From positions 57,062-121,061 of the forward strand of contig NZ_JASCXX010000016.1 of assembly GCF_030012215.1 (NCBI RefSeq): a stretch of DNA of 64,000 bases. The letters run 5' to 3'. Below the pieces are notes generated by a model. That model was given only the letters and a program-made list of their open reading frames with translations. It was not told the DNA's origin and searched no databases. The stretch is from Anaerobaca lacustris. GTDB lineage: Bacteria; Planctomycetota; Phycisphaerae; Sedimentisphaerales; Anaerobacaceae. Below are positions 1 to 64,000 of this stretch, piece by piece (the first letter of the stretch is position 1; each line of letters opens with the position of its first letter). Both the position numbers and the translations under genes were made by a program.

Positions 1-2096
1 TACTTGACCGACGCATCGACGGCGCCCGCCGTGTCGCCGGCCGCCTCGGCCTGCTGGGCCTGTATGACAAACCGCTGCCCGTGCTTGCCGGCGGCGGTGT
101 CGAGCGCCTTCTTGAGCCGGCCGGCCGCGTTGTTGACCGCCGCTTCGAGCAGGCGCGCATCGTCGGGCAGTTCCAGCGGGTCCTCCGGCACGTTCCGCGC
201 CGGGTCGGCCGAGACGAACCGGTCCGACTGGGCGTACTGGCCCTCGATCCGCTCGGCGAGAAACACCTCGCCGGTCGCGGCATCGAGCATCTTCAGCAGG
301 CAGCCGACCTTGGCCGTCCACGTCGCCGTGTGGATCGGATACTGGAACGCGACCATGTGCGGCACGAGCACCTCCTTGGGTGTCATCGCCACGCGCATCT
401 GGGCGGCCCCCACGTCGGTCGCCGCGTTCACCACACGCTGCTTCGCCTCGTCCACCTCGGCGCGGGCCCGTCGCTTGGCGGCCTGTGCGGCGGCGTCGTG
501 CGGGTCGGCGTGGTCGTACCGCGCCAGCTTCGCCTCGGCCTCGGCCAGCCGCTGTCGCGCCCGGTCGAAGTCTCTCTGCGTGTGATCGAGCACGGCGACG
601 GCCTCGGCGTACTCCGGATTCGGCTCGGGCACGTATCCATCCTGATAGGTCGATTCGCCGTGGCCGGTCTGCTTGGTCTCGGTGGTCACTTTGGCTTCGA
701 GCACCTGCCCGATGAGCAGGGCGTCGACCCCGCGCAGCCTGCCGGCCGGCACGCGAAACTGCGGATCGACCAGGTCGGTGGCGCTGAGCTGCTGTTCGTC
801 GAGGATGGTTTGCAGGTCCGCCCGCTCGACCAGCGTCAGGTTGGCCGGACGCGTCCGCGTCAGGTGCTCCAGTGAGATCGATCCGAGCGTGTCGGCGATG
901 GCCTGCTGCTCGGGGCTCGCGCGGAAGCCGACAAACCCCACCGTGTAGCGCACCGCCTGCTGCACCTGGCCGATGCACCGGCTGAGCTGACGTCGCGCGT
1001 CGTAGTTGTCCGGCTCGTAGCCCGACGCGACCACGGCGTGGAACACCGCGCAGCCGTCGGCGCCATCTTGTGCGTATCGTTGCGAGACCTCCAGGTGACG
1101 TCTTGCGAGTGTCACTCGCGCCTCGGCGATCAGGGCGGTCACGCCGCCAAAGCCGGGCAATAGATCATTGCTCTTGAGAAACAGACGCAGCGCTGTGGCG
1201 TAGTCGCCGCTCGCTGTGGCCTGTCGGCCCTGTCCGATCCACTGGTCGCACACCGCTTGCCTGGCCTGCTGAAGCAGGCCGGGAAGGTCCGGGTGCATCG
1301 CATACAGTTGCCGTGCCTGCTCCAGGACGCGCAGCGCCTCTTCGCAGTCGCCCTCACCCAGTAGCGTCCGCCCGCGCGCGATCAGCTCGGCGGCCTCGCG
1401 CCGGTCCTGCACGGCCTGCAAAACGTCCTTGGCCTCTCGTCCGTCGTCGCGATAGTTCAGCGCCGTCTGGGCCTCCGTGACGGCCGCCTCCAGGTCGTTT
1501 GCATAGAGGCGGTCCCTGGCCCTGCTCAGATAAAACTGATACGCCCGCTCCTGGATCTGTTTGAGGTCGCCCTGGCCGCCCGGCATCGTCTTGTTGATGC
1601 GCAGCGCCTCTTTCATGCGTGTGACCGCAGCGGTCCACTGTCCCTGTTCGGCCAGGGACAACGCCTCGGCGCGCAGCCGCTCGGCGTCGGCGATGGCGGC
1701 AGCAATCCGCTGGTTCAGCGATCGGTACAACGGCTCGGCCGGACAGTACCGGACGCTGCGCTCGATGAAGCCCTGGGCGCCGCTCAGGTCGGCCTGCCCG
1801 AAGCAAAGCTCCGCCTCGCGATAGTAGAACTGGCCCGCGCGGCGCTTGGTCTGTTCGAGTTCCTCGCGGTAGCGGTCGGCGGTCTTGCGGTTGTTGCCCT
1901 TCTCGGCCAGTGCGATCGCCATTTCCAGCTCCTCGATCGCCTTCTCGTACTGCCCCTCCTGCGAGAGCCGGGTGGCTTTCTTGTACGCCTTCTGGTGCGC
2001 GCAACTCGCCGCAACCAGGAGGGCCGACATCACCACCAACAGGCCCAGCAGCGCGCCTGTCCTGCGGCGTCGAGTCGCTCGTGTTGTCCGCCTCAT
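1..2096 (-). CDS. TPR-rich lipoprotein with CsgG-like domain (partial, runs off the left edge)
   Basis: The reading frame opens at an ATG at 2096 behind a purine-rich AAGGCGGGGCGAA stretch and stays open to the window edge, so the C-terminus is missing. The N-terminus is Arg-rich, then hydrophobic (LLGLLVVMSALLVAASC), followed by a Cys in a slightly atypical lipobox, so it is probably a lipoprotein. About 300 residues of helical tetratricopeptide-like repeats follow (SQEGQYEKAIEELEMAIALA, EQGQWTAAVTRMKEALRIN, LLGEGDCEEALRVLEQA). A segment resembling CsgG comes next (TLVERADLQTILDEQQLSAT, then VDALLIGQVLEAKV), the signature of curli-type secretion lipoproteins that set up outer-membrane channels. 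A coiled-coil-like region (about RARQRLAEAEAKLARY) interrupts this domain. The role in export is inferred from family only; the partner genes are not in view. Confidence 0.8.
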   Translation of the reverse strand, partial: MRRTTRATRRRRTGALLGLLVVMSALLVAASCAHQKAYKKATRLSQEGQYEKAIEELEMAIALAEKGNNRKTADRYREELEQTKRRAGQFYYREAELCFGQADLSGAQGFIERSVRYCPAEPLYRSLNQRIAAAIADAERLRAEALSLAEQGQWTAAVTRMKEALRINKTMPGGQGDLKQIQERAYQFYLSRARDRLYANDLEAAVTEAQTALNYRDDGREAKDVLQAVQDRREAAELIARGRTLLGEGDCEEALRVLEQARQLYAMHPDLPGLLQQARQAVCDQWIGQGRQATASGDYATALRLFLKSNDLLPGFGGVTALIAEARVTLARRHLEVSQRYAQDGADGCAVFHAVVASGYEPDNYDARRQLSRCIGQVQQAVRYTVGFVGFRASPEQQAIADTLGSISLEHLTRTRPANLTLVERADLQTILDEQQLSATDLVDPQFRVPAGRLRGVDALLIGQVLEAKVTTETKQTGHGESTYQDGYVPEPNPEYAEAVAVLDHTQRDFDRARQRLAEAEAKLARYDHADPHDAAAQAAKRRARAEVDEAKQRVVNAATDVGAAQMRVAMTPKEVLVPHMVAFQYPIHTATWTAKVGCLLKMLDAATGEVFLAERIEGQYAQSDRFVSADPARNVPEDPLELPDDARLLEAAVNNAAGRLKKALDTAAGKHGQRFVIQAQQAEAAGDTAGAVDASVK

Positions 2097-2353
2097 TTCG
2101 CCCCGCCTTTCTTGCCGTCCATATCCAAGCACATCGTCACATCGCGCCCCATTCTACCGCCTCCGCCCCCCGTCGCAACCGCTGTATCCAGCCCGAACCA
2201 CTGCCCGTACACAAGACAGTGCCTTCTGCTGCTATAAGGCCGTCCCGGCCCCGCATGTCACGCTCTTGGCTGACCTGGGCGGCAAAAAACCACTGCGGCA
2301 CGACCGGAATCTTCTCACGAAGTAGCCGGCAGATGCCGATATCTATTGCAGCA

Positions 2354-2378
2354 CATTATCAGAAATGATAAGATAATG
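2354..2378. promoter_or_regulatory. Inverted repeat operator candidate before abiE pair
   Basis: CATTATC at 2354-2360 is mirrored by GATAATG at 2372-2378, and a nested TTATC/GATAA pair sits inside it. The repeat ends two bases before the antitoxin ATG. AbiEi antitoxins are known to repress their own promoters by binding inverted repeats, so this is a likely autoregulatory operator. There is no clear Shine-Dalgarno sequence here, which would also fit a leaderless transcript. Confidence 0.55.
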
Positions 2379-2380
2379 CA

Positions 2381-3016
2381 ATGAAATGGCACGAACTGCT
2401 CCAAATGGTGGTCGATGAGCCGGTCTTTCGCACCGGTTTTCTGGCCGCAAGCGGCGAGAGTCTGCCGGCCTTGCGGCTTCAACTGAGCCGCTGGGTCAAG
2501 GCTGGAAAGCTGATCCAGCCTGCCAGGGGGCTGTATACGCTCGCCGAGCCGTACCGCAAGGTCTGCCCGCATCCGTTCGTCCTGGCCAACGCGATGAAGA
2601 AAGGCTCCTATGTCAGCCTCCAATCCGCGCTGGCCCACTACGCGATGATCCCCGAGCACGTGCCCACGGTCACGAGTGTCACAACGCAGCGACCGCAATG
2701 GATCGAGACGCCCCTGGGCGCATTTGCATTCCGGCGCATTAAGAAGGGCTGGTTCGGCGGCTGTAGGCAGGTGGACCTCGGCAACCGTCAGCAGGCGTTC
2801 GTTGCCACGCCTGATAAGGCCCTGCTCGATCTGGTGTACCTGACGGCCCGCAGCGACGACCCCGGTTTTCTGGCGGAGCTTCGCCTGCAGAATCCGGACA
2901 GGCTCGACCTCGACGCTCTCGCGCGCCTCGCGGAGGCGTCACAGAGTCCGAAGCTACGTCGCGCCGCCGCGCGGATCGCAGGATGGGTCACGGAAGAGAC
3001 AGGAGCCGAACCATGA
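2381..3016 (+). CDS. abiEi: AbiEi-type antitoxin / transcriptional regulator
   Basis: A 211-residue protein with an N-terminal winged-helix segment (LRLQLSRWVKAGKLIQPARG followed by LYTLAEPY), which is the usual opening of AbiEi antitoxins, and the C-terminal antitoxin domain around YVSLQSALAHYAMIPEHVP and ATPDKALLDLVYL. In type IV toxin-antitoxin systems AbiEi counteracts the AbiEii nucleotidyltransferase and represses the operon. The stop codon overlaps the start of the downstream toxin gene by four bases (ATGA), a classic coupled arrangement. An inverted repeat directly upstream supports autoregulation. Family assignment is from sequence patterns; antitoxin activity itself is inferred. Confidence 0.85.
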   Translation: MKWHELLQMVVDEPVFRTGFLAASGESLPALRLQLSRWVKAGKLIQPARGLYTLAEPYRKVCPHPFVLANAMKKGSYVSLQSALAHYAMIPEHVPTVTSVTTQRPQWIETPLGAFAFRRIKKGWFGGCRQVDLGNRQQAFVATPDKALLDLVYLTARSDDPGFLAELRLQNPDRLDLDALARLAEASQSPKLRRAAARIAGWVTEETGAEP

Positions 3017-3828
3017 AAGACCATCTCAGGCAGATTCTCGCGGGCGCGGCCAATGCGATGGTAGCCCGGCGTCTGGCGACGGACTATCTCCAGGCCCGGC
3101 TGCTCCAATCGCTCCAGGACCAGGGGGCGTTCTGTGCCTGGGCCTTTCAGGGCGGCACGGCCCTGCGGTTTCTCTACGCGATGCCGCGATTCTCCGAGGA
3201 CCTCGATTTCGCCCTGGTCGAAGCCGGTGCCGAGGTTCGTCTGCGTGACAACATGGCGGGTTGCCGCAATACCTTCGAAGCCGAGGGCTACGACATCGAC
3301 GTCCGCATCAAGGACATCAAGACGGTCAAGTCCGCCTTGGTGCGTTTCGGAGGTCTGCCGTTCGAACTCGGGCTCTCGCCTCACCGATCCGAGACGCTCT
3401 CGGTCAAGGTGGAGGTGGACTCGAATCCGCCGGCCGGCGCGCGCATCGTCTCGTCCCTCGTCAGGCGACACGTCACCCTCAATCTGCGCCACCACGACAA
3501 GGCGTCGCTGCTGGCGGGCAAACTGCATGCCATTCTGGCGCGGCCCTATACCAAAGGTCGTGACATCTACGATCTGCTCTGGTATCTGTCCGACCGCACC
3601 TGGCCCGGCCCGAACCTCGAATTGCTCAACAACGCCCTGGCCCAGACGGATTGGCAGGGCCCCGAAATCACGCCGGAGAACTGGCGTGCCCTCATCCGCC
3701 AGCGCATCGAAAACCTCAAATGGAAACAGATCGCCGCCGACGTCGAACCCTTCCTCGAACGCCCTCAGGACGCCGCCCTCCTGACCCAGGAAAATCTCCT
3801 GTCCCTCCTTCAGCCGCTAGGTTCGTGA
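3013..3828 (+). CDS. abiEii: AbiEii-type nucleotidyltransferase toxin
   Basis: A 271-residue protein of the AbiEii/AbiGii nucleotidyltransferase toxin family. The start at 3013 overlaps the antitoxin stop and has AGGAG at 3001-3005. The catalytic pattern is visible: GGTALRFLY (residues 47-55), then FSEDLDFAL with Asp63 and Asp65 as the metal-binding DxD pair. The later KLHAILARPYTKGRDIYDLLWYL segment is the conserved C-terminal part of the family. Such toxins modify RNA (tRNA in studied relatives) with nucleotides and cause growth arrest during phage infection. All key residues look intact, so the system is probably functional. A later start is unlikely because the N-terminal helix is family-typical. 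Confidence 0.88.
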   Translation: MKDHLRQILAGAANAMVARRLATDYLQARLLQSLQDQGAFCAWAFQGGTALRFLYAMPRFSEDLDFALVEAGAEVRLRDNMAGCRNTFEAEGYDIDVRIKDIKTVKSALVRFGGLPFELGLSPHRSETLSVKVEVDSNPPAGARIVSSLVRRHVTLNLRHHDKASLLAGKLHAILARPYTKGRDIYDLLWYLSDRTWPGPNLELLNNALAQTDWQGPEITPENWRALIRQRIENLKWKQIAADVEPFLERPQDAALLTQENLLSLLQPLGS

Positions 3829-3923
3829 GGCGAGGTCCCGTCGATGGGTGGCGATCCACAGAGGAATGCGCGCCCAATTCCTCCGGCACTCTGTAGATCG
3901 TGCGTCCTCGCACGACACCCTTT

Positions 3924-3946
3924 GGCGAGCGGGGCCGCTCGCCCTA
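3924..3946. repeat. Short palindromic repeat, family E (GCGAGCGGGG/CCGCTCGC)
   Basis: GCGAGCGGGG is followed at once by CCGCTCGCCCTAC. Related copies lie at 60084-60108 and, more decayed, near 50198 and 13100. This sits in the 255-bp gap between the abiE pair and a sulfatase gene, where I see no gene. Confidence 0.6.
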
Positions 3947-4083
3947 CGATGCGCCATTTCACACGGAGCACATGGAGCGCATCGGACATCGCAAAGCAAC
4001 GATATTCGAGGCTTGAAGGAGTCCGGGGTTTCCGGGATAATCAGTTGGTTGAAGGCAAACCGGTTTGGATGAGGAGATGACGG

Positions 4084-5493
4084 ATGGGTACGATGCACAC
4101 ACGTCGGACGTTTTTGAAGGCGGCGGCGTTGTCTTTGGCTGGGGTGGGGTTGCCCAGGCTCAGCGGGGGGCAGGGGCGGGGGCGGTCGCCGAATTTTGTG
4201 ATCGTCTTTCTCGATGATTCGGGCTGGGCGGACTTTCGGCCGTTTGCGACGCAGGATTACCCGACGCCGCACGTCGAGCAGATGGCGCGCGAGGGCTGCT
4301 GCTACGAGAATTTCTACGTGCCGCAGGCGGTGTGCTCGGCCTCACGGGCGGCTCTGCTATCCGGCTGCTATCCCGGCCGGACCAAGGTCTTCGGCGCGCA
4401 CGGGCCGAACGCCAGAGGGCTCGACCCGAAATTCGCCACGCTCGGCGAGGTGTTCCAGAAGCGCGGCTACAAGACCGCCGTGTTCGGCAAGTGGCACGTC
4501 GGCGATCAGCCCGAGACGCGCCCTCCGGCCAGGGGCTTCGATGAATCAGCCGGGCTGATGTACTCCAACGACATGTGGGAATTCCATCCGGAGAACCCGG
4601 ACTACTGGGGCCAGTACCCGCTTCAGTTCTGGGACAACGGGCGTGTCACGATCGACCGCGTCACCAAGGAGCACCAGCCGATGCTCACGACCTGGTACAC
4701 CGAGCGCGCGGTGGATTTCATCGGCCGGCACAAGGACGAGCCGTTCTTGCTCTATGTCCCGCACTCGATGCCGCACGTGCCGCTGTTCTGCAGCGACAAG
4801 TTCAAGGGCAAGTCGGGCGCGGGCCTCTACGGCGACGTGATGATGGAGATCGACTGGTCCGTCGGGCAGATCAACAAGGCCCTCAGGGACAACGGGCTCG
4901 AAGACAATACCCTCGTGCTGTTCACTTCGGACAATGGCCCGTGGATCTCCTACGGCAACCACGCGGGCAAGACCCCGTTCCGCGAGGCCAAGGGCACCAG
5001 CTTCGACGGCGGCACCCGCAGCGCGTGCATCGTCAAGTTCCCCGGCCGGATCGAGCCGGGCACGACCTCGAAGAAGGCCTTCTGCTCGATCGATATCCTG
5101 CCGACGTTTGCGCATCTGGCGGGGGCCGAGCCGCCCGCCAATCCTATCGACGGAAAGAACGTCTGGGACCTGATCGCCCGCAAATCCGGCGCGACCAACC
5201 CGCACGATTACTATCCCTTCTCGACGGGTGGGACGTTCGAGGCGGTCCTCAGCGGCGACGGGCGCTGGAAGTTGCACCTGCCGCACAAGTATCGCACGCT
5301 GGTGACGCCTGCCCACGACGGCGCCGCGGGCAAGTATCGCCAGGAGGACATCGGCCTGTCCCTGTTCGACATGGAGAACGATCCATACGAAACGACCGAC
5401 GTGCTGGACAAGCACCCCGACGTCGCCGCACGGCTCCAGAAGTACGCCGGGCGTCACCGCCGCCAGTTCTATACGCCGACGCCTGCGTCGTGA
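4084..5493 (+). CDS. Tat-exported type I sulfatase
   Basis: A 469-residue sulfatase of the arylsulfatase A type. A twin-arginine signal (RRTFLKAAALSLAG, residues 7-20) predicts export through Tat. Metal ligands are visible as LDDSGW (Asp44, Asp45), and the active-site motif is CSASRAALLSG with Cys84, the residue converted to formylglycine. FGKWHVG, PHSMPHVP and LFTSDNGPW are further conserved blocks. These enzymes hydrolyse sulfate esters, in planctomycetes mostly on polysaccharides. The second ATG (residue 4) is an alternative start. The gene stands alone and converges on the small membrane gene at 5512. The exact substrate cannot be told from sequence. Confidence 0.93.
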   Translation: MGTMHTRRTFLKAAALSLAGVGLPRLSGGQGRGRSPNFVIVFLDDSGWADFRPFATQDYPTPHVEQMAREGCCYENFYVPQAVCSASRAALLSGCYPGRTKVFGAHGPNARGLDPKFATLGEVFQKRGYKTAVFGKWHVGDQPETRPPARGFDESAGLMYSNDMWEFHPENPDYWGQYPLQFWDNGRVTIDRVTKEHQPMLTTWYTERAVDFIGRHKDEPFLLYVPHSMPHVPLFCSDKFKGKSGAGLYGDVMMEIDWSVGQINKALRDNGLEDNTLVLFTSDNGPWISYGNHAGKTPFREAKGTSFDGGTRSACIVKFPGRIEPGTTSKKAFCSIDILPTFAHLAGAEPPANPIDGKNVWDLIARKSGATNPHDYYPFSTGGTFEAVLSGDGRWKLHLPHKYRTLVTPAHDGAAGKYRQEDIGLSLFDMENDPYETTDVLDKHPDVAARLQKYAGRHRRQFYTPTPAS

Positions 5494-5511
5494 CACAGGG
5501 CGTCCCCTGTC

Positions 5512-5766
5512 TCAGGCCTTCTCGGCGAGCTTGTGGATGTTCTCGTGGATCTTGAACAGGACGATGAGCAACTCGCAGTAGATCCGGGTGGCGATGGCGC
5601 CGCCGCCGATGACTACGAGTCCCATCAGGAAGCTGGCGAAGCTGCGGCCGGCAAACATGGTACCGAGGCCGCCGATCACGACGCCGACCAACGACAGCCA
5701 GTACACGAAGGTGATGATCTTTGGGGTCAGCATTGAGTCGAAGTAGAGGATCTGCCTTGCGTTCAT
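5512..5766 (-). CDS. DUF4282-like small membrane protein
   Basis: An 84-residue protein starting MNARQILYFDSMLTPKIITF, with GGGAG upstream of the ATG at 5766. It has two hydrophobic segments (IITFVYWLSLVGVVIGGLG and FASFLMGLVVIGGGAIATRI) and a short charged tail (FKIHENIHKLAEKA). The YFD-ML-P opening, two membrane spans and IYCELLIVLFKIHENI ending are typical of DUF4282 proteins, whose function is unknown. It converges on the sulfatase gene with only 18 bases between stop codons. An in-frame ATG 30 bases upstream is less likely because the Shine-Dalgarno fits the inner start. Confidence 0.8.
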   Translation of the reverse strand: MNARQILYFDSMLTPKIITFVYWLSLVGVVIGGLGTMFAGRSFASFLMGLVVIGGGAIATRIYCELLIVLFKIHENIHKLAEKA

Positions 5767-5887
5767 CGTTTCTCCCGTCTGCAGAATAGGACACATCCAT
5801 CGCCGCGCGACCCGCCCGATTCGGGCACGAAGGCCGTCGGTTCATGTTCGAGAAGTACTGTGTTCGGAAGTTTCGGGTTCAGCCATT

Positions 5888-7495
5888 TCAATAGGTCAGG
5901 GCCACGAGGGTGCGCGGCGCGATCGTGGTGAACGCGATCCGGCCGCCATCGCACGAGAATTTCACGTCGGCGTCGACCGGCAGGACCAGAACGGCCCTGG
6001 CATCGACGGGCTCCTTGAATTCCAGCGTCGCGGTGATAGCCTCGTCGTTGAAATTCTCGATCACAACACAGCGGTCGCCGATCAGATAGAGGGCGACCTT
6101 GTTGGGCGCGTCGAACGTGATTCCGAAGGGGGCCAGCAGCTTGTCGCGGATCGGCGCCAGCTCCTCGCGCGACAGTTGCAGCAGGCTCTTGGGGTCGCCG
6201 CCGACCTTCAGGACGTGCAGGTTGTCGTAGGACCGGCTCGTTGTGAATCGCTCGGCCAGGCGGTCGGTGACGAGGACGGGCGCGCCGGCTTCGAGCAGGG
6301 TGCGCAGCTTCGTCCAGAGTTGCGGGTCCTTCATCGCGTGGATCGGCAGGAAGGCGGCCTTTGCGTCGTCGCGGATCGTTGCGGTCGGCACCAGGGGCAG
6401 GCCGAGCATGCCGACGAAGTCGTAGACGTACGCCTCGCCTCGTGGCTTGCTGTTGGGCGGCTTGGGCGCGGCGATCCCTCGCAGCGGCTTGCCACGCACC
6501 AGCGCCGCCAGTTCGAACAGGCCCGGGATCTCGGTGCGCAGCCGCGCGACGTTGGCCGGGCCGGTGCCGCTCAGCAGCGAGCCGTAGCAGAACAGCAGCA
6601 TCTCCTTCGCGTCGGCCAGCACCGTCTGGCGGGCCTGCTCGACGTAGGTGTCTTCGTGCGTGCCGTAGGGGTCGAACCAGCCGCCGCCGCACTTGGCCCC
6701 GCCGATCTCGCCGAGCCAGTGCATGATGAAGTACGCCTCGTATTGGACCTTGCCGCCCCATTGCGGGTCGTCGTAGTCCCGCGTCTCGGTCCCCACCCAG
6801 ATGCGGTCGTAGTCCGCCGTCTGCCGCACCACCTCATAGCCCCGCTCATGGAACGCGTCGTACCACTGAGGGAATTTGATGATGACCTTGACGTTGGGAT
6901 TGACGGCGCGGGCGGGGGCGAGGATGCGGTCCCGGCTGACGCGGACCATCAGATCGCAGCGGCATTCCTCCCACGACTGCGCGCCGCGCGCCTCCTGGCA
7001 TTCGTCGCATTGGCAGTCGGTGAAGAGGAAGTCATCGATCATGATCTCGTCGAAAATCGACGCGGTGTATTCGTGGATCTCCTGAATCCGCTGCTGCGTC
7101 TCAGTATTCGTATAGCACGAGACAACCTTCCAGCCCGTGGATGCCTTGCCGAAGGCGGTCGGCGTGACGCAGCCGGAGACATCGAAGCCAGCCTCGGCGA
7201 ACCGGTCCCGCGCGTGTTCGAGGGCCTTGCGCTCGGCGGTGTAGCCGTCGCGAAACGTCTCGATGAACGCGTGCGTCACGCCCGTCTTGCGGCACCAGTC
7301 CATCGCGCTGTCGATCCCCTCGTCTGTCGAGAGCCGGTCGCGCACGTCCTGCGCGGTGAACAGCGTGGCGATCCGCAGGACGTCCTTGTTTCGGTTGGCC
7401 AGCGCCCAGAGGTCCTCGGCCCTGCCGATGGTGGCCAGGCCGCCAAGACAAAGGGCCGCCGCGACGAAACATCGCATCGATTTTACTGTTATCAT
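5888..7495 (-). CDS. Secreted glycosidase-like (TIM-barrel) protein
   Basis: A 535-residue protein with a signal peptide (MRCFVAAALCLGGLATIGRA, cut likely after GRA). The body looks like a TIM-barrel hydrolase: RKTGVTHAFIETFRDGYTA early on, EIMIDDFLFTDCQCDECQ about a third of the way in, NPNVKVIIKFPQWYDAFHERG, and a beta-rich C-terminal region (VALYLIGDRCVVIENFNDE). The Asp-rich IMIDDFLF strand end followed by a CxCxxC cluster is characteristic of a group of planctomycete and Bacteroidetes hypothetical proteins related to glycoside hydrolases; the acidic residues there could be catalytic, which is inference. It lies 28 bases downstream of thiE on the same strand and may be co-transcribed, though no functional link is obvious. 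Confidence 0.65.
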   Translation of the reverse strand: MITVKSMRCFVAAALCLGGLATIGRAEDLWALANRNKDVLRIATLFTAQDVRDRLSTDEGIDSAMDWCRKTGVTHAFIETFRDGYTAERKALEHARDRFAEAGFDVSGCVTPTAFGKASTGWKVVSCYTNTETQQRIQEIHEYTASIFDEIMIDDFLFTDCQCDECQEARGAQSWEECRCDLMVRVSRDRILAPARAVNPNVKVIIKFPQWYDAFHERGYEVVRQTADYDRIWVGTETRDYDDPQWGGKVQYEAYFIMHWLGEIGGAKCGGGWFDPYGTHEDTYVEQARQTVLADAKEMLLFCYGSLLSGTGPANVARLRTEIPGLFELAALVRGKPLRGIAAPKPPNSKPRGEAYVYDFVGMLGLPLVPTATIRDDAKAAFLPIHAMKDPQLWTKLRTLLEAGAPVLVTDRLAERFTTSRSYDNLHVLKVGGDPKSLLQLSREELAPIRDKLLAPFGITFDAPNKVALYLIGDRCVVIENFNDEAITATLEFKEPVDARAVLVLPVDADVKFSCDGGRIAFTTIAPRTLVALTY

Positions 7496-7523
7496 TCGCT
7501 CACCTCGCCTTCGATGTCACCAC

Positions 7524-8579
7524 CTATCCCGAAAGAAACTCCGCCATCTTGTCCTTGATCCTGCGGCACGCGTCGGCCGGGCTGGGCGCCTCGGTGACGG
7601 CGGCGCAAACAGCGACGCGCTGCACACCCGCCCGCAGCAGAAGCTCGACGTTCTCGTGCGTGATCCCGCCGATCGCCACGTGACTGACGCCCGTCTCGGC
7701 GAGCCGCTGCAGTCCGTGGCGAATGTAGTCTGTCCCGGCGACCTCGATCTTCGGCTTCGTCACCGTCGTAAACGCCGGGCCGAGGCTCACATAGCTCGGC
7801 ATCGCCCCGATGGCTCGTTCGAGTTCGCTGTCGTTGTGCGTGCTCTTGCCGACGATCAAGGGACTCAGTTGCAGCCGCCGGGCCTGCTCGACCGGCAGAT
7901 CGTCCTGGCCCAGGTGCACCCCATCGGCGCCTGCGGCGGCGGCGATGTCGATGCGGTCGTTGACAATGCTCAGGGCCCCCAGGTCGCGGCAGATGTCCAC
8001 GAATTCGACGGCCACCGCGAACAGCCGCTCGTCGGGCATGCCCTTGGCCCGCAACTGGATGCAGTCGGCCCCGCCGGCGGCGCAACGGCTGGCCAGCGAA
8101 AGGATTTCGGCCGGCAGATCGCTCGTGACGATCACGTACAGCTGCACGCGATTGAACCTCTCCACCGGCCCGGCGAACAGCACCACGTCCTTCTCCAGCG
8201 TGTACGCCTGATAGCGGAGCCGCTCGATGGCCGCCGCGACCGGCTTGCTCTCGGCCTGCACCATCTCCGCCAGCGCCCGCAGCGCCTCGGTGAGCCGGCG
8301 GGCCCCGGCGGTGAACGCCTCGGCCGCCGTGGCGCGTTCGAGCTGGTTCTCCACCCGCTGGCCGACGCCGACGTCGCCCAGCGTGTCCCGGCCGGCCAGA
8401 AGCTTGCCCTGCTCCAGTTGCCCGATCGCCGCACACAGCTCGTGCCGCAGTTGCTTGGCCCGCCCGCTCAGCGAGCCGTTGTTGACCGCGAATCGGCAGT
8501 ACTCCTCCATCACCCGCAACGCCTCGCGGGCCCGATTGAAATTCGCATCGATAATCCGATAAACCGCTCTATCCATCAT
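7524..8579 (-). CDS. thiE: Thiamine-phosphate synthase with N-terminal extension domain
   Basis: About 351 residues. The first 130 form an alpha-helical domain (YRIIDANFNRAREALRVMEE, then YCRFAVNN) often found fused to ThiE in planctomycetes and other deep lineages. The C-terminal part is a ThiE barrel with CIQLRAKGM, SIVNDRIDIAAAAGADGVHL, GQDDLP, KSTHN, YVSLGPAFTT and HVAIGGI, the residues that bind the pyrimidine diphosphate, phosphate and thiazole. The enzyme joins the two halves of thiamine. The start is uncertain between tandem ATG codons at 8579/8576 and one at 8588, since GGCGGGG lies just upstream. I see no TPP riboswitch motif in the upstream gap. Confidence 0.9.
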   Translation of the reverse strand: MMDRAVYRIIDANFNRAREALRVMEEYCRFAVNNGSLSGRAKQLRHELCAAIGQLEQGKLLAGRDTLGDVGVGQRVENQLERATAAEAFTAGARRLTEALRALAEMVQAESKPVAAAIERLRYQAYTLEKDVVLFAGPVERFNRVQLYVIVTSDLPAEILSLASRCAAGGADCIQLRAKGMPDERLFAVAVEFVDICRDLGALSIVNDRIDIAAAAGADGVHLGQDDLPVEQARRLQLSPLIVGKSTHNDSELERAIGAMPSYVSLGPAFTTVTKPKIEVAGTDYIRHGLQRLAETGVSHVAIGGITHENVELLLRAGVQRVAVCAAVTEAPSPADACRRIKDKMAEFLSG

Positions 8580-8744
8580 CCCCGCCATTCTAAGCCCAAA
8601 CCCCCATGCCCGACAGCAAAAACCGCTCGCCATGCCTGCTGCGTCATGTGAGGCTTTACGAGGATTCAGATTCTGGACTTGTTGGCTTGTCACGGTGCAA
8701 GTAGAATTGGCGAGGGCGATGGCCGGATTGTGGATGGATGGACT

Positions 8745-9209
8745 ATGGGCAGAGTGCTTCTGGTTTGCGTGACGACGTTTTGTGCATCGTGTGCGTTGGG
8801 GCAGCGGGGGCGAGAACGGGCGTATGCATCGGATGATGTGCGGGTGTTCCTGGCGGGGTTCCGCCAGGCCGTGCTGGCTCACGACGGGAGGCTCGTTCTG
8901 AGGAAGTACATTGCCCCGGCGTATCGGCGCGACCAGCTTGAGGGTCTGCTGAACGGGAACCGCCGGCAGTTCCTTGATGAACTGTTCGGATTGGGCAAGA
9001 ACCGCTTCGACCGGATCGTTGCGATGGAATTCGTCTGCGACGACATCGGCTTCGAGCCTTCGACAGGGGGCTCTGCCCCGAACGTTCAGATGGCCCAATG
9101 TCCGGTCCTGCTGACTTATCGGAACGGGGTCCAGGTCGAGGACACCGTCTTCGTCATCCGGTATGCCGACGGAGACAGAACGTTCACGATCGACGGCCCC
9201 AGAGGCTGA
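8745..9209 (+). CDS. Secreted hypothetical protein
   Basis: A 154-residue protein with a likely signal peptide (MGRVLLVCVTTFCASCALGQ). The mature part has FLAGFRQAVLAHDGRLVLRKYIA near its N-terminus and ends in a beta-rich domain (VLLTYRNGVQVEDTVFVIRY). The layout resembles periplasmic NTF2-like or DUF4440-type folds, but I do not recognise the family. The start at 8745 is preferred because the hydrophobic segment begins there and GGATGG precedes it. The next gene starts 65 bases later on the same strand. Confidence 0.6.
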   Translation: MGRVLLVCVTTFCASCALGQRGRERAYASDDVRVFLAGFRQAVLAHDGRLVLRKYIAPAYRRDQLEGLLNGNRRQFLDELFGLGKNRFDRIVAMEFVCDDIGFEPSTGGSAPNVQMAQCPVLLTYRNGVQVEDTVFVIRYADGDRTFTIDGPRG

Positions 9210-9274
9210 CACAATTTCCCGACACAGCGGCGACCACACAAATGCGGCTGGTCCGGCAGAGAGGAAAAGTGACA

Positions 9275-9802
9275 ATGTCGCGACGTATGGAAGCGACACA
9301 GCAACCGCCGAAGAGGACCAAGGGCACCAGGCCATTGCTATTGATTGCGGGGTTGGTGGTGGTTGGGCTGTGTCTTTGTCTGCTGTTGGGCGCGCGGTGG
9401 GTCTTCCTGCGGGCCACGGATATGGACATCAACAGTGGGGTATTACGGCATCAGGTGCGCGTGCTCACGTTGCCGGTGGCCGAGGAGCAGGAGGATTCGC
9501 CGCTCTCGCGCGAGGTCCGCCGGCTGGGCATCGTGACGGCGGAGACGCCGCTGTGGAAACGCACGTCGGAGAGCCGCCTGTGGAGAGGCATTCACGTCTG
9601 CTACATTTACGGCGGCGTGCTTGCGAGGGCCACGGAACTGGTGATGTCTCTCGAACTGTCCAAGACCCCGGACGACGAGCGGCGGGAGGTCCTGCAAAGG
9701 TTCATGTTGGCCCTGCAATCGGCCGATCCGCAACACGCCGAGCAACAAGCCCGGCTCATCACAGATGAGATCGCCGGGCGCGCGCCCCGCCCCGCTCAAT
9801 AG
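9275..9802 (+). CDS. Membrane-anchored hypothetical protein
   Basis: A 175-residue protein: a short cytoplasmic Lys-rich start, one transmembrane helix (PLLLIAGLVVVGLCLCLLLG, residues 22-41) and an extracytoplasmic domain of about 130 residues (RHQVRVLTLPVAEEQEDSPL, then LWRGIHVCYIYGGVLARATE). No family was recognised. GAGGAAAAG lies nine bases before the chosen ATG. It follows the secreted protein at 8745 and may share its transcript. Its last seven bases overlap the end of the convergent terminase gene. Confidence 0.6.
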   Translation: MSRRMEATQQPPKRTKGTRPLLLIAGLVVVGLCLCLLLGARWVFLRATDMDINSGVLRHQVRVLTLPVAEEQEDSPLSREVRRLGIVTAETPLWKRTSESRLWRGIHVCYIYGGVLARATELVMSLELSKTPDDERREVLQRFMLALQSADPQHAEQQARLITDEIAGRAPRPAQ

Positions 9803-11364
9803 GGGCGGGTGGTGGTTTTGGGGGGGTGTTGGTTGTGGATGAAGAAGTAGCGCAGGGCGTCGATGGGGTGGTCGTGGACGCCGTCTTTGAGGGGCAGCTC
9901 GCCCGAGGCGGCAGGGCCGTCGTCGGGGTAGTGGTAGCATTGCATCGCCTCGATCAGGCGGCAGCAGCGCGGCGAGATCAGCAGCGAACTGCGGCCGTCG
10001 CCGGAACGGATGGCCCGTCGGATCAGCTCGATCCCTTCGACGATGCCGCTGCGCCGGTAGCGCGTGGCGATGCCGAAGCTGCGCAGCTCGCGGACGACGC
10101 TGGTTCCGGTGATGTCGCCGGCGGCCGCGCCCGCGGGGTCGCAGAACGTCGCGGCGACCCGCTCCTCCGGGCAGGGGGTCCGCGTCTTGATTTCCTTGGT
10201 GTGGATGTCGATCGTCGCCCGACTGCGGAGGTATTCGTCGATTACGCGGATGGCTCCGTTGCCATCGACCTGAATCCACAGGCACACGAACGGATTGACG
10301 AAGCCGAAGTCCAGCGTGCGATACAGGGGCAGGTTGGGATCGTAATCGACCGGTTTGACGTGAACGGTTGGGTCGAACTCGCCGAAGACGACGTTCTCGA
10401 GCGAGGGTCGAATGCAGAGCATCTCGGCCTCCCAGCCGGAGCGGCTGCTGCGGCGCATCTGGGCGATGGCGTCGTCGATTCGCAGGTAGCCGGCGGCGTT
10501 CTTCGCCTTGCCCCGGCAGTCGGACCACAACGGGCACCGCGAGCAACTGCGCGCCATGCACTTCTCGATCGTCTCCCACAGGCACCATTTGAACACGGGC
10601 ACGCCCATCTTCGTTGCCGCCGCGACCTCGCGCTGCATGATCCCGTAGGGCCGGTGCATCGTGCTGATCAGCTCGATGCCCGCGGTGAGATTGTCCTTGC
10701 TGAGCGTGGTGAACTTGGCGGCGGCAAAGACGTCCTCATCGAACAACTCGACCTCATCGCATCGCAGCTTCTGCACGTGCTGGCCCCGCACGCTGGTGGC
10801 CGATTGCGTCAGCACCTCGACCGCAGCGCCGTTGGCGAAGCGGCAGCCGCCTTTGCGGATCGGGCCATCGAGCGCGCTCGCGAAGCCTCGTTGCAGGAAC
10901 AGCGTGAGATACTCATACATCCGGCTCGACTGCTCGCCCGATCCGCCCAGGATACGCACCTGGCAGCCGCTCTTGAACAGGCAGTCGAGCAGCGTCGAGA
11001 CCGCCGCCAGTTCCGTCTTGCCCCCGCCGCGATTCGCCCAGACGATGGCGTCTGCGGATTGATGATTGATTGTTGATGATGGATTATTGGAGACGGAAGA
11101 TAGATGGTTTGAATCACCCTTCATCAGTAATCGATCATCAACTGAGAAGCTGTGCCAGAGGTAGTCCATCGGGCTGCTGTGGTCGGGGCAGATCCGCATG
11201 TCCGGCACGTCGATCCCGAGGAAGACCTTCACATAGTTTTTCAGATCCTCTCGCGTTCGCGGCCTCGTCCGCCGCAGCATGTCGTAGATGTTTCTGGCTT
11301 TGGCCAGTGCGGGCGAATCATGATTCGCCCCTACATCGGCGCAGGGATGCATCGTCTCGGTCAT
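9796..11364 (-). CDS. Phage-type terminase large subunit
   Basis: A 522-residue DNA-packaging ATPase-nuclease. Walker A is AIVWANRGGGKTELA (about residues 106-120), Walker B is KLRCDEVELFDE, and the RNase-H-like nuclease part shows TLDFGFVNPFVCLW and AATFCDPAG with a late HPIDALRY. GGAGGAATC precedes the ATG at 11364. A CxxCPLWSDC cluster in the middle suggests a small zinc site. Two pieces do not belong to the family: a palindromic element gives the N-terminal peptide VGANHDSPAL, and a repetitive AT-rich insert encodes Ser/Asn-rich residues 80-103 before Walker A. No portal, capsid or tail gene is adjacent, so this is an isolated phage remnant or a domesticated gene. Confidence 0.85.
   Translation of the reverse strand: MTETMHPCADVGANHDSPALAKARNIYDMLRRTRPRTREDLKNYVKVFLGIDVPDMRICPDHSSPMDYLWHSFSVDDRLLMKGDSNHLSSVSNNPSSTINHQSADAIVWANRGGGKTELAAVSTLLDCLFKSGCQVRILGGSGEQSSRMYEYLTLFLQRGFASALDGPIRKGGCRFANGAAVEVLTQSATSVRGQHVQKLRCDEVELFDEDVFAAAKFTTLSKDNLTAGIELISTMHRPYGIMQREVAAATKMGVPVFKWCLWETIEKCMARSCSRCPLWSDCRGKAKNAAGYLRIDDAIAQMRRSSRSGWEAEMLCIRPSLENVVFGEFDPTVHVKPVDYDPNLPLYRTLDFGFVNPFVCLWIQVDGNGAIRVIDEYLRSRATIDIHTKEIKTRTPCPEERVAATFCDPAGAAAGDITGTSVVRELRSFGIATRYRRSGIVEGIELIRRAIRSGDGRSSLLISPRCCRLIEAMQCYHYPDDGPAASGELPLKDGVHDHPIDALRYFFIHNQHPPKTTTRPY
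11056..11146. repeat. Low-complexity AT-rich insert inside terminase gene
   Basis: A run built from TTGATGATT/GATGATGG-like units, clearly more AT-rich than the surrounding gene. It is in frame and encodes a Ser/Asn/His-rich linker (SNHLSSVSNNPSSTINHQS) just before the Walker A motif. It looks like an expanded simple repeat or a decayed small element. Confidence 0.55.
11307..11334. repeat. Family A palindromic element (in frame in terminase)
   Basis: A 28-bp palindrome with core GGCGAATCATGATTCGCC and outer GTGC/CTAC arms. On the minus strand it encodes the VGANHDSP peptide near the terminase N-terminus. Confidence 0.8.
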
Positions 11365-11425
11365 CGGAGATTCCTCCAAAGAAAGGTTCGTGGTTTGTTA
11401 TTCGAAGATGGGGCAGATTCCGTTC

Positions 11426-11475
11426 GTAGTGTGCCCGTAAGAGCATAAATCATAACGCCTTACGGCGTCACTATG
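11426..11475. repeat. Family B double-hairpin element
   Basis: Begins GTAGTGTGCCCGTAAGAGCA and ends AACGCCTTACGGCGTCACTA. It can form two short hairpins, each with a GTAA tetraloop on one strand, and its ends are AGTG and CACT. A closely related copy sits inside the esterase gene at 58380. Here it lies between the terminase gene and the beta-helix gene. Confidence 0.7.
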
Positions 11476-11489
11476 AGCGCGCTGTGCTG

Positions 11490-12986
11490 CTAATCCAACG
11501 TGGTGACAATATCGGAGATGGACATGCTCGCTTCGGCGGTGCCGCCATAAGCGCCCATATTGATGATCCCACCGTTGGGGAAGGGCTCGTGGCCGATGGG
11601 ACTGTTCGGGTCGCCTGCGTCGATACAGGGGCTGGTGACGTCGTCTGCCACCCAACTCTCGCTGTTCGGGTTCCACCGCCCTGCCTGGCTCTTGAGGTGG
11701 TAGTCGCCCTCGACGAAGATGTCGTCACTGAAATCGTCCGGAGTGCCGTTCGGGTCCCAGTAGCCTGGCATAGCGAAGGCGGGGTCCTGGTCTATGTTCC
11801 CAAGATCGCGCGTCGCAACGGCATTGGGGTCGAGGCAGCAGTAGAAGCAGGTTCCCAACCAGTCGCTGTCGTTCGGGTCCTCTCGTGAAAGCTTCTCGTT
11901 CTTCCACACGATGCAGTTGGCCAGTTCGGACAAGCCATCGGTCTCGATACGAATCTCGGGGTTGCCGGCAGCGCGGTTGTCAGCGATCGTGCAGTTTTTC
12001 AGGCTGATGGCGCCGGCCGCGACGGCGCCGCCTTGCATCCGTGCGAGGTTTCCTGCAAACAGCGAGTTCGTGAACGTGAGCGTGGTATTATATGAATCGC
12101 CAAAGACCGCTCCGCCCAAAGACATCGCAGTATTTCCGATGAACACGGAGTCCTCGAATGCGACTGTCGCCAGAAGCCAGCCCGCGACGGCTCCGCCCGA
12201 CGATGGCGAGTAGTTCTGGATGAACTCGCAGGCGTACAGACTGACATGGCCCTGATGGCAGCACAGGGCGCCACCGCCGCCTCCGTAGTTGTTGCTGAAT
12301 GTACTTTCGACGATCTCTACATGGCAGACGGGACCCACGTAGACCGCGCCGCCCCAACCTGTCGTCGTTGCGTTGTCCTCGAAAATGCAGCTGGCGACCT
12401 TGACTTCATGGCCCAGGATGAGCATTCCCGCGCCGCCGTTGCTTTCTCCTCGGGGAATGATGCTGTAGAGTCCTCCTCTGATGGTGAAGCCATCAATCAC
12501 GACATGGTCACCGACGACTTTGACGACGTTGGCAACGTTATCCAGTCGATCAATCGGCATGGCCTTCCGAAACACCGCCGCAGGGACGGGAAGATCGTTT
12601 CCCTTCAAGTCGCCGGTGAGGACCGTCGGATAGTCGTTTACATCCCTGGCATTCGGATCGGGCGTGCCGATGCCGGCGTACCCGCCCCGTAATGTCAAGT
12701 CGTCGCATAGGTGAAAGGCTACGATTCCGTTGCCCGATCCCTTAGGAGTGATCACATATTGGTCGGGCTTATAGAGCCCTTGCGCAACGCGGACTTCGAC
12801 GGGCTCGCCCGCGGATTCGGCGTCAGTCAGGGCGTCCTGGAGGAAAGGGTAGGCGGTGGCCCAGGACCGGCCATCTCCGGGAGGCGGGGCGTCGTCGTCG
12901 ACGTAGAGGATGCGCTGGGCGGTGGCGCTGGTGGTGAGGGCGGCGAGCAGGAACGTCGCGACGATTTGCCAGCCTATCCTCCGCGT
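11490..12986 (-). CDS. Secreted beta-helix protein with non-canonical start
   Basis: About 498 residues. A signal peptide (IGWQIVATFLLAALTTSATA) is followed by RILYVDDDAPPPGDGRSWAT, the standard opening of planctomycete right-handed beta-helix proteins, then repeats such as GGAGMLILGHEVKVASCIFE, GGAVYVGPVCHVEIVEST and GGALCCHQGHVSLYACEF. The C-terminus PNGGIINMGAYGGTAEAS is highly characteristic of this group. These proteins are surface or secreted and may bind or cut polysaccharides. No ATG, GTG or TTG opens this frame before the signal peptide. The best position is an ACG codon at 12986-12984, with AGGGAG seven bases upstream, as if an ATG had mutated. The first conventional start would lose the signal peptide. 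Confidence 0.75.
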   Translation of the reverse strand, partial: TRRIGWQIVATFLLAALTTSATAQRILYVDDDAPPPGDGRSWATAYPFLQDALTDAESAGEPVEVRVAQGLYKPDQYVITPKGSGNGIVAFHLCDDLTLRGGYAGIGTPDPNARDVNDYPTVLTGDLKGNDLPVPAAVFRKAMPIDRLDNVANVVKVVGDHVVIDGFTIRGGLYSIIPRGESNGGAGMLILGHEVKVASCIFEDNATTTGWGGAVYVGPVCHVEIVESTFSNNYGGGGGALCCHQGHVSLYACEFIQNYSPSSGGAVAGWLLATVAFEDSVFIGNTAMSLGGAVFGDSYNTTLTFTNSLFAGNLARMQGGAVAAGAISLKNCTIADNRAAGNPEIRIETDGLSELANCIVWKNEKLSREDPNDSDWLGTCFYCCLDPNAVATRDLGNIDQDPAFAMPGYWDPNGTPDDFSDDIFVEGDYHLKSQAGRWNPNSESWVADDVTSPCIDAGDPNSPIGHEPFPNGGIINMGAYGGTAEASMSISDIVTTLD

Positions 12987-13125
12987 GGCTGTGCTCCCTC
13001 GATAGCATAATCAACCGTTCCAGTCTGAGAACGATCATAGCCGATTCGAGGGGATTTGTCAACGGGCTTGTTGAAGCTCGTGCGTCCGCGCACGACTTTG
13101 GGGTAGGCGAACGGGGACGTCCGCG

Positions 13126-16100
13126 CTACAGGGGGCGAATGAGGAGGTGCTGGTCCTGGCCGGCGGCGAGGGTCAGGGGCAGGCCCTCGTGGAGGGCTTG
13201 GCCGGTGGTGGTGATGGTCTGCCCGGGGCCGGCGACAGTGTACTTCTTCGCGGGCTCGACGGTGAACCATTCGGGCAGGGTGTTCATACGGGGCCAGTCT
13301 TGCGCGAAGCCCATGTATTCGCGATGGCGGGGGATGTCGAAGCAGAGTCTGCCGGACCAGGGTTCGTCGGACTTGACCGCAATGACCAGGTTGCCGCCGA
13401 CGCGCACGGCGCCGAGGTGGAGGCCTTTCTGCCAGGGGCGGGCGATGACGCCCTGGGTGTGCATCATCGCGTGCATCAGGACGGTGCGGACGCCGTTGGA
13501 TTCGAGCTTCATCGTACCCCAAAGTTCGGCCGTGTCCAGTGGCTCGGTCGAGCGCGTGACACTGCGGGCCATCTCGCGATCGACCCAGGCGAAACCCTCC
13601 TCGACCGGGACGCGGTTGAGCAGGTAGATCGCTCCTTCGATCGAATCGGCGAAGCCGTCGATCGAGTAGTTGCCTTCCCAGTTGTAGTTGTCGTATGCGG
13701 GCTTGGCGAGGTTCTTCAAGGTGCGTTCGACCTGCGTGCGATAAACTGGCACACCGACGGCCATGTCGTAGCAGAGATAGCCGACGTAGTTGTAGCCCCA
13801 GCCGTCGCTGAGCCGGCCGTTGCCGCCGTCGCGGGCGGTCAGGTGGTTGTACATCATGCCATCTTCGTTGCAGCCCTTGGCGAGGATCGTGTCGAAGACG
13901 TGCTTGAGTTTCTCTCGATAGACCTTGGCTTTGGGGCGGTTCTGTTGCACCTCGACGGCATAGAGCAGGCCGAGGCCGCCGATGATTTCGCAGCCGTGAT
14001 CGCGGAGCCGTTCGGGCACGAAGTCCGGCTGATCGAAGTAGTAGTCCGCCAGTCGCTCGGCCCAGGTGAGAAACTCCTCGCGGCCGGTCATCGTGTACAG
14101 CCGGGCCAGCGCCTGAAGCTGCTCGCCGTTGACCTCGACGTTCTTCGACGGGATCTTGCCGTAGGGCGTGTCGTACCGGGCGTGCTTCCAGATGTCCTCC
14201 TGGATGCCCAGCATGCGATCGAACCACTCGTCCTTGCCGGTGACCTCCACGATGGCGATCAGGCCGTCTTTGACGTATTCGGATGCCTCGAAAATCATCT
14301 GATCGTAGTCGAGATCGATCTTCCGATTCTTCTGCCAATCGTACGGGACCGGGATGCAGTCGAGATGGTTGCAGAGCTTCTGCTCGGCGTGCAGGACGCT
14401 CCGCACGGGGCCGTCGAGCGCGTCTTTGTCTACGACGAACGCCGCCCAGCACAGGAACGGATAACAATCAGCGGCGGTGTCGCGATAGTTCCAGTGGCCA
14501 TCGGCGATATACAGGCCGGTCCCGGCGTCGATCATCGGCAGGGCCTTCTCATGCAGCCAGCGCTGCACCTTGCTCAAGGCATAGCCGGCGATCTCGCCCG
14601 ACTTCGCGGCCCGGTCGAGGATCGCCTTGTCGAGCTGCGACAGCTCGTCCGGCGGTGTGGCGACCGGGCGGCGGGTGCGATGGTGCAGCAGCTCCTTGAA
14701 CTCGTCGAGATGCTTCTCATAGACGCCGCGCGGCATCGTGTCGTGTTTGATGCACAGGTATGCGGCCCGTCCGACGACCTCGCCCATCAGCCCGCCGGTG
14801 GCCATCACGCGGACCGAGCCGAGCGCCTCCTGCGTGACGCTCACGTTGCGTCCGGCCATGAACAGGTTCGGCACGTTCCGCGAGTACAGGATGCGGTAGG
14901 GGACGAGATAGGGCGGCTCGAAGCGGTTGTACTGGGCCACCGAGATAAACGGATTGTCCGGCGCGGCCTCGACGTAGCGCGGGTCGGGCACGTGCAGGTC
15001 GATGGGCCAGGTGGTCGCCACGCAGGCGTCGGGGAAGGGGCGCTTGGTGAGAACGTCCTCGCCGGTGAGGATCACGTCGCCCAGCAGGCGGCGCGACTCG
15101 CGCTTGCCCGCGATGAACGCCGCCCAGCTAAGCTTGTGGTTGGGATAGCGGCCCTCGGCGTTCTTCATCGTGTCCCAGACGCTGAACATGGCGCGCAGAT
15201 TGTGGTCGCGGATCGCCTCGGCGTCGGCCATCGGGTCCAGATCGAAGCCCGTCTCCCAGAACCATACGCCCAGGCGGTTCAGCTCGCGCGGGAACGGCTT
15301 GCCGTCGAGGTTCAGGCCCCACTCGATGCGGCCGAACGCGACCGGTCCGTCCGTCTCTTCGACGAGCCACATGTTGCTGGCCCCCATCCGCTCCTTGGGC
15401 TTCATCACCCAGTCGGCCCCGGCCAGGACGCCCACCGTCGCATCGCCGGTGCAATCGACGAACAAGCGCCCCGTGTATCGGGTCCGCCGGCCCGTGACGA
15501 TATTCTGTGAGACGACCGCCGCGATCCGTCCGCCCTCGGTCCAGACCTCGTTGACGTGCTCTCCCATGAAAAGCGACAGGTTCGGCTCGCCTTCCGCGAC
15601 CGCCCGCTTCTTGTCGTCGCCAAACTGCTCGGCCGGTCCCGGCGACGACTGCGGGCGGGTGTAGAATTCCGCGACGATCTCCCCGATCGCCGGGTAGGGC
15701 TCCAACTGGAAACCGCCGTTGATCCAGACACGGACCTCGGAGCTGCTGTTGCCGCCAAGGACGGGGCGGTCCTGGATCAGGGCCACGCTAAGGCCCAGCC
15801 GGGCCGCACTGACCGCCGCGCAGGTGCCAGCGACGCCTCCGCCGACGACCACGAGATCGAACGAGCCGCCGTCGGCGGGCTCAGTGTCGAGCCCGAGGAG
15901 GCTCCGGCGAAAGCTCGCCAAAGCCTTGCCTTCGTTGGGCGGGCGAAACAAAGGATCGGAGGCAAACAGGATCGCATCGCAGCGCCCGTTGAAGCCGGTC
16001 AGGTCTCGCAGCGTCAGTCTGGCCTTCCGCGATTCGATCTGCACGGTGCCGCCGTCCTGCCAATGCCAGTTGTCCCCTTCGGTGCCAAACGTGGTCGCCA

Positions 16101-16437
16101 GGGGCTTGCCGTCGATGAGCACCTGGAATCGGCCCGGTGCGCCGGGGGCGTTCCACGTCGCGGCCCAGTCCCGCGTGCGGACCCAGACGCGATATGTGCC
16201 CGCCGACGGAAATGTGACGGTCGTCACAGCGTCGGCCACCGGGGTGCCCAGTCCGTGGGCCAGCAGAACGGGCGAGCCCATCCGGCCCATGAACTGCTGG
16301 TCCACCACCCAGCCGCCCGGATCGTCAAAACCCTCGGCCTCGACGAGGACCTGGGCCGCCGAAGCGGTCGCAGCGGTCCATGCCATCCATACAAGAAGTG
16401 CTGTGATCAGCGTGTGCGCCGCCGTTGGTTTGCTCAT
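13126..16437 (-). CDS. Large secreted FAD-dependent oxidoreductase with helical C-terminal domain
   Basis: A 1103-residue protein; GGAGG lies before the ATG at 16437. Order of parts: signal peptide (ITALLVWMAWTAATASA); a beta-rich carbohydrate-binding-like domain (residues 30-165, TYRVWVRTRDWAATWN); an FAD-binding Rossmann motif FDLVVVGGGVAGTCAA (193-208) with GGNSSSEVRVWINGG and LFVDCTGDATVG; NLFMAGRNVSVTQEALGSVR near residue 560; and a C-terminal alpha/alpha-barrel-like region (NGEQLQALARLYTMTGREEF) similar to six-hairpin glycosidases. FAD-dependent proteins of this kind are abundant in polysaccharide-degrading planctomycetes. The reaction is unknown; sugar oxidation followed by lytic cleavage is a reasonable guess. 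It is read toward the beta-helix gene. Confidence 0.85.
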   Translation of the reverse strand: MSKPTAAHTLITALLVWMAWTAATASAAQVLVEAEGFDDPGGWVVDQQFMGRMGSPVLLAHGLGTPVADAVTTVTFPSAGTYRVWVRTRDWAATWNAPGAPGRFQVLIDGKPLATTFGTEGDNWHWQDGGTVQIESRKARLTLRDLTGFNGRCDAILFASDPLFRPPNEGKALASFRRSLLGLDTEPADGGSFDLVVVGGGVAGTCAAVSAARLGLSVALIQDRPVLGGNSSSEVRVWINGGFQLEPYPAIGEIVAEFYTRPQSSPGPAEQFGDDKKRAVAEGEPNLSLFMGEHVNEVWTEGGRIAAVVSQNIVTGRRTRYTGRLFVDCTGDATVGVLAGADWVMKPKERMGASNMWLVEETDGPVAFGRIEWGLNLDGKPFPRELNRLGVWFWETGFDLDPMADAEAIRDHNLRAMFSVWDTMKNAEGRYPNHKLSWAAFIAGKRESRRLLGDVILTGEDVLTKRPFPDACVATTWPIDLHVPDPRYVEAAPDNPFISVAQYNRFEPPYLVPYRILYSRNVPNLFMAGRNVSVTQEALGSVRVMATGGLMGEVVGRAAYLCIKHDTMPRGVYEKHLDEFKELLHHRTRRPVATPPDELSQLDKAILDRAAKSGEIAGYALSKVQRWLHEKALPMIDAGTGLYIADGHWNYRDTAADCYPFLCWAAFVVDKDALDGPVRSVLHAEQKLCNHLDCIPVPYDWQKNRKIDLDYDQMIFEASEYVKDGLIAIVEVTGKDEWFDRMLGIQEDIWKHARYDTPYGKIPSKNVEVNGEQLQALARLYTMTGREEFLTWAERLADYYFDQPDFVPERLRDHGCEIIGGLGLLYAVEVQQNRPKAKVYREKLKHVFDTILAKGCNEDGMMYNHLTARDGGNGRLSDGWGYNYVGYLCYDMAVGVPVYRTQVERTLKNLAKPAYDNYNWEGNYSIDGFADSIEGAIYLLNRVPVEEGFAWVDREMARSVTRSTEPLDTAELWGTMKLESNGVRTVLMHAMMHTQGVIARPWQKGLHLGAVRVGGNLVIAVKSDEPWSGRLCFDIPRHREYMGFAQDWPRMNTLPEWFTVEPAKKYTVAGPGQTITTTGQALHEGLPLTLAAGQDQHLLIRPL

Positions 16438-16510
16438 CGTGGCCTCCGGAGTCTGTTTGGATGCGGTGCTGCCGTGCACGATCGTACTGCTCAGCCGGTG
16501 CCGAGCGGGA

Positions 16511-16951
16511 TCAACGGTCTTCGATTTCCGCGATTTTGTCAATGCGCTGCGTGTGGCGGCCGCCGTCGAAGGGGGTTGTCAGCCAAACGTCGACCATTTT
16601 CAGGGCCAGTTCGAGCGATACCGTCCGGGCGCCGATGGACATGACGTTGGCGTCGTTATGGGCCCGGCTGAGTCGCGCCAGTTCCTCGGTCCAGCAGACG
16701 GCGCAGCGGACGCCCCGGACCTTGTTGGCGACGATGGTCTCCCCGTTGCCGCTGCCGCCCAGGACGATGGCCCGATCGCACCGGCCCTCGCCGACCGCCA
16801 GGGCCGCCGGATAGATGAAATCGGGATAGTCGCAGCTCTCGGCCGAGTCCGTCCCGAAGTCGGCGACCTCGTGGCCCCGCTCGATCAGGTGTTGTTTAAT
16901 GCGCTCCTTGTACTCGTACCCGGCGTGATCCGTGCCCAACGCGATCTTCAT
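16511..16951 (-). CDS. rpiB: Ribose-5-phosphate isomerase B (Glu-type)
   Basis: A 146-residue RpiB/LacA-family isomerase that interconverts ribose 5-phosphate and ribulose 5-phosphate in the pentose phosphate pathway. It starts MKIALGTDHAGYEYKERIK, the conserved opening, and continues YPDFIYPAALAVGEGRCDR. The active-site loop reads GGSGNGETIVANK with Glu71 where enterobacterial enzymes have a catalytic Cys; the mycobacterial subgroup uses Glu in the same way. RAHNDANVMSIGAR is the phosphate-binding block. GGGGCACGA precedes the ATG. It is upstream of the oxidoreductase gene on the same strand, 73 bases apart. Confidence 0.92.
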   Translation of the reverse strand: MKIALGTDHAGYEYKERIKQHLIERGHEVADFGTDSAESCDYPDFIYPAALAVGEGRCDRAIVLGGSGNGETIVANKVRGVRCAVCWTEELARLSRAHNDANVMSIGARTVSLELALKMVDVWLTTPFDGGRHTQRIDKIAEIEDR

Positions 16952-17115
16952 TCGTGCCCCTTGCCTTTACGCTCTACGAAAAGGCGATTAGTATAGCGGG
17001 ATCGGGCACAAACCACAATGTGAAACCGCACCAAAACCGGAATGGCTGCCTCTGTTGCAACGCGCGCAAAAGCCTGCTCCGGCGACACTTACGGTTGCAT
17101 CGGACGGAGGGGCAC

Positions 17116-17388
17116 CTATCGGGTCAAGACTTCGAGGAGCCTGTCGGCGACCGCATCGAGGCGCCCGAGCACGTCGTAGCGTCCCTGGCGGAGCTGCCGA
17201 CGGATGTCGCGGACCTTCCTCAGACGGACCTGCTCGTCCAGAACCACAGTGCCCGTGTCGTCTTGCCGGCACGGCGAACGCATGATCGACCTCGTGTTCC
17301 GAAGACGAAGAGTTCTTCTGCAGGCGACCGTCGGGGCGTCGAGCAGTTGTGTTGTTCCATCGGCGTTTCTCATCTTTGTAAATCCCAT
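17116..17388 (-). CDS. FlgM-like anti-sigma-28 protein (N-terminus possibly frameshifted)
   Basis: A 90-residue frame whose C-terminal half, VRLRKVRDIRRQLRQGRYDV followed by LGRLDAVADRLLEVLTR, matches the sigma-binding helices of FlgM-type anti-sigma factors. The N-terminal half in this frame is not FlgM-like. The neighbouring frame gives a more FlgM-like start (GTG at 17407, YLQDIDGIYKDEKRRWNN) that would need one frame change to reach the conserved end. It could therefore be a pseudogene or carry a sequence error. AGGAT before the ATG at 17388 supports the in-frame start. No flagellar gene is nearby, so its sigma partner is unclear. Confidence 0.5.
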   Translation of the reverse strand: MGFTKMRNADGTTQLLDAPTVACRRTLRLRNTRSIMRSPCRQDDTGTVVLDEQVRLRKVRDIRRQLRQGRYDVLGRLDAVADRLLEVLTR

Positions 17389-17699
17389 CGATATCCTGTA
17401 AATACACTGTAATTATCGGAGCAATGGGCTCTTACAGCACATGAGGAATCCGCCTGATTTGGGATAGTGGAATCCCCTATACTTGATTGTCTGTCCGCGA
17501 CGTCTCCGAGTGCCCCCGATGCCGGCCTCCATCACCGCGCAGCATGGCGAGCCTGATTCTGTCAAGACTTCGACTTTCGTGCTGGCATCGGCGGCTGGTT
17601 GCTGATACTTTCTGGTGGTTGTTGTGCCTTCTTCGCATCGGTGGACGGTCCCATAGTGTGCCGGGGCCGGCCATAAACGGACGAGCTGAAAGGACTGCC
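17389..17699. other. Intergenic region without a recognised gene
   Basis: About 311 bases between the divergent FlgM-like gene and the Nramp-like gene. It should hold the promoters of both. I see no convincing small gene. A frame open upstream of the transporter ATG lacks family similarity, and the Shine-Dalgarno AAAGGA sits at the inner ATG. Confidence 0.5.
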
Positions 17700-19010
17700 A
17701 TGCCCACACCCGTTGATGCCGCGACCGCGAGATCTCCCTGGTGGCGTTCGATCGGCCCGGCGCTGATTACCGCGTGCGTCGTTTTCGGTCCGGGCAGTCT
17801 GGTCATCAGTTCGAACGTGGGCGCGACCTATGGCTACGAACTGCTCTGGCTGCTGGCGCTGGCAGGGCTGCTCATGGGCGCCTACATGACCATGTCGGCG
17901 CGCACAGGCGTGACGGCAAGCGCGAGCCACTTCACGACGCTCGCCCGCGAGGTGAACCGTCCCTTTGCGGCGCTGCTTGGCATCGTGCTGTGCCTGACCT
18001 GTGCGGCATTCCAGTTCTCCAACAACCTCGCCATCGCCCTGGTGGCCGGCGCATTCGCACCGGAAGGCCATACCCTGACCGTGCAGATCCTGGCGATGGG
18101 GGCGCTGAACCTGGTGCTGGGTGTCTTCCTCTTCAAGGCGACGCATGTTTTCAAAACCATCGAACGCATCATGAAGGTGATGGTGGGCGTCGTGCTGGTC
18201 TCGTTCCTCTTCAACCTCTTCATTGCGAAGCCCGACTGGCTCGGTGTGCTCAAGGGCCTCGTGCCCGGCATCCCCGAGGGGCTTTCGCTCGGGATTCCCC
18301 GCATTGTCGAGGGCGCGATTACCGATCCGCTCGTGCTGATCGCCTCGCTGCTGGGGACCACCTTCTCCGTCGCGGGGGCATTCTTCCAGGGCAACCTCGT
18401 GCGAGAAAAGAACTGGGACGTGGAGGACTACTACCGAGGCATCGGCGATTCGGTGGCCGGCGTGTGCGTGCTGACGCTGGTCAGCGCGATCATCATGACG
18501 ACAGCGGCGACCGTCATCTTCGGCCGGCCGGCGGACAACATCGCCGGGCTGGCGCTGACATTGAGGCCGCTGCTGGGTTGGGTCGCGTTCTACGTCTTCT
18601 GCATCGGGCTGGTCCCGATCGCGCTGAATCCCTTCCTCATCAATGCGATGATCGGCGGCACGGCGCTGGCCGACGGCCTCGGTCTGCCCGGAAAGCTGAG
18701 CGACCGCTGGCCGCGTATCCTCACCCTCGGCGTCCTGCTGGTGGGCTTCTTCGTCGCGGCCTTCGGGCTCTGGACCCGGACTGCGCCGGTGAACCTGATG
18801 ATCGTCGGACAAGCCATGACCGTCATCGGCAACCCGCTCATGGCCGGTACCCTGCTCTGGCTGGCCAACCGCAGAAACGTCATGGGCGAGCGCCGCAACC
18901 GCGTCTTCACCAACGTCGTCGGGGTACTGGGCTTTCTGGTCGTGCTGGCGCTGTCGCTGCGTATGGTGTGGTTCCTCTACCTGCGGATCAGCCTGCTGCG
19001 CGGTGCATGA
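17700..19010 (+). CDS. Nramp-like divalent metal transporter (non-canonical motifs)
   Basis: A 436-residue integral membrane protein with about eleven hydrophobic helices, in the Nramp superfamily by overall pattern (IGPALITACVVFGPGSLVIS at the first helix, GTTFSVAGAFFQGNLVREK at the sixth). Canonical Nramp metal transporters carry DPGN in helix 1 and MPHN in helix 6, the two metal-binding motifs. Here these read GPGS (residues 30-33) and roughly VAGA, so the classical metal site is absent. It may move a different ion or behave like the magnesium or Nramp-related branches; this is inference. AAAGGA lies before the ATG. Confidence 0.8.
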   Translation: MPTPVDAATARSPWWRSIGPALITACVVFGPGSLVISSNVGATYGYELLWLLALAGLLMGAYMTMSARTGVTASASHFTTLAREVNRPFAALLGIVLCLTCAAFQFSNNLAIALVAGAFAPEGHTLTVQILAMGALNLVLGVFLFKATHVFKTIERIMKVMVGVVLVSFLFNLFIAKPDWLGVLKGLVPGIPEGLSLGIPRIVEGAITDPLVLIASLLGTTFSVAGAFFQGNLVREKNWDVEDYYRGIGDSVAGVCVLTLVSAIIMTTAATVIFGRPADNIAGLALTLRPLLGWVAFYVFCIGLVPIALNPFLINAMIGGTALADGLGLPGKLSDRWPRILTLGVLLVGFFVAAFGLWTRTAPVNLMIVGQAMTVIGNPLMAGTLLWLANRRNVMGERRNRVFTNVVGVLGFLVVLALSLRMVWFLYLRISLLRGA

Positions 19011-19315
19011 CGCGGCGGGACCCGCGCCGGCAAAAGGCGAGAGAGGCGCCTCGGCTCCTCCGCAAGCTCCACCTCGGGCCGCCGTAAGCGCCCCCCAGTC
19101 TGTGAAGAAGGGAGGCACCGAATGGCCTCTTCATCAACCCGGCCTCCTTCAATGGGACTGCCGACGCGCGGGCAAACGACCCACCGAACGCGAAGGAAAT
19201 CCCCCGTCTTCACGGGGCCCATTCTCCTAAGACCAGGCCACTAAGTCAATTGTGGAGACTACGTATTTTTGTGCAAAACTTTCCTATATTGACATGGCTC
19301 GATCGGGGCCTGTCT
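19011..19315. other. Intergenic region without a recognised gene
   Basis: About 305 bases between the convergent Nramp-like and sulfatase genes. It contains no palindromic element of the families seen elsewhere and no clear terminator hairpin. Nothing here could be supported as a gene. Confidence 0.5.
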
Positions 19316-20704
19316 TCAGGGCGAGAGGGGTTCATCAAGGTTGACCGGATGCTTCTGCCAGGGGACGGCGCCGGCCTTGCAGATGTGGTCGCGCAGGGCG
19401 GCGAAGAGCCGGTTGTACATCGGATGGTTCCTGGGCAGCGGCGTCTGTTCCCTCGGGTCGGCGGCCAGGTTGTATAGCTCCAGAGGCTCGAACGGGCTGT
19501 TCTGGACGAGCTTGAAGGGCCCGTAGCGTGCCGCGTAATAGGCCCTTCCGCCATAATGACCGCCCTCGCGACGAACCCAGAACAGGAAGCGATCCTCGTC
19601 GGGCTGATTGGCGCCCAGTAGCGTAGGCAGGAAGCTGGTGCCGTCGATCTCGTGGGCGATCTCGACGCCGGCCGCCTCGCAGGCGGTGGGGAAGATGTCC
19701 ATCGTCAGGGCCACGCGGTCGCTTCTCGATCCCGGCTTGATCCGGCCGGGCCAAGCGGCGCACATCGGCACACGAATGCCGCCTTCGTACATGTCCTGCT
19801 TTCCCGCGCGGAGGGCGCCGTTGTCGGCGCCGACGTTGAGCTGGCCGCCGTTGTCGGAGGCGAAGAGCACGAGCGTTTTGCGGTCGAGGTCCAGCGATTT
19901 CAGCGCGTCCAGCACCTTGCCGATCCCCGCGTCCATGTGCTCGATCAGCGCGACGAGCCTGGCCCGCCGGTCGCTGATGCCGGGCCGCTGTTGCTTGATC
20001 CGCTCGAACCATTCGTCCGGCGGTTGGATGGGCGTGTGCGGGGCGTTGTAGGCCAGGTACAGGAAGAACGGCTGTTTCGCTCCGGCTCGCTCCTGGAGAT
20101 ACTCGACGGCCCACTGCGAGAACAGGTCGGTCGCATGGCCCTGCGGGTCGATCTCGCGGTCGTTGAGCCGCATGTAGTTGATCCCGTGCCGGCGGTGGGT
20201 GTAGTAGTCGTCCATCATGTCGCCGAGAAAGCCGTGGAAGTGGTCGAAGCCCCGCTCGTTGGGCTTGTCGGGGGAGTGCAGGCCCAGGTGCCACTTACCG
20301 ACGAGAGCGGTGTGGTACCCGGCTCGCTTGAGCACCGCCGGCAGTAGCACGGCCTGCGGCGACAGGCGGCCCCAGTTGTTTTTGATGTGCGTACGGACCA
20401 CGCCCGGAACGCCTACCAGATCTGGGTAGCGCCCGGTCAACATCGCCGCCCGCGTCGGCGAGCAGACCGGGCAATTCGCATAGAAGTTGTCGAACCGCAT
20501 CCCGCCGGCGACAAGCTTGTCGATGTTCGGTGACGCCAGATCCGTTGCACCGTAGCACGACAGGTCACCGTATCCGAGGTCGTCCACCAGGATGACGACG
20601 ACATTCGGTTTGCCTGCAGTCTGCTCCGCAAAGGCACGGCTCAGGCCCGTTGCTCCCAGCGATGCAGCGCCGATGAGCTTGAGAAAATCGCGTCTGCCGA
20701 TCAT
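19316..20704 (-). CDS. Tat-exported type I sulfatase
   Basis: A 462-residue arylsulfatase-type enzyme. The Tat signal is RRDFLKLIGAASLGATGL. Metal ligands appear in ILVDDLGYGDLSCYG (Asp41, Asp42), and the formylglycine motif is the canonical CSPTRAAMLTGRYP with Cys81. VGKWHLG, YLAYNAPHTPIQPP and LFASDNGGQ are also intact. It hydrolyses sulfate esters, probably of a polysaccharide, outside the cytoplasm. It is one of three sulfatase genes in this window and shares neither operon nor close sequence with the one at 4084. The nearby oxidoreductase, beta-helix protein and rhamnosidase suggest a common degradative role. Confidence 0.94.
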   Translation of the reverse strand: MIGRRDFLKLIGAASLGATGLSRAFAEQTAGKPNVVVILVDDLGYGDLSCYGATDLASPNIDKLVAGGMRFDNFYANCPVCSPTRAAMLTGRYPDLVGVPGVVRTHIKNNWGRLSPQAVLLPAVLKRAGYHTALVGKWHLGLHSPDKPNERGFDHFHGFLGDMMDDYYTHRRHGINYMRLNDREIDPQGHATDLFSQWAVEYLQERAGAKQPFFLYLAYNAPHTPIQPPDEWFERIKQQRPGISDRRARLVALIEHMDAGIGKVLDALKSLDLDRKTLVLFASDNGGQLNVGADNGALRAGKQDMYEGGIRVPMCAAWPGRIKPGSRSDRVALTMDIFPTACEAAGVEIAHEIDGTSFLPTLLGANQPDEDRFLFWVRREGGHYGGRAYYAARYGPFKLVQNSPFEPLELYNLAADPREQTPLPRNHPMYNRLFAALRDHICKAGAVPWQKHPVNLDEPLSP

Positions 20705-20772
20705 GGCATCTCCTTGCAGGCTCTTGGATCCCTTAAGATCATCCAGGAGCTTCTTCGTCTCTCAGTGGGTGC

Positions 20773-20967
20773 TCACAGGAATCTCGCCTCTTGCAGCTTT
20801 CGCATGCGATCCAGGGCGATCTGATGCCGGCGGAGGCGTTCGGCCGGACTCAGGGCCAGATTCGCCCGGAGCAGGGAAATGTCGATACCGTCGTCGACAG
20901 ACTCGGCGGTCGGGCTCGGCGACGGCGCCTTCCCCTGCAGCATCGAAGGTTCCGACGGTGCACTCAT
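20773..20967 (-). CDS. Small hypothetical protein
   Basis: A 64-residue protein starting MSAPSEPSMLQGKAPSPSPT and ending DISLLRANLALSPAERLRRH followed by QIALDRMRKLQEARFL. The D-SLLR-L-LSPAERL block is a recurring pattern in short bacterial proteins that often precede nucleotidyltransferase-like genes; no such partner follows here. No good Shine-Dalgarno sequence is seen. An upstream in-frame start would add 38 residues of unlikely composition. Function is unknown. Confidence 0.5.
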   Translation of the reverse strand: MSAPSEPSMLQGKAPSPSPTAESVDDGIDISLLRANLALSPAERLRRHQIALDRMRKLQEARFL

Positions 20968-21111
20968 GCGTTGATTGTAATGGCTTCGATCCAGCAGAGC
21001 AACTGCAGTATAGCCCGTGTGGCCCCATCGTGTGCGGTCGGCAGATGGTGGCCGAGTCATGCCATGGCTCTTGAAGACCACTGTTGGACGACTGCCCTCT
21101 GTTTGTCATCC

Positions 21112-21229
21112 CGAGCGAAGCGCAGCGCAGTCGAGAGATCTGGCCAAGGACCGGGTACTGGCTTATTCCCTGCCAGATTCCTCGACGTAGCCTGCCCTGA
21201 GGGACCCGAATGGGCTCGGAATGACAAAG
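21112..21229. repeat. Family C element (GTCATCCCGAGCG...CGGAATGACAAAG)
   Basis: About 118 bp bounded by TTTGTCATCCCGAGCGAAG on the left and CTCGGAATGACAAAG on the right, in inverted orientation. Related elements lie at 29055-29159 and 56328-56465. It fills most of the gap between the small gene at 20773 and a sulfatase gene. GTCATTCCGAG-type repeats occur in many bacterial genomes and resemble REP/BIME or MITE elements. Confidence 0.75.
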
Positions 21230-21280
21230 CGAGTGCGCCAGATATGGATGCCATCCTCTTTCGACCTCAACCAACCCAAG

Positions 21281-22795
21281 TCACAGGCTGGCGAAGTCGA
21301 GTTCGTCGCCGGTGATCTTCATCCAGCGGTGGAGTTCTGCGTCGAGCGTCTTGACGGTCTGGGCGTGTTGGGGGGCCTCGGCGAGATCATTCATTTCCCA
21401 CGGGTCGTTGTGCAGGTCGAACAGTTGCACCTCGCCGACCTGCGGGTAGCGGATCAGCTTGTATCGCTCGGTGCGGACCATTCGCTGGAAGTGGCGGTAG
21501 GCACAATAGATCGAGTCATGCAGTCTGGTCTTCTGGCCCGTCAGTAAGGGAACGAGACTGGGGAACTGGACCGTCTCGGGCGTGTCGATTCCGGCCATTT
21601 CGCACGTGGTGGCGAACAGGCTTGGCAGATAGACCATCGCATCGTTCTTGCGGCCGGCCTCGATGCCGGGACCGCAGAGCACCAGCGGCATGCGCACCGA
21701 ATGCTCGTACTGGTTCTGCTTGCCCATCAGCCCGTGCTGGCCGACGGCCAGGCCGTGGTCGGCAGAGAAGATGATGATCGTGTTGTCGGCCTCGCCGGAC
21801 GCTTCGAGCGCGTCGAGAATGCGCCCGATGTGATGGTCGGCGTGCGTGATGATCGCGTAGTACTCGCTGAGGTGCACCTGCACCGCCTCCTTCGTGCGTG
21901 GAAACGGCGCGAGCAGCTCGTCGCGCAGCTTGTAGTCGCCCTGGTCGAACGGGTGCTGCGGCAGGTAGTTCGGCGGGATCGTGATCTTCTCGGGCGGGTA
22001 CATATCGACGAATTCCTTCGGCGCCTGCCTCGGGTCGTGCGGGGCGTGGAAGGCGACGTACATGAAGAACGCGTTGTCGCGCCTGCCGGCTCGCCCGTTG
22101 AGGTACTCGATGGCTGTGTCGGCCCACAGCTTGCTGCTGTGAACGGTTTCGCCATCCACCTGCCGCCAGTGTCCTTCGAGCGTCTTGTCGTATGGGCTCC
22201 ACGAATTGCCCGGTCGCGGCCGGTCGTACGGATCGTTGACGATGCCCTTGGCGGCGTTGGCTTCGGCGTTGGGGTCTTTCGAGTGGTACATGCCGCCGCC
22301 GGTCGGCCCGATGGTCTTGAAGCTGCGCTTCAGTGCCGGGTCCTGGTTGTGCCACTTGCCCGTCATGAAGGTGTCATAGCCGGCCAAGCCGAGCGTTTGG
22401 CCCCAGAGCGGCCAGTCGCCGCAGTTGTCTCCACCGCACGTCCAGATATAGCGTCCCGTATTGAGCATCGCCCGGCTGGCCACACACACCGCCCCATGCC
22501 AGGCGCCCTGGTGGAAGCAGTGCGTGAACGTCGTGCCCCGCCGGACCAGCCGATCCATATTCGGCGTCCTGACCTCCTGATTGTTCAACGCCCCAATCGT
22601 ACTGAACGTCTGATCGTCGGTGAACAAAAACAAGAAATTCGGCTGCTCCCGTCCTTTGGCCGCGAATCGACGTGTCTCGCGCGTCGCCCCCTCCGCCTGC
22701 GTCAGCCTCTGCCAGGCCCCGCCCAAGGCCCAACCCACCGCCCCGAAGCCCAACCCCCTGACGAAGTCACGTCGCGTGAAATCCCTGAAGTTCAT
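21281..22795 (-). CDS. Tat-exported type I sulfatase
   Basis: A 504-residue sulfatase. The Tat signal is TRRDFVRGLGFGAVGWALGG. Metal ligands are FLFTDDQTFSTIG (Asp60, Asp61). The active-site motif is CVASRAMLNTGR with Cys104, so the usual C-x-P/A-S-R pattern is kept. YVAFHAPHDPRQAPKEF and FSADHGLAVGQHGLMGKQN belong to the choline-sulfatase/heparan-sulfatase-like branch. AGGAG precedes the ATG at 22795. It lies 23 bases downstream of the restriction endonuclease gene on the same strand, but the two are unlikely to be functionally linked. Substrate unknown. Confidence 0.93.
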   Translation of the reverse strand: MNFRDFTRRDFVRGLGFGAVGWALGGAWQRLTQAEGATRETRRFAAKGREQPNFLFLFTDDQTFSTIGALNNQEVRTPNMDRLVRRGTTFTHCFHQGAWHGAVCVASRAMLNTGRYIWTCGGDNCGDWPLWGQTLGLAGYDTFMTGKWHNQDPALKRSFKTIGPTGGGMYHSKDPNAEANAAKGIVNDPYDRPRPGNSWSPYDKTLEGHWRQVDGETVHSSKLWADTAIEYLNGRAGRRDNAFFMYVAFHAPHDPRQAPKEFVDMYPPEKITIPPNYLPQHPFDQGDYKLRDELLAPFPRTKEAVQVHLSEYYAIITHADHHIGRILDALEASGEADNTIIIFSADHGLAVGQHGLMGKQNQYEHSVRMPLVLCGPGIEAGRKNDAMVYLPSLFATTCEMAGIDTPETVQFPSLVPLLTGQKTRLHDSIYCAYRHFQRMVRTERYKLIRYPQVGEVQLFDLHNDPWEMNDLAEAPQHAQTVKTLDAELHRWMKITGDELDFASL

Positions 22796-22818
22796 GGTTA
22801 GATGTCTCCTGTAGGGGA

Positions 22819-23682
22819 CTATCGTTGGTCGCGTGTCATTCTTCTTGCGGCGCGGGCCCACTCGCGAACGAGTTCTGGAAGACGCGTCTCGACCTCCCGT
22901 CCAAAGAGAACCTCATCGACGCAGCCCATGTGGAGCATATCGACAATTCGGCACAGATATGACAGGCCACACTCCCACCATGTGTACCGTGCATCGATCA
23001 TGAGATAATGCTTGATGTCGATGCCCTCGGTCGTCTTGAGCTCTTCCAGTTCCATTCCATCCAAGAGGGTCTCGTACACGCCGTCCGCCACACGACTGCC
23101 GAACGTTGTGGTGTAGTAATATTCCTTGATTTCCCATATTGCCACTGGGTTGATTGCCGAAGGGAAGGCGCCATCGATTCTGCGGGCAAGCGTCCTCATT
23201 GGCCGTCCGTCTCGTGTCACCGTCGTGAGTGTGCGCGGGTCATAGTCGCACGGCCACTGCTTGATGTTTGCCTCAATCAGCATGTTGATGATCGCCGTGA
23301 AGAACGCTGGCGCCTTCTTCGTGCCGCTCTGTTTGTTCAGTGGGATGGGACACTTCGGCTTCAGTTGCGCACGGAGTCGCCTATAGAGGGCCTTAGCCTG
23401 CTCTGCCGTCATGAGGAGCGGTTCAGCGTAATCATGCAATGTCTTCGCCCGATGGGCGAAGTAGCTGAGGAGCGCGTCTCCCAGTCTTGTTGGTGTGCCG
23501 GATGCGTCAAGCAAGTGGTCGGTTTGAAGGCCTATCTTCTCAAGAGCCTGCCGAATCTCACTGCTGGACGGTGCTTTGACCTGCTGCCGGCCTCGGACCT
23601 TGTAACCTACCTCCTGACTGATCAGGCGCACATTGGCCCAGAACTCTCTCGGCAGGCCAGCGAATCTTGGATCGGGCTTCAC
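22819..23682 (-). CDS. Type II restriction endonuclease (PD-(D/E)XK type)
   Basis: A 287-residue protein starting at a GTG that overlaps the regulator stop by four bases. The N-terminal helical part is followed by MRTLARRIDGAFPSAINPVA and IWEIKEYYYTTTFGSRVADG, which gives a PD-(D/E)XK-like arrangement with Asp170, Glu184 and Lys186. This is a metal-dependent nuclease core. The neighbouring regulator and the divergent adenine methyltransferase make a complete restriction-modification locus. I do not recognise a named family with a known recognition site. The nuclease assignment rests on motif plus context. Confidence 0.78.
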   Translation of the reverse strand: MKPDPRFAGLPREFWANVRLISQEVGYKVRGRQQVKAPSSSEIRQALEKIGLQTDHLLDASGTPTRLGDALLSYFAHRAKTLHDYAEPLLMTAEQAKALYRRLRAQLKPKCPIPLNKQSGTKKAPAFFTAIINMLIEANIKQWPCDYDPRTLTTVTRDGRPMRTLARRIDGAFPSAINPVAIWEIKEYYYTTTFGSRVADGVYETLLDGMELEELKTTEGIDIKHYLMIDARYTWWECGLSYLCRIVDMLHMGCVDEVLFGREVETRLPELVREWARAARRMTRDQR

Positions 23683-23921
23683 AAGAGGCGACTTTCATAT
23701 TCTCGTACGAACTTGGACAAGGTCGTTTCCAGGGCCCGGCAAATCTCGCGGAGTTGGATCAGGTCCAGCCGTAGTTCGCCCGATTCGCACTTGCTCACGA
23801 AGGATTGACTCCTTCCAAGCCTGCGAGCAAGGCCTTCCTGGCTGAGACCAACTCGCTTTCTCTTCTCTCGCAGCAGCGCGAGAAGTTCACTTTGTTCAGC
23901 GCTATGGATACTCTTCTTCAC
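23679..23921 (-). CDS. Xre-type HTH regulator (C-protein-like)
   Basis: An 80-residue helix-turn-helix protein (LLALLREKRKRVGLSQEGLA, RRLGRSQSFVSKCESGELRL) of the Xre/Cro family. In R-M loci such small proteins act as controllers that delay endonuclease expression until methylase is present. Here it is co-transcribed with, and four bases overlapping, the endonuclease gene, while the methylase is divergent. The start is a GTG at 23921 without a Shine-Dalgarno sequence, so it might be leaderless. An inverted repeat 30 bases upstream is a plausible binding site. Confidence 0.8.
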   Translation of the reverse strand: MKKSIHSAEQSELLALLREKRKRVGLSQEGLARRLGRSQSFVSKCESGELRLDLIQLREICRALETTLSKFVREYESRLL

Positions 23922-23950
23922 GGAACGCAGTCTATGGAGGTGTCCCGTTT

Positions 23951-23965
23951 ATTCCAAATCGGAAT
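23951..23965. promoter_or_regulatory. Inverted repeat, operator candidate of the R-M locus
   Basis: ATTCC-AAATC-GGAAT is a perfect 5-bp inverted repeat in the 191-bp gap between the divergent regulator and methylase genes. Its place fits a C-protein operator controlling both directions. No second copy is obvious. Confidence 0.4.
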
Positions 23966-24112
23966 ATTCTGTCGCGATTTGCCTGTGGGTGACGTATTGA
24001 CGAACCAGTGCGCCGTCGGGATAATAGGAGCAGTGTGTTTGGTCAGAGAGGGCGTGGGTTTCGGGGTTTCGTCTCGACGAGACGGCAACAGAGCAGGAGG
24101 AAACGATTCGTC

Positions 24113-24997
24113 ATGCAAAGGCTCCTTTTCAATGAGCCGGGTCTGATGAAGGAAGCCGTGAGGCCGCCGCGAACGCAGTTGCTCAAGTGGATCGGCAACA
24201 AACAGCGGTTTGCACACAAGATCGTGTCCTTCTTTCCCGATGAATTTGGCACTTACCACGAGCCGTTTCTGGGCAGCGGAGCGGTGCTCGCGACACTTGC
24301 GAAGGAAACCTCTGTCGGAGCGGACAGCTTTGCGCCGCTCATAGAGATCTGGCAGACGCTCGCTCGGTCTCCTGCTACGGTGGTGCAGTGGTATAGTGAG
24401 CGATGGCATTCTGTGATGGACGGGAACAAGAAGGAAGGCTACGAGGTGATCAAGGCATCCTATAACGCCCGTCCAAATGCGCCGGACCTTCTGTTCCTGT
24501 GCCGCTCATGCTATGGCGGGGTTGTTCGGTTTCGTCAGGCGGACGGGTATATGTCAACGCCCTGCGGTATACACAATCCCATTTCACCCGACGCCTTCTC
24601 GAAAAGAGTCCGTGAATGGCATTCGCGGGTCAGGGGCGTACGATTCCTGCATGCCGAATACGCGGATACGATGGGGCGTGCCCAAAGTGGCGATCTCGTG
24701 TACTGCGATCCTCCCTACAGCCACACCCAGTCTATTCTCTATGGAGCACAGTCCTTCAGTCTCGAGCATCTTCTCAACGTGATTGCTGACTGCAAGTCGC
24801 GCGGGGTGTTTGTGGCCCTGAGCATCGATGGTTCGAAGCAGTCAGGAAAGCTGAAATGCCAGCTTCCGCACAGGGAAGGTCTCTTCGAACGGGAAGTGTT
24901 TCTGGACTGTGGCAGATCCATGCTCAAGAGATTTCAGATGAACGGGCTCACGCTGGAGGAAGAAGTCGTTCACGATCGTTTGCTCCTGACCTACTGA
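24113..24997 (+). CDS. DNA N6-adenine methyltransferase (D12 class)
   Basis: A 294-residue methyltransferase. The S-adenosylmethionine site is YHEPFLGSGAVLATL (residues 48-62) and the catalytic motif is DLVYCDPPYSHTQS with Asp199. QLLKWIGNKQRFAHKI is the typical start of Dam/DpnM-like enzymes. AGGAGG lies 12 bases before the ATG. It methylates adenine in the site that the neighbouring endonuclease is expected to cut, protecting the host. It is divergent from the regulator-endonuclease pair, and the shared gap allows coordinated control. The recognition sequence cannot be read from the protein. Confidence 0.9.
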   Translation: MQRLLFNEPGLMKEAVRPPRTQLLKWIGNKQRFAHKIVSFFPDEFGTYHEPFLGSGAVLATLAKETSVGADSFAPLIEIWQTLARSPATVVQWYSERWHSVMDGNKKEGYEVIKASYNARPNAPDLLFLCRSCYGGVVRFRQADGYMSTPCGIHNPISPDAFSKRVREWHSRVRGVRFLHAEYADTMGRAQSGDLVYCDPPYSHTQSILYGAQSFSLEHLLNVIADCKSRGVFVALSIDGSKQSGKLKCQLPHREGLFEREVFLDCGRSMLKRFQMNGLTLEEEVVHDRLLLTY

Positions 24998-25008
24998 CGC
25001 CCACATCT

Positions 25009-27462
25009 CTATTTGAGGATCGCGCGCGAAGCGGCGATTTCTTCGACGGCGGCGCGGGTCAGGGGGGCCGGGCGGAGGTGGGCTTTTTCCCAGAGTTCGT
25101 AGCCGGCGAGGCGGTGGGGGCTGTCGGGTCGCTCGGAGGCGCCGACGGGCAGCAGGGCCATCGCGGCGTCGGGGTCGTTCATTGGGACGTATTGCGTGTA
25201 CGACTGGGCCCGCTGCGAGAGGATCGTGCCGCCGTCGATGCAGGTCAGCGCCGGGAAGGTGATGTCCCTGGCCTCGTCCAGCGAGCCGAAGCCGTCGAGC
25301 GTGGACATGTAGGGCAGTCGTGTTTCGAGCAGTGCGGTGCGGGCCTTCGCGTTCCACTGAGCGGGGTCGTCGCCGTAGTTGGCCTTGCCGTAGCGCCAGG
25401 CGGCCCGCAGAATCAGGTTGACGTAGTCGGCTTCTTCTTCGGTGAGCATGGCGTTGGAGTTTTCGGCGATTCGCGCGTCGATGGTCTGGAGCATGTTGCA
25501 CAAGCCGGAAGCGCCGCCGCCGTAGATGGTGGCCGCCGCGAAGTTCTGCCGGAACGCCATCGGCATCAGATTGAGAATCTCGGTGCCCTTGATCTGCATT
25601 TCGGACCGGGACCCGGCATCGCGCCAACCTTCCAGATAGTCCAGCGCCAGCAGCGTCTCCTCCTCCAGCGGGTACTGCTGGATGTCACGCAGGTGATAGC
25701 CGAGTGCGACGAGGTTGCGCTTGAATGGCGCGACGGTGTCGTAGTGGATGTCGAGCACGTCTTCCGGCGTGAACGACTCTTTCGTCCGCACGCGCTCCTT
25801 CAGGCGCCACGACCGGTCCGTGTCGCCCAGACTGCCGGTCGAGATGCCCATCGAGATCGGATAGAACGACGCGATCGGCCGGTGGTTGGCGCTGACCAGC
25901 CAGCCCTGCTTCGGGTTGATCACCTGTGGCAGCAGTTCGTGCGGCACAAAGCCCTGCCAGTCGTTGGCGCTGTCCCAGCCCTCGTGCGCCGCACGCTCGT
26001 CGAGCAGGGCATTGGGCGAGCGGATCGGCAGAGTGAGGATCGTCTTGAAGCCGATGTTGCCCTGGCGGTCGCCGAAAACGCAATTGGCGCTGGGGAAGGT
26101 CCACCCGCCGGCGGCCTCCTGGAACTCGTACACATCCCTGGCGCGGATCATGTCGAGTGCGCCTCGGAACGTATCGCGCTGCGGGTCGCAGAGGGGGAGG
26201 CGCTTGAGCGCCACCTCGTCGCCACGCCGTACGCCCATCGCCAACGAGGTCACCACGGGCCCGAATCGCGTTCGGCGCACCCTCAACGTCTGGGGCTGGC
26301 CGTCTTTGACGCGGACCGTCTCGCTTCGGACATCCATATCGAGCCATTGGCCATCGACTTCGTACTGGTTCGGCCGGTTCGGATCGGTCTTGAGCACGAA
26401 CAGATCCGCCTGGTCGGCGCCGAGCGCGGTCAGGCCCCATGCGACGTCGGGCGTAAATCCGATCAGGATGTTGGGGCTGCCGGGCACGCCGATGCCGCGC
26501 GCGTTGAAGGTCCTTCCGCTGAAGTGGAACTCGTAGAACAGCGATGGGTTGCGGACGGGCGTCTGCGGATCGCTGACCAGCACGGCCGAGCCGTTCGTCG
26601 TTCGCGAGCCGCCCACGACCCAGGCATGGCTGAACCGAGGGCCCTCCGGCACGCGCCGCTGAGGTGGCGTGACGTCGATCTTCCGCGTCAGGTTGTGCTC
26701 GGTCGCATAGTCCATCACCGCACCGACCCATGCATCCGTGACATCCTCTCTCTGGATCACCGAGGCATCATCCCGCACGATGCGACCCTCGACGTTCGTC
26801 AAACCCTCGCTGTCGTCCGGTGCGAAGGCCCTCACCTCGCGCCGGCCGTCCTTGACATCGTAATACGGGCCCATCTCGCGCAGCCCGTCGCCCGCAAAGA
26901 ACAGACTCAGCCGCCACCACGAGGCGATGCACGCGGCAGGCGTCCAGGGCTCCGGTTCGAGGTCGTACCTGGCGAACAGATACGTCAGGTCGTCGCGATG
27001 TCGGTCAATGTAGTCGTTGACGCCGGCGCTGTAGGCTTCGAGCAGACTTCGCAACTCGGGGTCGAGCAGGCGGGCCGTCTCCTGTGCGGCCGGCCAGTAG
27101 CCGATCGTTCGCATCTGAACGTCGCTGCGTACCGCCGAGTTGGTGCCCTCGGGCCGCTGCCGGGTGACGCCCACCTTGACGTCGCCGACGACCTCGGCCA
27201 GCCGGCCCTGGATAATCCGCAGGTTGTAGTACATCTGAAACGCCCGATCCTCGGCAGCGGCGTAGCCCAGTCCGTACATCGCTCCGGCATCGGTCTCGGC
27301 GAACACGTGCGGCACACCCCACCGGTCCCGCAGCAGCTCGACCTTCCCATAGGAATGCCCCTCGGCTTCGCGTGTCGCCGGAGCACGGCAGCCGCCCAGC
27401 AACGAAACCGACAGAGTCAGGGCAATGAGGACGAGACGTGCCTTTTGTGTTGTAGCCGACAT
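25009..27462 (-). CDS. Penicillin acylase-family lipoprotein
   Basis: An 817-residue N-terminal-nucleophile hydrolase. GGAGG lies before the ATG at 27462. A lipoprotein signal ends LLGGC with Cys25. YGKVELLRDRWGVPHVFAET and GLGYAAAEDRAFQMYYNLR are the alpha-chain blocks. The self-cleavage site is GPRFSHAWVVGGSRT with Ser278 as the expected catalytic N-terminal residue of the beta chain. VSANHRPIASFYPI and YTQYVPMNDPDAA are later conserved parts. Family members cut amide bonds of penicillins, acyl-homoserine lactones or related amides; the substrate here is unknown. It converges on the methylase gene with 11 bases between. Confidence 0.9.
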   Translation of the reverse strand: MSATTQKARLVLIALTLSVSLLGGCRAPATREAEGHSYGKVELLRDRWGVPHVFAETDAGAMYGLGYAAAEDRAFQMYYNLRIIQGRLAEVVGDVKVGVTRQRPEGTNSAVRSDVQMRTIGYWPAAQETARLLDPELRSLLEAYSAGVNDYIDRHRDDLTYLFARYDLEPEPWTPAACIASWWRLSLFFAGDGLREMGPYYDVKDGRREVRAFAPDDSEGLTNVEGRIVRDDASVIQREDVTDAWVGAVMDYATEHNLTRKIDVTPPQRRVPEGPRFSHAWVVGGSRTTNGSAVLVSDPQTPVRNPSLFYEFHFSGRTFNARGIGVPGSPNILIGFTPDVAWGLTALGADQADLFVLKTDPNRPNQYEVDGQWLDMDVRSETVRVKDGQPQTLRVRRTRFGPVVTSLAMGVRRGDEVALKRLPLCDPQRDTFRGALDMIRARDVYEFQEAAGGWTFPSANCVFGDRQGNIGFKTILTLPIRSPNALLDERAAHEGWDSANDWQGFVPHELLPQVINPKQGWLVSANHRPIASFYPISMGISTGSLGDTDRSWRLKERVRTKESFTPEDVLDIHYDTVAPFKRNLVALGYHLRDIQQYPLEEETLLALDYLEGWRDAGSRSEMQIKGTEILNLMPMAFRQNFAAATIYGGGASGLCNMLQTIDARIAENSNAMLTEEEADYVNLILRAAWRYGKANYGDDPAQWNAKARTALLETRLPYMSTLDGFGSLDEARDITFPALTCIDGGTILSQRAQSYTQYVPMNDPDAAMALLPVGASERPDSPHRLAGYELWEKAHLRPAPLTRAAVEEIAASRAILK

Positions 27463-27602
27463 GCTGCGGTACCTCCAGGAATACGCATTGCGATGGGCCG
27501 GGCGAGTAGACCCGGATTGCGAGCCAAACACCAGTCAGACGTCCGGTCCACTGTCCGTATTGCCTCAAATTACCGGTACGCCGGTACAATCGGCCTGGCG
27601 GC

Positions 27603-28667
27603 TCAGGCGATCCAGGGGCGTTTGCGGTTGTGGGCGTCGGCGACGGCCCTTCGCACCAGTTCGACGTCTTCGCGGAGCTGCCAGTCGAAGAAGCCCAGGC
27701 AGACGAAGTCGGCGCCGTTGTCGAAGGCGTAGCGGATTCCGTCTTCCGGCGGGATCGCTCCGGCGGCCATCACCTTGAACGCGATCCACGGCACCTTCAC
27801 ATCTCGCATGAACTCGATGGTCCCCTCGTGATCGTGGCAGAACATGTTGTCGTGGTACGCATCGTGGTTGGGCGAGTCCGCCTCGTACATCTCGATGAAG
27901 CGGCGATTGGCCTTCGGGTGGGCCGACCAGTAGCGGTCGTGGTGCAGCGTCAGCATATAGAAGTCGGGCACGAGGCCTTCTTTCTCGCAGAACGCGATCG
28001 GTTCGAGCCGGTGGGCGCAGATGCCCACGGGGATGTCGTACTCCTTCATGATCTCGAATGCGCGGATGATGTTGTCGGTCTTGCCTTGGTGGTACCAGAT
28101 GTCGCTGGCGCCGCCCCAGAGATAGGCGCCGGCGGCTCCGAGTTCGAGGTGCTCGGCCAGCAGCTTCTCGTACTTGTCGATGTCCGTGGTGATCACGTCG
28201 GCCAGCCACTTCATCTTGCCGCCCCACTCGTCCCAGTAGCGGGACAGGCGGATCTGGCGGAAGTTGGTGTGCTTCAGGACGATCGCATTGGCCCCGTGCT
28301 CTTCGGCCAGCTTCATCGTCATCAGAATCCGGCCCTCGGTGTTGTAGTTGCGCGCCAGCGGGTTGACGTATTTCAGGTCGCGGGCGTGCATGTTGATGCC
28401 GATCAGGTTGCTGCCGGCGATCAACCGGCTGATGCGCAGGTTGCCGATCCGCCCGACGGGCATCTGCTTCTGTTTGGCGACGACCTCCGCGTCATCCAGA
28501 TTCAGCGCCTTGAGCCGGGCATATTCCAGCCGGTCCGCCCGATGAACCAGCTCGGCCCCGACGGCCTCGTCCCGCTCGGCCGAGGAAACCGGCCCCGCCC
28601 CCAGCACCCCCGCCGCCCCCAAGGCCCCCAACACCTGCCGTCGCGTCGGATTCTTACAATTCACCAT
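27603..28667 (-). CDS. Secreted TIM-barrel (aldo/keto-reductase-like) protein
   Basis: A 354-residue protein with a Tat-like signal (PTRRQVLGALGAAGVLGAGP) and AGGAGATTG before the ATG at 28667. The body has IGNLRISRLIAGSNLIGINM, ILMTMKLAEEHGANAIVLKH and WIAFKVMAAGAIPPEDGIRY, which look like strands of a TIM barrel similar to the aldo/keto reductases commonly found in planctomycetes. A late GADFVCLGFFDWQLREDVE is also typical. The classical AKR catalytic tetrad could not be placed with confidence, so the activity is uncertain. It stands alone on the minus strand. Confidence 0.7.
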   Translation of the reverse strand: MVNCKNPTRRQVLGALGAAGVLGAGPVSSAERDEAVGAELVHRADRLEYARLKALNLDDAEVVAKQKQMPVGRIGNLRISRLIAGSNLIGINMHARDLKYVNPLARNYNTEGRILMTMKLAEEHGANAIVLKHTNFRQIRLSRYWDEWGGKMKWLADVITTDIDKYEKLLAEHLELGAAGAYLWGGASDIWYHQGKTDNIIRAFEIMKEYDIPVGICAHRLEPIAFCEKEGLVPDFYMLTLHHDRYWSAHPKANRRFIEMYEADSPNHDAYHDNMFCHDHEGTIEFMRDVKVPWIAFKVMAAGAIPPEDGIRYAFDNGADFVCLGFFDWQLREDVELVRRAVADAHNRKRPWIA

Positions 28668-28712
28668 CGCCAATCTCCTGTCCGTTCAATTCACCCGCCG
28701 TCCACGCGATGT

Positions 28713-28925
28713 TCACCCCACCTGGGGTACTGATTCAAAGAGCAGTTTTCGCATGTCTGCGCCGGAGGCCCGTTTGGACAGGTGCAGCATCTCGATTCCC
28801 ACGGCCTGGCCGTGTTCATCGAAGTCGACGATGATCCCCGGCGAGACCTCCTCGGACTCCTTGGCCGGTTCGTCGCTCAGGCTCAGATGAAGAGCATCCG
28901 CCTCGTGGTCCACCTTCAGTTTCAT
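28713..28925 (-). CDS. DUF2283-family small protein
   Basis: A 70-residue protein, MKLKVDHEADALHLSLSDEP then SEEVSPGIIVDFDEHGQAVG, followed by IEMLHLSKRA. The pattern D-EADAL-LSL, GII-DFDE-G and GIE-L-ASKR is diagnostic of DUF2283, small beta-rich proteins of unknown role often found near toxin-antitoxin-like genes. AAGGAGATCC precedes the ATG. Neither neighbour looks like a toxin, so any partnership is open. Confidence 0.85.
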   Translation of the reverse strand: MKLKVDHEADALHLSLSDEPAKESEEVSPGIIVDFDEHGQAVGIEMLHLSKRASGADMRKLLFESVPQVG

Positions 28926-29054
28926 CGGCCGGATCTCCTTCGATCTACACACCAATACATGACAGGGACTGTAACAGATTGGATTCGGATCCGTCAAGGC
29001 TCGTCGTGGGCGGATTGCCTGCTATTGTGCTGTTCGGCGTCCTTCTGCCCCTTC

Positions 29055-29159
29055 TTGTCACCCCGAGCGCAGCCGAGGGGTCTGGCCATAGACCGGGCGC
29101 GCTTCTTGTTCGTAGCCAGATTCCTCCGCTCGGCTTCGCCTCGGTCGGAATGACAAAGA
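29055..29159. repeat. Family C element
   Basis: About 105 bp from TTGTCACCCCGAGCGCAGC to CGGTCGGAATGACAAAG. The interior shares CTGGCCATAGACCGGGC-like and AGCCAGATTCCTCCGCTC stretches with the copy at 56328. It lies between the DUF2283 gene and rsmI. A decayed GAAATGACAATG end follows it. Confidence 0.75.
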
Positions 29160-29227
29160 GGGTGTGGCGCTCCGGGCGAAATGACAATGTCTATCACTTG
29201 CGCTCGGCGGCCAACGCAGAGCGGCTC

Positions 29228-29908
29228 CTATTCGGTTTCCGCGCCGGCGATGACGATGACGTATTCGCCTTTGGGGGTTTCGGGGAGGTCGTCGAGCAGT
29301 TGGGACAGGCGGCCTCGTGTGACGCGCTCGTAGAGTTTGGTCAGCTCCTTGCAGACGGCCCCGTGCCGGTTGCCGAAGACGTCGAGGGCCTCGGTGAGGA
29401 ACTTGCGCAGGCGGTAAGGGCTCTCGTAGTAGATCAGCGTGTGGGGCGAGTCCTTGTCCATATCGAGGAACTTGCGTCGCTTGCCGCTCTTATGGGGCGG
29501 AAAGCCTCGGAACGTGAAGCTATAGACCGGCATGCCCGACAGCACCAGGGCGGGAATCAGCGCGGTGGCGCCCGGGATGGCGGTCACTTCGATGCCCTCG
29601 GTGACGGCCTCCCACAGCGCGACAAAGCCGGGGTCGGAAATGCTGGGCGTGCCGGCGCTCGTGACAACCGCGATGGACTTGCCCTCGTGCAGCAGCCTCA
29701 CGATTCGTCCGATGACGCGCTGCTCGTTGTGCTCGTGGAAGGCGATCTGCGGCTTCTTGATCTCGAAGTGCTTCAGCAGCAGCCCGGTCCGCCGCGTGTC
29801 CTCGCTGGCCACGTAGTCCACCGCCTTGAGCGTCTCCAGCGCCCTTAGCGTGATGTCGCCGAGATTGCCAATCGGCGTCGAAACCAGATACAGCTTGCCT
29901 GCTGGCAT
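29228..29908 (-). CDS. rsmI: 16S rRNA 2'-O-ribose C1402 methyltransferase
   Basis: A 226-residue SAM-dependent methyltransferase of the tetrapyrrole-methylase fold. It opens with [20 protein letters not shown] and continues [36 protein letters not shown] and [19 protein letters not shown], all signatures of RsmI, which 2'-O-methylates C1402 in 16S rRNA and helps decoding accuracy. It lacks the extra C-terminal domain of longer homologues, as is common. The gene stands between a family C repeat and the deaminase gene, with no clear operon partner. Confidence 0.95.
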
Positions 29909-30147
29909 CTCTGTCTGCTACCTGCTGTGGGCAATTCAGATTCGAACGCTGGCCCTGCTCCTCAGGCTATTCTCCATTGTTGGATGTGGGCTTGGATTCA
30001 TTCTGGCCGGGGTATAAGGAGCGACAAACATCCCTTTTCCACTCTGGCCAACTCTCCACAATCCTCCGAGCCCTTTCGAAGTGCGCGGACTGACTTAGCG
30101 GGGCAGAACTACGTACAACATCGCCCTCACAGCTATATTCGTTTCTG

Positions 30148-31722
30148 TTATCTGCTGGTTTGCCCATCGTTACTCTCCAGTCTCCCGCGATACTCTGCAA
30201 ATCTTCTTGCTGCCTCAGTTTCGTGATCCAAGTAGGACCAAGGAACCATCTGCATTCTGGCACAACCTTGGTTGCGTTGCCAGGTCAAAATGGCGCCTTT
30301 CTCATCTTTACGCACCAACTCGAACCCTGTGCTGAGCCTCATGGAGAACAGGTCGAAGAACTTTCTGGGACCGATCCCGACGAACGGCTCAAACGTAATG
30401 AGATTGGTGTCAGAGGCTTCCCCTTGGGCTATGGCCTCATCGTGGAATTCCAGGGCCTTGCTCTTCGGGTAGGGTTCCACATAGACGACGCGCCTGATCC
30501 CCGCCGCGATGATATGCTTGGCGCAATTGTGGCAGGGGAATGTGGTTGTGTACAGGGTTGCTCCCCGAGCATCCACGGTGTTCCGCGCGCAGAAGAGGAG
30601 GGCCTCCATCTCCGCATGGACGACGCGTCCGTATTCGGTCAGGTCTCCGATTCTGCTCTTCAGAAGCGCGGCCTCAATCTTGCGTTGATCGAAATCCGGT
30701 CCCAGTCGCTGCAGGATTTCGTCGACGATCTTGCGCTGTTCTTTCTTGTTCGAGTCTTCGCCCCGTTTGAAATCTCGCCCCTTCTCCTCGTCAGCGTACT
30801 CGCCTGTCTGGGGATTGTATACGGGCCAGTACAACCCGCCACCAGACCTTGGGCAGTCGTTGGCGCCGGTGGCGATGATCTCATTGTCGCGCGCGATCAC
30901 CGCTCCAATCTGACGGGACAGGTCGGCGGATCGCAAGGCCGAGGCAAATGCCATGAACATCGCGTATTCGTCGAAGCCGGGTGTGATGTACGGGTTCCCG
31001 AAGATCAGGTCGAGGATGCGCCACAGGCTGTTCTTCCAGACGCCTTCTTTGTCCCCCAAACGGATGAAGAAATCCGCGAGATGAAATGTGTCGCGTGTAT
31101 GCTGGCCGTGACCTTCCACTTCATCCTCATCTCGCCGAATGAGCTCGTCCGTCCTCTCGGGGTCTATGCCTTTGTCCTTTGTCAGGTACGTGCGCCGTAC
31201 ATCCTCATCGGCATACACGCCAATGAGATAGAAGCCGTCCGTGTAGACGCGGCGAAGGCGTCGCACCTCTTCAGGATGCTTCAGGGAATTTACGAGATAG
31301 GCGATCGTGTGCCTTGGTTTAGTGCCGCCATGCTCATCGAGTTCTCTGTTGCGGGATATCTCAGAACAGACGCCAAGGGCAAGGATGGAGTTGTCGGCCG
31401 AAGACTGCCTCGCATGGTTACCACGATTGATATAGGTGCTTATGCGGTTGAACTCAGACAGGAAACTCTTCGGAGTATCGGCGCAAAGAACATCAATTAC
31501 ATCCTGAGAGACGTGGATCTCGCGGGCATCGTAGCCGAAGGCTTTCAGTCGATCTGTGAGGGCCTCCACTACCCGATTCTGCTGGGTACCCACCGCACCC
31601 ACGAGGCCGATCACAATCTCGGTGTCTCTGTAGCTGCCCTCAAACGACCTGCGGATATGACTATCCCGGCCTTCAGATACACTCCCGCTTTCGCACAAGG
31701 CAAGATCCTCCCGTCCACGCAC
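30148..31722 (-). CDS. Antiphage dCTP deaminase-like protein (AvcD family)
   Basis: A 524-residue two-domain protein. The N-terminus has a P-loop-like nucleotide motif (IGLVGAVGTQQNRV, about residues 38-51), the C-terminus a zinc-dependent cytidine/dCMP deaminase domain with VVHAEMEAL (His369, Glu371) and FPCHNCAKHI (Cys397, Cys400). This combination is that of antiphage deoxycytidylate deaminases such as AvcD, which deplete dCTP and dCMP during phage infection. The start is a GTG at 31722 with GAGG upstream and a stop before it. In Vibrio the gene is held in check by an adjacent RNA; I could not identify such an RNA here. It is a stand-alone gene. Confidence 0.85.
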   Translation of the reverse strand: MRGREDLALCESGSVSEGRDSHIRRSFEGSYRDTEIVIGLVGAVGTQQNRVVEALTDRLKAFGYDAREIHVSQDVIDVLCADTPKSFLSEFNRISTYINRGNHARQSSADNSILALGVCSEISRNRELDEHGGTKPRHTIAYLVNSLKHPEEVRRLRRVYTDGFYLIGVYADEDVRRTYLTKDKGIDPERTDELIRRDEDEVEGHGQHTRDTFHLADFFIRLGDKEGVWKNSLWRILDLIFGNPYITPGFDEYAMFMAFASALRSADLSRQIGAVIARDNEIIATGANDCPRSGGGLYWPVYNPQTGEYADEEKGRDFKRGEDSNKKEQRKIVDEILQRLGPDFDQRKIEAALLKSRIGDLTEYGRVVHAEMEALLFCARNTVDARGATLYTTTFPCHNCAKHIIAAGIRRVVYVEPYPKSKALEFHDEAIAQGEASDTNLITFEPFVGIGPRKFFDLFSMRLSTGFELVRKDEKGAILTWQRNQGCARMQMVPWSYLDHETEAARRFAEYRGRLESNDGQTSR

Positions 31723-31838
31723 GATGCCTCACACTCGAAACCGCTCGTCGGTACCGGAACCTCCTCTGATTCCCACCCACTATTATAGTCAGGCAGTGGG
31801 ATTCAGGCAACGAATACTCCGTACGACCAGGAGGCAAT

Positions 31839-31877
31839 ATGGCGAAATTTGACAGCGTCGAGCAATATGTCGCTTGA
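31839..31877 (+). pseudogene. Truncated N-terminus of a DUF1801-like gene
   Basis: A 12-codon frame, MAKFDSVEQYVA, with AGGAGG five bases before the ATG and an immediate TGA. The peptide resembles the start of DUF1801 proteins (M-KF-SVEEYVA). The rest of the gene is not found downstream, so it looks like a deletion remnant. Such a short match could be chance. Confidence 0.3.
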
Positions 31878-31958
31878 ATTCGTGGGGCTCACCAAGAGTC
31901 ACGTATCATGTTCTGCTCGCGACGCCGTGAACGACATATGCCCCACGAACGGCCGGCT

Positions 31959-32927
31959 CTACTCGACTGTCGCCGATTCGTAGCGTCGCAGGGCCTTGGA
32001 GAGGCTCTCTTTCGCCTGTGCGTTGTCGGTCAGGTCCACGGCTTTCTTCTGGAGCGTGACGGCCTGGGCGACGTATTTTTTGCCCAGCTCGTACATCGCC
32101 AGGGCGTACGTGTCGAGAATGGATGGGTTCTTCTCCTCCGTCAGCGTGACGGCCTTGGCGGCGGCCTCGCGGGCCAGTTCGAGGTCGCGGCTCTCTTGCG
32201 GCACGTCGGTCAGGACTCGCCAGGCCAGGGCGTTGAGCATGGCGCTGTTGTCCGAGCCGACGAGCTGCGCGCCGATCGCGGCCGCCTCGCCGGGGTCGGT
32301 GCCAACGGTTGTGAAGTAGCTCTTGTAGAGCGCGAGCACACGGGCTTCTTCCTTTTCCCGAGCGGCCTGCTTTGCGGCGTAGGCGACGGCGTCGAACCGA
32401 TCGTTGACGACCTCCTCCAGCACCTCATCCATGCCGGCCATGGGGTGTCCGCGCCAAAGGACATTGCCGTCCTTGCCGACGATGAACGCGTGGGGGATGC
32501 CTCGGACGCCAAAGGCATCCATGTAGCCCTTCCAGACCTGCCCTTCGCGATCGACCGCGACGGCGTACTCCATCTTCTTCTGCTCGTCCATCTGCGCGAC
32601 GAACGGCTTGACGATGTCGGCCGTCTCGTTGGAGACGCCAACGATCGTGACGCGCTGGTCCTTGAATCGCTGCTGGATCTCGGTCAGGTGCGGAATGCTC
32701 GTTCGGCAGGGCGGGCACCACGTCGCCCAGAATTCGACTACGGTGATCGAGCCCTGTGTCAGTTGCACCGGCCCGCCCTTGATCCATTGCAGCCCCGTCA
32801 GCGGCGCCGCCGGGCCGCCGAGCTGCCCCGGCGCAGGATTGGACGATTCCTTCTGGGCCGCACCGACCACGATCGCCAGGACCAACAACGCTACAACACC
32901 TGCACAAAGATTCGCTCTCTGCTTCAT
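31959..32927 (-). CDS. TlpA-like thiol-disulfide oxidoreductase with helical tail
   Basis: A 322-residue exported thioredoxin-fold protein. A signal segment (LCAGVVALLVLAIVVGAA) is followed by the redox motif WATWCPPCRTSIPHL (Cys71, Cys74) and FGVRGIPHAFIVGKDGNVLW with the cis-proline. The last 130 residues are helical and end in a TPR-like region (NPSILDTYALAMYELGKKYV). These proteins reduce or exchange disulfides in the periplasm, for example in cytochrome maturation. GGGAG lies before the ATG at 32927. It follows rsmE on the minus strand by about 130 bases. Confidence 0.88.
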   Translation of the reverse strand: MKQRANLCAGVVALLVLAIVVGAAQKESSNPAPGQLGGPAAPLTGLQWIKGGPVQLTQGSITVVEFWATWCPPCRTSIPHLTEIQQRFKDQRVTIVGVSNETADIVKPFVAQMDEQKKMEYAVAVDREGQVWKGYMDAFGVRGIPHAFIVGKDGNVLWRGHPMAGMDEVLEEVVNDRFDAVAYAAKQAAREKEEARVLALYKSYFTTVGTDPGEAAAIGAQLVGSDNSAMLNALAWRVLTDVPQESRDLELAREAAAKAVTLTEEKNPSILDTYALAMYELGKKYVAQAVTLQKKAVDLTDNAQAKESLSKALRRYESATVE

Positions 32928-33059
32928 GATGGCTCCCTTCTTCTGTCGGGCAGTCTCGCGCGATCCGCCAAGCACCGCCTCCCGTTCTCCAAACTGTTCG
33001 ATCTTTCCCATGGCACCATCATACCCATACGACGCTGGCTTGGAAATGGCGAGGTCCCG

Positions 33060-33800
33060 TCAGGACTGCGTCTGCCCCAATATGTGCAGGACGAGGGCCG
33101 GGGCGACAATGGCGGCGGTTTCGGTTCGCAGGATGCGCGGGCCGAGGGTCACCGCAACGGCGCCGCTGTCGCGGGCCTGGGCGGTCTCGGCGTCGCTGAA
33201 TCCGCCTTCGGGGCCGATCAGCAGGGCAATGGATCCCGGCGTTTTGCCGTCGGGCCGCAGGGCGTCGTTCAATGCCAGCGTCTCGCCCGAGGTGGACGCG
33301 ATCAGGGCGCGATCGAATCCGCCGAGCTGTGAGAGGGCCTGGGGCCAGGTGATCGCCTCTTCGATCTGCGGGACCCGACCTCGGTGCGACTGCTCGGCCG
33401 CCTCGGCAACGATCCGCTGCCAGCGGATGAGCTTCCTGTCGTCGATGTGCCTGGCCCGCAGCAGCGTCCGCTCGGTCTGTACGGGGACGAATCGCGCCAC
33501 GCCAACCTCCGTGCCCTTCTGGAGGACCCACTCGAATTTCTCGCGGGCCAGCAGGCCCTGAAACAGGGCAACCTGCACGCCCGGCTCGCCCGTCGCTTGG
33601 CGCGTGCCCACGATTCGCCCGAGGACCTCGCGGCCGATGCTGGTCAGGGTCACGTCGAACTCGCTTCCAGCGCCGTCGAGTACGACGATGGCATCGCCGG
33701 CCCTAAGCCGGAGCACATGGCAGACCTGATGCGCCTGCTCGGCGCCGAGCCGAACGCTGTCCCCCTCAAACCCTGACTTGGCGACGAAGAAGTGATGCAT
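33060..33800 (-). CDS. rsmE: 16S rRNA m3U1498 methyltransferase
   Basis: A 246-residue SPOUT methyltransferase. It opens MHHFFVAKSGFEGDSVRLG, then AHQVCHVLRLRAGDAIVVLD, and ends with the knot region LLIGPEGGFSDAE and VTLGPRILRTETAAIVA, the SAM-binding signatures of RsmE. EKFEWVLQKGTEVGVARFVP and AAEQSHRGRVP are further family blocks. It methylates N3 of U1498 in 16S rRNA. Its ATG is 19 bases past the stop of the Fic gene, so the two may be co-transcribed, an unusual pairing of a housekeeping gene with a regulatory AMPylator. Confidence 0.94.
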   Translation of the reverse strand: MHHFFVAKSGFEGDSVRLGAEQAHQVCHVLRLRAGDAIVVLDGAGSEFDVTLTSIGREVLGRIVGTRQATGEPGVQVALFQGLLAREKFEWVLQKGTEVGVARFVPVQTERTLLRARHIDDRKLIRWQRIVAEAAEQSHRGRVPQIEEAITWPQALSQLGGFDRALIASTSGETLALNDALRPDGKTPGSIALLIGPEGGFSDAETAQARDSGAVAVTLGPRILRTETAAIVAPALVLHILGQTQS

Positions 33801-33819
33801 TGCGTCCGGACTGCCCTTT

Positions 33820-34989
33820 CTACTGATGGCTTGCCGAGAACGGCCTGCCCAGGATGCCAAAGACTTCCTCTGCTATGAAGGGTCTGTTTCGCCTGGCGTC
33901 GCCAAACGGTTTCAAGATGCCCGCCTTGACCAAGCGGTTGACATTATTCTTTGCTGTTACATAGCTGACTTGGAAGTGCTTGCGCACAAAAACAATGGTA
34001 ATCACCGGTCGCTCTATCAGAAAGTCGATCAGACGGATCTGGAGAGCCGAGCGTTTTGACTTCAGACGCTCGTGGAACTGCTGTTGAAGTGCCATCAATT
34101 GTCTGGATCGTTCGAAGGCATCCAGCGACTGTTCTACAATCCCTCGCAGGAAGAACAGCAACCACTCGTTCCACTCGCCTCGCGTGCTCACGCGAAGAAG
34201 TCTTTCGTAGTATTCCTCCCGGTTCCGCTCGAAGTAGGCACTCAAATAGAGCAACGGCCTGTTCAGGACGCCTTCAGCGCACAATAAGAGAATGAGTAGC
34301 AAGCGACCGATACGACCGTTGCCGTCTCGAAACGGATGGATCGCTTCGAACTGATAGTGGATCATTGCCAGCCAGACCAATACGGGGATGTCCCGATCTG
34401 GTGCGTTGATGAACTTCTCCAGAGCATCCAAGCAGGATTCCATTTCACGAGGTGGCGGAGGAACATATCGGGCGTCACGAAGGATGCAGCCACGTGAGCC
34501 GATCCAATTCTGGCTCCTTCTGAATTCGCCGGGACGGTCCTTTTCGCCTCGAACCCCCTCCAAAAGGATGCCGTGGAGTTCGCGAATCATCCTTAGACAT
34601 ACCGGTAATTCAGCACGGCGTTTCAGCCCGTGGTCGAGCGCACGCACATAATTGGACACTTCCCTTACGTCGGGCACTTCGGTCTGGACATCGGGCTCCT
34701 GCATCTCGAAGAGATAGATATCTCGGACCTGGGCCTGAGTGCCCTCAATCCGACTCGACATCTCGGCTTCTCTTCGCAGGAAAGGGGTGATCAGGAGGTC
34801 GGGGTTGGGCAGATTCAAGCCAATCCCATGAAGTTGTCCGATGGCTCGGTCCGCATCGGACAAGGCGGAGACAAGCTGATTACTCCACTGCAGGCGGGGC
34901 GGCAGATTACTGGGCACGAAGGCTAATTCACCTTCAATGGTTTCGGCCAGATGCCCGAAGCTTCGAGTGCTGATGTCCTGTGGTTTCAT
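33820..34989 (-). CDS. Fic-domain protein with self-inhibitory motif and winged-helix tail
   Basis: A 389-residue Fic protein. The catalytic motif is HPFRDGNGRIGR with His218, so it is a competent AMP-transfer enzyme in principle. An N-terminal inhibitory helix SSRIEGT (residues 78-84, Glu82) makes it a class II Fic protein. The C-terminus (FVRKHFQVSYVTAKNNVNRL followed by VKAGILKPFG) is a winged-helix DNA-binding domain. Such proteins modify target proteins with AMP and can regulate their own promoter. An array of related sites lies directly upstream at 34991-35194. A slightly upstream in-frame start is possible. Confidence 0.92.
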   Translation of the reverse strand: MKPQDISTRSFGHLAETIEGELAFVPSNLPPRLQWSNQLVSALSDADRAIGQLHGIGLNLPNPDLLITPFLRREAEMSSRIEGTQAQVRDIYLFEMQEPDVQTEVPDVREVSNYVRALDHGLKRRAELPVCLRMIRELHGILLEGVRGEKDRPGEFRRSQNWIGSRGCILRDARYVPPPPREMESCLDALEKFINAPDRDIPVLVWLAMIHYQFEAIHPFRDGNGRIGRLLLILLLCAEGVLNRPLLYLSAYFERNREEYYERLLRVSTRGEWNEWLLFFLRGIVEQSLDAFERSRQLMALQQQFHERLKSKRSALQIRLIDFLIERPVITIVFVRKHFQVSYVTAKNNVNRLVKAGILKPFGDARRNRPFIAEEVFGILGRPFSASHQ

Positions 34990-34990
34990 T

Positions 34991-35194
34991 GTTATACTTT
35001 CGTGCAATAGAGACCGAGCCTATTATACTTTTTGGCAGAAGAGTATAATAGCATTGTTTCCGCTGTGATGCCGAAAAAGACATTCTGATGGCGTCTTTAG
35101 CATAAGTTATTTTACTGCAAATGTTTGCGCCTTATTGTGCTTTCGTGTAATAGGGTGAGGGTTTATTGTAGTTTTGGGCCGAAAAGTATAACAG
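34991..35194. promoter_or_regulatory. Operator-like repeat array upstream of the Fic gene
   Basis: Four related AT-rich sites. Site 1 at 34991-35010 is GTTATACTTTCGTGCAATAG. Site 2 at 35020-35051 has perfect 10-bp arms, CTATTATACT and AGTATAATAG, 12 bases apart. Site 3 at 35134-35153 reads ATTGTGCTTTCGTGTAATAG. Site 4 at 35163-35194 has TTGTAGTTTT and GAAAAGTATAAC halves. They differ from the GC-rich genes around them. The Fic protein has a winged-helix tail, so autoregulation is likely; the pseudouridine synthase gene lies on the other side and could share control. Confidence 0.6.
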
Positions 35195-35227
35195 CGTTCG
35201 GATTGGCCCGCCGAGGAGTGATTCCTG

Positions 35228-35884
35228 GTGACGATTCCCATTCTCTATGAGGACGACGATATCCTGGCCGTGAGCAAGCCTGAGGCCTTGGCGGCGATTC
35301 CCGAGCGGCGCGGGCAGGGCGGGTCGCTGGTCGAGGTCCTCTGCGAGCAGCGGGGCGAGAGGCTCTACATCGTCCACCGGATCGACAAAGAGACCAGCGG
35401 CTTGATCGTCTTCGCCCGCCACGCCGAGGCCCACCGCCGGCTCAATCGGCAGTTCGAAACGCGCGAGGTCGAAAAGACGTATCTGGCTCTGGCGCATGGG
35501 GTTATCGCCGAAGATACCGGCTCGATCGATTCGCCACTGCGCCAGTTCGGCTCGGGTCGCGTGGCCGTCGATCCGGAGCGGGGCAAGCCCAGTACGACCG
35601 AGTTCTGCGTTGTGAAACGCTTCGGATCGCACACATTGGTTGAGGCCCGGCCGCGAACGGGCCGCCGCCACCAGATCCGCGTTCACCTTTACCATCTCGG
35701 CCACCCGATCGCAGGCGACCCGCTCTATGGCGACGAGGCCACGCGTAGAGGCTTCACCCGGATGATGCTCCACGCCTGGCGGCTGGAGCTGACTTTGCCC
35801 TCCGGCCGACGGCTGGCGATCGAAGCTCCCATCCCCGAATCGTTCGAGGCCGCCCTCGATACCCTCAGACGGGCGTCGGGGTGA
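35228..35884 (+). CDS. RluA-family pseudouridine synthase
   Basis: A 218-residue enzyme converting uridine to pseudouridine in rRNA or tRNA. The catalytic block is YIVHRIDKETSGLIVFAR with Asp53. RRLNRQFETREVEKTYLA, RPRTGRRHQIRVHLYHLGHP and MLHAWRLELTLPSG complete the RluA pattern. There is no N-terminal S4 domain. The start is a GTG at 35228 with GAGGAG upstream. It is divergent from the Fic gene across the repeat array. The exact RNA site modified cannot be decided from sequence. Confidence 0.92.
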   Translation: MTIPILYEDDDILAVSKPEALAAIPERRGQGGSLVEVLCEQRGERLYIVHRIDKETSGLIVFARHAEAHRRLNRQFETREVEKTYLALAHGVIAEDTGSIDSPLRQFGSGRVAVDPERGKPSTTEFCVVKRFGSHTLVEARPRTGRRHQIRVHLYHLGHPIAGDPLYGDEATRRGFTRMMLHAWRLELTLPSGRRLAIEAPIPESFEAALDTLRRASG

Positions 35885-36026
35885 TTGTCGTCTGTCTTTG
35901 ACCTGCGACGAGGTGAATTGCGCTTGACGGGATCGCGTTGCGGCGGTATCAGGATGCGTCGGATTTGCCGTCCTGTCCGTGGGGGCAGGCGGTGCAAGAT
36001 CCGGATTCTATCCCGAGGAACCTGCT

Positions 36027-36587
36027 GTGAAAGCAAGTGATATGCGGCCGGGTATGGCCTTTATGATCGACGACCAACTCTGCGTCTGCGCGCAGGCGAC
36101 CCACGTGACGCCCGGCAACCTGCGGGCCTTCGTCCAGGCCAAGCTGCGACGGCTCTCCGACGGCGTCATGGTCGAGAAGCGTCTGAGGAGCACCGAGGAC
36201 GTCGAGCAGACCTTTCTCGATCGCCGCGATATGGAATACCTCTACTCGGACGGCACCGGGCATATCCTCATGGACAACAAGACCTACGACCAGATCACCG
36301 TCAGCGACGAGGTCGTGGGCGAGGCGATCCAGTACTTCAAACCGAACACGACGATCACCGTCGCCGTCCACAACGGCACCGTCGTCAGTCTCGAACTGCC
36401 CAACACCGTCGAGCTGGAAGTCACCGACACCGAGCCCGGCATCAAGGGTGCGACTGCGACCAAGCAAATGAAAGAGGCCACCCTCGAAACGGGACTCAAG
36501 ACGCGCGTCCCCCCGTTCATCAACATCGGCGACGTCATCCGCGTCAGCACCGCCGACGGCTCCTACCTCAACCGCGCTAAGGAATAG
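36027..36587 (+). CDS. efp: Elongation factor P with unmodified-type loop
   Basis: A 186-residue EF-P, which relieves ribosome stalling at polyproline. The start is a GTG at 36027 with GAGGAA seven bases upstream. VKASDMRPGMAFMIDDQL opens the KOW-like domain, and FINIGDVIRVSTADGSYLNR is the standard C-terminus. The loop that carries the modified Lys or Arg in other bacteria reads HVTPGNLRAFVQAKL, with Asn31 in the place of Lys34 of Escherichia coli. No lysine or arginine sits at the tip, so a different or no modification is expected. The gene follows the pseudouridine synthase. Confidence 0.93.
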   Translation: MKASDMRPGMAFMIDDQLCVCAQATHVTPGNLRAFVQAKLRRLSDGVMVEKRLRSTEDVEQTFLDRRDMEYLYSDGTGHILMDNKTYDQITVSDEVVGEAIQYFKPNTTITVAVHNGTVVSLELPNTVELEVTDTEPGIKGATATKQMKEATLETGLKTRVPPFINIGDVIRVSTADGSYLNRAKE

Positions 36588-36659
36588 CGCCACAGCAGAA
36601 GCCCAGTTCTGCGCCGGTCCCTCAGACAGAGGGATCTCCGGTCCGTCCGCCCTAATCCC

Positions 36660-36850
36660 GTGCAGGTGCTGCCGAATCTCTACACCTTCGACAGCACGGG
36701 AATCCAGGGGGGAACATCAGCCACCTGGTGATCGAAGTGTCCGATTTGTTCACGGCCGATGACCTGCTCAGTGCCGTGCCCGCCCTGGATGATAGAGCTG
36801 GACTGCAACCCCGATGCGCCACCGCACCCAGTGACGGTGCGATAAAAAAT
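36660..36850 (+). pseudogene. Remnant of a PEP-CTERM-type secreted protein (frameshifted)
   Basis: Three frames carry pieces of one protein. Frame one gives VLPNLYTFDSTGIQGG, then a jump at a six-G tract to NISHLVIEVSDLFTADDLLS, then another jump to IELDCNPDAPPHPVTVR. Together they look like a planctomycete secreted-protein domain. No start or signal peptide remains upstream, so it is a decayed gene. The region 36588-36990 otherwise holds nothing recognisable. Confidence 0.5.
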
Positions 36851-36990
36851 GAAGTCACAGGCGAAATACCTGCGAACCTCCTTGACGGGTCGGCCATAGC
36901 ATTACATTATAGGCCGTATGCAGGAAATGCTGTCGGGATAACCGGCCGCGACAAGAAGGTTGGGTGGCCAATCAGGCAAGGAGGTTTGTC

Positions 36991-37749
36991 ATGGGCGCAA
37001 GGATGCGATTTATCGGCGCAGTGTTCTTCTCTCTTATCGTCTCTTCTTCACCGCTTCAGGCGGCTCCAACGGTGGTTGATCTGACAATCCCCGGGTCATC
37101 AGGACAGATCAACGACGCCTGGTTCTACCAGGCGGATCCGAAGCCGACGGGCACCGGGTACATCCGGTCTTTCGTGCGTCTGCAAACGAATGATGACATT
37201 TCGCAGGGCTACAACACCGATGGGCGGCCGCTGCAGTTCGACGAAAACGAATCAAGCGAGTTCACTCGGTCGCTGCGGCTGGCCGATGTGCCCATCGTGA
37301 TATTGGGCGACGCCGAGTACCGTGAGTTTCTGCTCGACATCAACGAAAGCAACGGCGGGGATAAGCGCCTGCTTTCGTTGGACGCCATCGAGATTTACCT
37401 CGGCGGTTCCGGGGATCTGCTGGACTATCCGAACCTCGGAACACTGATCTACGATCTCGATGATGGGGCCGACAACTGGATTCTGTTGGACTACAGCCTC
37501 AATCCCGGCAGCGGCGGCGGTGACATGCTGGCGTACATCCCGAACAGCCTGTTCAACAGCGAGGGCGAATATGTGTATCTGTATTCCCGATTCGGCGAAA
37601 ACCACGCCAACACGGCGGGATTCGAAGAATGGGCGGTGCGCGAACGCGAGTATGAGCCCCCTGTCGTGATTCCGGCGCCTGGGGCCGTTCTGTTGGCCGG
37701 CTTGGGAAGCATTCTCGTCGGCCTGCTGCGCGGGCGTTTGAGCTTGTAG
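36991..37749 (+). CDS. PEP-CTERM-type secreted protein
   Basis: A 252-residue protein with AAGGAGG before its ATG. A signal peptide (MRFIGAVFFSLIVSSSPLQA) is followed by a beta-rich domain starting APTVVDLTIPGSSGQINDAW, with no catalytic motif recognised. The C-terminus has PPVVIPAPGAVLLAGLGSIL and ends RGRLSL, i.e. a PAPGA motif, a hydrophobic helix and a basic tail, the sorting signal handled by exosortase systems. It is probably anchored to the outer surface or matrix. A strong terminator follows. Three other proteins in the window carry the same kind of tail. Confidence 0.85.
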   Translation: MGARMRFIGAVFFSLIVSSSPLQAAPTVVDLTIPGSSGQINDAWFYQADPKPTGTGYIRSFVRLQTNDDISQGYNTDGRPLQFDENESSEFTRSLRLADVPIVILGDAEYREFLLDINESNGGDKRLLSLDAIEIYLGGSGDLLDYPNLGTLIYDLDDGADNWILLDYSLNPGSGGGDMLAYIPNSLFNSEGEYVYLYSRFGENHANTAGFEEWAVREREYEPPVVIPAPGAVLLAGLGSILVGLLRGRLSL

Positions 37750-37773
37750 CCCGCAACAGGGTAATCGTCTCCG

Positions 37774-37806
37774 GGGCGTCGGCCAAAGACCGACGCCCTT
37801 GTTCTT
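37774..37806 (+). terminator. Rho-independent terminator
   Basis: GGGCGTCGG at 37774-37782 pairs with CCGACGCCC at 37790-37798 through a 7-base loop, followed by TTGTTCTTTCT. It lies just after the PEP-CTERM gene ending at 37749. Confidence 0.8.
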
Positions 37807-37828
37807 TCTATCCGTTTCTGCACTGACT

Positions 37829-38239
37829 TCATCGCGCCAGGGCGGCCAGGAGGCGGGTGGCGGTTTCAGGGGGTAACTCCGCTGCGAGGTCGGGTTCTGT
37901 CTGTTCGGGCGTTCTGACGGGCGAGTCGGAGGTGGTAGGCGGAGCGACGATGTCGAGGCAGGCCCGGCGGGCGGTCTCTTCCTTCTGGCATTTGGTCAGG
38001 TCGATCAGCGTCTTGGCGGCTTTGGGTGCGTGGCGGGCCAGGGTCAGGCGGGCCTCGCGATAGGCCCGTGCGACGCGTCGCTCGAAGCATTCGCAGAATC
38101 GCGCATCGGTCAGCCACCGGTCATATAGTGCGGCGCTGACGTTGTATGTGGCGAGCACCTCGGACTCGGTCATCTCGCCGGCGAAGAGGTCCTCGATCAC
38201 GGCAAGCTGCCGGCGGGTCAGTCGTTTCGGTTCGGACAT
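37829..38239 (-). CDS. Terminase small subunit-like / HTH protein
   Basis: A 136-residue protein with a helix-turn-helix start (LTRRQLAVIEDLFAGEMTES then EVLATYNVSAALYDRWLTDA), followed by FCECFERRVARAYREARLTL and KAAKTLIDLTKCQKEETARR. The layout resembles small terminase subunits, which bind the packaging site and recruit the large subunit, but general HTH proteins share it. The large subunit lies 26 kb away at 9796. AAGGAAGG precedes the ATG. If the pair works together, it has been separated by rearrangement. Confidence 0.6.
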   Translation of the reverse strand: MSEPKRLTRRQLAVIEDLFAGEMTESEVLATYNVSAALYDRWLTDARFCECFERRVARAYREARLTLARHAPKAAKTLIDLTKCQKEETARRACLDIVAPPTTSDSPVRTPEQTEPDLAAELPPETATRLLAALAR

Positions 38240-38421
38240 CGTGACACCTTCCTTTCAAAGAACAGTCGTCTCATTCTTATGGTATATCCGTTGGTGCGTG
38301 GCCGCCTCGATCCCGAAGGGCTGGGGATGGCAGACCCGTATCGTGGGTCGGGGATTTTTGGATTGCGGCGGGGCGGCGCGCGGGATAGCCTATCGGCATA
38401 CCATCTCTTAAGGAGTCTCGC

Positions 38422-38958
38422 ATGAATGCAAAAGGAGTTGCTCTCTTGCTGTGGGCGGCCGTGTTGGTCGTGGCGGGGACCGGCTGTTCGACCGGTTCGG
38501 GTCTGGAGTGCGGCGTCTTCGGGTCCTACCTCGACTCCGACGACCTGGGCAAAGGCTATGGTGGCGGGGCCAAGGTCGAGATCAACCCGATCGACGTCGT
38601 CAGTATCGACGCCCGCGCGAGCTGGATCCGGTTCGACGATACGGAGATCGATATGATCCCGCTGGAGGTGGCGGCCCTGCTGAACTTCCCGATCCTCTTC
38701 GAGCACATCGTCCCGTACCTCGGCGCCGGCGTCGGCTATTATCTCTTCGAAGGCAACGGCGCCGACCTCGACGACGAGGTGGGCTTCTTCCCGCTGGCCG
38801 GTCTGGAGATCGGACTCCACAAGGTTTCGTTGTTGGCCGAGGCCCGGTGGTTGTTCCTCGAAACCGACGTCGATAGTGCCAAGGGCGAGCTGGAGAACAT
38901 CACCAAGGCCGACCTCGACGGCCTGGGAGTCAACGTCGGCCTGCTCTTTCGGTTCTGA
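38422..38958 (+). CDS. Outer-membrane beta-barrel lipoprotein-like protein
   Basis: A 178-residue protein with a signal segment (ALLLWAAVLVVAGTGC) ending in a lipobox-like VAGTGC. The rest has alternating hydrophobic strands: ECGVFGSYLDSDDLGKGYGG, VVSIDARASWIRFDD, YLGAGVGYYLFEG, LLAEARWLFLETD and a final VNVGLLFRF ending in Phe, the usual terminal residue of barrel proteins inserted by the BAM complex. A small OmpA/OmpW-like barrel is the best reading. It precedes the SDR gene by 75 bases and could share a transcript with it. Confidence 0.7.
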   Translation: MNAKGVALLLWAAVLVVAGTGCSTGSGLECGVFGSYLDSDDLGKGYGGGAKVEINPIDVVSIDARASWIRFDDTEIDMIPLEVAALLNFPILFEHIVPYLGAGVGYYLFEGNGADLDDEVGFFPLAGLEIGLHKVSLLAEARWLFLETDVDSAKGELENITKADLDGLGVNVGLLFRF

Positions 38959-39033
38959 CGGGAGCCGTCGTGCCGTTTCCGCGTCGGCGCCAAAGACGCG
39001 CTGCAGGGCCACAGACGACAGGGAGACGAGACT

Positions 39034-39822
39034 ATGACAAACGACAGCAAGACGGCGTTGATTACGGGGGCGTCGAGCGGGATTGGGGTTGAGCTGGCGC
39101 GCATTCACGCCGAACGCGGCGGCGATCTCGTGCTGGTCGCCCGCCGGCAAGACCGGCTCGAAGCGCTCAAGGCCGATCTCGAAACGGCCCACGGCATCCG
39201 GGCCCACCTCATCGTCAAGGACCTCGCTCGTCCTGAGGCGGCGGCGGAGATCCACGACGAGCTGACCAGCCGGGGCGTGAACATCGACTACCTCATCAAC
39301 AACGCCGGCTTTGGTTATGGCGGTTTCTTCCACGAGCAGGACTGGGCCCGCAACGAGGCGATGATCCAGGTCAACGTCACGGCCCTGGCGGCGCTGATGC
39401 GTCGGTTCCTGCCCGAGATGGTCGCGCGCGGCAGCGGGCGGATTCTCAACGTCGCATCGATGGCCGGCTTCCTGCCGGGGCCGCTCCAGGCGACGTACTA
39501 TGCGAGCAAGGCGTTCGTCGTCTCGTTCAGCGAGGCCATCGGCAACGAGCTGGCGGGCACCGGCGTCACCGTCACGGCGCTGTGCCCGGGCCCGGTCGAC
39601 ACCGAGTTCATCGAGAAGGCCAATCTGCGGCAGGCCAAAGGCTTCGCTCGGCCCGTTGCGGTTCGCGGCGTTGCGGAAGCCGGCTACGACGCCATGCTCA
39701 AGGGCAAGCCCGTCATTGTCCCCGGCCTCGTCAGCAAGCTGATTATCCACCTGCTGCTCCGCCTGACCCCCCGCCGCTGCGCCACAGCCATCAGCCGAGC
39801 CATGATGGCAAAGAAGACCTGA
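39034..39822 (+). CDS. Short-chain dehydrogenase/reductase (SDR)
   Basis: A 262-residue SDR oxidoreductase. The cofactor motif is TALITGASSGIGVELARIHA, the structural NNAG is present (YLINNAGFGYGG), and the active site is VASMAGF followed by YYASKAF (Ser, Tyr-x-x-x-Lys). LCPGPVDTEFIEKA completes the core. The arginine-rich VARRQDR after the second strand suggests NADP(H). The last 40 residues are hydrophobic (KPVIVPGLVSKLIIHLLLRL), as in SDRs related to lipid metabolism. Substrate unknown. The gene converges with the signal peptidase gene, four bases between stops. Confidence 0.92.
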   Translation: MTNDSKTALITGASSGIGVELARIHAERGGDLVLVARRQDRLEALKADLETAHGIRAHLIVKDLARPEAAAEIHDELTSRGVNIDYLINNAGFGYGGFFHEQDWARNEAMIQVNVTALAALMRRFLPEMVARGSGRILNVASMAGFLPGPLQATYYASKAFVVSFSEAIGNELAGTGVTVTALCPGPVDTEFIEKANLRQAKGFARPVAVRGVAEAGYDAMLKGKPVIVPGLVSKLIIHLLLRLTPRRCATAISRAMMAKKT

Positions 39823-39826
39823 CGCC

Positions 39827-40951
39827 TCATCGCATTTCTCGATCGTAGAGGGGCGATGTGTTGAGAGGCCACAGAACTCGGGTGACTTTGCCGATGATGT
39901 CCTCTCTGGGGATGGCGCCGAAGTGCCGGCTGTCGAGGCTGTTGCTGCGATTGTCGCCTAGCATGAAGTAGCTGCCTTCGGGAACGTGATAGGGTTCGCT
40001 GATGCCGCATGTCGTGCCAGGAAAAGGCTGCTCGCGAAGGGCTGCATGGGCCCGGTGGCGATGAGGCAGTGCCTCCAATTCGCGGTACTGCCCGTCGATA
40101 TGAACCAATCCGTCACGCACTTGTACCGTTTCTCCGCCGGTTGCGACGATGCGTTTCACGATCGGCAATGGACCGGCGACCGATGGGTGGTTCGGCGGAG
40201 CGAACAAGACGATGTCACCGGTCACCGGTTCCTGCCATCGATAAGCCAATTTGTTCACGACTATGCGCGCTCCCTTTTGCACCGTGGGCGCCATGTCTGA
40301 GCCGGCGGTGATCCCGATATCCACGACATGGGATCGTAATGCCCATCCGATCGGAATGCCGGCCAGCCAGACGGCGCCGATGAACGCGACGGCAGGCAGA
40401 ATCAGCGATGGTTCGGATTTGCGGTGCTTGGGCGTTGCTCGGTATGCGCAGAATAGAGCGAGCAGGTGCCATGCTGTGACGGGCACCATGCCCCACGGCT
40501 GTTTGAGAAGCCACGCCCTCAGCACCACGCTGCTGAAGATGAACCCGATGCCCACGAGCCACTTACGCAGGTACAAATGGCCCAGACCCGGGACGATCAC
40601 GCTAAGGAAAACCGCCAGCCAGGGGTCCTTCGTCTGGGTTCGTAAGCTCTCGAAATCTCCGGCATTCTGTTTCCGGGTGGTACGGAAGGCGGCTGTCGAG
40701 GCTCCGATCAACAGGCCAAACCCGCACAAGCACACGAGAAGGAACACTGCCATTGGTATGCGCGGGGAAATCAGAGTAGCCAACGTGCCGACGACGAGCG
40801 CGATGCGTAAGAGAACCAGGGCGATCCCTGCGATCCAGAGGCGGCAGTACAAATGCCCTGCGCCTGGAAGGACCCAGGACAGGCTGGCTGCCAGCCAGGG
40901 TTCCCTGTTGCGGACGGCCTGGCCAGTGGTGGCCACAGCGATTGTGTTCAT
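39827..40951 (-). CDS. Signal peptidase I-like protein with tandem N-terminal membrane modules and altered catalytic Ser
   Basis: A 374-residue LepB-type protein; GGGAG precedes the ATG at 40951. Two copies of a membrane module lie in front (WLAASLSWVLPGAGHLYCRL and WLAVFLSVIVPGLGHLYLRK, residues 19-38 and 111-130). The peptidase part has PIVKRIVATGGETV with the general base Lys266 and GDNRSNSLDSRHFGAIP. The nucleophile box, normally S-M-x-P-T, reads GSDMAPTV: Asp219 is aligned with the catalytic Ser, and the nearest Ser (218) is one residue early. Family members cut signal peptides; this one may be inactive, altered or use the shifted Ser. Confidence 0.85.
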   Translation of the reverse strand: MNTIAVATTGQAVRNREPWLAASLSWVLPGAGHLYCRLWIAGIALVLLRIALVVGTLATLISPRIPMAVFLLVCLCGFGLLIGASTAAFRTTRKQNAGDFESLRTQTKDPWLAVFLSVIVPGLGHLYLRKWLVGIGFIFSSVVLRAWLLKQPWGMVPVTAWHLLALFCAYRATPKHRKSEPSLILPAVAFIGAVWLAGIPIGWALRSHVVDIGITAGSDMAPTVQKGARIVVNKLAYRWQEPVTGDIVLFAPPNHPSVAGPLPIVKRIVATGGETVQVRDGLVHIDGQYRELEALPHRHRAHAALREQPFPGTTCGISEPYHVPEGSYFMLGDNRSNSLDSRHFGAIPREDIIGKVTRVLWPLNTSPLYDREMR

Positions 40952-41313
40952 GAATCTCCCGTTTCTCCACGCCGCGGTCGAGAAGTCTGAAAGAAGCGAC
41001 TTCGCGCCGACTTCCATCTGCCTGTTCCATTGTAGTCTGGTCGATCATCGTCGGCAACCGCTTCTTGTGCCGGATAGATACCGGTCACACGATGCCGCTC
41101 GCAGGGCCAAGGTCTGTTTCGGCAGGCCGAGCGATCCTTGATCTGCTCCACCGCGTGACAGGTATGGCCCTGGTCCACAAATCGGGGCGTTCTTGCGGTC
41201 CTGATGACGACCGCGCCGTCGCATTCGCCATTGGCTTGCGCGAGGGGTGAAAGTCGGACGCCTTGCATAGCAAAAAGCTGTATCGTCCCGGCCGTTCGGA
41301 GGGACACCGGCGC

Positions 41314-41341
41314 TTGACAAATCAGCAGAATGAGGTATACT
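41314..41341 (+). promoter_or_regulatory. Sigma-70-type promoter
   Basis: TTGACA at 41314-41319 and TATACT at 41336-41341 with a 16-base spacer. It points toward the small gene at 41621, leaving a leader of about 270 bases. Confidence 0.65.
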
Positions 41342-41525
41342 GATAGTAATGGAGGATGGGCCGGTGGCGGATGAAAAGGCCACGCCGCGAATGACCCTCC
41401 AGCATGCACAGATGGGGAACCGGATCACAGGATGGCACAACCGGGGGCGCGAGGAAGTTCGATGTGTCCGTATGCCGCGTGACGCTCCACGTTCAACGAA
41501 TCTCCTCTCAAGGTCTCCACGTCGA

Positions 41526-41554
41526 GTCCCGATCCCGAGGGATGGGATCGGGAC
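41526..41554. repeat. Perfect 11-bp inverted repeat (hairpin)
   Basis: GTCCCGATCCC at 41526-41536 pairs with GGGATCGGGAC at 41544-41554 around a 7-base loop. It lies in the leader between the promoter at 41314 and the gene at 41621, with no T-run after it. It may be another mobile-type palindrome or a leader structure. Confidence 0.65.
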
Positions 41555-41620
41555 GGCTCGACGGCAAGCAGGTACGGACCGCTCCGGCGACGGTCCGAAA
41601 TGGAAGGAAGGGTGCAGTCC

Positions 41621-41833
41621 ATGGCAGAGCGCTGCGAGATCGAATGTCCCTGTTGCGGCGGCGTCCACGTCGTCGATGTCCCCAGCCGGTTCGCCTGTGT
41701 GCGAAGCGTTCATATCAAGAAGACGGTCCCGCGCCTGAATCACATGGCCCTGTTCCGTCGCCTCTCCGAAGAGATCCAGCGCCGCTGCCCCAACACCCGC
41801 CAACTCTACCACCTCGTCTGCATCCGACCTTGA
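41621..41833 (+). CDS. Small Cys-rich protein
   Basis: A 70-residue protein, MAERCEIECPCCGGVHVVDV and onward, with GGAAGGAAGGG before the ATG. The CEIECPCCGG cluster resembles half of a zinc ribbon, and the remainder is basic (LFRRLSEEIQRRC). No family is recognised. A promoter 280 bases upstream and the ribosome-binding site support expression. It is not clear whether it is a transcription or RNA-binding protein. Confidence 0.5.
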   Translation: MAERCEIECPCCGGVHVVDVPSRFACVRSVHIKKTVPRLNHMALFRRLSEEIQRRCPNTRQLYHLVCIRP

Positions 41834-41908
41834 TCGCACCTCGACTTGCGTCGGCCCGAGTCCGGCTCCGCGCATTGCTGTTCTGCCGCCCCGTCCCGTT
41901 CTGGCCTG

Positions 41909-41936
41909 GACAAGGGCGACGCATGCGTCGCCCCTA
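41909..41936. repeat. Family A palindromic element
   Basis: Core GGCGACGCATGCGTCGCC ending CCTAC. The left flank CCTGGA is shared with the copy at 45695 and partly with 57227. Confidence 0.8.
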
Positions 41937-42031
41937 CGGCTAGCGATCCGGTACATTCCGTTATGATTTCCTCTTGTCAGCCCGAGCCGTTCGACTGCGC
42001 TTGACGTGGCAAGCCGTCGGCCTCCTGCCGG

Positions 42032-42059
42032 GCAGGGGCGAGGCATGCCTCGCCCTTGT
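42032..42059. repeat. Family A palindromic element
   Basis: Core GGCGAGGCATGCCTCGCC with weaker outer arms (GCAGG/CTTGT). Confidence 0.8.
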
Positions 42060-42245
42060 GTGAGGATCGGCCGGCAGATGGAGGCGCGTCGGTCGCATCG
42101 GTTTGCCAGACCACGGGCATTGACATCCGGCGTTCCCGACGGCAGTATGGTCCGGTCGGTCGGGTAGAATGCGCATGACCAAACCAGCCGGCAGACGGAT
42201 GCAGGGTGCGCCACAAGACCAGTGATCGTGCAGGGCCGGGCAATC

Positions 42246-43934
42246 ATGGGGGTCACATTGACGAGTCAACAGTTGTATCAGGGATTGACCGCCACGACGA
42301 TGGGGCGTCTGATCAGTGGGTTTGGCGAACGGGAGACTTCGCTCCATCGTGACGCCGTGGTCGATCTGGACAAGATGGTGCGGACGTGCCGCGTCACGTT
42401 CCGGCCCCTGCCCCAGGGCTATCGCAATCAAGCTGTCATCAGCTTGCGAGGCGACCTGGAGCAGGCGTTGCGTCGAAGCGGCGTCGATGTGGTGCCGTGG
42501 GAAAGGGCGGCGGTGCCGTTCCGACAGAAAGGGTTTCTGCCCGTTGTGCATCGCCCGTTCCATCTGACGATGCGGGCGGTCCACGGGGGCATTCATGCGG
42601 TCTTCGACGTGGAGCGGCCCGTCTCGCCGCTGCGGTGGCTTGGCATCGGCGTGGTCGAATCGCTCTATCGTCTGACCTGTCTGCTTCGGCCGAACGTTCG
42701 CCAGGGCTCCGTCTCTTCCATCGGCCGCCTGAGTCTCTGGGCCGACGACCACGTGGCCAAGTACCTGCAGGACCACAGCCGGACCCAGATCGTGACGCTC
42801 ACCGAGTTCGACTCCCGGCTGGTCGATCCGGACCTGCCCTACGAGCGGCGGATCGGCCTGGGCCTGACGATCCTGGCCCGCCTGTTCTCGCAGATCGTCA
42901 TCGGGGTTCACGCCGGGCGCATCTCGGTGTTGAACATGAACCTGACGGACTCTGTGGTCGAGCGCGACGAGCTGGATGCGTTTGTGCGCGGCTGCCTGGT
43001 CCCCAAGCTCTTCCTGCCGATCGTGCCGCTGCTGCCGAGCCAGTTTGATCTCGGCCGCTACGATCCACGCACGACCGACTCGGCTCGCAAGCTCATCGAT
43101 CTGAGCGAATCGCTCGGGCGCCTCGGCTTGCTGCCGGGCGTCGAAGCAGTCAGTGGCCTGCTGGGCCGCCGCTCGCGCCGTGACATGGCCCGGGCCATCA
43201 TGCTCGGCCGCACCGGCGTGTCGTTCGGCTTCATCGCCTTCATCGAGCCGCCACGCTACGTCGGCCCTGCCGAGATTTCGGCCGAGCAATGGCGCGATCT
43301 GCCACCCAGCCCTGCGTATTCGCCCGACGAAGTTCGACGCGACGCCCAGGGCCGCCTCTACGCGAAGATCCAATCGAACGGCGTCACGGTCTTTCGGCAG
43401 GTCCCCGATCTCTGGATCGCCAGCAGCCGCTCCGGATGCGACAAGGCGCACCTGCGCCTCGATCGCGACGTGATCCGCATCGGCTACAACGGACATCTGT
43501 GCATCGAACGCCCGGAGCAGGCCTCGGCCGACGACGACTTCAACCCGTCGTACGACATCCGTGTGATGGTGGCCACGGCGCTGGCGACGGTGTTGTACGC
43601 GCCGCATCTGCTGGCGGCCGGCGCGCCGCTGTTCCACTTCCACGGCTATCCGCATCGCGACTGGTTCGCCGCCGACGAGGCCTTCGCCGGGGCCGACAAC
43701 CCGGCCGTTCCGTGCGGGACGATGGAGGCGGGCGTGTTCAACTTCCAGGCCATGGCGCAGCTCGCCGCCCGACACGGCCCGGCCCTGAAGCTCGCCTGCT
43801 TCGTCGAGCCCGATCACGGGGCCAACCTCCTGGCCGGCAGCATCGAGTATCTCGTGGCCCGCCTGCGCGAGGGCGTCGAGCGGGGCCAACTGACTCTCGG
43901 CGGCGGCCACCTGACGAGCCTGCGCCCCGCCTGA
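42246..43934 (+). CDS. Large conserved-looking hypothetical protein
   Basis: A 562-residue protein, MGVTLTSQQLYQGLTATTMG onward, that I cannot place in a family. There is no signal peptide. It contains one hydrophobic stretch (LGLTILARLFSQIVIGVHAG), two Leu-rich helices (VPKLFLPIVPLLPSQFDL, SLGRLGLLPGVEAVSGLLG) and a distinctive C-terminal part rich in His and Asp (GAPLFHFHGYPHRDWFAADE, ACFVEPDHGANLLAGSIEYL). The HFHGYPHRDWF segment looks like a metal-binding or catalytic site. Codon use is like its neighbours, so the gene is real. It converges on the alpha/beta hydrolase gene with 15 bases between stops. Confidence 0.7.
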   Translation: MGVTLTSQQLYQGLTATTMGRLISGFGERETSLHRDAVVDLDKMVRTCRVTFRPLPQGYRNQAVISLRGDLEQALRRSGVDVVPWERAAVPFRQKGFLPVVHRPFHLTMRAVHGGIHAVFDVERPVSPLRWLGIGVVESLYRLTCLLRPNVRQGSVSSIGRLSLWADDHVAKYLQDHSRTQIVTLTEFDSRLVDPDLPYERRIGLGLTILARLFSQIVIGVHAGRISVLNMNLTDSVVERDELDAFVRGCLVPKLFLPIVPLLPSQFDLGRYDPRTTDSARKLIDLSESLGRLGLLPGVEAVSGLLGRRSRRDMARAIMLGRTGVSFGFIAFIEPPRYVGPAEISAEQWRDLPPSPAYSPDEVRRDAQGRLYAKIQSNGVTVFRQVPDLWIASSRSGCDKAHLRLDRDVIRIGYNGHLCIERPEQASADDDFNPSYDIRVMVATALATVLYAPHLLAAGAPLFHFHGYPHRDWFAADEAFAGADNPAVPCGTMEAGVFNFQAMAQLAARHGPALKLACFVEPDHGANLLAGSIEYLVARLREGVERGQLTLGGGHLTSLRPA

Positions 43935-43949
43935 GACCCGCTCCGGCGG

Positions 43950-44795
43950 TCAGCGGCGGGGACAGACGCCGATCGAACAATCGTCCACCGGGGCCGCCGA
44001 CAGCGAATCGAGGAAATCGAGAACGATCTCGTTGAAGCGCTCGGACGCTTCCATGTTGACGATGTGCCCGACGCCGGGCAGGACGGTGTGCCGGGCGTGA
44101 CGGATTTCGCGAATGAGCTTGGCGGTGACACCCTGGAGGTCGGCGATGTCGTTCTGTCCGACGATGATCTGCACCGGGCACGTGATCTCGTCGAGACGGT
44201 CGATGGCGCGTGGGTAAAACACCCGATGGGGATCGCGCTTCATCAGGTGGAAGCCCGAATAATCGCGGAGCATGGTCTTGATCGACGCGAACAGCTCCGG
44301 CCTCTTGGCAGCGGACCGCAGCAGCGGATTGCCCAGCATGACCGTCCGCACCGCCGGCATCCCCTCGGTCCGGGCGACCTCGCGGTAGCGGAGATACTCT
44401 TTCACGTAGGCGTCCGAGTGGTTATAGCCTCGCAGGTTGCTGCCGGCCAGAACCAGCCCCGTGACTCGCGCCGGCCAGCTCAGCGCGAATTCGATCGCCA
44501 GGCTGCCGCTGAGCGAGCTGCCGACCAGGCAGGCCTTCTCGATTTCGAGCCGGTCCATCAGGAGATACAGGTCGTCCAGCGTCGAATAGGAGCGCACCGG
44601 AAGGTCGGATTTGCCGAACCCGCGCATGTCGTATCGCACGACGCGAAACCGTTCGGCGAAGGCATCGAATTGCAGGTCCCACATCCGCCGATCCATGGCG
44701 AATCCGTGGTTAAAGATCACGCATTCGCCTGCGCCGCGGTCCTCATAGTAGATTCGCGCCCCATCGATGTCGAGGTAGCCGGCATCCGCGCCCAT
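43950..44795 (-). CDS. Alpha/beta hydrolase
   Basis: A 281-residue alpha/beta hydrolase. AAGGAGCC precedes the ATG at 44795. The oxyanion block is VIFNHGFAMDRRMWDLQF, the nucleophile elbow is CLVGSSLSGSLAIEF (Ser in G-x-S-x-S), the acid is in IIVGQNDIADL and the His in LPGVGHIVNMEASERFN. The pattern resembles 3-oxoadipate enol-lactonase and esterase relatives. The last Gly of the elbow is replaced by Ser, which is seen in some active members. It ends in a Cys/Arg-rich tail (SIGVCPRR). Substrate unknown. Confidence 0.88.
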   Translation of the reverse strand: MGADAGYLDIDGARIYYEDRGAGECVIFNHGFAMDRRMWDLQFDAFAERFRVVRYDMRGFGKSDLPVRSYSTLDDLYLLMDRLEIEKACLVGSSLSGSLAIEFALSWPARVTGLVLAGSNLRGYNHSDAYVKEYLRYREVARTEGMPAVRTVMLGNPLLRSAAKRPELFASIKTMLRDYSGFHLMKRDPHRVFYPRAIDRLDEITCPVQIIVGQNDIADLQGVTAKLIREIRHARHTVLPGVGHIVNMEASERFNEIVLDFLDSLSAAPVDDCSIGVCPRR

Positions 44796-45073
44796 CAAGG
44801 CTCCTTGCTCCTGAACCCGTTGTCCCACCGCTGGCGACACGCGGCTCAGGCCGGACGCCATCGCAACATTGAGCGAGCAGTCTAATGGCCATCTCGTGCC
44901 GGGTCAAGGCCTTTCGACCGGGTCGGATCGATGGGCCGGATGGGGCCTGTAGAACCGACAAGGTTTTGTGCTTGGCGACGGCGGTTCGGCTGCGGTAAGC
45001 TATCGCCGTCGAGGCGCCCGCGCGCCTGGCACGCGACGAACGCATGGATGGATAGGCCGAAGGAGAACGGATT

Positions 45074-45649
45074 ATGAAGGTACTGTTGGCGGTCCTGTTG
45101 GTGGTGATGGCGGGCGTGGGCATCGGCTGCGCGACGCGGCCCGAGTCGCTGGCGTCGCGCGATCTGCTGTCGATGCAGGTCGAAGAAGCGGTCAGTCTGT
45201 TCCAGAGCCGTGATCCGAGCATTCAGGCCTATTTCAGCAACTCCTATGGCTACGCCGTGCTGCCCAGGATCACCAAAGGGGCCGTGTTCTTCGGCGGCGC
45301 GTACGGGCGAGGAGAGGTCTTCGCCAGGGGCGTCAAGGTCGGCTATTGCAGCATGTCGCAGGCGAGTATGGGCTTCTCGTTCGGCGGCCAGTACTTCCGC
45401 GAGATCATCTTCTTCCAGGACAAGGCGGCGTTCGACCGCTTCACGATGGAGGACTTCACGCTGGCGGCCCAGGTCACCGCGGTGGCGCTGGAAACCGGCT
45501 CGGCCAGCCGAAGCGACTACCATTACGGCGTCGCCATCTTCATCGTTCCCGACCAGGGACTCATGGTCGATGCCTCCGTCGGCGGCCAGAAGTTCCAGTA
45601 CGAGCCCGCCTTCATCATGTACGACGAGCCGGCCACCGTTATTCCCTGA
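45074..45649 (+). CDS. SYLF-domain lipoprotein
   Basis: A 191-residue protein with a lipoprotein signal (VLLAVLLVVMAGVGIGC, VGIGC lipobox). The body is the SYLF/Ysc84-like lipid-binding domain: FSNSYGYAVLPRITKGAVFF, GGAYGRGEVFARG, SQASMGFSFGGQYFREIIFF and VDASVGGQKFQYEPA. Bacterial SYLF lipoproteins are attached to the outer membrane and may bind lipids or serve in membrane integrity. GAAGGAGAACGG is the ribosome-binding region. No operon partner. Confidence 0.9.
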   Translation: MKVLLAVLLVVMAGVGIGCATRPESLASRDLLSMQVEEAVSLFQSRDPSIQAYFSNSYGYAVLPRITKGAVFFGGAYGRGEVFARGVKVGYCSMSQASMGFSFGGQYFREIIFFQDKAAFDRFTMEDFTLAAQVTAVALETGSASRSDYHYGVAIFIVPDQGLMVDASVGGQKFQYEPAFIMYDEPATVIP

Positions 45650-45694
45650 CGCACGACGTACGTAAGTCGACCGGCCCTGTTTTGCCTGGAAAGG

Positions 45695-45722
45695 AAAGGG
45701 GCGACGCATGCGTCGCCCCTAC
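45695..45722. repeat. Family A palindromic element
   Basis: Core GGCGACGCATGCGTCGCC with ACGGC after it. It lies just beyond the SYLF gene; the same core and flanks occur at 41909 and 57227. Confidence 0.8.
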
Positions 45723-45789
45723 GGCATTGTCGCGTTTGTGAGGGCCTCGTTGCAGGTGCAGCCGAGGAGCCTGGCAGCCTGCGAGCCGG

Positions 45790-46404
45790 CTACTTCCGCC
45801 GCCGCCGCAGTCTGCCGCCGGCAGCGCCCAGACCCAGCAACCCCAGAACCGCCGCACCCGGAGCGGGAACCGGCTCGCCCGGAATCACCTCCGCCAGCGT
45901 GCCGCTGAGCACGATATTGTCGATCCGCCAGGCGTTGATGTTGTAGGAATTCTGTCCGTGGGCCGTGAATCTCACGCGAAGGTTGTCACTGGCGTACTCG
46001 GAGATGTCGAGGGTCACGTGGGTCCAGGGAATGTCGCCGCCCTCGTTGGTGTAGTTCGCGACCTGCTGCCACGCGGACCCGTTGTGGACCTTCACAGTCA
46101 GTTGTTCCAGCGTGGACCTGGACCAGTTGTCGAGGAACAGGTCGAAGTCGAGCGTGACGTCCTCGTAGCCCGAGGCGTCGAGGATCGTGCTGGTCAGATT
46201 GTGCGAATAGTAGGACCTCGTCGGGTTCCAACTGTACCGAGCGGTTCTGTTTTGGACTCCCCAGTTCCCCTGGGCTGTCCAGCCGTTGTATTGGAAGGAC
46301 CCGTTGTCCCAGTTCTCGCTGAAGATAACGTCCGCCTGAGCGGCCCCGCTCAGAAGCATCACGGCCGTCAGTGCACAGAATGCGATTGCCTTTGTCTTCA
46401 TCAT
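45790..46404 (-). CDS. PEP-CTERM-type secreted protein
   Basis: A 204-residue protein; GGGGGCAGG lies before the tandem ATG codons at 46404/46401. A signal peptide (AFCALTAVMLLSGAAQA) precedes a beta-sandwich-like domain (LDASGYEDVTLDFDLFLDNW, YASDNLRVRFTAHGQNSYNI). The tail GEPVPAPGAAVLGLLGLGAA followed by RLRRRRK is a VPAPGA sorting signal with hydrophobic helix and basic end. The protein is probably sorted by an exosortase to the cell surface. The domain is jelly-roll-like and may bind carbohydrate, which is inference. Confidence 0.87.
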   Translation of the reverse strand: MMKTKAIAFCALTAVMLLSGAAQADVIFSENWDNGSFQYNGWTAQGNWGVQNRTARYSWNPTRSYYSHNLTSTILDASGYEDVTLDFDLFLDNWSRSTLEQLTVKVHNGSAWQQVANYTNEGGDIPWTHVTLDISEYASDNLRVRFTAHGQNSYNINAWRIDNIVLSGTLAEVIPGEPVPAPGAAVLGLLGLGAAGGRLRRRRK

Positions 46405-46804
46405 ACCTGCCCCCCATTGAATTGCTGTTTGTGTTCTTCCGAGCGTTTCACCGGCTCGCGGTGGATCGGGCGCGGACCGACGACTCACGATGACCTGGGT
46501 GCGATTTGTGTGTTGTGTACAATCCCCATTTTCCCTATTATAACAGGGCGGCCAGGGTCTGTCAATGACCTATTCAAGTTTTCCGAGAGAGTCTTTGGAT
46601 AGAATACGCGCAGTCGTGAATCATCGCTCTGAAGGTCCTTATAACCATCGCAACGGCTGCCCGCACCTGCGTGTATTATCGCCCCCGTCGCGTCGCGCTC
46701 GCCTCATCGTGCCGCACAATGCGTGAGCCCCCGTTCTTATCGCCCCCAGCGAACCCGTCCGGATGTCACTTGGGTAGGGGCGAGGCATGCCTCGCCCTCG
46801 CCAT
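46405..46804. other. Intergenic region with one family A palindrome
   Basis: About 400 bases. It should carry the promoter of the PEP-CTERM gene. An AT-rich stretch near 46520-46550 is the only compositional outlier. No gene is supported. Confidence 0.5.
46774..46801. repeat. Family A palindromic element
   Basis: Core GGCGAGGCATGCCTCGCC. Its end lies four bases before the stop codon of the NifU-like gene. Confidence 0.8.
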
Positions 46805-47146
46805 TTATGAGTGCGCTTCTTCGAGCCAGAAGTGGCCGATGGCCTTGTAGAATGTCATCACCGCGAGAACCGCGCAGTGGCGATGGGCGTCGGGCAGCTC
46901 CGGCAGCGCATCGAGCACCTCTCGCACGCTGATCGACAGGGCGTTGCGCAGCGATTTGCCCTGGATACATCGGGCCACGGTCCGGCCGCACTGCCGCGTG
47001 AATTCGCAGCCATCGGTGTGATAACGGACCTTGCGAATCACGTCATCTTCGATCACCAGATAGAACTCCATCGTATCGCCGCACGGCCCGGTATGCCACG
47101 CACCGGCCGACGGGTCGGTCATCTGACCCCAGAACGCATCGTCCAC
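46805..47146 (-). CDS. NifU/IscU-like scaffold domain protein
   Basis: A 113-residue protein with the fold pattern of Fe-S cluster scaffold proteins: HTGPCGDTMEFYLVIEDDVI, then RYHTDGCEFTRQCGRTVARC, with Cys residues at the places typical for NifU-like/TSCPD domains. These assemble Fe-S clusters and pass them on. The C-terminal PELPDAHRHCAVLAVMTFYK adds a third Cys-containing motif. The start is a GTG at 47146 with AGAGGAC upstream; a later ATG is possible. No isc or suf neighbours are seen. Confidence 0.8.
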   Translation of the reverse strand: MDDAFWGQMTDPSAGAWHTGPCGDTMEFYLVIEDDVIRKVRYHTDGCEFTRQCGRTVARCIQGKSLRNALSISVREVLDALPELPDAHRHCAVLAVMTFYKAIGHFWLEEAHS

Positions 47147-47500
47147 GTTTCGTCCTCTTTCTGTGTACTCGCCCGACCCCGCGCCGCCACGCCGCACCGC
47201 GACCGTTCGAGAAGATCGTCATCGAGCCCCATTCTACGCGCCCGCCACCCCACCGGCAACCTGATCCAGCCTCGCCATTCCGGGTGAAATATCTTGCCCT
47301 GACAACCGACTGTGAATACAGACGATCGAACGCAGGGACCTCCTGCATGAGGACTACGGCCGGCACCGCCGGATTCAGGAAAGGGTAACGAAATGATCGA
47401 GTCTGTCGCGTCTACTTCATTCGGAACGCCGAGAAACGAGGCGCGCCGGGCGGCAGAGTGGTGTAGCCGCCGATCAGATGCCGCACGCGCCCCGGCTGGC
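47147..47500. other. Intergenic region without a recognised gene
   Basis: About 354 bases between two minus-strand genes. An ATG at 47393 with AGGAAAGGG upstream opens a plus-strand frame across the next gene, but the protein lacks any family pattern. Nothing else is supported. Confidence 0.45.
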
Positions 47501-47800
47501 CTACCGGCGCCGGCGCATCTGCACGAAAACGACCGCGCCGGTGATCGTGGTGGCGATCATCAGCAGCACGGCGACGGCGCCGACGTAAGGCAGGAGAATC
47601 TCGAAGCTGTGAAGCTTCTGAATCGCGTCGCGGAACGGGCCGCGACGCTCGTACAGGCCGACCTTGCGAAACAGCAGCAGCCCCCCGCAGACGGCCGTAA
47701 TCAGCGTTGGCACCGCGCTGATCAGCCCGATCCATCCGTGCCACTTCCGCCACCCCCGCCGCGAAGAGACCGTCGTTGCATTCGCCCCGTTCGTGTCCAT
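47501..47800 (-). CDS. PepSY-associated-type small membrane protein
   Basis: A 99-residue protein with two hydrophobic helices (GWIGLISAVPTLITAVCGGL and LLPYVGAVAVLLMIATTITG) around a short loop (FRKVGLYERRGPFRDAIQKL). WRKWHGWIGLISAVPTLITA resembles the first helix of PepSY-associated membrane proteins, which are linked to iron uptake and redox. GGAAGGG lies before the ATG at 47800. The role is not proven. It is 267 bases from the CDF transporter gene on the other strand. Confidence 0.6.
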   Translation of the reverse strand: MDTNGANATTVSSRRGWRKWHGWIGLISAVPTLITAVCGGLLLFRKVGLYERRGPFRDAIQKLHSFEILLPYVGAVAVLLMIATTITGAVVFVQMRRRR

Positions 47801-48066
47801 ACCTATGGCGTACCCTTCCATCGAGAACCATTCTCACGTGCATGCCGTCACATTTGCATAGGGTAGTGTACCAATCCCACCCGCCGGTTACACCCCAGGT
47901 GAATCTTATCCACCCAACCCGCGCCCCCTCTCGTATGTCACTTTGAGCTTGGCGCTGCCGCCCCTGAGCATGCACTTGCCTTCACAGGAAGCGTAATGTA
48001 GATTGGAGCATATGCGAACGATCGCGTGATAACGGAGATCAGGACGCCTCATGGGGGCGGACGGCT

Positions 48067-49008
48067 ATGCACGCACATAACCTGCAACAATGGCAGCATG
48101 AACACGATTTCGCCGTCATTCATCGGCACGGCGAAGAGCGAACCATGAAGGTGCTTCTGCTGACGGCGATCACCATGGTTGTGGAGATCGCAGCGGGCCT
48201 GGCGTTCGGCTCCATGGCCCTGCTGGCCGACGGCTGGCACATGGGGACTCACGTCACGGCCTTCGGCATAACGATCTTTGCCTATCGCTATGCCAAGCGA
48301 CATGCCCACAGCGCGCGCTTCAGTTTTGGCACGGGCAAGGTGAGCGTCCTCGGCGGCTTTGCCAGCGCCGTGGCCCTGGTGGTGGTAGCGCTCGTGATGG
48401 CTCTCGAATCCATCCATCGGCTGTTCGTTCCCCAGACCATCCGATTCAACGAGGCGATTGGTGTAGCCGTGCTGGGCCTGCTCATCAATCTCTTGTGCGC
48501 CCTGATCCTCCGGTCGCATCACGACCACGACCAGGGCGGCGGACATCGGCATCACCACGACCATAACCTGCGCGCCGCGTACGTTCACGTCCTCGCCGAT
48601 GCGTTGACCTCCGTCCTGGCCATCAGCGCCCTGACCGCAGGCAAGTACTTCGGCTGGCACCGGCTCGACCCGGTCATGGGGATCGTCGGGGCCGCCGTCA
48701 TTACGAAATGGGCCCATGGGTTGCTCAAGGACACCAGTTCCATTCTGCTGGACGCCAGCATCGAAGGAGAAACGCGCGCGAAGATCGTGCAATCGCTGGA
48801 AGCGGACAAAGACAACCGGGTCACGGATATCCACATCTGGAAGGTCGGCCCCGACGACTACGCCGGCATGATTTCCATCGTGACGCACTACCCGCAGCCC
48901 ATCGAACACTACAAGCGACTCATTACCGATGAGGCACATCTCGTTCACGTCACGGTCGAGGTGATTCGCTGCACGACCGAACCTTGCGTTCCAGTCAACC
49001 GCGATTGA
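48067..49008 (+). CDS. CDF metal exporter (DmeF/CzcD type)
   Basis: A 313-residue cation diffusion facilitator, which exports divalent metals (zinc, cobalt, nickel) in exchange for protons. Six hydrophobic helices are visible. The metal site of helix 2 reads ADGWHMGTHVTAF, with the DGWHMGTH variant of DmeF, and helix 5 has VHVLADALTSV. A His-rich loop (HHDHDQGGGHRHHHDHN) lies between helices 4 and 5. The C-terminal domain has TDIHIWKVGPDDYAGMIS. GGGGGCGGACGG precedes the ATG. A metal-responsive regulator is not seen nearby. Confidence 0.92.
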   Translation: MHAHNLQQWQHEHDFAVIHRHGEERTMKVLLLTAITMVVEIAAGLAFGSMALLADGWHMGTHVTAFGITIFAYRYAKRHAHSARFSFGTGKVSVLGGFASAVALVVVALVMALESIHRLFVPQTIRFNEAIGVAVLGLLINLLCALILRSHHDHDQGGGHRHHHDHNLRAAYVHVLADALTSVLAISALTAGKYFGWHRLDPVMGIVGAAVITKWAHGLLKDTSSILLDASIEGETRAKIVQSLEADKDNRVTDIHIWKVGPDDYAGMISIVTHYPQPIEHYKRLITDEAHLVHVTVEVIRCTTEPCVPVNRD

Positions 49009-49217
49009 CGCGGCCGCTCTGCTCGCACTGCCGGCAACACGATCCCGGCTCTGCCGTCCCAAAGGTAGGGGCATCGGACAGTTCAGTGTGCCATGCGGAT
49101 GGGCACAGCGAGGTGAATCTGAAATCCGCAGTCGCCAATCCGCCATCGGGGAGCCGGGCCTTGCGGCTTGGCTTGGTGGTGGTATACTGGATCTGCGCAA
49201 CATGGGGGTTGCTTGCA

Positions 49218-49245
49218 GTAGGGGCGAATGATGATTCGCCCGTAC
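49218..49245. repeat. Family A palindromic element
   Basis: Core GGCGAATGATGATTCGCC, outer GTAGG/CGTAC. It is upstream of the DUF4405 gene, in the same frame as that gene but before its start. Confidence 0.75.
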
Positions 49246-49292
49246 GAGGTGCCCATACGAAGGCGGACCAATCGAAAGTGAGGGCCGAAACG

Positions 49293-50201
49293 ATGGCACA
49301 GGACAAGAAGATGACATTTCAATGGCGTGCGTTCATCTCGACGCTGACGGGTCTTTCGTTCGTGGGGATGTGCATCAGCGGCGTGATCCTGTTCGTGGTC
49401 CCGCCGGGGCGTGTGGCCAACTGGACCGGCTGGACGCTCTTCGGCCTGACCAAGCATCAGTGGGGCGGCCTGCACATCTGGTTCAGCGTGGTGTTCATGG
49501 TCGCCGCCGTCGTCCACATCGTCTACAACTGGCAGTGCCTTCTGCGCTACTGCCAGAGCAAGGTCACCAAGGCGTTCACGCTGCGCGCCGAGTGGGGCCT
49601 GTCGCTGCTGATCTGCGTCGTGCTGCTGATCGGCACGCTGGCGAACTGGCGGCCGTTCTCGTCGCTGTTGGACTGGAACGAGTCGATCAAGTACAGTTGG
49701 GACGACCCCACGCGCCGGCCGCCGGTGCCTCACATGGAATTGCTGACGCTCTCTGCGCTGGCCGACCGCGTCGAAGGCGTCTCGCTCGACGAGATCATTG
49801 CGAACCTGCAACTGCACGACATCGCCGTCGTCTCGGCGGACGAGATCGTCGGCGAGTTGGCCGCCGCACATCGCATGACGCCCGAGCAGTTGTACAACAT
49901 CGCCATCGGCGCCGAGCCGCGCGGACACGGACGCGGCGAAGGCCAACGCGGCGGCGGCGGTTCCGGCGCCGGTCGAGGTGAAGGCGGTGGCCAGGGTGGT
50001 GGCGGCCGAGGCGGTGGCGGTTCCGGCTTCGGACGCATGACGCTTCAGCAATACTGCACCGACGTCGGCATCGACGTTGACGCCGCCATCGAGAAGCTCG
50101 GCGCCGCCGGCATCACCGCCACCCGAACCACAACCCTCCGCGACATCGCCGAGACCGCGAACGTCCGCCCGTCGGCCGTACCCGACCTGCTGACCCCGTA
50201 G
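49293..50201 (+). CDS. DUF4405-type membrane protein with Gly-rich linker
   Basis: A 302-residue protein. The N-terminal half has three transmembrane helices (ISTLTGLSFVGMCISGVILF, LHIWFSVVFMVAAVVHIVYN, WGLSLLICVVLLIGTLAN) with His residues (KHQWGGLHIWF, VVHIVYNW) that could bind heme, typical of DUF4405. Then come two repeated helical units (LSALADRVEGVSLDEIIANL; LQQYCTDVGIDVDAAIEKL) joined by a very Gly-rich linker of about 45 residues. It looks like a diheme membrane anchor of a redox complex. The stop lies within a family E repeat remnant. An ATG 18 bases later is an alternative start. Confidence 0.82.
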   Translation: MAQDKKMTFQWRAFISTLTGLSFVGMCISGVILFVVPPGRVANWTGWTLFGLTKHQWGGLHIWFSVVFMVAAVVHIVYNWQCLLRYCQSKVTKAFTLRAEWGLSLLICVVLLIGTLANWRPFSSLLDWNESIKYSWDDPTRRPPVPHMELLTLSALADRVEGVSLDEIIANLQLHDIAVVSADEIVGELAAAHRMTPEQLYNIAIGAEPRGHGRGEGQRGGGGSGAGRGEGGGQGGGGRGGGGSGFGRMTLQQYCTDVGIDVDAAIEKLGAAGITATRTTTLRDIAETANVRPSAVPDLLTP

Positions 50202-50278
50202 GGCGAGCGTCCCATTCGACGTTGCTCAGGGCAGGCTCCCGCTCGCCTGAAAACATCGTGCGAGGGCGAGACCTCCGG

Positions 50279-50902
50279 CTACAGCGCCCGGCGTCGTTTC
50301 AGCCAGCCGGCCGTCCCCATGCCGATCATGCCCAGCATCGCCGCACCGGGGACCGGGACCACGTACGTGCGGAACTGCATGTCACCCCCCCCGCCAAAAC
50401 TGGCTGCAATCTGCCAGCCCTCGTCGACATTCCAATGCCATAGGGCACCGGGCCCATAGGAATCCGGGTTCCATCTCACACCCACCGTTGCATATCCCGC
50501 CGAGTCCTTCGGATAGAGCACGATGGCGTACATCTGGTCGGCGGTCAGACCAATACCCTGCGGGAGGAAGTCAACACTGAGCCAACCATCTCTGGGGATA
50601 AGATCGGGCGAGGTGACCGACCCCAGCACAGTCGGGCTTGGCTGGCCCGCCGTCGTGTTCCAGATCTCCACGACAGGCGGAGACTCAGGCAACCACCACC
50701 CCCCGGAAGTGTTACCGATTTCGATCCTGGCCAGTGGCCCCGACATGCCCGCCGTAAATGTCTGGGCGAACCAGAGCGACCCCCCGGCACCGGCGGTGCC
50801 GTTCTGCTCCTCCTGGAACTGGTCGAGGATGAGGCCGGCCTGGGCGGCTGTGGCGACAAGCAGACAGACCGCCACGAGGGCAGCAATGCGATTTCTATTC
50901 AT
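50279..50902 (-). CDS. PEP-CTERM-type secreted protein
   Basis: A 207-residue protein with TTGGAGGTC before the ATG at 50902. A signal peptide (IAALVAVCLLVATAAQA) precedes a beta-rich domain (LWFAQTFTAGMSGPLARIEI, LTADQMYAIVLYPKDSAGYA). The tail VVPVPGAAMLGMIGMGTAGW followed by LKRRRAL is a complete sorting signal. The domain resembles those that coat cell surfaces. The protein at 51733 is a paralogue with a broken version of the same tail, so the pair shows intact and decayed states. Confidence 0.87.
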   Translation of the reverse strand: MNRNRIAALVAVCLLVATAAQAGLILDQFQEEQNGTAGAGGSLWFAQTFTAGMSGPLARIEIGNTSGGWWLPESPPVVEIWNTTAGQPSPTVLGSVTSPDLIPRDGWLSVDFLPQGIGLTADQMYAIVLYPKDSAGYATVGVRWNPDSYGPGALWHWNVDEGWQIAASFGGGGDMQFRTYVVPVPGAAMLGMIGMGTAGWLKRRRAL

Positions 50903-51320
50903 CGTTCTGACCTCCAAAATCGAGATGGACACCAAAAACTGACCCCCGTCGTGTGCGCCCCTACCGCCGCTTCGGGCAGACGGCCTGCGTCCTTCACCCG
51001 GTCCTCGGTTCCGTCGTCCGATCGAATGCCCTGCTGGTATGCGACGTCGTGGCCGGCCTTGGCCGCGACGGATGTTGCCTTGTGCTGAACGATGACGAGA
51101 CCGGGCCTTGGCGGCCGACGGTCTCATTGCACAGTGTACCGTCGCGCGGGTCCGCTGTCAAGAATCCTGCGACGCACATCAAGCTAAAATAGACACAAAA
51201 GGTCCCTGGCGTGGCCGTAGTAGAGGCAAAATACGTAGAACTACGTACATGTGTGCCACGAGCATTTCGGGTAGAGTAACGTGCGTGGCGTTGGCAGACA
51301 AAGTCAAAGGAGCGATTGGT
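50903..51320. other. Intergenic region without a recognised gene
   Basis: About 418 bases between divergent genes. It should hold both promoters. No palindromic element and no supported gene were found. Confidence 0.5.
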
Positions 51321-51623
51321 ATGAGCCCGGATCAACTTGGCGGCTGGATCGGTGGCATGCTCGGCGGTGTGCTCGGACTGGCGGGCGGGATCATCGGGAC
51401 GTACTGCGGCATTCGCAACACGAACGGCCCGCGCGAGCGGCGGTTCATGGTCCGTGCGGCGGTCGTTACATGGGTGGCGGTCCTGCTCTTTCTGGCGTTG
51501 CTCTTTTTGCTGCCGAGCCCGTGGCGCTTCCTGCTCTGGATTCCCTACGGCATCCTGCTGCCCGTCGGGATCATCCTGGGCAACCGCCGCCAGCAACAAA
51601 TCCGCCGCGAAGAAGATTTGTAG
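51321..51623 (+). CDS. Small membrane protein
   Basis: A 100-residue protein with AAAGGAG before its ATG. One Gly-rich hydrophobic helix (GGMLGGVLGLAGGIIGTYCG) and a second hydrophobic region (AVVTWVAVLLFLALLFLLPS, WIPYGILLPVGIIL) are separated by a basic loop (NTNGPRERRFMVR). The C-terminus is basic (GNRRQQQIRREEDL). No family is recognised. The stop codon TAG is the first part of a hairpin repeat at 51620-51676. Confidence 0.65.
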   Translation: MSPDQLGGWIGGMLGGVLGLAGGIIGTYCGIRNTNGPRERRFMVRAAVVTWVAVLLFLALLFLLPSPWRFLLWIPYGILLPVGIILGNRRQQQIRREEDL

Positions 51624-51676
51624 GATGGGCTTTAGCCCATGCCGTATCAGCCGCATGGGCTGAAGCCCATCCTACG
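51620..51676. repeat. Hairpin repeat, family D
   Basis: GTAGGATGGGCTTTAGCCCA on the left and GGGCTGAAGCCCATCCTACG on the right, with a nested CATGCC/GCATGG pair. It starts at the stop codon of the membrane protein gene, so it could act as a terminator for both convergent genes. Confidence 0.75.
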
Positions 51677-51732
51677 CGACTCCGGCCACAGCGCCCGTCG
51701 CCGTTTCAGCCAGCCGGCGGTCGCCATGCCGA

Positions 51733-52455
51733 TCAGGCCCAGCACCGCCGCACCCGGAAGCGGAACCACCGAAACCGTCCCTCATGAACCGCGATCGCAT
51801 AGGAGCCCCGTGACAAGACCTCGTAACTCTGCAAACCATCGTAATTGCCATCGAAGCGCTGCCACCATGCTTTCTCGTCATCGAGACTGTACTTGGTGCC
51901 CGACCAGTAGCGCCCATCCTCTTTTAGGTTAATGAAAGGTCCGGTGTTGTTCATGCCATGGCCCGGCTGGGGGTTTGTTCCATCGGTGGCATAATAGCCG
52001 AGGTTGTCAAGGGACACGTAGTACAGGTGCCCCATCTCCGAGTTGACCATATTCCAGCCGCCGTCATAGTCGTGATACCCCGTTTCATCAGGCCCCGCAT
52101 AGCCCCAAACGCCGTCCAGGTTGGCCTTGCTTTCGTCCACAATGGGCTGCCGCCAGCCGGTGGTCCAGTCGATGGTGGTCGTATAGAGCGGGTCCAGATT
52201 GACTGTGAGGCTTGTGCCCAATCCGCTCGCCCAGTTCTCGTGGTCATGCCATGTCCGCGTGGTGCCTCCTATCCGCGCCGGCCTCGTATAGTCCAGCCAG
52301 ACGATGCTTTGGGCGGAGTCGTAGATCAGGTTGTACTCGCCCTCTCCACTTCCATCATCGTAGGTGGCGGTGCCGATGACTATCAGGTCGGCGTGTGTAG
52401 TTGTAGCGGCGAGCAGGGCGGCCAGGGCCCATGCGAATGCGGTTCGTCTCTTCAT
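51733..52455 (-). CDS. PEP-CTERM-type secreted protein with frameshifted sorting tail
   Basis: A 240-residue frame with a signal peptide (AFAWALAALLAATTTHA) and a beta-rich domain (LIVIGTATYDDGSGEGEYNL, YWSGTKYSLDDEKAWWQRFD). In this frame the end after GSYAIAVHEG becomes an unrelated Arg-rich peptide (RFRWFRFRVRRCWA). Shifting by one base after a GAGGG tract gives TVSVVPLPGAAVLGLIGMAT then GWLKRRRALWPES, which is the expected PEP-CTERM tail and would run to 51647. The tail is thus present but out of frame: a mutation, a variable G-tract or a sequencing error. Without it the protein would not be sorted. Confidence 0.75.
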   Translation of the reverse strand: MKRRTAFAWALAALLAATTTHADLIVIGTATYDDGSGEGEYNLIYDSAQSIVWLDYTRPARIGGTTRTWHDHENWASGLGTSLTVNLDPLYTTTIDWTTGWRQPIVDESKANLDGVWGYAGPDETGYHDYDGGWNMVNSEMGHLYYVSLDNLGYYATDGTNPQPGHGMNNTGPFINLKEDGRYWSGTKYSLDDEKAWWQRFDGNYDGLQSYEVLSRGSYAIAVHEGRFRWFRFRVRRCWA

Positions 52456-52723
52456 CGTCGTACCTCCCGCTGCTGTGTGCGGGGTCCCGACGGCTGTCGG
52501 GCTCGCCCCGTACCGTTCGTGGCCCGATGTGGGCTTCGTTGTCGCACAGGCTCGACGGCCTATAACCTCTCTATGTTCCCTATACTGCCACGCGGGCTCT
52601 TGTCAAGCCCTCTCTTTGGTAAACAGGGGTGCCTTGGGGGAGATGGGCAATCTGTATCCCATCCGCAGGAGCGAATGAAAACTCACTCTCATGAAGTTGT
52701 CAAAGAGCGGCGCGTAGGGCGAG

Positions 52724-53173
52724 CTACGAAGCCACCGGCCTGTCAGCGGCCTGAGTTGCATGCTGCTGCCTGACCCAGTCGTAGGCCTCCGGGTCCTTGT
52801 CGGGGGCGCGCGGATCGAACTTGCTCTGGCTGGCCATCAGGGCGATCCGCTGCTCCCACGGGAAGCTCGTGCGGACCTGCCGCCAGAACTCGGCGGCGGT
52901 CACCATGTCGGCAGGCGGCTCCGTTTTGGGCGGCCGGGTCATCGCGTCGGCGGCGATCCGGCGCACCTGCCCCCGGACCAGCCGGATGCTCGGGCGGATC
53001 GGATCGTCGTCGATCTTGTGCTGCCGGACGGCCTGTGTCAGCGTCCCGGCGTCATAGCGGCCCAGTGCCGCATACCAGTCGTTCAGCACAACGCCGTTGA
53101 CCTGCCACGACGGCCATCGCGGCTGCACCTGCTCGGTGAACCAATCGGCAAACTCATGCCTGGTCATCATTGA
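52724..53173 (-). CDS. Small hypothetical protein of the phage-like module
   Basis: A 149-residue protein starting MMTRHEFADWFTEQVQPRWP, with GGAGTTT before the ATG at 53173. It overlaps the previous gene by 20 bases. It contains LNDWYAALGRYDAGTLTQAV, IRPSIRLVRGQVRRIAAD and an acidic C-terminal part (SKFDPRAPDKDPEAYDWVRQ). Size and position after a replication-like protein recall phage replication accessory proteins such as helicase loaders, but there is no motif proof. It is the last gene of the minus-strand module. Confidence 0.55.
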   Translation of the reverse strand, partial: SMMTRHEFADWFTEQVQPRWPSWQVNGVVLNDWYAALGRYDAGTLTQAVRQHKIDDDPIRPSIRLVRGQVRRIAADAMTRPPKTEPPADMVTAAEFWRQVRTSFPWEQRIALMASQSKFDPRAPDKDPEAYDWVRQQHATQAADRPVAS

Positions 53174-53732
53174 GAAACTCCTCTTGCGCCTTGGCCAGCG
53201 CGCAGGCGGCCCGCTGGCGGTCCATTTCCGCGAACGTCGGCAATCCGCCTGTGGCGGACCGAACGCCCGGCCCCGATCCCGAAAAACAAACAGGGGGACC
53301 CTTCTTCTCCTTCTTCTCATTCTTCTCATTCTTGATAGTGGCCGCTTGATGGCCTTCTGTTGGTCGTTTGTTGGCCGGCCGTTGGTCGCTATGCGGGCTG
53401 GCCTGCTCTTCGTTGATGTCGTAAATCGTAATATCGAGAAGGGTTGCGATTGTCCCTCTGTGGGTCGCTTGGAAGCGCGCCAATCCGTATCTTTCCAGGT
53501 GCGCCATGGCGGTTCGGTACTTGCGTCGCGTCAGCCCGCAGGAGGCGTAGTCGCCGATCAGCGCCTGGCCGATCTGGAGGCCGTGGACGTTGAAGTCGTT
53601 CGTCCGCTTGGCGCGGAGGGCGATCTGGGTCAGCAGTTGGAACGCAGGGCCGTCGCGGAGCAGCTCTCGCGTCGCATCGCTGCGCATCAGCTTGATGAAC
53701 CCGCCGGGAATCGCGATCGTGTCGTACGTCAT
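53154..53732 (-). CDS. Replication-initiator-like winged-helix protein
   Basis: A 192-residue protein. It opens MTYDTIAIPGGFIKLMRSDA and has LLRDGPAFQLLTQIALRAKR, IGDYASCGLTRRKYRTAMAH and LERYGLARFQATHRGTIATL, which together look like a winged-helix DNA-binding domain of the sort found in phage and plasmid replication proteins. The middle is linked to a very basic, low-complexity tail (KNEKNEKKEKK). It overlaps the ParB gene by four bases (ATGA) and the next gene by 20 bases, so the module is tightly coupled. Confidence 0.6.
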   Translation of the reverse strand: MTYDTIAIPGGFIKLMRSDATRELLRDGPAFQLLTQIALRAKRTNDFNVHGLQIGQALIGDYASCGLTRRKYRTAMAHLERYGLARFQATHRGTIATLLDITIYDINEEQASPHSDQRPANKRPTEGHQAATIKNEKNEKKEKKGPPVCFSGSGPGVRSATGGLPTFAEMDRQRAACALAKAQEEFLNDDQA

Positions 53733-54397
53733 TGCTCTGCCCTTTCCTGCGTTGCGGGCGGTAGGGGCGAGGCATGCCTCGCCCTTGCCGACGAATCAGC
53801 CGCCAGGCGGGTCAGCGCAGCGGCGCGTCGGGCGGCCTTGGTCGGCTGGTTCGATTGCTCGGCCAGGGCGGTCAGGGCGCTTTCGATAGCCGCGTGCTGC
53901 TCGTCGCTGACGAAGAAGACCATCGGCGTGGCGAACGGGCTTCTCTTGCTCGTTTGCCCTGCGCCGGGCAGGGGCTTGGCGCCGGTGAGCCGTTCCAGTT
54001 GGCCGCGCGTCTGCGGGAGCAATTGCGCCAGCTCGCGGATGGATCGTCGCGCGCGGAGGCGGCGCAGGATCGCGAGCTTGTGGTCGAGGCAGTCGCGTCC
54101 GGTCAGCCGGTTCAGCGTCGCCAGGAGAATGTCCGCCTGCTCGTCGTCGACGTTCCAGACCACCGCCTGGGCCGTCTCGTAGCCGAGGCGGCGCAGGGCC
54201 TCGCAGCGGTGGTGGCCGTGGAGGATCTGGAAGCCGCCGCGCTTGTGCGGGTGTGGCCGGACCACCAGCGGCTCGTAATAGCCGGTGCGTTTGATGTGTC
54301 GCATCAGCTTGCCGAACGCCGCCCGGCTCATCCGATTGGCATGGTCCGGGTGCGGCCACAGCCGCGACAGCGCGATCGTGCGAATCTTCATTGTCAT
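53729..54397 (-). CDS. ParB-like nuclease-domain protein
   Basis: A 222-residue ParB/Sulfiredoxin-fold protein. The N-terminal domain has LSRLWPHPDHANRMSRAAFG, YYEPLVVRPHPHKRGGFQIL and HGHHRCEALRRLGYETAQA, the HGHHR box being the ParB signature. It continues ADILLATLNRLTGRDCLDHK and a helical second half (IRELAQLLPQTRGQLERLTG). A palindromic element near the end adds RARHASPLP. GGAGGC before the ATG at 54397 supports this start rather than one 51 bases upstream that lies in a hairpin repeat. ParB-like proteins of phage-like modules partition DNA or cut it. Confidence 0.82.
   Translation of the reverse strand: MTMKIRTIALSRLWPHPDHANRMSRAAFGKLMRHIKRTGYYEPLVVRPHPHKRGGFQILHGHHRCEALRRLGYETAQAVVWNVDDEQADILLATLNRLTGRDCLDHKLAILRRLRARRSIRELAQLLPQTRGQLERLTGAKPLPGAGQTSKRSPFATPMVFFVSDEQHAAIESALTALAEQSNQPTKAARRAAALTRLAADSSARARHASPLPPATQERAEQ
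53761..53788. repeat. Family A palindromic element (in frame in ParB-like gene)
   Basis: Core GGCGAGGCATGCCTCGCC with GTAGG in front. In the minus-strand reading it gives RARHASPLP close to the ParB C-terminus, without a frame change. Confidence 0.8.
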
Positions 54398-54448
54398 GGG
54401 AATTGGTGCCTCCACTGGTTGATCGTTTAGGTCGTTTGGGTCCTTCAT

Positions 54449-54505
54449 GTCCCTTAGGTCCTACAGATACCGAAAGACCTAAAGGACACAAGGGACCTAA
54501 GGGAC
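54449..54505. repeat. Hairpin repeat F, copy 1
   Basis: Perfect 13-bp arms GTCCCTTAGGTCC (54449-54461) and GGACCTAAGGGAC (54493-54505). A second copy with a shorter loop is at 55471. It lies upstream of the ParB-like gene start and may be a terminator, a binding site or an element. Confidence 0.7.
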
Positions 54506-54531
54506 TTATGCCCTGACGGGCACTACAAACT

Positions 54532-55419
54532 TCATGGCCAAGTCACCTCCAGGGTCGGATGGCGCCAGAGATAGTACATCGGGCGCTGCGTCAGGCGCGT
54601 CAGCAGGTAGCGCGTGCGTTCGAGTCCGCTTGGCATCGTCCGTCGCGTGCCGTGACTCTTGAGAACGCCCTGAATCGCCCGTTCGAGGAATGCGGCCTCG
54701 ACGCTCGGCAGCGTGTCGATTCGCTGCTGAAGGGCCTGCGGATCAATCGGTAGGGGCGAATCGCCATTCGCCCGCGCGTCGATGCCGACGGCGCTAAGCG
54801 CTTCGAGCAGCGTCGCGTGCTCGACACTGGCGCGCGGCGTGAAGGGCTGCATGCCCGCACGCTCGAAGAAGGGATGGACCGCGCCGCAGACGGCCATCGC
54901 CTCGACGAGCGGGACCTCCACGCGGCCGAGCGTCTCGCGCACGAGGCGCGTCGCCAGTCCGATGCCGCGAAAGGGCGGCTCGATCGCCAGGCGCGCGATG
55001 CAGCGGACGTTGCGGTTGAGCAGGGCGAGTTGGCTCTGGCGGTCCAGACCGGCGAACAGGCCGGCGGTGGCGATGCGGCGCATTTCGACGCGGGGGTTGG
55101 GCATGCAATAGACAATCGCTCCGGCCAGCCGGTTCAGCGTGGCCAGCAGAATGTCCGCCTGCTCGTCGTCGACGTTCCAGACCACCGCCTGGGCCGTCTC
55201 GTGGCCGAGGCGGCGCAGGGCCTCGCAGCGGTGGTGGCCGTGGAGGATCTGGAAGCTCCCTCGCTTGTGCGGGTGCGGACGGACGACCAGCGGCTCGTAA
55301 TAGCCGGTGCGTTTGATGTGGCGCATCAGCTTGCCGAACGCCGCCCGGCTCATCCGATTGGCATGGTCCGGGTGCGGCCACAGCCGCGACAACTCGATCT
55401 TGCGAATCTTCATTGTCAT
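54532..55419 (-). CDS. ParB-GNAT chimeric protein
   Basis: A 295-residue fusion. Residues 1 to about 108 are almost identical to the N-terminal ParB part of the downstream gene (MTMKIRKIELSRLWPHPDHA, then HGHHRCEALRRLGHE). After ATLNRLAG the sequence switches to AIVYCMPNPRVEMRRIATAG, identical to the C-terminal half of the acetyltransferase encoded upstream, ending MYYLWRHPTLEVTWP. It therefore arose by tandem duplication across the two genes. The GNAT half has VRCIARLAIEPPFRGIGLAT with the acetyl-CoA loop. Whether the hybrid is active is unknown. A palindromic element is also in frame. Confidence 0.8.
   Translation of the reverse strand: MTMKIRKIELSRLWPHPDHANRMSRAAFGKLMRHIKRTGYYEPLVVRPHPHKRGSFQILHGHHRCEALRRLGHETAQAVVWNVDDEQADILLATLNRLAGAIVYCMPNPRVEMRRIATAGLFAGLDRQSQLALLNRNVRCIARLAIEPPFRGIGLATRLVRETLGRVEVPLVEAMAVCGAVHPFFERAGMQPFTPRASVEHATLLEALSAVGIDARANGDSPLPIDPQALQQRIDTLPSVEAAFLERAIQGVLKSHGTRRTMPSGLERTRYLLTRLTQRPMYYLWRHPTLEVTWP
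54750..54777. repeat. Family A palindromic element (in frame in chimera)
   Basis: Core GGCGAATCGCCATTCGCC, slightly decayed at its centre. In frame it gives ARANGDSPLP in the chimera. Confidence 0.75.
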
Positions 55420-55470
55420 GGGAATTGGTGCCTCCACTGGTTGATCGTTTAGGTCGTTTGGGTCCTTCAT

Positions 55471-55509
55471 GTCCCTTAGGTCCTACAGATACCGAAAGAC
55501 CTAAGGGAC
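55471..55509. repeat. Hairpin repeat F, copy 2
   Basis: Arms GTCCCTTAGGTC (55471-55482) and GACCTAAGGGAC (55498-55509). It is 18 bases shorter than copy 1 in the loop, as if slippage between internal direct repeats had deleted them. Confidence 0.7.
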
Positions 55510-55535
55510 TTGTGCCCTGACGGGCACTACAAACT

Positions 55536-56306
55536 TCATGGCCAGGTTACCTCCAGGGTCGGGTGGCGCCAGAGATAGTACATCGGCCGCTGTGTCAGAC
55601 GCGTCAGCAGGTAGCGCGTGCGTTCGAGTCCGCTTGGCATCGTCCGTCGCGTGCCGTGACTCTTGAGAACGCCCTGAATCGCCCGTTCGAGAAACGCGGC
55701 TTTGGCGTTGTCCAGTGTTTCGATCTGCTGCTGAAGGGCCTGCGGATCAATCGGTAGGGGCGAATCATCATTCGCCCGCGCGTCGATGCCGACGGCGCTG
55801 AGCGCTTCGCGCAGCATCGCGTGCTCGACGCTGGCGCGCGGGGCGAAGGGCTGCATGCCCGCACGCTCGAAGAAGGGATGGACCGCGCCGCAGACGGCCA
55901 TCGCCTCGACGAGCGGGACCTCCACGCGGCCGAGCGTCTCGCGCACGAGGCGCGTCGCCAGTCCGATGCCGCGAAAGGGCGGCTCGATCGCCAGGCGCGC
56001 GATGCAGCGGACGTTGCGGTTGAGCAGGGCGAGTTGGCTCTGGCGGTCTAGACCGGCGAACAGGCCGGCGGTGGCGATGCGGCGCATTTCGACGCGGGGG
56101 TTGGGCATGCAATAGACAATCGCTCCCGCCGGCCGCGTGCCGAACGCCCCGAGCGGCTGCTTCGGACGCAGCAGGAACACCGCCTTGACCGCACGCGGCT
56201 TCTCGTTGCGATAGTGATACGCCGCCAGCGGCGCATAATCCGCCGCCTCGCCCGCGACCACCTCCAACGCCGCATGCAGAGAACAGCGCTGCGATTGTGG
56301 ATTCAT
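55536..56306 (-). CDS. GNAT acetyltransferase, partner of the ABC ATPase
   Basis: A 256-residue GNAT-like protein. AGAGGAGG lies before the ATG at 56306. It has ADYAPLAAYHYRNEKPRAVK, AIVYCMPNPRVEMRRIATAG, and VRCIARLAIEPPFRGIGLAT with RLVRETLGRV (acetyl-CoA binding). In other organisms such a domain is fused to an ABC ATPase (COG2401, ABC-type ATPase fused to a predicted acetyltransferase); here the two are separate neighbouring genes. An upstream frame overlaps the ATPase stop by four bases (ATG at 56498) and would include a family C repeat, so the original start may have been displaced. Confidence 0.75.
   Translation of the reverse strand: MNPQSQRCSLHAALEVVAGEAADYAPLAAYHYRNEKPRAVKAVFLLRPKQPLGAFGTRPAGAIVYCMPNPRVEMRRIATAGLFAGLDRQSQLALLNRNVRCIARLAIEPPFRGIGLATRLVRETLGRVEVPLVEAMAVCGAVHPFFERAGMQPFAPRASVEHAMLREALSAVGIDARANDDSPLPIDPQALQQQIETLDNAKAAFLERAIQGVLKSHGTRRTMPSGLERTRYLLTRLTQRPMYYLWRHPTLEVTWP
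55754..55781. repeat. Family A palindromic element (in frame in GNAT gene)
   Basis: Core GGCGAATCATCATTCGCC. In frame it gives ARANDDSPLP. The copy at 54750 in the chimera was presumably duplicated from this one (or the reverse). Confidence 0.8.
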
Positions 56307-56327
56307 CCGCGTGGCAGCCTCCTCTTC

Positions 56328-56465
56328 TTTGTCATCCTGAGCGGAGCGCAGCGCAGTCGAAGAGCCTGCCCTGAGTCTGCCGAAGGGATCTGGCCATAGA
56401 CCAGATGCACGCCTCGTCGCAGCCAGATTCCTCCGCTCCGCTTCGCTTCGGTCGGAATGACAAAG
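56328..56465. repeat. Family C element at the 5' end of the GNAT gene
   Basis: About 138 bp from TTTGTCATCCTGAGCGGAG to CGGTCGGAATGACAAAG. It lies in the open frame between the ATPase stop and the GNAT start, so it was accepted without a stop codon. Confidence 0.75.
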
Positions 56466-56494
56466 TCGTGGTGTGGTTGTGGTTTGCCTCAAGG

Positions 56495-57145
56495 TCATGA
56501 TCGCCTCGCTGTCCTGTAGACCACCTGCGCGGGGCTGGTGAAATCCTTGGTGACGATCGCGTCGGGGGCGAGGTCCATGAGGATGTCGTCCCGGCTGGTG
56601 GCGACGATCAGCGTCGCGCCCGCCCGTCGGGCGAAGCGGGCGGCGTTGAAGGCCGTCGTCACGGCGGTGATGCGGTCGAGGTTCGAGCAGAACTCGTCGG
56701 CGAAGACGAACGGCCTGCCCGACGCCAGCGCCCTGGCCAGGCGGAATCGCAGCTTCTGCCCGTCGCTCAGCACGCTGGGCCGGGTGAGCATCGCGTAGAC
56801 CGCCCCCATACCGGCGGCGGTGAGCAGTTGCAGGCTGGCGACGAGGTTGTCGTCGAAGCAGTCGATCACGGTCCGGTCGTCGGGCAGCTCGATCTCGTCG
56901 AGGTTGATCCGCTCGGCCTCAGGCGTGCGCTGCTCGATCTCGCGCAGCAGCACGCTCTTGCCCGAGCCCGACGGGCCGGTGATGGCGACGATGTCACCGG
57001 GCTCGATGCGGACCTCGCACTGGTGCACCGGCCCGGCCTCGGCGATCCGGTCGAGCGTCAGGCCGAACATGCGGGCCAGGCGCGCGACCCTCTCGCTGAC
57101 GGGCCCGGTCCAGCCGAACTGCTTCGTCACATGGTAGGTGGTCAT
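56495..57145 (-). CDS. ABC-type ATPase (COG2401-like)
   Basis: A 216-residue soluble ATPase. GGGAGG precedes the ATG at 57145. Walker A is VAITGPSGSGKSVLL (Gly57-Ser64), the signature is VLSDGQKLRFRLARAL and Walker B is FVFADEFCSNLD (Asp150, Glu151). The H-loop region reads IVATSRDDILMDL, lacking the usual His. It has no membrane part, so it is not a transporter. The neighbouring GNAT protein completes what is one fused protein elsewhere. Function of this family is unknown. Confidence 0.82.
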   Translation of the reverse strand: MTTYHVTKQFGWTGPVSERVARLARMFGLTLDRIAEAGPVHQCEVRIEPGDIVAITGPSGSGKSVLLREIEQRTPEAERINLDEIELPDDRTVIDCFDDNLVASLQLLTAAGMGAVYAMLTRPSVLSDGQKLRFRLARALASGRPFVFADEFCSNLDRITAVTTAFNAARFARRAGATLIVATSRDDILMDLAPDAIVTKDFTSPAQVVYRTARRS

Positions 57146-57226
57146 CGGCAAACCTCCCTTTCTATTGCGGACTTCGGATTGCGGATTCGCTGCCATCCGC
57201 GAATTCACTGTTGCTTGTCGTCCTGG

Positions 57227-57254
57227 CGAAGGGCGACGCATGCGTCGCCCCTAC
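57227..57254. repeat. Family A palindromic element
   Basis: Core GGCGACGCATGCGTCGCC, then CCTACGGCG. It lies between the ATPase and double-HTH genes. Confidence 0.8.
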
Positions 57255-57268
57255 GGCGTTCGCAATAA

Positions 57269-57721
57269 TCAGGCGGTGGCATTGTGTTGTCCTTTCCGGG
57301 TTTCGCGGGCGGCGAGGCGTCGGGCTTTGCGGATGACGCTTCGCACGCGGTAGGCGTTGATGTTGCGGCGTTGACAGATCTGGGCGACCGAGCGGCCGCG
57401 CACCAGATGGTCGCGAAGGATCGCCAGCTCGCCGACGTCGAACCGACGCCGGTGACGCAGGCAGTGGAAGAAGGTCTCGTCGGTCAGCCGGTCCACGATC
57501 CGACGGAGCTGCCGGGCCACTGTGCTCGGATTGGCGCCGGTCAGCCGGGCGATCTGACGGACGCTGCGACCGCTGTCGAGGTACGTCTCCAGCAGTGCCC
57601 GATCGACCCCAGCCAGAAGACCCGCCCGCATCCGCAGCACCTCGACGAGGTCGCGGCCCGACGCCCGTCGGCATGAAGCACTGTTCTGTATCGATCTATC
57701 GACCATCGACAACATTGTCAT
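57269..57721 (-). CDS. Double helix-turn-helix protein, first gene of the module
   Basis: A 150-residue protein with two HTH segments: LLETYLDSGRSVRQIARLTG with ANPSTVARQLRRIV, and LRDHLVRGRSVAQICQRRNI with NAYRVRSVIRKARRL. Both look like sigma-70 region 4 or homeodomain-like units. It could be a regulator or a small DNA-packaging-type protein. The start is an ATG at 57721 without a clear ribosome-binding site; internal ATG codons are possible. It is the farthest-upstream gene of the minus-strand module. Confidence 0.65.
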   Translation of the reverse strand: MTMLSMVDRSIQNSASCRRASGRDLVEVLRMRAGLLAGVDRALLETYLDSGRSVRQIARLTGANPSTVARQLRRIVDRLTDETFFHCLRHRRRFDVGELAILRDHLVRGRSVAQICQRRNINAYRVRSVIRKARRLAARETRKGQHNATA

Positions 57722-57920
57722 CTGACCATACTAAAACGTCAAGAGGGTTGTTGGATATTTGTGTAATATTCTGTTGAGTTGGCGACGGCTGCATCTCTTC
57801 CGCCCGGCGGTGTTATGCAGATAAGCAACTTACAGGAAAGCACTTGCGTCCGTCGGGGTTTTCGGGCAGTCTCGAGGAAGATTTTTGTCTGTAGCGGCGT
57901 TTTTTTGCGGGAGGTGAACG

Positions 57921-58832
57921 ATGACTCCGGCGCATTGTGCGAAATGGCGCATCGCGCGGTCGTGGGCGGTTCTGCTGGCGATGGTGGCGATGGCTGGTGC
58001 GGTCGAGCGGCCTGTGATGCGGATCGTCAAGGACATGCCCTACGTTCCGGACGGGCACGAGCGGCAGAAGCTCGATCTGTATCTGCCTGGGCCGGGGGCC
58101 GACCGCCCGCTGCCGCTGATTGTCTGGGTCCACGGCGGGGCCTGGCTGGGCGGCAGCAAGGAGAGCTGTCCTGCCGTCGGGTTTGTCCGGCGGGGCTATG
58201 CGGTGGCGAGCGTCAACTACCGGCTCAGCCACCATGCGATCTTCCCTGCCCAGATCCAGGACTGCCAGGCCGCCGTCAGGTGGCTGCGAACGCACGCGGG
58301 CGAATACGGCATCGATCCGAACCGCTTCGGCGTCTGGGGCCCGTCGGCCGGGGGGCATCTCGCGGCACTGCTCGGCGTTTGTAGTGTGCCCGTAAGGGCA
58401 TATGATGATGGGGCAACGCCTGACGGCGTCACTGCGAACGAGGTTTCCAGTCGGGTGCAGGCGGTGTGCGATTTCTTCGGGCCGACCGATTTCGCGAGGA
58501 TGAATGACTTCTGGACGACGATGGACCACGACGCCGCCAACTCGCCCGAATCACTGCTGATCGGCGGTCCGATCCAGGAGCACCCGGCGCTGGTCCGACG
58601 GGCCAACCCGATTACGTACGTGACCAAGGATGCCCCGCCGTTCCTGATCGTCCACGGCGACGCCGACCCGCTCGTGCCGCACAACCAGAGCGAACTGCTC
58701 TACGAGGCGCTGAAGGCGGCGGGCGTCGAGGTCACGCTCTACACCGTTCGCGGCGGCGGCCACGGCGGGTTCCGCGACCCCGAAGTCGATGCCCTCCTCG
58801 AACGCTTCTTCGACAAACACCTCAAACCGTAG
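57921..58832 (+). CDS. Secreted alpha/beta-hydrolase (esterase), with in-frame palindromic element
   Basis: A 303-residue esterase of the BD-FAE/lipase type. GGGAGGTGA precedes the ATG. A signal segment (SWAVLLAMVAMAGA) is followed by LIVWVHGGAWLGGSKESCPA (HGGAW oxyanion), NRFGVWGPSAGGHLAALLG (Ser nucleophile in G-x-S-x-G), FLIVHGDADPLVPHNQSELL (Asp) and GGGHGGFRDPEVDALLERFF (His). The stretch after ALLG, VCSVPVRAYDDGATPDGVTA, is encoded by a family B element that fits the frame exactly, in the place where relatives have a short variable loop. It removes ester groups, probably acetyl or feruloyl, from polysaccharide. Confidence 0.88.
   Translation: MTPAHCAKWRIARSWAVLLAMVAMAGAVERPVMRIVKDMPYVPDGHERQKLDLYLPGPGADRPLPLIVWVHGGAWLGGSKESCPAVGFVRRGYAVASVNYRLSHHAIFPAQIQDCQAAVRWLRTHAGEYGIDPNRFGVWGPSAGGHLAALLGVCSVPVRAYDDGATPDGVTANEVSSRVQAVCDFFGPTDFARMNDFWTTMDHDAANSPESLLIGGPIQEHPALVRRANPITYVTKDAPPFLIVHGDADPLVPHNQSELLYEALKAAGVEVTLYTVRGGGHGGFRDPEVDALLERFFDKHLKP
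58380..58436. repeat. Family B element (in frame in esterase gene)
   Basis: Starts TGTAGTGTGCCCGTAAGGGC and ends AACGCCTGACGGCGTCACTG. The hairpins TGCCC-GTAA-GGGCA and ACGCC-TGAC-GGCGT are visible. The related copy at 11426 is intergenic. Confidence 0.8.
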
Positions 58833-58913
58833 CCGAGAAGCGATCCTGGCGGATCGCTTGGTGTGGATACCATGCCAATCATCTGCCGCCGCTTGACTGG
58901 ACTGGCAGTTGTT

Positions 58914-58965
58914 GTTAAGCTATATACGGTGATTAACCTATGTTAATATAACAGTATATCTTAAC
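58914..58965. promoter_or_regulatory. Nested inverted repeats before the Doc toxin-antitoxin pair
   Basis: The outer pair is GTTAAGCTATATAC (58914-58927) and GTATATCTTAAC (58954-58965). The inner pair is TTAAC-CTAT-GTTAA (58933-58946). The region is AT-rich and lies just upstream of the antitoxin gene, as expected for an autoregulatory operator. Confidence 0.6.
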
Positions 58966-59005
58966 GTAGCTCGCGATGGGTGTTTCGCAAAAGCAGGTAG
59001 AATAT

Positions 59006-59263
59006 ATGGGTAAGTCAAACCTAATCACGATACCAAAGTTGGCGGAACTGCTTGGGATCAGCCGGATCGCCGTGTACAACCAGGTCAGGGCGGGCAAAAT
59101 CGCGGCCACGAAGGTGGGCCGCATCCACGTGATCAACGATCGCACCGTCCAACAAGTGCTGCGCAAACGGGTCGGGGCTCTGGACAAGCAACGCGTGGAC
59201 CAGGCAGTGCGAAAGGTCGTTCGCGACTACGGGGAGGTGCTCAAACGCCTGGCGAGAGAGTAG
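59006..59263 (+). CDS. Excisionase-type HTH antitoxin
   Basis: An 85-residue protein, MGKSNLITIPKLAELLGISR followed by IAVYNQVRAGKIAATKVGRI, a MerR/excisionase-like winged helix. Such proteins are the DNA-binding antitoxins paired with death-on-curing toxins in many bacteria. AGGTAG lies before the ATG at 59006; an ATG 30 bases earlier has none. The C-terminal helix (QRVDQAVRKVVRDYGEVLKR) would wrap the toxin. Its stop codon overlaps the beginning of the toxin frame. Confidence 0.85.
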   Translation: MGKSNLITIPKLAELLGISRIAVYNQVRAGKIAATKVGRIHVINDRTVQQVLRKRVGALDKQRVDQAVRKVVRDYGEVLKRLARE

Positions 59264-59694
59264 TCCAACCGATCGGCGTCGAGGAAGTCGAGTACATCGC
59301 CTTTCGCCTCGCCGGGGAGCATCTGGCGTTCGATGAGCCGATTCCCGACTTCCAGACGCGCTATCCGCATCGCTTGGAGAGCTGCCTGCTCACGCCGTTT
59401 ATGAGTTTCGGCGGGAAGTCACCGTATCGGTCGCTGGCGTCCAAAGCCGCCATGCTGCTGTATCTGATGATTAAGAACCACCCGTTCCAGAACGGCAAGA
59501 AGCGCTTGGCCATCACGACACTGCTGGTCTTCCTGCACAAGAACGGCAAGTGGCTCGACGTCGAGCCGCAGATGTTCTACGAGTTCACCGTCTGGGTGGC
59601 CAGGAGCCCGGCCGAACTCAAAGACGCAACCGTCAAAGGCGCCGAGGATTTCATCCGCGCTCACCTCGTCGATGTGAGTGTGGATGGTCCGTGA
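59260..59694 (+). CDS. doc: Doc-type Fic toxin, start codon missing
   Basis: About 144 residues of a Doc protein: EEVEYIAFRLAGEHLAFDEP, LESCLLTPFMSFGGKSPY and the Fic motif NHPFQNGKKRLAITTLLVFL with the catalytic His. Doc toxins phosphorylate elongation factor Tu. The family start (V-QPIGVEEVEYI) is preceded only by GTA at 59260 and GTC; no ATG, GTG or TTG lies in this frame before a TTG far inside at 59374. Either GTA is used poorly, or the start codon was lost and the toxin is silenced. The motif itself looks intact. Confidence 0.75.
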   Translation, partial: VVQPIGVEEVEYIAFRLAGEHLAFDEPIPDFQTRYPHRLESCLLTPFMSFGGKSPYRSLASKAAMLLYLMIKNHPFQNGKKRLAITTLLVFLHKNGKWLDVEPQMFYEFTVWVARSPAELKDATVKGAEDFIRAHLVDVSVDGP

Positions 59695-59715
59695 CCTTGC
59701 ATGAGGCAATAACGC

Positions 59716-60069
59716 ATGCGGCCGATGGATGAGTTGTTTGCGGCGTTGGGGCGGTCTGGGTTTCGCGGGCGGTTTCGGCTGGGGGCGCGGGAGGCGGCGT
59801 ATCTGCGGCAGCGAGGGACCGAGACGGTGCTTCAGCACGCGCGGCAGTTCGTCGAGGACCGTCTGGCGGCCGCCGAGCCGGTCAACGACGGCAAGCAGAC
59901 CCCGATGCGTAACCATCCCGTCTTCATCGCCCAGCACGCCACCGCCACCTGCTGCCGGGGCTGCCTGGCCAAATGGCATGGCGTCGCCAAAGGCCGGCCG
60001 CTGACGGCCGACGAGATCGACTACATTGTACGGGTGATCGAACGGTGGTTAAGACGGCAGGCGATCTGA
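59716..60069 (+). CDS. DUF4186-family protein
   Basis: A 117-residue protein, MDELFAALGRSGFRGRFRLG, then ARQFVEDRLAAAEPVNDGKQ, HPVFIAQHATATCCRGCLAK and WHGVAKGRPLTADEIDYIVR. The HPVFIAQHATATCCRGCL-KWH pattern is the hallmark of DUF4186, small proteins of unknown function with a likely metal site of Cys and His. It starts 21 bases after the toxin stop and could be read on the same transcript. A start at residue 4 is also possible. Confidence 0.85.
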   Translation: MRPMDELFAALGRSGFRGRFRLGAREAAYLRQRGTETVLQHARQFVEDRLAAAEPVNDGKQTPMRNHPVFIAQHATATCCRGCLAKWHGVAKGRPLTADEIDYIVRVIERWLRRQAI

Positions 60070-60083
60070 CCGATAAGACTGAT

Positions 60084-60108
60084 CGTAGGGCGAGCGTCCC
60101 CGCTCGCC
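60084..60108. repeat. Family E repeat
   Basis: GTAGGGCGAGCGTCCC next to CGCTCGCC. It lies directly after the DUF4186 gene and before the kinase gene. A half-copy is at the end of the DUF4405 gene (50198). Confidence 0.6.
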
Positions 60109-60217
60109 AGGAACTGGACATACCCGCACGGTGCGGCCGTCCGAAAAAATATTGCGATTCCGGGTCCGGCGGCCTATACTGTCGCCGCTGGGAGAAGATT
60201 ATGGTCAGAGGTTAGAC

Positions 60218-61192
60218 ATGGTGGAACGGATTCCGAGAATCGTCGTGGTCGGCAGCACCTACATCGACATGGCTTTCAAGTGCGCCACGATCCCCTCGGC
60301 AGGTCAGATGGTCAGCGGGTCGGCCCTGTCCTATTCGCTCGCCGGGCCGGGCCCGCTCGAGGCGGTGCAGGCGGCACTGTGCGGCTGCGGCGTGCATCTG
60401 ATCAGCAAGGTGGGCGGCGATGTGTTCGGTGCAATGGCGAAGAAGAGCCTGGCCGACTACAAGGTCAATGTCGACTACGTCTGCACCGCCGAGGCCAAGA
60501 ACACCGGCGTCGTCGTCACCCACGTCAACGCGGCGGGCGAGAACGGCTGCTGCCATTATTCCGGCGCCAACTGCGCCCTGCTGCCGGCGGACATCGAGAT
60601 GGCCGAGGAGCTGATCGCCGAAGCCGACATCTGCCTGATCCACGGGTGCCTGCCGCAGGAGGCGATCGTCAAGGCCCTGCGGTGCAGCGAACTGCACGGC
60701 ACGAAGGTCATCTTCAATCCGTCGCGACCGACCGAGCAGGAGAGTCGTCACGGGCTGGACCTGCCGATCGAGTACTTCACCGCCGACATCCTGATTCCGA
60801 ATCTCTTTGAGGCCGCCGACATCACCGACCAGTCGGCGGCTACCATCCGCACCGCCAAGATGATCGGTTCCGAGCTGGTCGCGCGCGGGGCGCGCTGCGC
60901 GGTCATTACCATGGGTGCTCGCGGGGCGATGGTCGTCGATCGCGGCGGCGCCGACCACGTGCCGGCCTTCGAGGTCGATCTGGTCGATCATACCGGCAGC
61001 GGCGACGCATTCGCCGGCGCTCTGGCGGCCTATTGTGCCGTCAAAGACGACGTGCGCGAAGGGGTGAAGTTCGCCTCAGCGGCAGGGGCCTTGGCCTGCG
61101 CGAAGTTCGGCGGGCTCGAGTCGCTGCCGAGCAAGGCCGAGATCATCCAACTGCTCCAGCGCGAAGACATCGACCTGCTGCCGCGCAATTAG
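60218..61192 (+). CDS. PfkB-family carbohydrate kinase (atypical substrate loop)
   Basis: A 324-residue ribokinase-fold kinase. AGAGGTTAGAC lies before the ATG. It opens RIVVVGSTYIDMAFKCATIP, has LIHGCLPQEAIVKALRCSEL and VIFNPSRP, and ends with the second PfkB signature VDHTGSGDAFAGALAAYCAV, with Asp263 as the catalytic base. The first signature, normally GGKGxNQA, reads SLAGPGPLEAVQAALCGCG, so the substrate-binding Asn and Gly pair are altered. ATP-dependent sugar phosphorylation is likely, but the sugar may be unusual. No sugar transporter or catabolic operon is adjacent. Confidence 0.87.
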   Translation: MVERIPRIVVVGSTYIDMAFKCATIPSAGQMVSGSALSYSLAGPGPLEAVQAALCGCGVHLISKVGGDVFGAMAKKSLADYKVNVDYVCTAEAKNTGVVVTHVNAAGENGCCHYSGANCALLPADIEMAEELIAEADICLIHGCLPQEAIVKALRCSELHGTKVIFNPSRPTEQESRHGLDLPIEYFTADILIPNLFEAADITDQSAATIRTAKMIGSELVARGARCAVITMGARGAMVVDRGGADHVPAFEVDLVDHTGSGDAFAGALAAYCAVKDDVREGVKFASAAGALACAKFGGLESLPSKAEIIQLLQREDIDLLPRN

Positions 61193-61277
61193 CCGTTCGT
61201 TCCGTAGCGTTCTCCTCAGAGCATACCCGTTCGCAGCGTGTCTTTGAAAGCACATTCGAGGACTGCGAAAGGGCCTT

Positions 61278-61310
61278 TCAATGTAACGCCTGGCGGCGTC
61301 ACTACAGACG
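61278..61310. repeat. Partial family B element
   Basis: AACGCCTGGCGGCGTCACTA with GTAAC in front. Only the second hairpin of the family is left. It overlaps the stop codon region of the gene at 61302. Confidence 0.5.
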
Positions 61311-62132
61311 GCTTCGCCTGCGCGCCAGAAGCAGGCCGGCCACAGCGGTGACGGCCGCGATGACCACCAGCGGGATCACGGCTGATCCGGCCCGTTCGTC
61401 GTGGTCGTGCGCCGGGTGATCCGGTGCGGGCCGCTCGGCGACCGGCTCGACGCCGAACGCCGTCAGCACGCTCGATGCCTCATAGGCCGGACGCGACCAC
61501 GTGAGGAACTTGACGGGCTCTCTGCGGTAGGTCTCTTTGACCAGGCCGTCGGCATGCGGATGCAGCCAGCGGTGCCGCTCTTCGCTCATGGGGACCTTGG
61601 CGATCTTGATGTCGATCGTCGCGCTGCTGGTCGTGCGGTAGTGCCGGCACGCCTCGAACGTGCCGGCGTCGGTGGCCACGGTTTCGTCGCCCAGCCGCTC
61701 GATCTCCAGGTGGATCGGAATGCGGAACGCGGGCGAATCCATGTGCAGCGTCGTCTCGATCGTTGCGCTTTGCCCGACGGCCAGCTCGGGCGCCTCGTAG
61801 GGAACGGGCGGATCGTAATGCAGCCGGGCGGGCGGACCGTCTTTGCTGTCGATCTCGATGGCGATGACCATCCGGTTGGGATCGATGTGGTGCCGACTCG
61901 CCGGATCGGAGCTGTTGGTGTAACGCTCTTCAATGATCCAGAGGCCGTCGTTGGGGTCGTGACGGATCACCTGAGCGATGCGCTGGCCGTCGATCGGCTC
62001 GCCTTCAAAGCTGCCGGGTTTGGGGCCGGAGTGCTGATAGACCCATCGCTGGCCGACTTCGTACGCCCCGTGGCCCGCCGACGCCAGCGCAACACACAGC
62101 AGAATCGACATCGCCCGCATCCGACGCGACAT
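61302..62132 (-). CDS. Secreted protein with C-terminal membrane helix
   Basis: A 276-residue protein. GGGAGGATTG precedes the ATG at 62132. A signal peptide (AMSILLCVALASAGHGA) is followed by a beta-rich domain (YEVGQRWVYQHSGPKPGSFE, ITTLHM-like strands, DETVATDAGTFEACRHYRTT) resembling DUF3108-like lipocalin-type folds. A His/Asp-rich linker (PDHPAHDHDERAG) precedes a transmembrane helix (AVIPLVVIAAVTAVAGLLLA) and a basic end (RRRSRL). It is immediately downstream of the rhamnosidase-like gene, 32 bases apart. Function unknown. Confidence 0.7.
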   Translation of the reverse strand: MSRRMRAMSILLCVALASAGHGAYEVGQRWVYQHSGPKPGSFEGEPIDGQRIAQVIRHDPNDGLWIIEERYTNSSDPASRHHIDPNRMVIAIEIDSKDGPPARLHYDPPVPYEAPELAVGQSATIETTLHMDSPAFRIPIHLEIERLGDETVATDAGTFEACRHYRTTSSATIDIKIAKVPMSEERHRWLHPHADGLVKETYRREPVKFLTWSRPAYEASSVLTAFGVEPVAERPAPDHPAHDHDERAGSAVIPLVVIAAVTAVAGLLLARRRSRL

Positions 62133-62164
62133 GTGCAATCCTCCCAGGGAGCCCGCGTGTCCTG

Positions 62165-63916
62165 CTATCGCAGTATGGTGATTCCCTTCGGCGCGTCGAT
62201 CTTCGTTTCGATCGTGCCGTCGGTCTTCTTCTCGTGTCGGACCTTGATGACGCCTTTGGTCGTGGGGAACGTGCCTTCGGCCCAGTCGAGGTCGGCCAGG
62301 TGCGGCTGAATCCGCACGACCGTGCCGCCGGGCTCGACGATCCGCACGCCGAGTACGTGCTCGCTGAGCCACGCGGTCGGGCCCGACGCCCAACCGTGGC
62401 AGAGGCTGTGCCGAAAGCCCACGTAGCAGTGGTTGCCGAAGTCGCCGTGGATGTCCTTCTTGCCCTCGGGCACCAGCTCGTCGATCCGTCCGGCGTTTTG
62501 CGTCCATTGCAGATCGAAATCCTCCCAGAACGTCGTCGCGCCCAGATCGAGCATCGCGCCCCAGTATTGGCGGATCACGTCGATCGCGCCCTGGTAGTCG
62601 CCCGCCATCGCGCGGGCCTGAAGGACGTAATAGCCGTAGAATGTGCTCATCCGCTGCGGGCCGTCCACCGCCAGCACTTCGCGATTGAGCTTGGTCGCAT
62701 CGGCCAGGCCCGCCAGCGCCATCAGCGCCGCCGCCTGCTTGCTGTCGGCCGGGTCGGGCGTGTGCTTGACGAGCTTGGCGACGCTGTCGAGGCATTTGGC
62801 TCGCGTCTGCGGCTCATCGAGCACTTCGCATAATTCCGCGCCCGCCTGCAGCGTCATCACGAGAAGTGAGTGCAGGCCCGCGTGGATCGCGGCTTTGTTC
62901 TCGCTGCTGGGCCAGTCGAGGAAGCGGTACGCCGGCAGCGTCTCGCGATTGTCGGGACCGACGCAAGCGGCCAGTTGCGCCAGCAGACCGGTCAGGTATG
63001 TCCGCTGCTGTCGCAGATAGGCGTCGTCGCCGGTGTAGTGGTGCCAGGCGTGGTGCAGCAGCACCCACCACATCGAGTAGGAGCTGATCCCGTTCATCCA
63101 GCGCGGCAGCGGCGTCTCGTCGCGGACCAGATCGAGGCTGGCCGGCACGATCGCATCGGCGCCGAAGACGGCGAAGATCGTCTCGGTCTCGGGGTGCATG
63201 TCGCCGACCCAGACGAGCCGGTCGCGCTTGATGCCGTCCCAGAGGTAGTCCTGCATGTTCAGGTGCACGGTGTAGGCGCCCGTCTGCCAGATGCGATTGA
63301 GCCGCTCGTCGCTGCAACGGAACGAGCCGAGATAGTCGAGGTCGCGATAGACGAAGACGGCGCGGACGCTCTTGAGTTGCACGAAGCTGTCGTCGTCGAG
63401 CAGGTCGATCCGCACGAAGCGAAAGCCCGTGTTGCCGATCTCGGCCGTGCCCAGCCAGGGCACCAGCGTGGTCTGGTCGCGGATCGCGTGGTCGTTGGTG
63501 GCGTTCTGCTCGCCGCCGAGCTCGGCCATCGCCTCGCTGGCCGATTCGCCGAACCGCACGCGCAGCCGGACGGGCTTGTTGTCCTTGCTGTGCCAGGCCA
63601 TGATCTGCACGCCGCCGTTGAGCTCGACGCCGAAGTCCAGCAGGATCGCCGCTTCGCCCTTGCGGCTGTCCAGCACACACGGGTTCGACGCGTCGAGCGT
63701 GATCTGGCCCGAACGCTTCTGCAAAAGCGCCCCGGCGTTCTCGACCGCGCCGCTGTGCCAGACGACGCGCCCCGGCGTGACGAACGTCCGCACGCGCGGG
63801 TCCCGCTCGGCCCGATCCTCCAAATCCGCCACCGGCCCCGGCAACCCCGCCGCCACTGCCGCACCAACCATCACCCACACCGCCACCAAACCAACCACCC
63901 GTCTGCACTGCATCAT
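62165..63916 (-). CDS. Alpha-L-rhamnosidase-like (six-hairpin) glycosidase
   Basis: A 583-residue secreted protein; TCGGAGGTTCC lies before the ATG ATG at 63916. A signal peptide (LVAVWVMVGAAVAAGLPG) is followed by a beta-domain (AILLDFGVELNGGVQIMAWH) and the alpha/alpha barrel with DYLWDGIKRDRLVWVGDMHP, ATTFWEDFDLQWTQNAG and CHGWASGPTAWLSEHVLGVR, signatures of GH78-type alpha-L-rhamnosidases and their relatives. It would remove L-rhamnose from polysaccharides or glycosides. The C-terminal small beta-domain ends KTDGTIETKIDAPKGITILR. The gene heads the pair with the secreted protein at 61302. Confidence 0.88.
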   Translation of the reverse strand: MMQCRRVVGLVAVWVMVGAAVAAGLPGPVADLEDRAERDPRVRTFVTPGRVVWHSGAVENAGALLQKRSGQITLDASNPCVLDSRKGEAAILLDFGVELNGGVQIMAWHSKDNKPVRLRVRFGESASEAMAELGGEQNATNDHAIRDQTTLVPWLGTAEIGNTGFRFVRIDLLDDDSFVQLKSVRAVFVYRDLDYLGSFRCSDERLNRIWQTGAYTVHLNMQDYLWDGIKRDRLVWVGDMHPETETIFAVFGADAIVPASLDLVRDETPLPRWMNGISSYSMWWVLLHHAWHHYTGDDAYLRQQRTYLTGLLAQLAACVGPDNRETLPAYRFLDWPSSENKAAIHAGLHSLLVMTLQAGAELCEVLDEPQTRAKCLDSVAKLVKHTPDPADSKQAAALMALAGLADATKLNREVLAVDGPQRMSTFYGYYVLQARAMAGDYQGAIDVIRQYWGAMLDLGATTFWEDFDLQWTQNAGRIDELVPEGKKDIHGDFGNHCYVGFRHSLCHGWASGPTAWLSEHVLGVRIVEPGGTVVRIQPHLADLDWAEGTFPTTKGVIKVRHEKKTDGTIETKIDAPKGITILR

Positions 63917-64000
63917 CGGAACCTCCGAAAGAGCCTTTGTTGCTGACTCCCATGTCATAACAAAGGACTACCGCATTGTCCATCATGATCGCGTGCCCGC

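What the first reader, a model, noticed from the sequence alone, without database searches (positions are those of the whole stretch)
11307..57254. In-frame palindromic elements (family A): planctomycete counterpart of Rickettsia palindromic elements
A 28-bp palindrome built on GTAGGGGCGA and its mirror occurs at 11307, 41909, 42032, 45695, 46774, 49218, 53761, 54750, 55754 and 57227. Three core versions (CGCATGCG, GGCATGCC, ATCATGAT) share the outer arms. At least four copies lie inside genes and keep the frame, giving repeated peptides such as VGANHDSP, RARHASPLP and ARANDDSPLP. In-frame insertion of short palindromes is known in Rickettsia; a family in several unrelated genes of a planctomycete would be new to me. 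The spread suggests a mobilising mechanism that tolerates coding regions.
Basis: partly seen in the sequence, partly recalled or inferred. Interest (0 to 1): 0.85.

Follow-up and report, generated by a model that had tools for sequence, protein, structure and literature searches.

The report
In-frame REP palindromes with their transposase
Ten short DNA palindromes in this planctomycete window belong to a genome-wide family of about a hundred that lies mostly between genes, lies inside some predicted genes without breaking the reading frame, and is likely spread by a transposase gene of the same genome that has the palindrome at its start, inside it and just after it.

Summary
All ten palindromes are in the window; the genome has about 98 exact sites, and the reversed control pattern has 0. 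They are GTAG-footed REP elements (12-bp stem, 4-nt loop, co-varying stem bases). A REP-associated tyrosine transposase (RAYT) with the same REP at its start codon, in frame after its HUH motif and just after its stop is in the same genome. Of 100 copies examined, 64 are intergenic, 20 overlap a gene end (15 supply the TAG stop) and 16 lie in frame inside predicted genes, 14 of these in one phase (VGANHDSPL/RARHASPL).

The kind is known: intragenic GTAG REPs (Di Nocera 2013) and REPs in frame inside subclass-2.4 RAYT genes (Quentin 2018). It is not a relative of the Rickettsia elements.

New here: at 8 strictly matched orthologous sites the hairpin tip differs, a 37-bp form in a congener and a 28-bp form here, while arms and mostly the flanks stay. 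This points to tips being overwritten from other REPs; the two cases polarised by an outgroup are not tip-only, so loss and re-arrival is not excluded.

Side finding: a whole RAYT sits in frame inside valyl-tRNA synthetase of this genome and of many related planctomycetes.

The parts
11307..11334 (.). REP family A, tip ATCATGAT, in frame near the N-terminus (residue 11) of a Terminase_6C-domain gene; peptide VGANHDSPAL
41910..41937 (.). REP family A, tip CGCATGCG, intergenic
42032..42059 (.). REP family A, tip GGCATGCC, intergenic
45695..45722 (.). REP family A, tip CGCATGCG, intergenic; the orthologous site in G005 holds a long-tip form
46774..46801 (.). REP family A, tip GGCATGCC, intergenic; a copy (GGCACGCC) is also at this place in G005
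49218..49245 (.). REP family A, AT-type tip, intergenic; G005 and G002 hold two copies here
53729..54448 (-). ParB_N-domain gene carrying the copy at 53761 near its C-terminus
   Evidence: Pfam PF02195 32.7 bits
53761..53788 (.). REP family A, tip GGCATGCC, in frame (ARARHASPLP); same site in G002 (GGCATGCC) and G005 (ATGATTAT, with the adjoining flank on one side changed too)
54532..55470 (-). ParB_N-domain gene carrying the copy at 54750
   Evidence: Pfam PF02195 31 bits
54750..54777 (.). REP family A, tip ATCGCCAT, in frame (ARANGDSPLP); present in G005 and G002, absent with 18 bp less in G003, G004, G029
55536..56498 (-). tandem paralogue of the gene at 54532-55470, carrying the copy at 55754
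   Evidence: no Pfam match; paralogy from the alignment
55754..55781 (.). REP family A, tip ATCATCAT, in frame (ARANDDSPLP); same ancestral event as 54750
57227..57254 (.). REP family A, tip CGCATGCG, intergenic; orthologous site in G005 holds the long-tip form with the same feet (8 of 8 bases) and flanks

Best explanation
The palindromes are a GTAG-footed REP family whose likely mobilising enzyme is a RAYT (an HUH tyrosine transposase) encoded in the same genome at G000:C7:13111-13719, with one REP at its start codon, one in frame inside it and one after its stop. The RAYT is predicted to recognise the single-stranded hairpin (GTAG foot, 12-bp stem, 4-nt loop) and to copy or paste it to new places, as inferred for other RAYTs. 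New copies mostly survive between genes. Copies that land in a gene would survive only if the frame is kept, and are found mainly in the phase that reads V/R-G/A-A-x-x-x-S-P-L, likely because that peptide is tolerated in linkers and loops. A copy whose foot is in frame ends the gene with its own TAG. Once placed, a site can be kept while its hairpin tip changes; I infer a gene-conversion-like or template-switch copying between dispersed REPs. Shown here: anatomy, covariation, RAYT architecture, gene context, empty sites, tip differences at orthologous sites. Inferred: enzymatic mobilisation, the way tips change, and neutrality of the peptides.
For: Copy number and control. Stem covariation over 100 copies: tip pair 11/18 is AT 38, GC 30, CG 28, TA 2, mismatched 2; pair 12/17 is GC 63, TA 33, AT 2, mismatched 2; two 28-mers fold to a 12-bp stem, z -6.4 and -8.4. 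RAYT: G002 gene flanked and pierced by the REP, own-genome orthologue 83% identical with the same three REPs; NCBIfam REP_Tyr_transpos E 2e-14 and 5e-18; profile match to TnpAREP 4er8 over 35 positions, E 7.6e-7. In 40 of 80 RAYT loci of named genomes the HUH-W stretch shares a match of score 16 or more, by eye mostly a GTAG palindrome, with the gene's own flanks, against 5 of 400 pairings with other flanks. The family is in 5 of 6 genomes of the genus and 5 of 93 others searched. Gene context: 64 intergenic, 20 gene ends, 16 intragenic; 15 copies give 16 stop codons; phase 0 in 14 of 16. Empty sites. Tip differences.
Against: The RAYT scores below the curated NCBIfam cut-off (53.5 and 65.3 against 80 bits), and Pfam Y1_Tnp does not reach 0.001 for the own-genome copy. 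A RAYT with family-A flanks was found only in G000 and G002; the search with it gave no close match in G001, G003 or G005, which hold REPs too. Net length change at arrivals is not constant (0, 8, 18, 21-22 bp), unlike simple transposon insertion. That GTAG pre-exists as target is not general: at C37:12478 3 of 3 empty relatives have GTAG at the stop, at C9:151596 1 of 4, while at C37:11076 and C9:148543 relatives, by my reading of the frames, run on to another stop. Four of the 16 intragenic copies lie within the first 30 residues of their gene model and one of these is in a 95-aa frame without Pfam match, so some may be outside real proteins; 5 of 16 lack coding signal on one or both sides. 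The tip set is ascertained: relatives' long-tip sites were fetched on purpose.
Confidence: 0.87

Rival explanations
1. The palindromes are true counterparts, or relatives, of the Rickettsia palindromic elements: selfish inserts specialised for coding sequence.
For: 16 of 100 copies are in frame inside predicted genes of unrelated function.
Against: 64 of 100 copies are intergenic and genes are avoided (36 of 100 touch a gene against 83% coding). They carry the GTAG foot and a RAYT, whereas RPE-4/6 are CGTC elements, a class described as without a dedicated transposase (PMC3733652).
Confidence: 0.06
2. The palindromes are retained for a function in RNA, as 3'-end stabilisers or terminators, and their spread is secondary.
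For: 28 of 56 flanking 3' gene ends lie within 60 bp of an intergenic copy, against 12 of 70 5' ends; 15 copies form a stop codon. A hairpin at a 3' end can protect mRNA (general knowledge).
Against: Orthologous genes in G003, G004 or G029 lack the copies examined; counts differ from 0 to 79 + 78 strand matches between congeners; convergent spacers hold no more than about their share (6 of 63 against 8.7% of intergenic DNA).
Confidence: 0.12
3. Tips differ between species because old copies were lost and new REPs arrived at the same places, not because tips were overwritten.
For: REPs favour places such as gene ends, so repeated arrival is possible. At some switched sites more than the tip differs: at C20:3006 only 3-4 of 8 foot bases agree, at 53761 the adjoining flank on one side agrees at 3 of 14 bases, at C27:34113 one flank at 2-5 of 14.
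Against: At 57227 all 8 foot bases and 13 of 14 bases on either side agree although the tip differs; at C9:154454 7 of 8 and 10 and 14 of 14; C11:38138, C11:38253 and C20:20415 keep both adjoining flanks (11-14 of 14) with 5-6 of 8 foot bases. Feet agree at 6.0 of 8 bases in switched pairs, 6.7 in unswitched and 4.8 in random pairs of copies.
Confidence: 0.35

Closest known systems
GTAG REPs of Di Nocera, De Gregorio and Rocco 2013 (PMC3733652)
   Same: 20-40 bp palindrome with a GTAG end, tens to hundreds of copies, mostly intergenic, near 3' ends, TAG stop codons supplied by the foot, some copies inside genes, RAYT genes flanked by the repeat; reported also in Planctomycetes.
   Different: The passages and section that I read do not describe this sequence family, a phase preference, or tip differences at orthologous sites.
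TnpAREP subclass 2.4 = Bertels group 4 (Quentin et al. 2018, PMC6006769)
   Same: NH[IFV]H and WQ motifs, REPs flanking the gene, double-foot REPs (GTAG ... CTAC) and REPs inserted in frame between HUH and Y.
   Different: Here the start codon also lies in the REP tip; the own-genome Y motif reads YTADNP rather than YIxNNP and the G002 HUH reads NHMH.
REPINs / RAYT of Pseudomonas (Bertels and Rainey 2011, PMC3116915; passages seen)
   Same: Non-autonomous REP hairpins thought to be moved by a RAYT in trans.
   Different: There the replicating unit is a REP doublet; here the copies that I describe are taken one palindrome at a time, and I did not test for doublets.
Rickettsia palindromic elements
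   Same: In-frame copies in unrelated genes.
   Different: Foot class and transposase differ as described in PMC3733652; here mostly extragenic. Sequences were not compared directly.

Membership tests
GTAG REP | short palindrome in high copy number | tested here: met
   98 exact sites, 28 bp, 12-bp stem
GTAG REP | GTAG tetranucleotide at one end | tested here: met
   9 sites have it at both ends
GTAG REP | mainly extragenic, often by 3' ends | tested here: met
   64 of 100 intergenic; 28 of 56 neighbouring 3' ends within 60 bp
GTAG REP | a RAYT gene flanked by the same REP | tested here: met
   G000:C7 and G002:C77
RAYT subclass 2.4 / group 4 | HUH motif NH[IFV]H, then WQ | tested here: met
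   MPNHVH and LWQRNY in G000; MPNHMH in G002 differs at the middle residue
RAYT subclass 2.4 / group 4 | Y motif YIxNNP | tested here: inconclusive
   YTADNP in G000, YIEANP in G002: Y and final NP kept
RAYT subclass 2.4 / group 4 | REP in frame between HUH and Y | tested here: met
   own-flank match in 40 of 80 relatives; 6 of the 80 loci have a stop in the matched frame
RAYT subclass 2.4 / group 4 | placement in the published tree | not tested
   no tree with the reference set was built
REP-associated tyrosine transposase (NCBIfam NF047646) | score over the curated cut-off of 80 bits | tested here: not met
   53.5 and 65.3 bits, E 2e-14 and 5e-18; the protein is filed by architecture and motifs, not by this model
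Active RAYT | binding and cleavage of single-stranded REP | not testable with these tools
   needs purified protein
Rickettsia palindromic elements | CGTC foot (RPE-4/6) and no dedicated transposase, as described in PMC3733652 | tested here: not met
   GTAG foot and RAYT found

The most novel reading that the evidence does not exclude
REP palindromes stay at fixed chromosomal sites across a genus while their hairpin tips are overwritten from other REPs, several sites in one lineage. This would be direct evidence for the gene conversion of REPs that a 1988 review title asks about, and it would explain how dispersed palindromes stay perfect: an extruded hairpin is opened at its tip and re-copied from another copy through the shared arms.
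Probability: 0.45. Interest if true: 0.72.

Novelty: new member of a known kind. Interest (0 to 1): 0.52.

Why it matters
It gives a system, with congeners at about 73-94% identity around the sites, in which the life of a REP can be read: transposase, empty sites, arrival in genes, phase filter, new stop codons and later tip changes. Whether REPs evolve by transposition alone or also by gene conversion has been asked since 1988; the orthologous sites here make it directly testable. The whole RAYT inside valyl-tRNA synthetase, noticed on the way, suggests that the tolerance of coding sequence goes far beyond 28-bp palindromes in these planctomycetes.

Tried and rejected
Rejected: the 230-aa RAYT at G000:C17 (L010) as the cognate enzyme, because no family-A REP lies in its 2.2-kb locus and the nearest in the 11.7-kb stretch is about 3.6 kb away. 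Rejected: the 195-aa Y1 proteins of G001 and G005, and the 195-aa match in G003, because no family-A REP is in their 3.4-kb loci. Rejected: the G002:C22 RAYT, flanked by another repeat by eye. No Rfam family over its gathering score and no tRNA in the window. That every REP lands 3' of a pre-existing GTAG was looked at on four sites and is not general. Four copies with same-strand coding signal in different frames on the two sides were not taken as broken genes: all four lie at or near gene boundaries with a second gene beyond (my reading of coordinates). One 'same frame' case at a gene end (C37:11076) was not counted as intragenic. At C9:161103 G029 may hold a decayed copy, so I do not count it as a clean empty site. 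In one search I kept pairs with at least 3 of 4 flank comparisons, 53 of 93; site 45695 fails this filter but is aligned, and the RAYT-upstream site was compared by eye only (the script's own alignment of it was off target).
Full report
OBSERVATION. The window is G000:C16:57062-121061 of a 5.73-Mb draft genome of 117 contigs. All ten palindromes are present. The exact pattern GTAGGGGCGA-N(4-12)-TCGCCC gives 56 forward and 51 reverse matches in the genome (98 sites by subtraction of 9 double-footed ones), every listed one with an 8-nt core, and none for the reversed control pattern. Nine exact sites fall in the window. Of 99 genomes searched (own included) 10 have a match; 20 or more strand matches occur only in the own genome, four of five congeners and G029, a same-family genome of another genus. 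A G029 protein is named Sedimentisphaerales bacterium, an order of Planctomycetota, so 'planctomycete' is supported through the family.

ANATOMY. Among 100 copies (at least 16 of 20 arm bases, one arm at least 9) in 489,770 held bases, the stem runs two pairs into the core: pair 11/18 is AT 38, GC 30, CG 28, TA 2 and mismatched in 2; pair 12/17 is GC 63, TA 33, AT 2 and mismatched in 2; pair 13/16 is CG in 71 and pair 14/15 AT in 96. Two representative 28-mers fold as single-stranded DNA to 12 pairs and a 4-nt loop. A related 37-bp form has a longer tip, GGGCGATCCGCCTCTGGCGGACGTCGCCC, with a 2-nt bulge.

COGNATE RAYT. Pfam Y1_Tnp finds three RAYT-like matches over its cut-off in the genome, none with family A in its locus. 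A relaxed search in congeners led to G002:C77, whose 203-aa RAYT frame has a family-A REP at its start (the ATG is the ATG of the tip, the upstream in-frame stop is the TAG of the foot), one in frame after MPNHMHGIVVI (GRARHASPLPATP), and one just past the stop in the opposite orientation. Its orthologue, 83% identical and with the same three REPs, is in the window's own genome at C7:13111-13719. A second member of the clade at G000:C48 carries other palindromes in the same loop and ends on the TAG of one. The RAYT matches NCBIfam REP_Tyr_transpos (E 2e-14 and 5e-18, below the 80-bit cut-off) and the TnpAREP structure 4er8 (E 7.6e-7, over 35 profile positions). In 40 of these 80 the stretch between HUH and W shares a match of score 16 or more, by eye mostly a GTAG palindrome, with the gene's own flanks, against 5 of 400 pairings with flanks of other genes; 6 of the 80 have a stop in the matched frame. 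Genomes titled Gemmatimonadetes, Tectomicrobia, Methylomonas and Spirochaetia show family-A-like arms and tips there. This agrees with the description of subclass 2.4 in PMC6006769 (passages).

GENE CONTEXT. With a simple hexamer gene caller (426 genes, 83% coding) 64 copies are intergenic, 20 overlap a gene end and 16 lie inside a gene. Genes are avoided (36 of 100 touch a gene; binomial 2e-25; the held DNA was chosen around copies, so this is a rough test). Fifteen copies supply the stop codon of 16 genes as the TAG of their foot; C2:345542 does so for both convergent neighbours. The 16 intragenic copies keep the frame by construction of the call. Independent checks: ten of the 16 have same-frame coding signal on both sides, five lack signal on one or both sides, and one (53761) lies near a gene boundary; copies lie inside Pfam matches that run across them in an aminotransferase, a beta-lactamase-family protein, a GntP permease and a ThiF protein. 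Four of the 16 are within the first 30 residues of the gene model. Fourteen of 16 are in phase 0 (VGANHDSPL, RARHASPL), 2 in phase 1, 0 in phase 2; five could only be in phase 0 for want of stop-free alternatives, so 9 of 11 with a choice are in it. One pair is a paralogue duplicate and one is the RAYT itself.

EMPTY SITES. The ParB-gene site (54750/55754) is occupied in G005 and G002 and absent in G003, G004 and G029 with 18 bp less. At C9:151596 the copy stands in place of 28 bp of aligned gene sequence in G005, G002, G003 and G004, with no net change. At the stop codon C37:12478 the empty relatives G029, G004 and G003 are 21-22 bp shorter and already have GTAG there; at C37:11076 and C9:148543 relatives, by my reading of the frames, end elsewhere. 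Arrival thus often replaces local DNA, and the frame is kept by selection rather than by element length (inference).

TIP DIFFERENCES. Long tips (up to 3 mismatches) number 4 in G000, 9 in G001, 3 in G002, 10 in G005 and 0 in G003, G004, G029. The short tip CGCATGCG (up to 1 mismatch) numbers 34 in G000, 7 in each of G001, G002 and G003, 12 in G005 and 0 in G004 and G029. Flank matching gave 93 candidate pairs, 53 of them strict, 40 of these with a G000 partner. In 10 of the 40, at 8 sites, G000 has a short tip where the relative has the long one; one site is long in both; three further sites differ in tip class (53761; C37:8924; C11:145133; at the last two one adjoining flank aligns poorly). 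Window site 45695 is a ninth long-short case on weaker flank evidence and the RAYT's upstream REP a tenth by eye. Feet and flanks: at 57227 8 of 8 foot bases and 13 of 14 on either side are kept; at C9:154454 7 of 8, 10 and 14 of 14; C11:38138, C11:38253 and C20:20415 keep both flanks (11-14 of 14) and 5-6 of 8 foot bases; C10:70248 keeps its flanks with a 1-base shift (by eye); C27:34113 keeps one flank; C20:3006 keeps both flanks against G002 but 4 of 8 foot bases. Mean foot agreement is 6.0 of 8 in 15 switched pairs, 6.7 in 25 unswitched and 4.8 in random pairs of copies (the 15 include two AT-type pairs with small changes). Flank identity puts G002 outside G000, G001 and G005 at most loci compared, not at C9:148543 where G002 and G005 are closest. 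On that tree C20:3006 changed in G000 (long in G001 and G002) and 53761 changed in G005 (GGCATGCC in G000 and G002); but the first also differs in its feet and the second also in one flank, so neither is a clean tip-only event. Since long-tip sites of relatives were fetched on purpose, these counts are not frequencies. Independent mutation cannot easily give GCATGC at many sites, so I infer copying from other REPs, with loss and re-arrival as the live rival. A 1988 review title asks 'evolution by gene conversion?' (Higgins et al.; seen only in reference lists). A library search for REPs with gene conversion or concerted evolution listed 11 papers; in the three that I opened for this the single mention of gene conversion is that title; the others were not opened for this.

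WHAT IS KNOWN. PMC3733652 (passages and section 15) reports GTAG REPs in Planctomycetes, REPs inside genes, and TAG stop codons from REP ends. PMC6006769 (passages) reports double-foot REPs and in-frame REPs in subclass-2.4 genes. PMC8266576 (passages) reports GTAG-dependent cleavage and a role of GTAG in cleavage-site choice. A term search of PMC2817692 found no mention of in-frame or intragenic copies. Hence the verdict: a new, well-resolved member of a known kind, with tip differences at orthologous sites that I did not find described.

SIDE FINDING. A RAYT lies in frame inside valyl-tRNA synthetase of this genome (L011, 1218-aa frame): two ValS models score over their cut-offs (794 over 704, 691 over 612 bits) and REP_Tyr_transpos scores 84.6 over 80 in the same 899-aa part. 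A protein search with the inserted part of the G029 protein found 942 proteins; of the 120 listed, 107 contain the ValRS motif TTRPET, and in 106 of these an HUH motif lies 100-159 residues before it, i.e. about the same place; a Y-x-x-NP motif of the form tested was found in 75 of 120; the other 13 include proteins named as DNA polymerase III alpha, alanyl-tRNA synthetase and NAD+ synthetase. None of the 15 Y1_Tnp matches listed for G001, G002, G003 and G005 lies in a frame over 330 aa, so within the genus it looks patchy. Two literature searches listed no paper that describes it by title or abstract.

Noticed in passing
L011 (G000:C13:126045-129227, minus strand); L166; proteins P0001-P0120: A RAYT lies in frame inside valyl-tRNA synthetase, flanked by another palindrome family, at about the same place in 106 of 107 listed ValRS homologues; other listed proteins have RAYTs in DNA polymerase III alpha, alanyl-tRNA synthetase, NAD+ synthetase and more.
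   Followed up: partly
L011:1331-1377 and 2002-2060: A second REP-like family (GTGTCGCGGGCGTCCCGCCCGCG type) flanks the ValRS-embedded RAYT in inverted orientation and encodes peptides such as GQDALGTRGRDALDT.
   Followed up: partly
L181 (G000:C48): A RAYT with several in-frame palindromes of another REP family (GTAGGGGCAGGCCCCCGTGCCTGCCC type) in its loop and its stop codon formed by the foot of one more.
   Followed up: partly
window:56329-56469 and window:51619-51676: Two further dispersed repeats of about 140 and 60 bp that match many places in the congeners.
   Followed up: no
L049:9552-9694 and L049:4019-4075: Two more dispersed repeats of about 143 and 55 bp that match many contigs of the relatives searched.
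   Followed up: no
window:9796-11379, minus strand: A gene with a Terminase_6C domain, possibly a prophage remnant, carrying the copy at 11307 near its start.
   Followed up: no
L304 (G002:C77:11216-11323): About 300-400 bp upstream of the RAYT lies a second piece matching its first 36 residues at 75% identity, probably a truncated RAYT copy, overlapping a short-tip REP.
   Followed up: no
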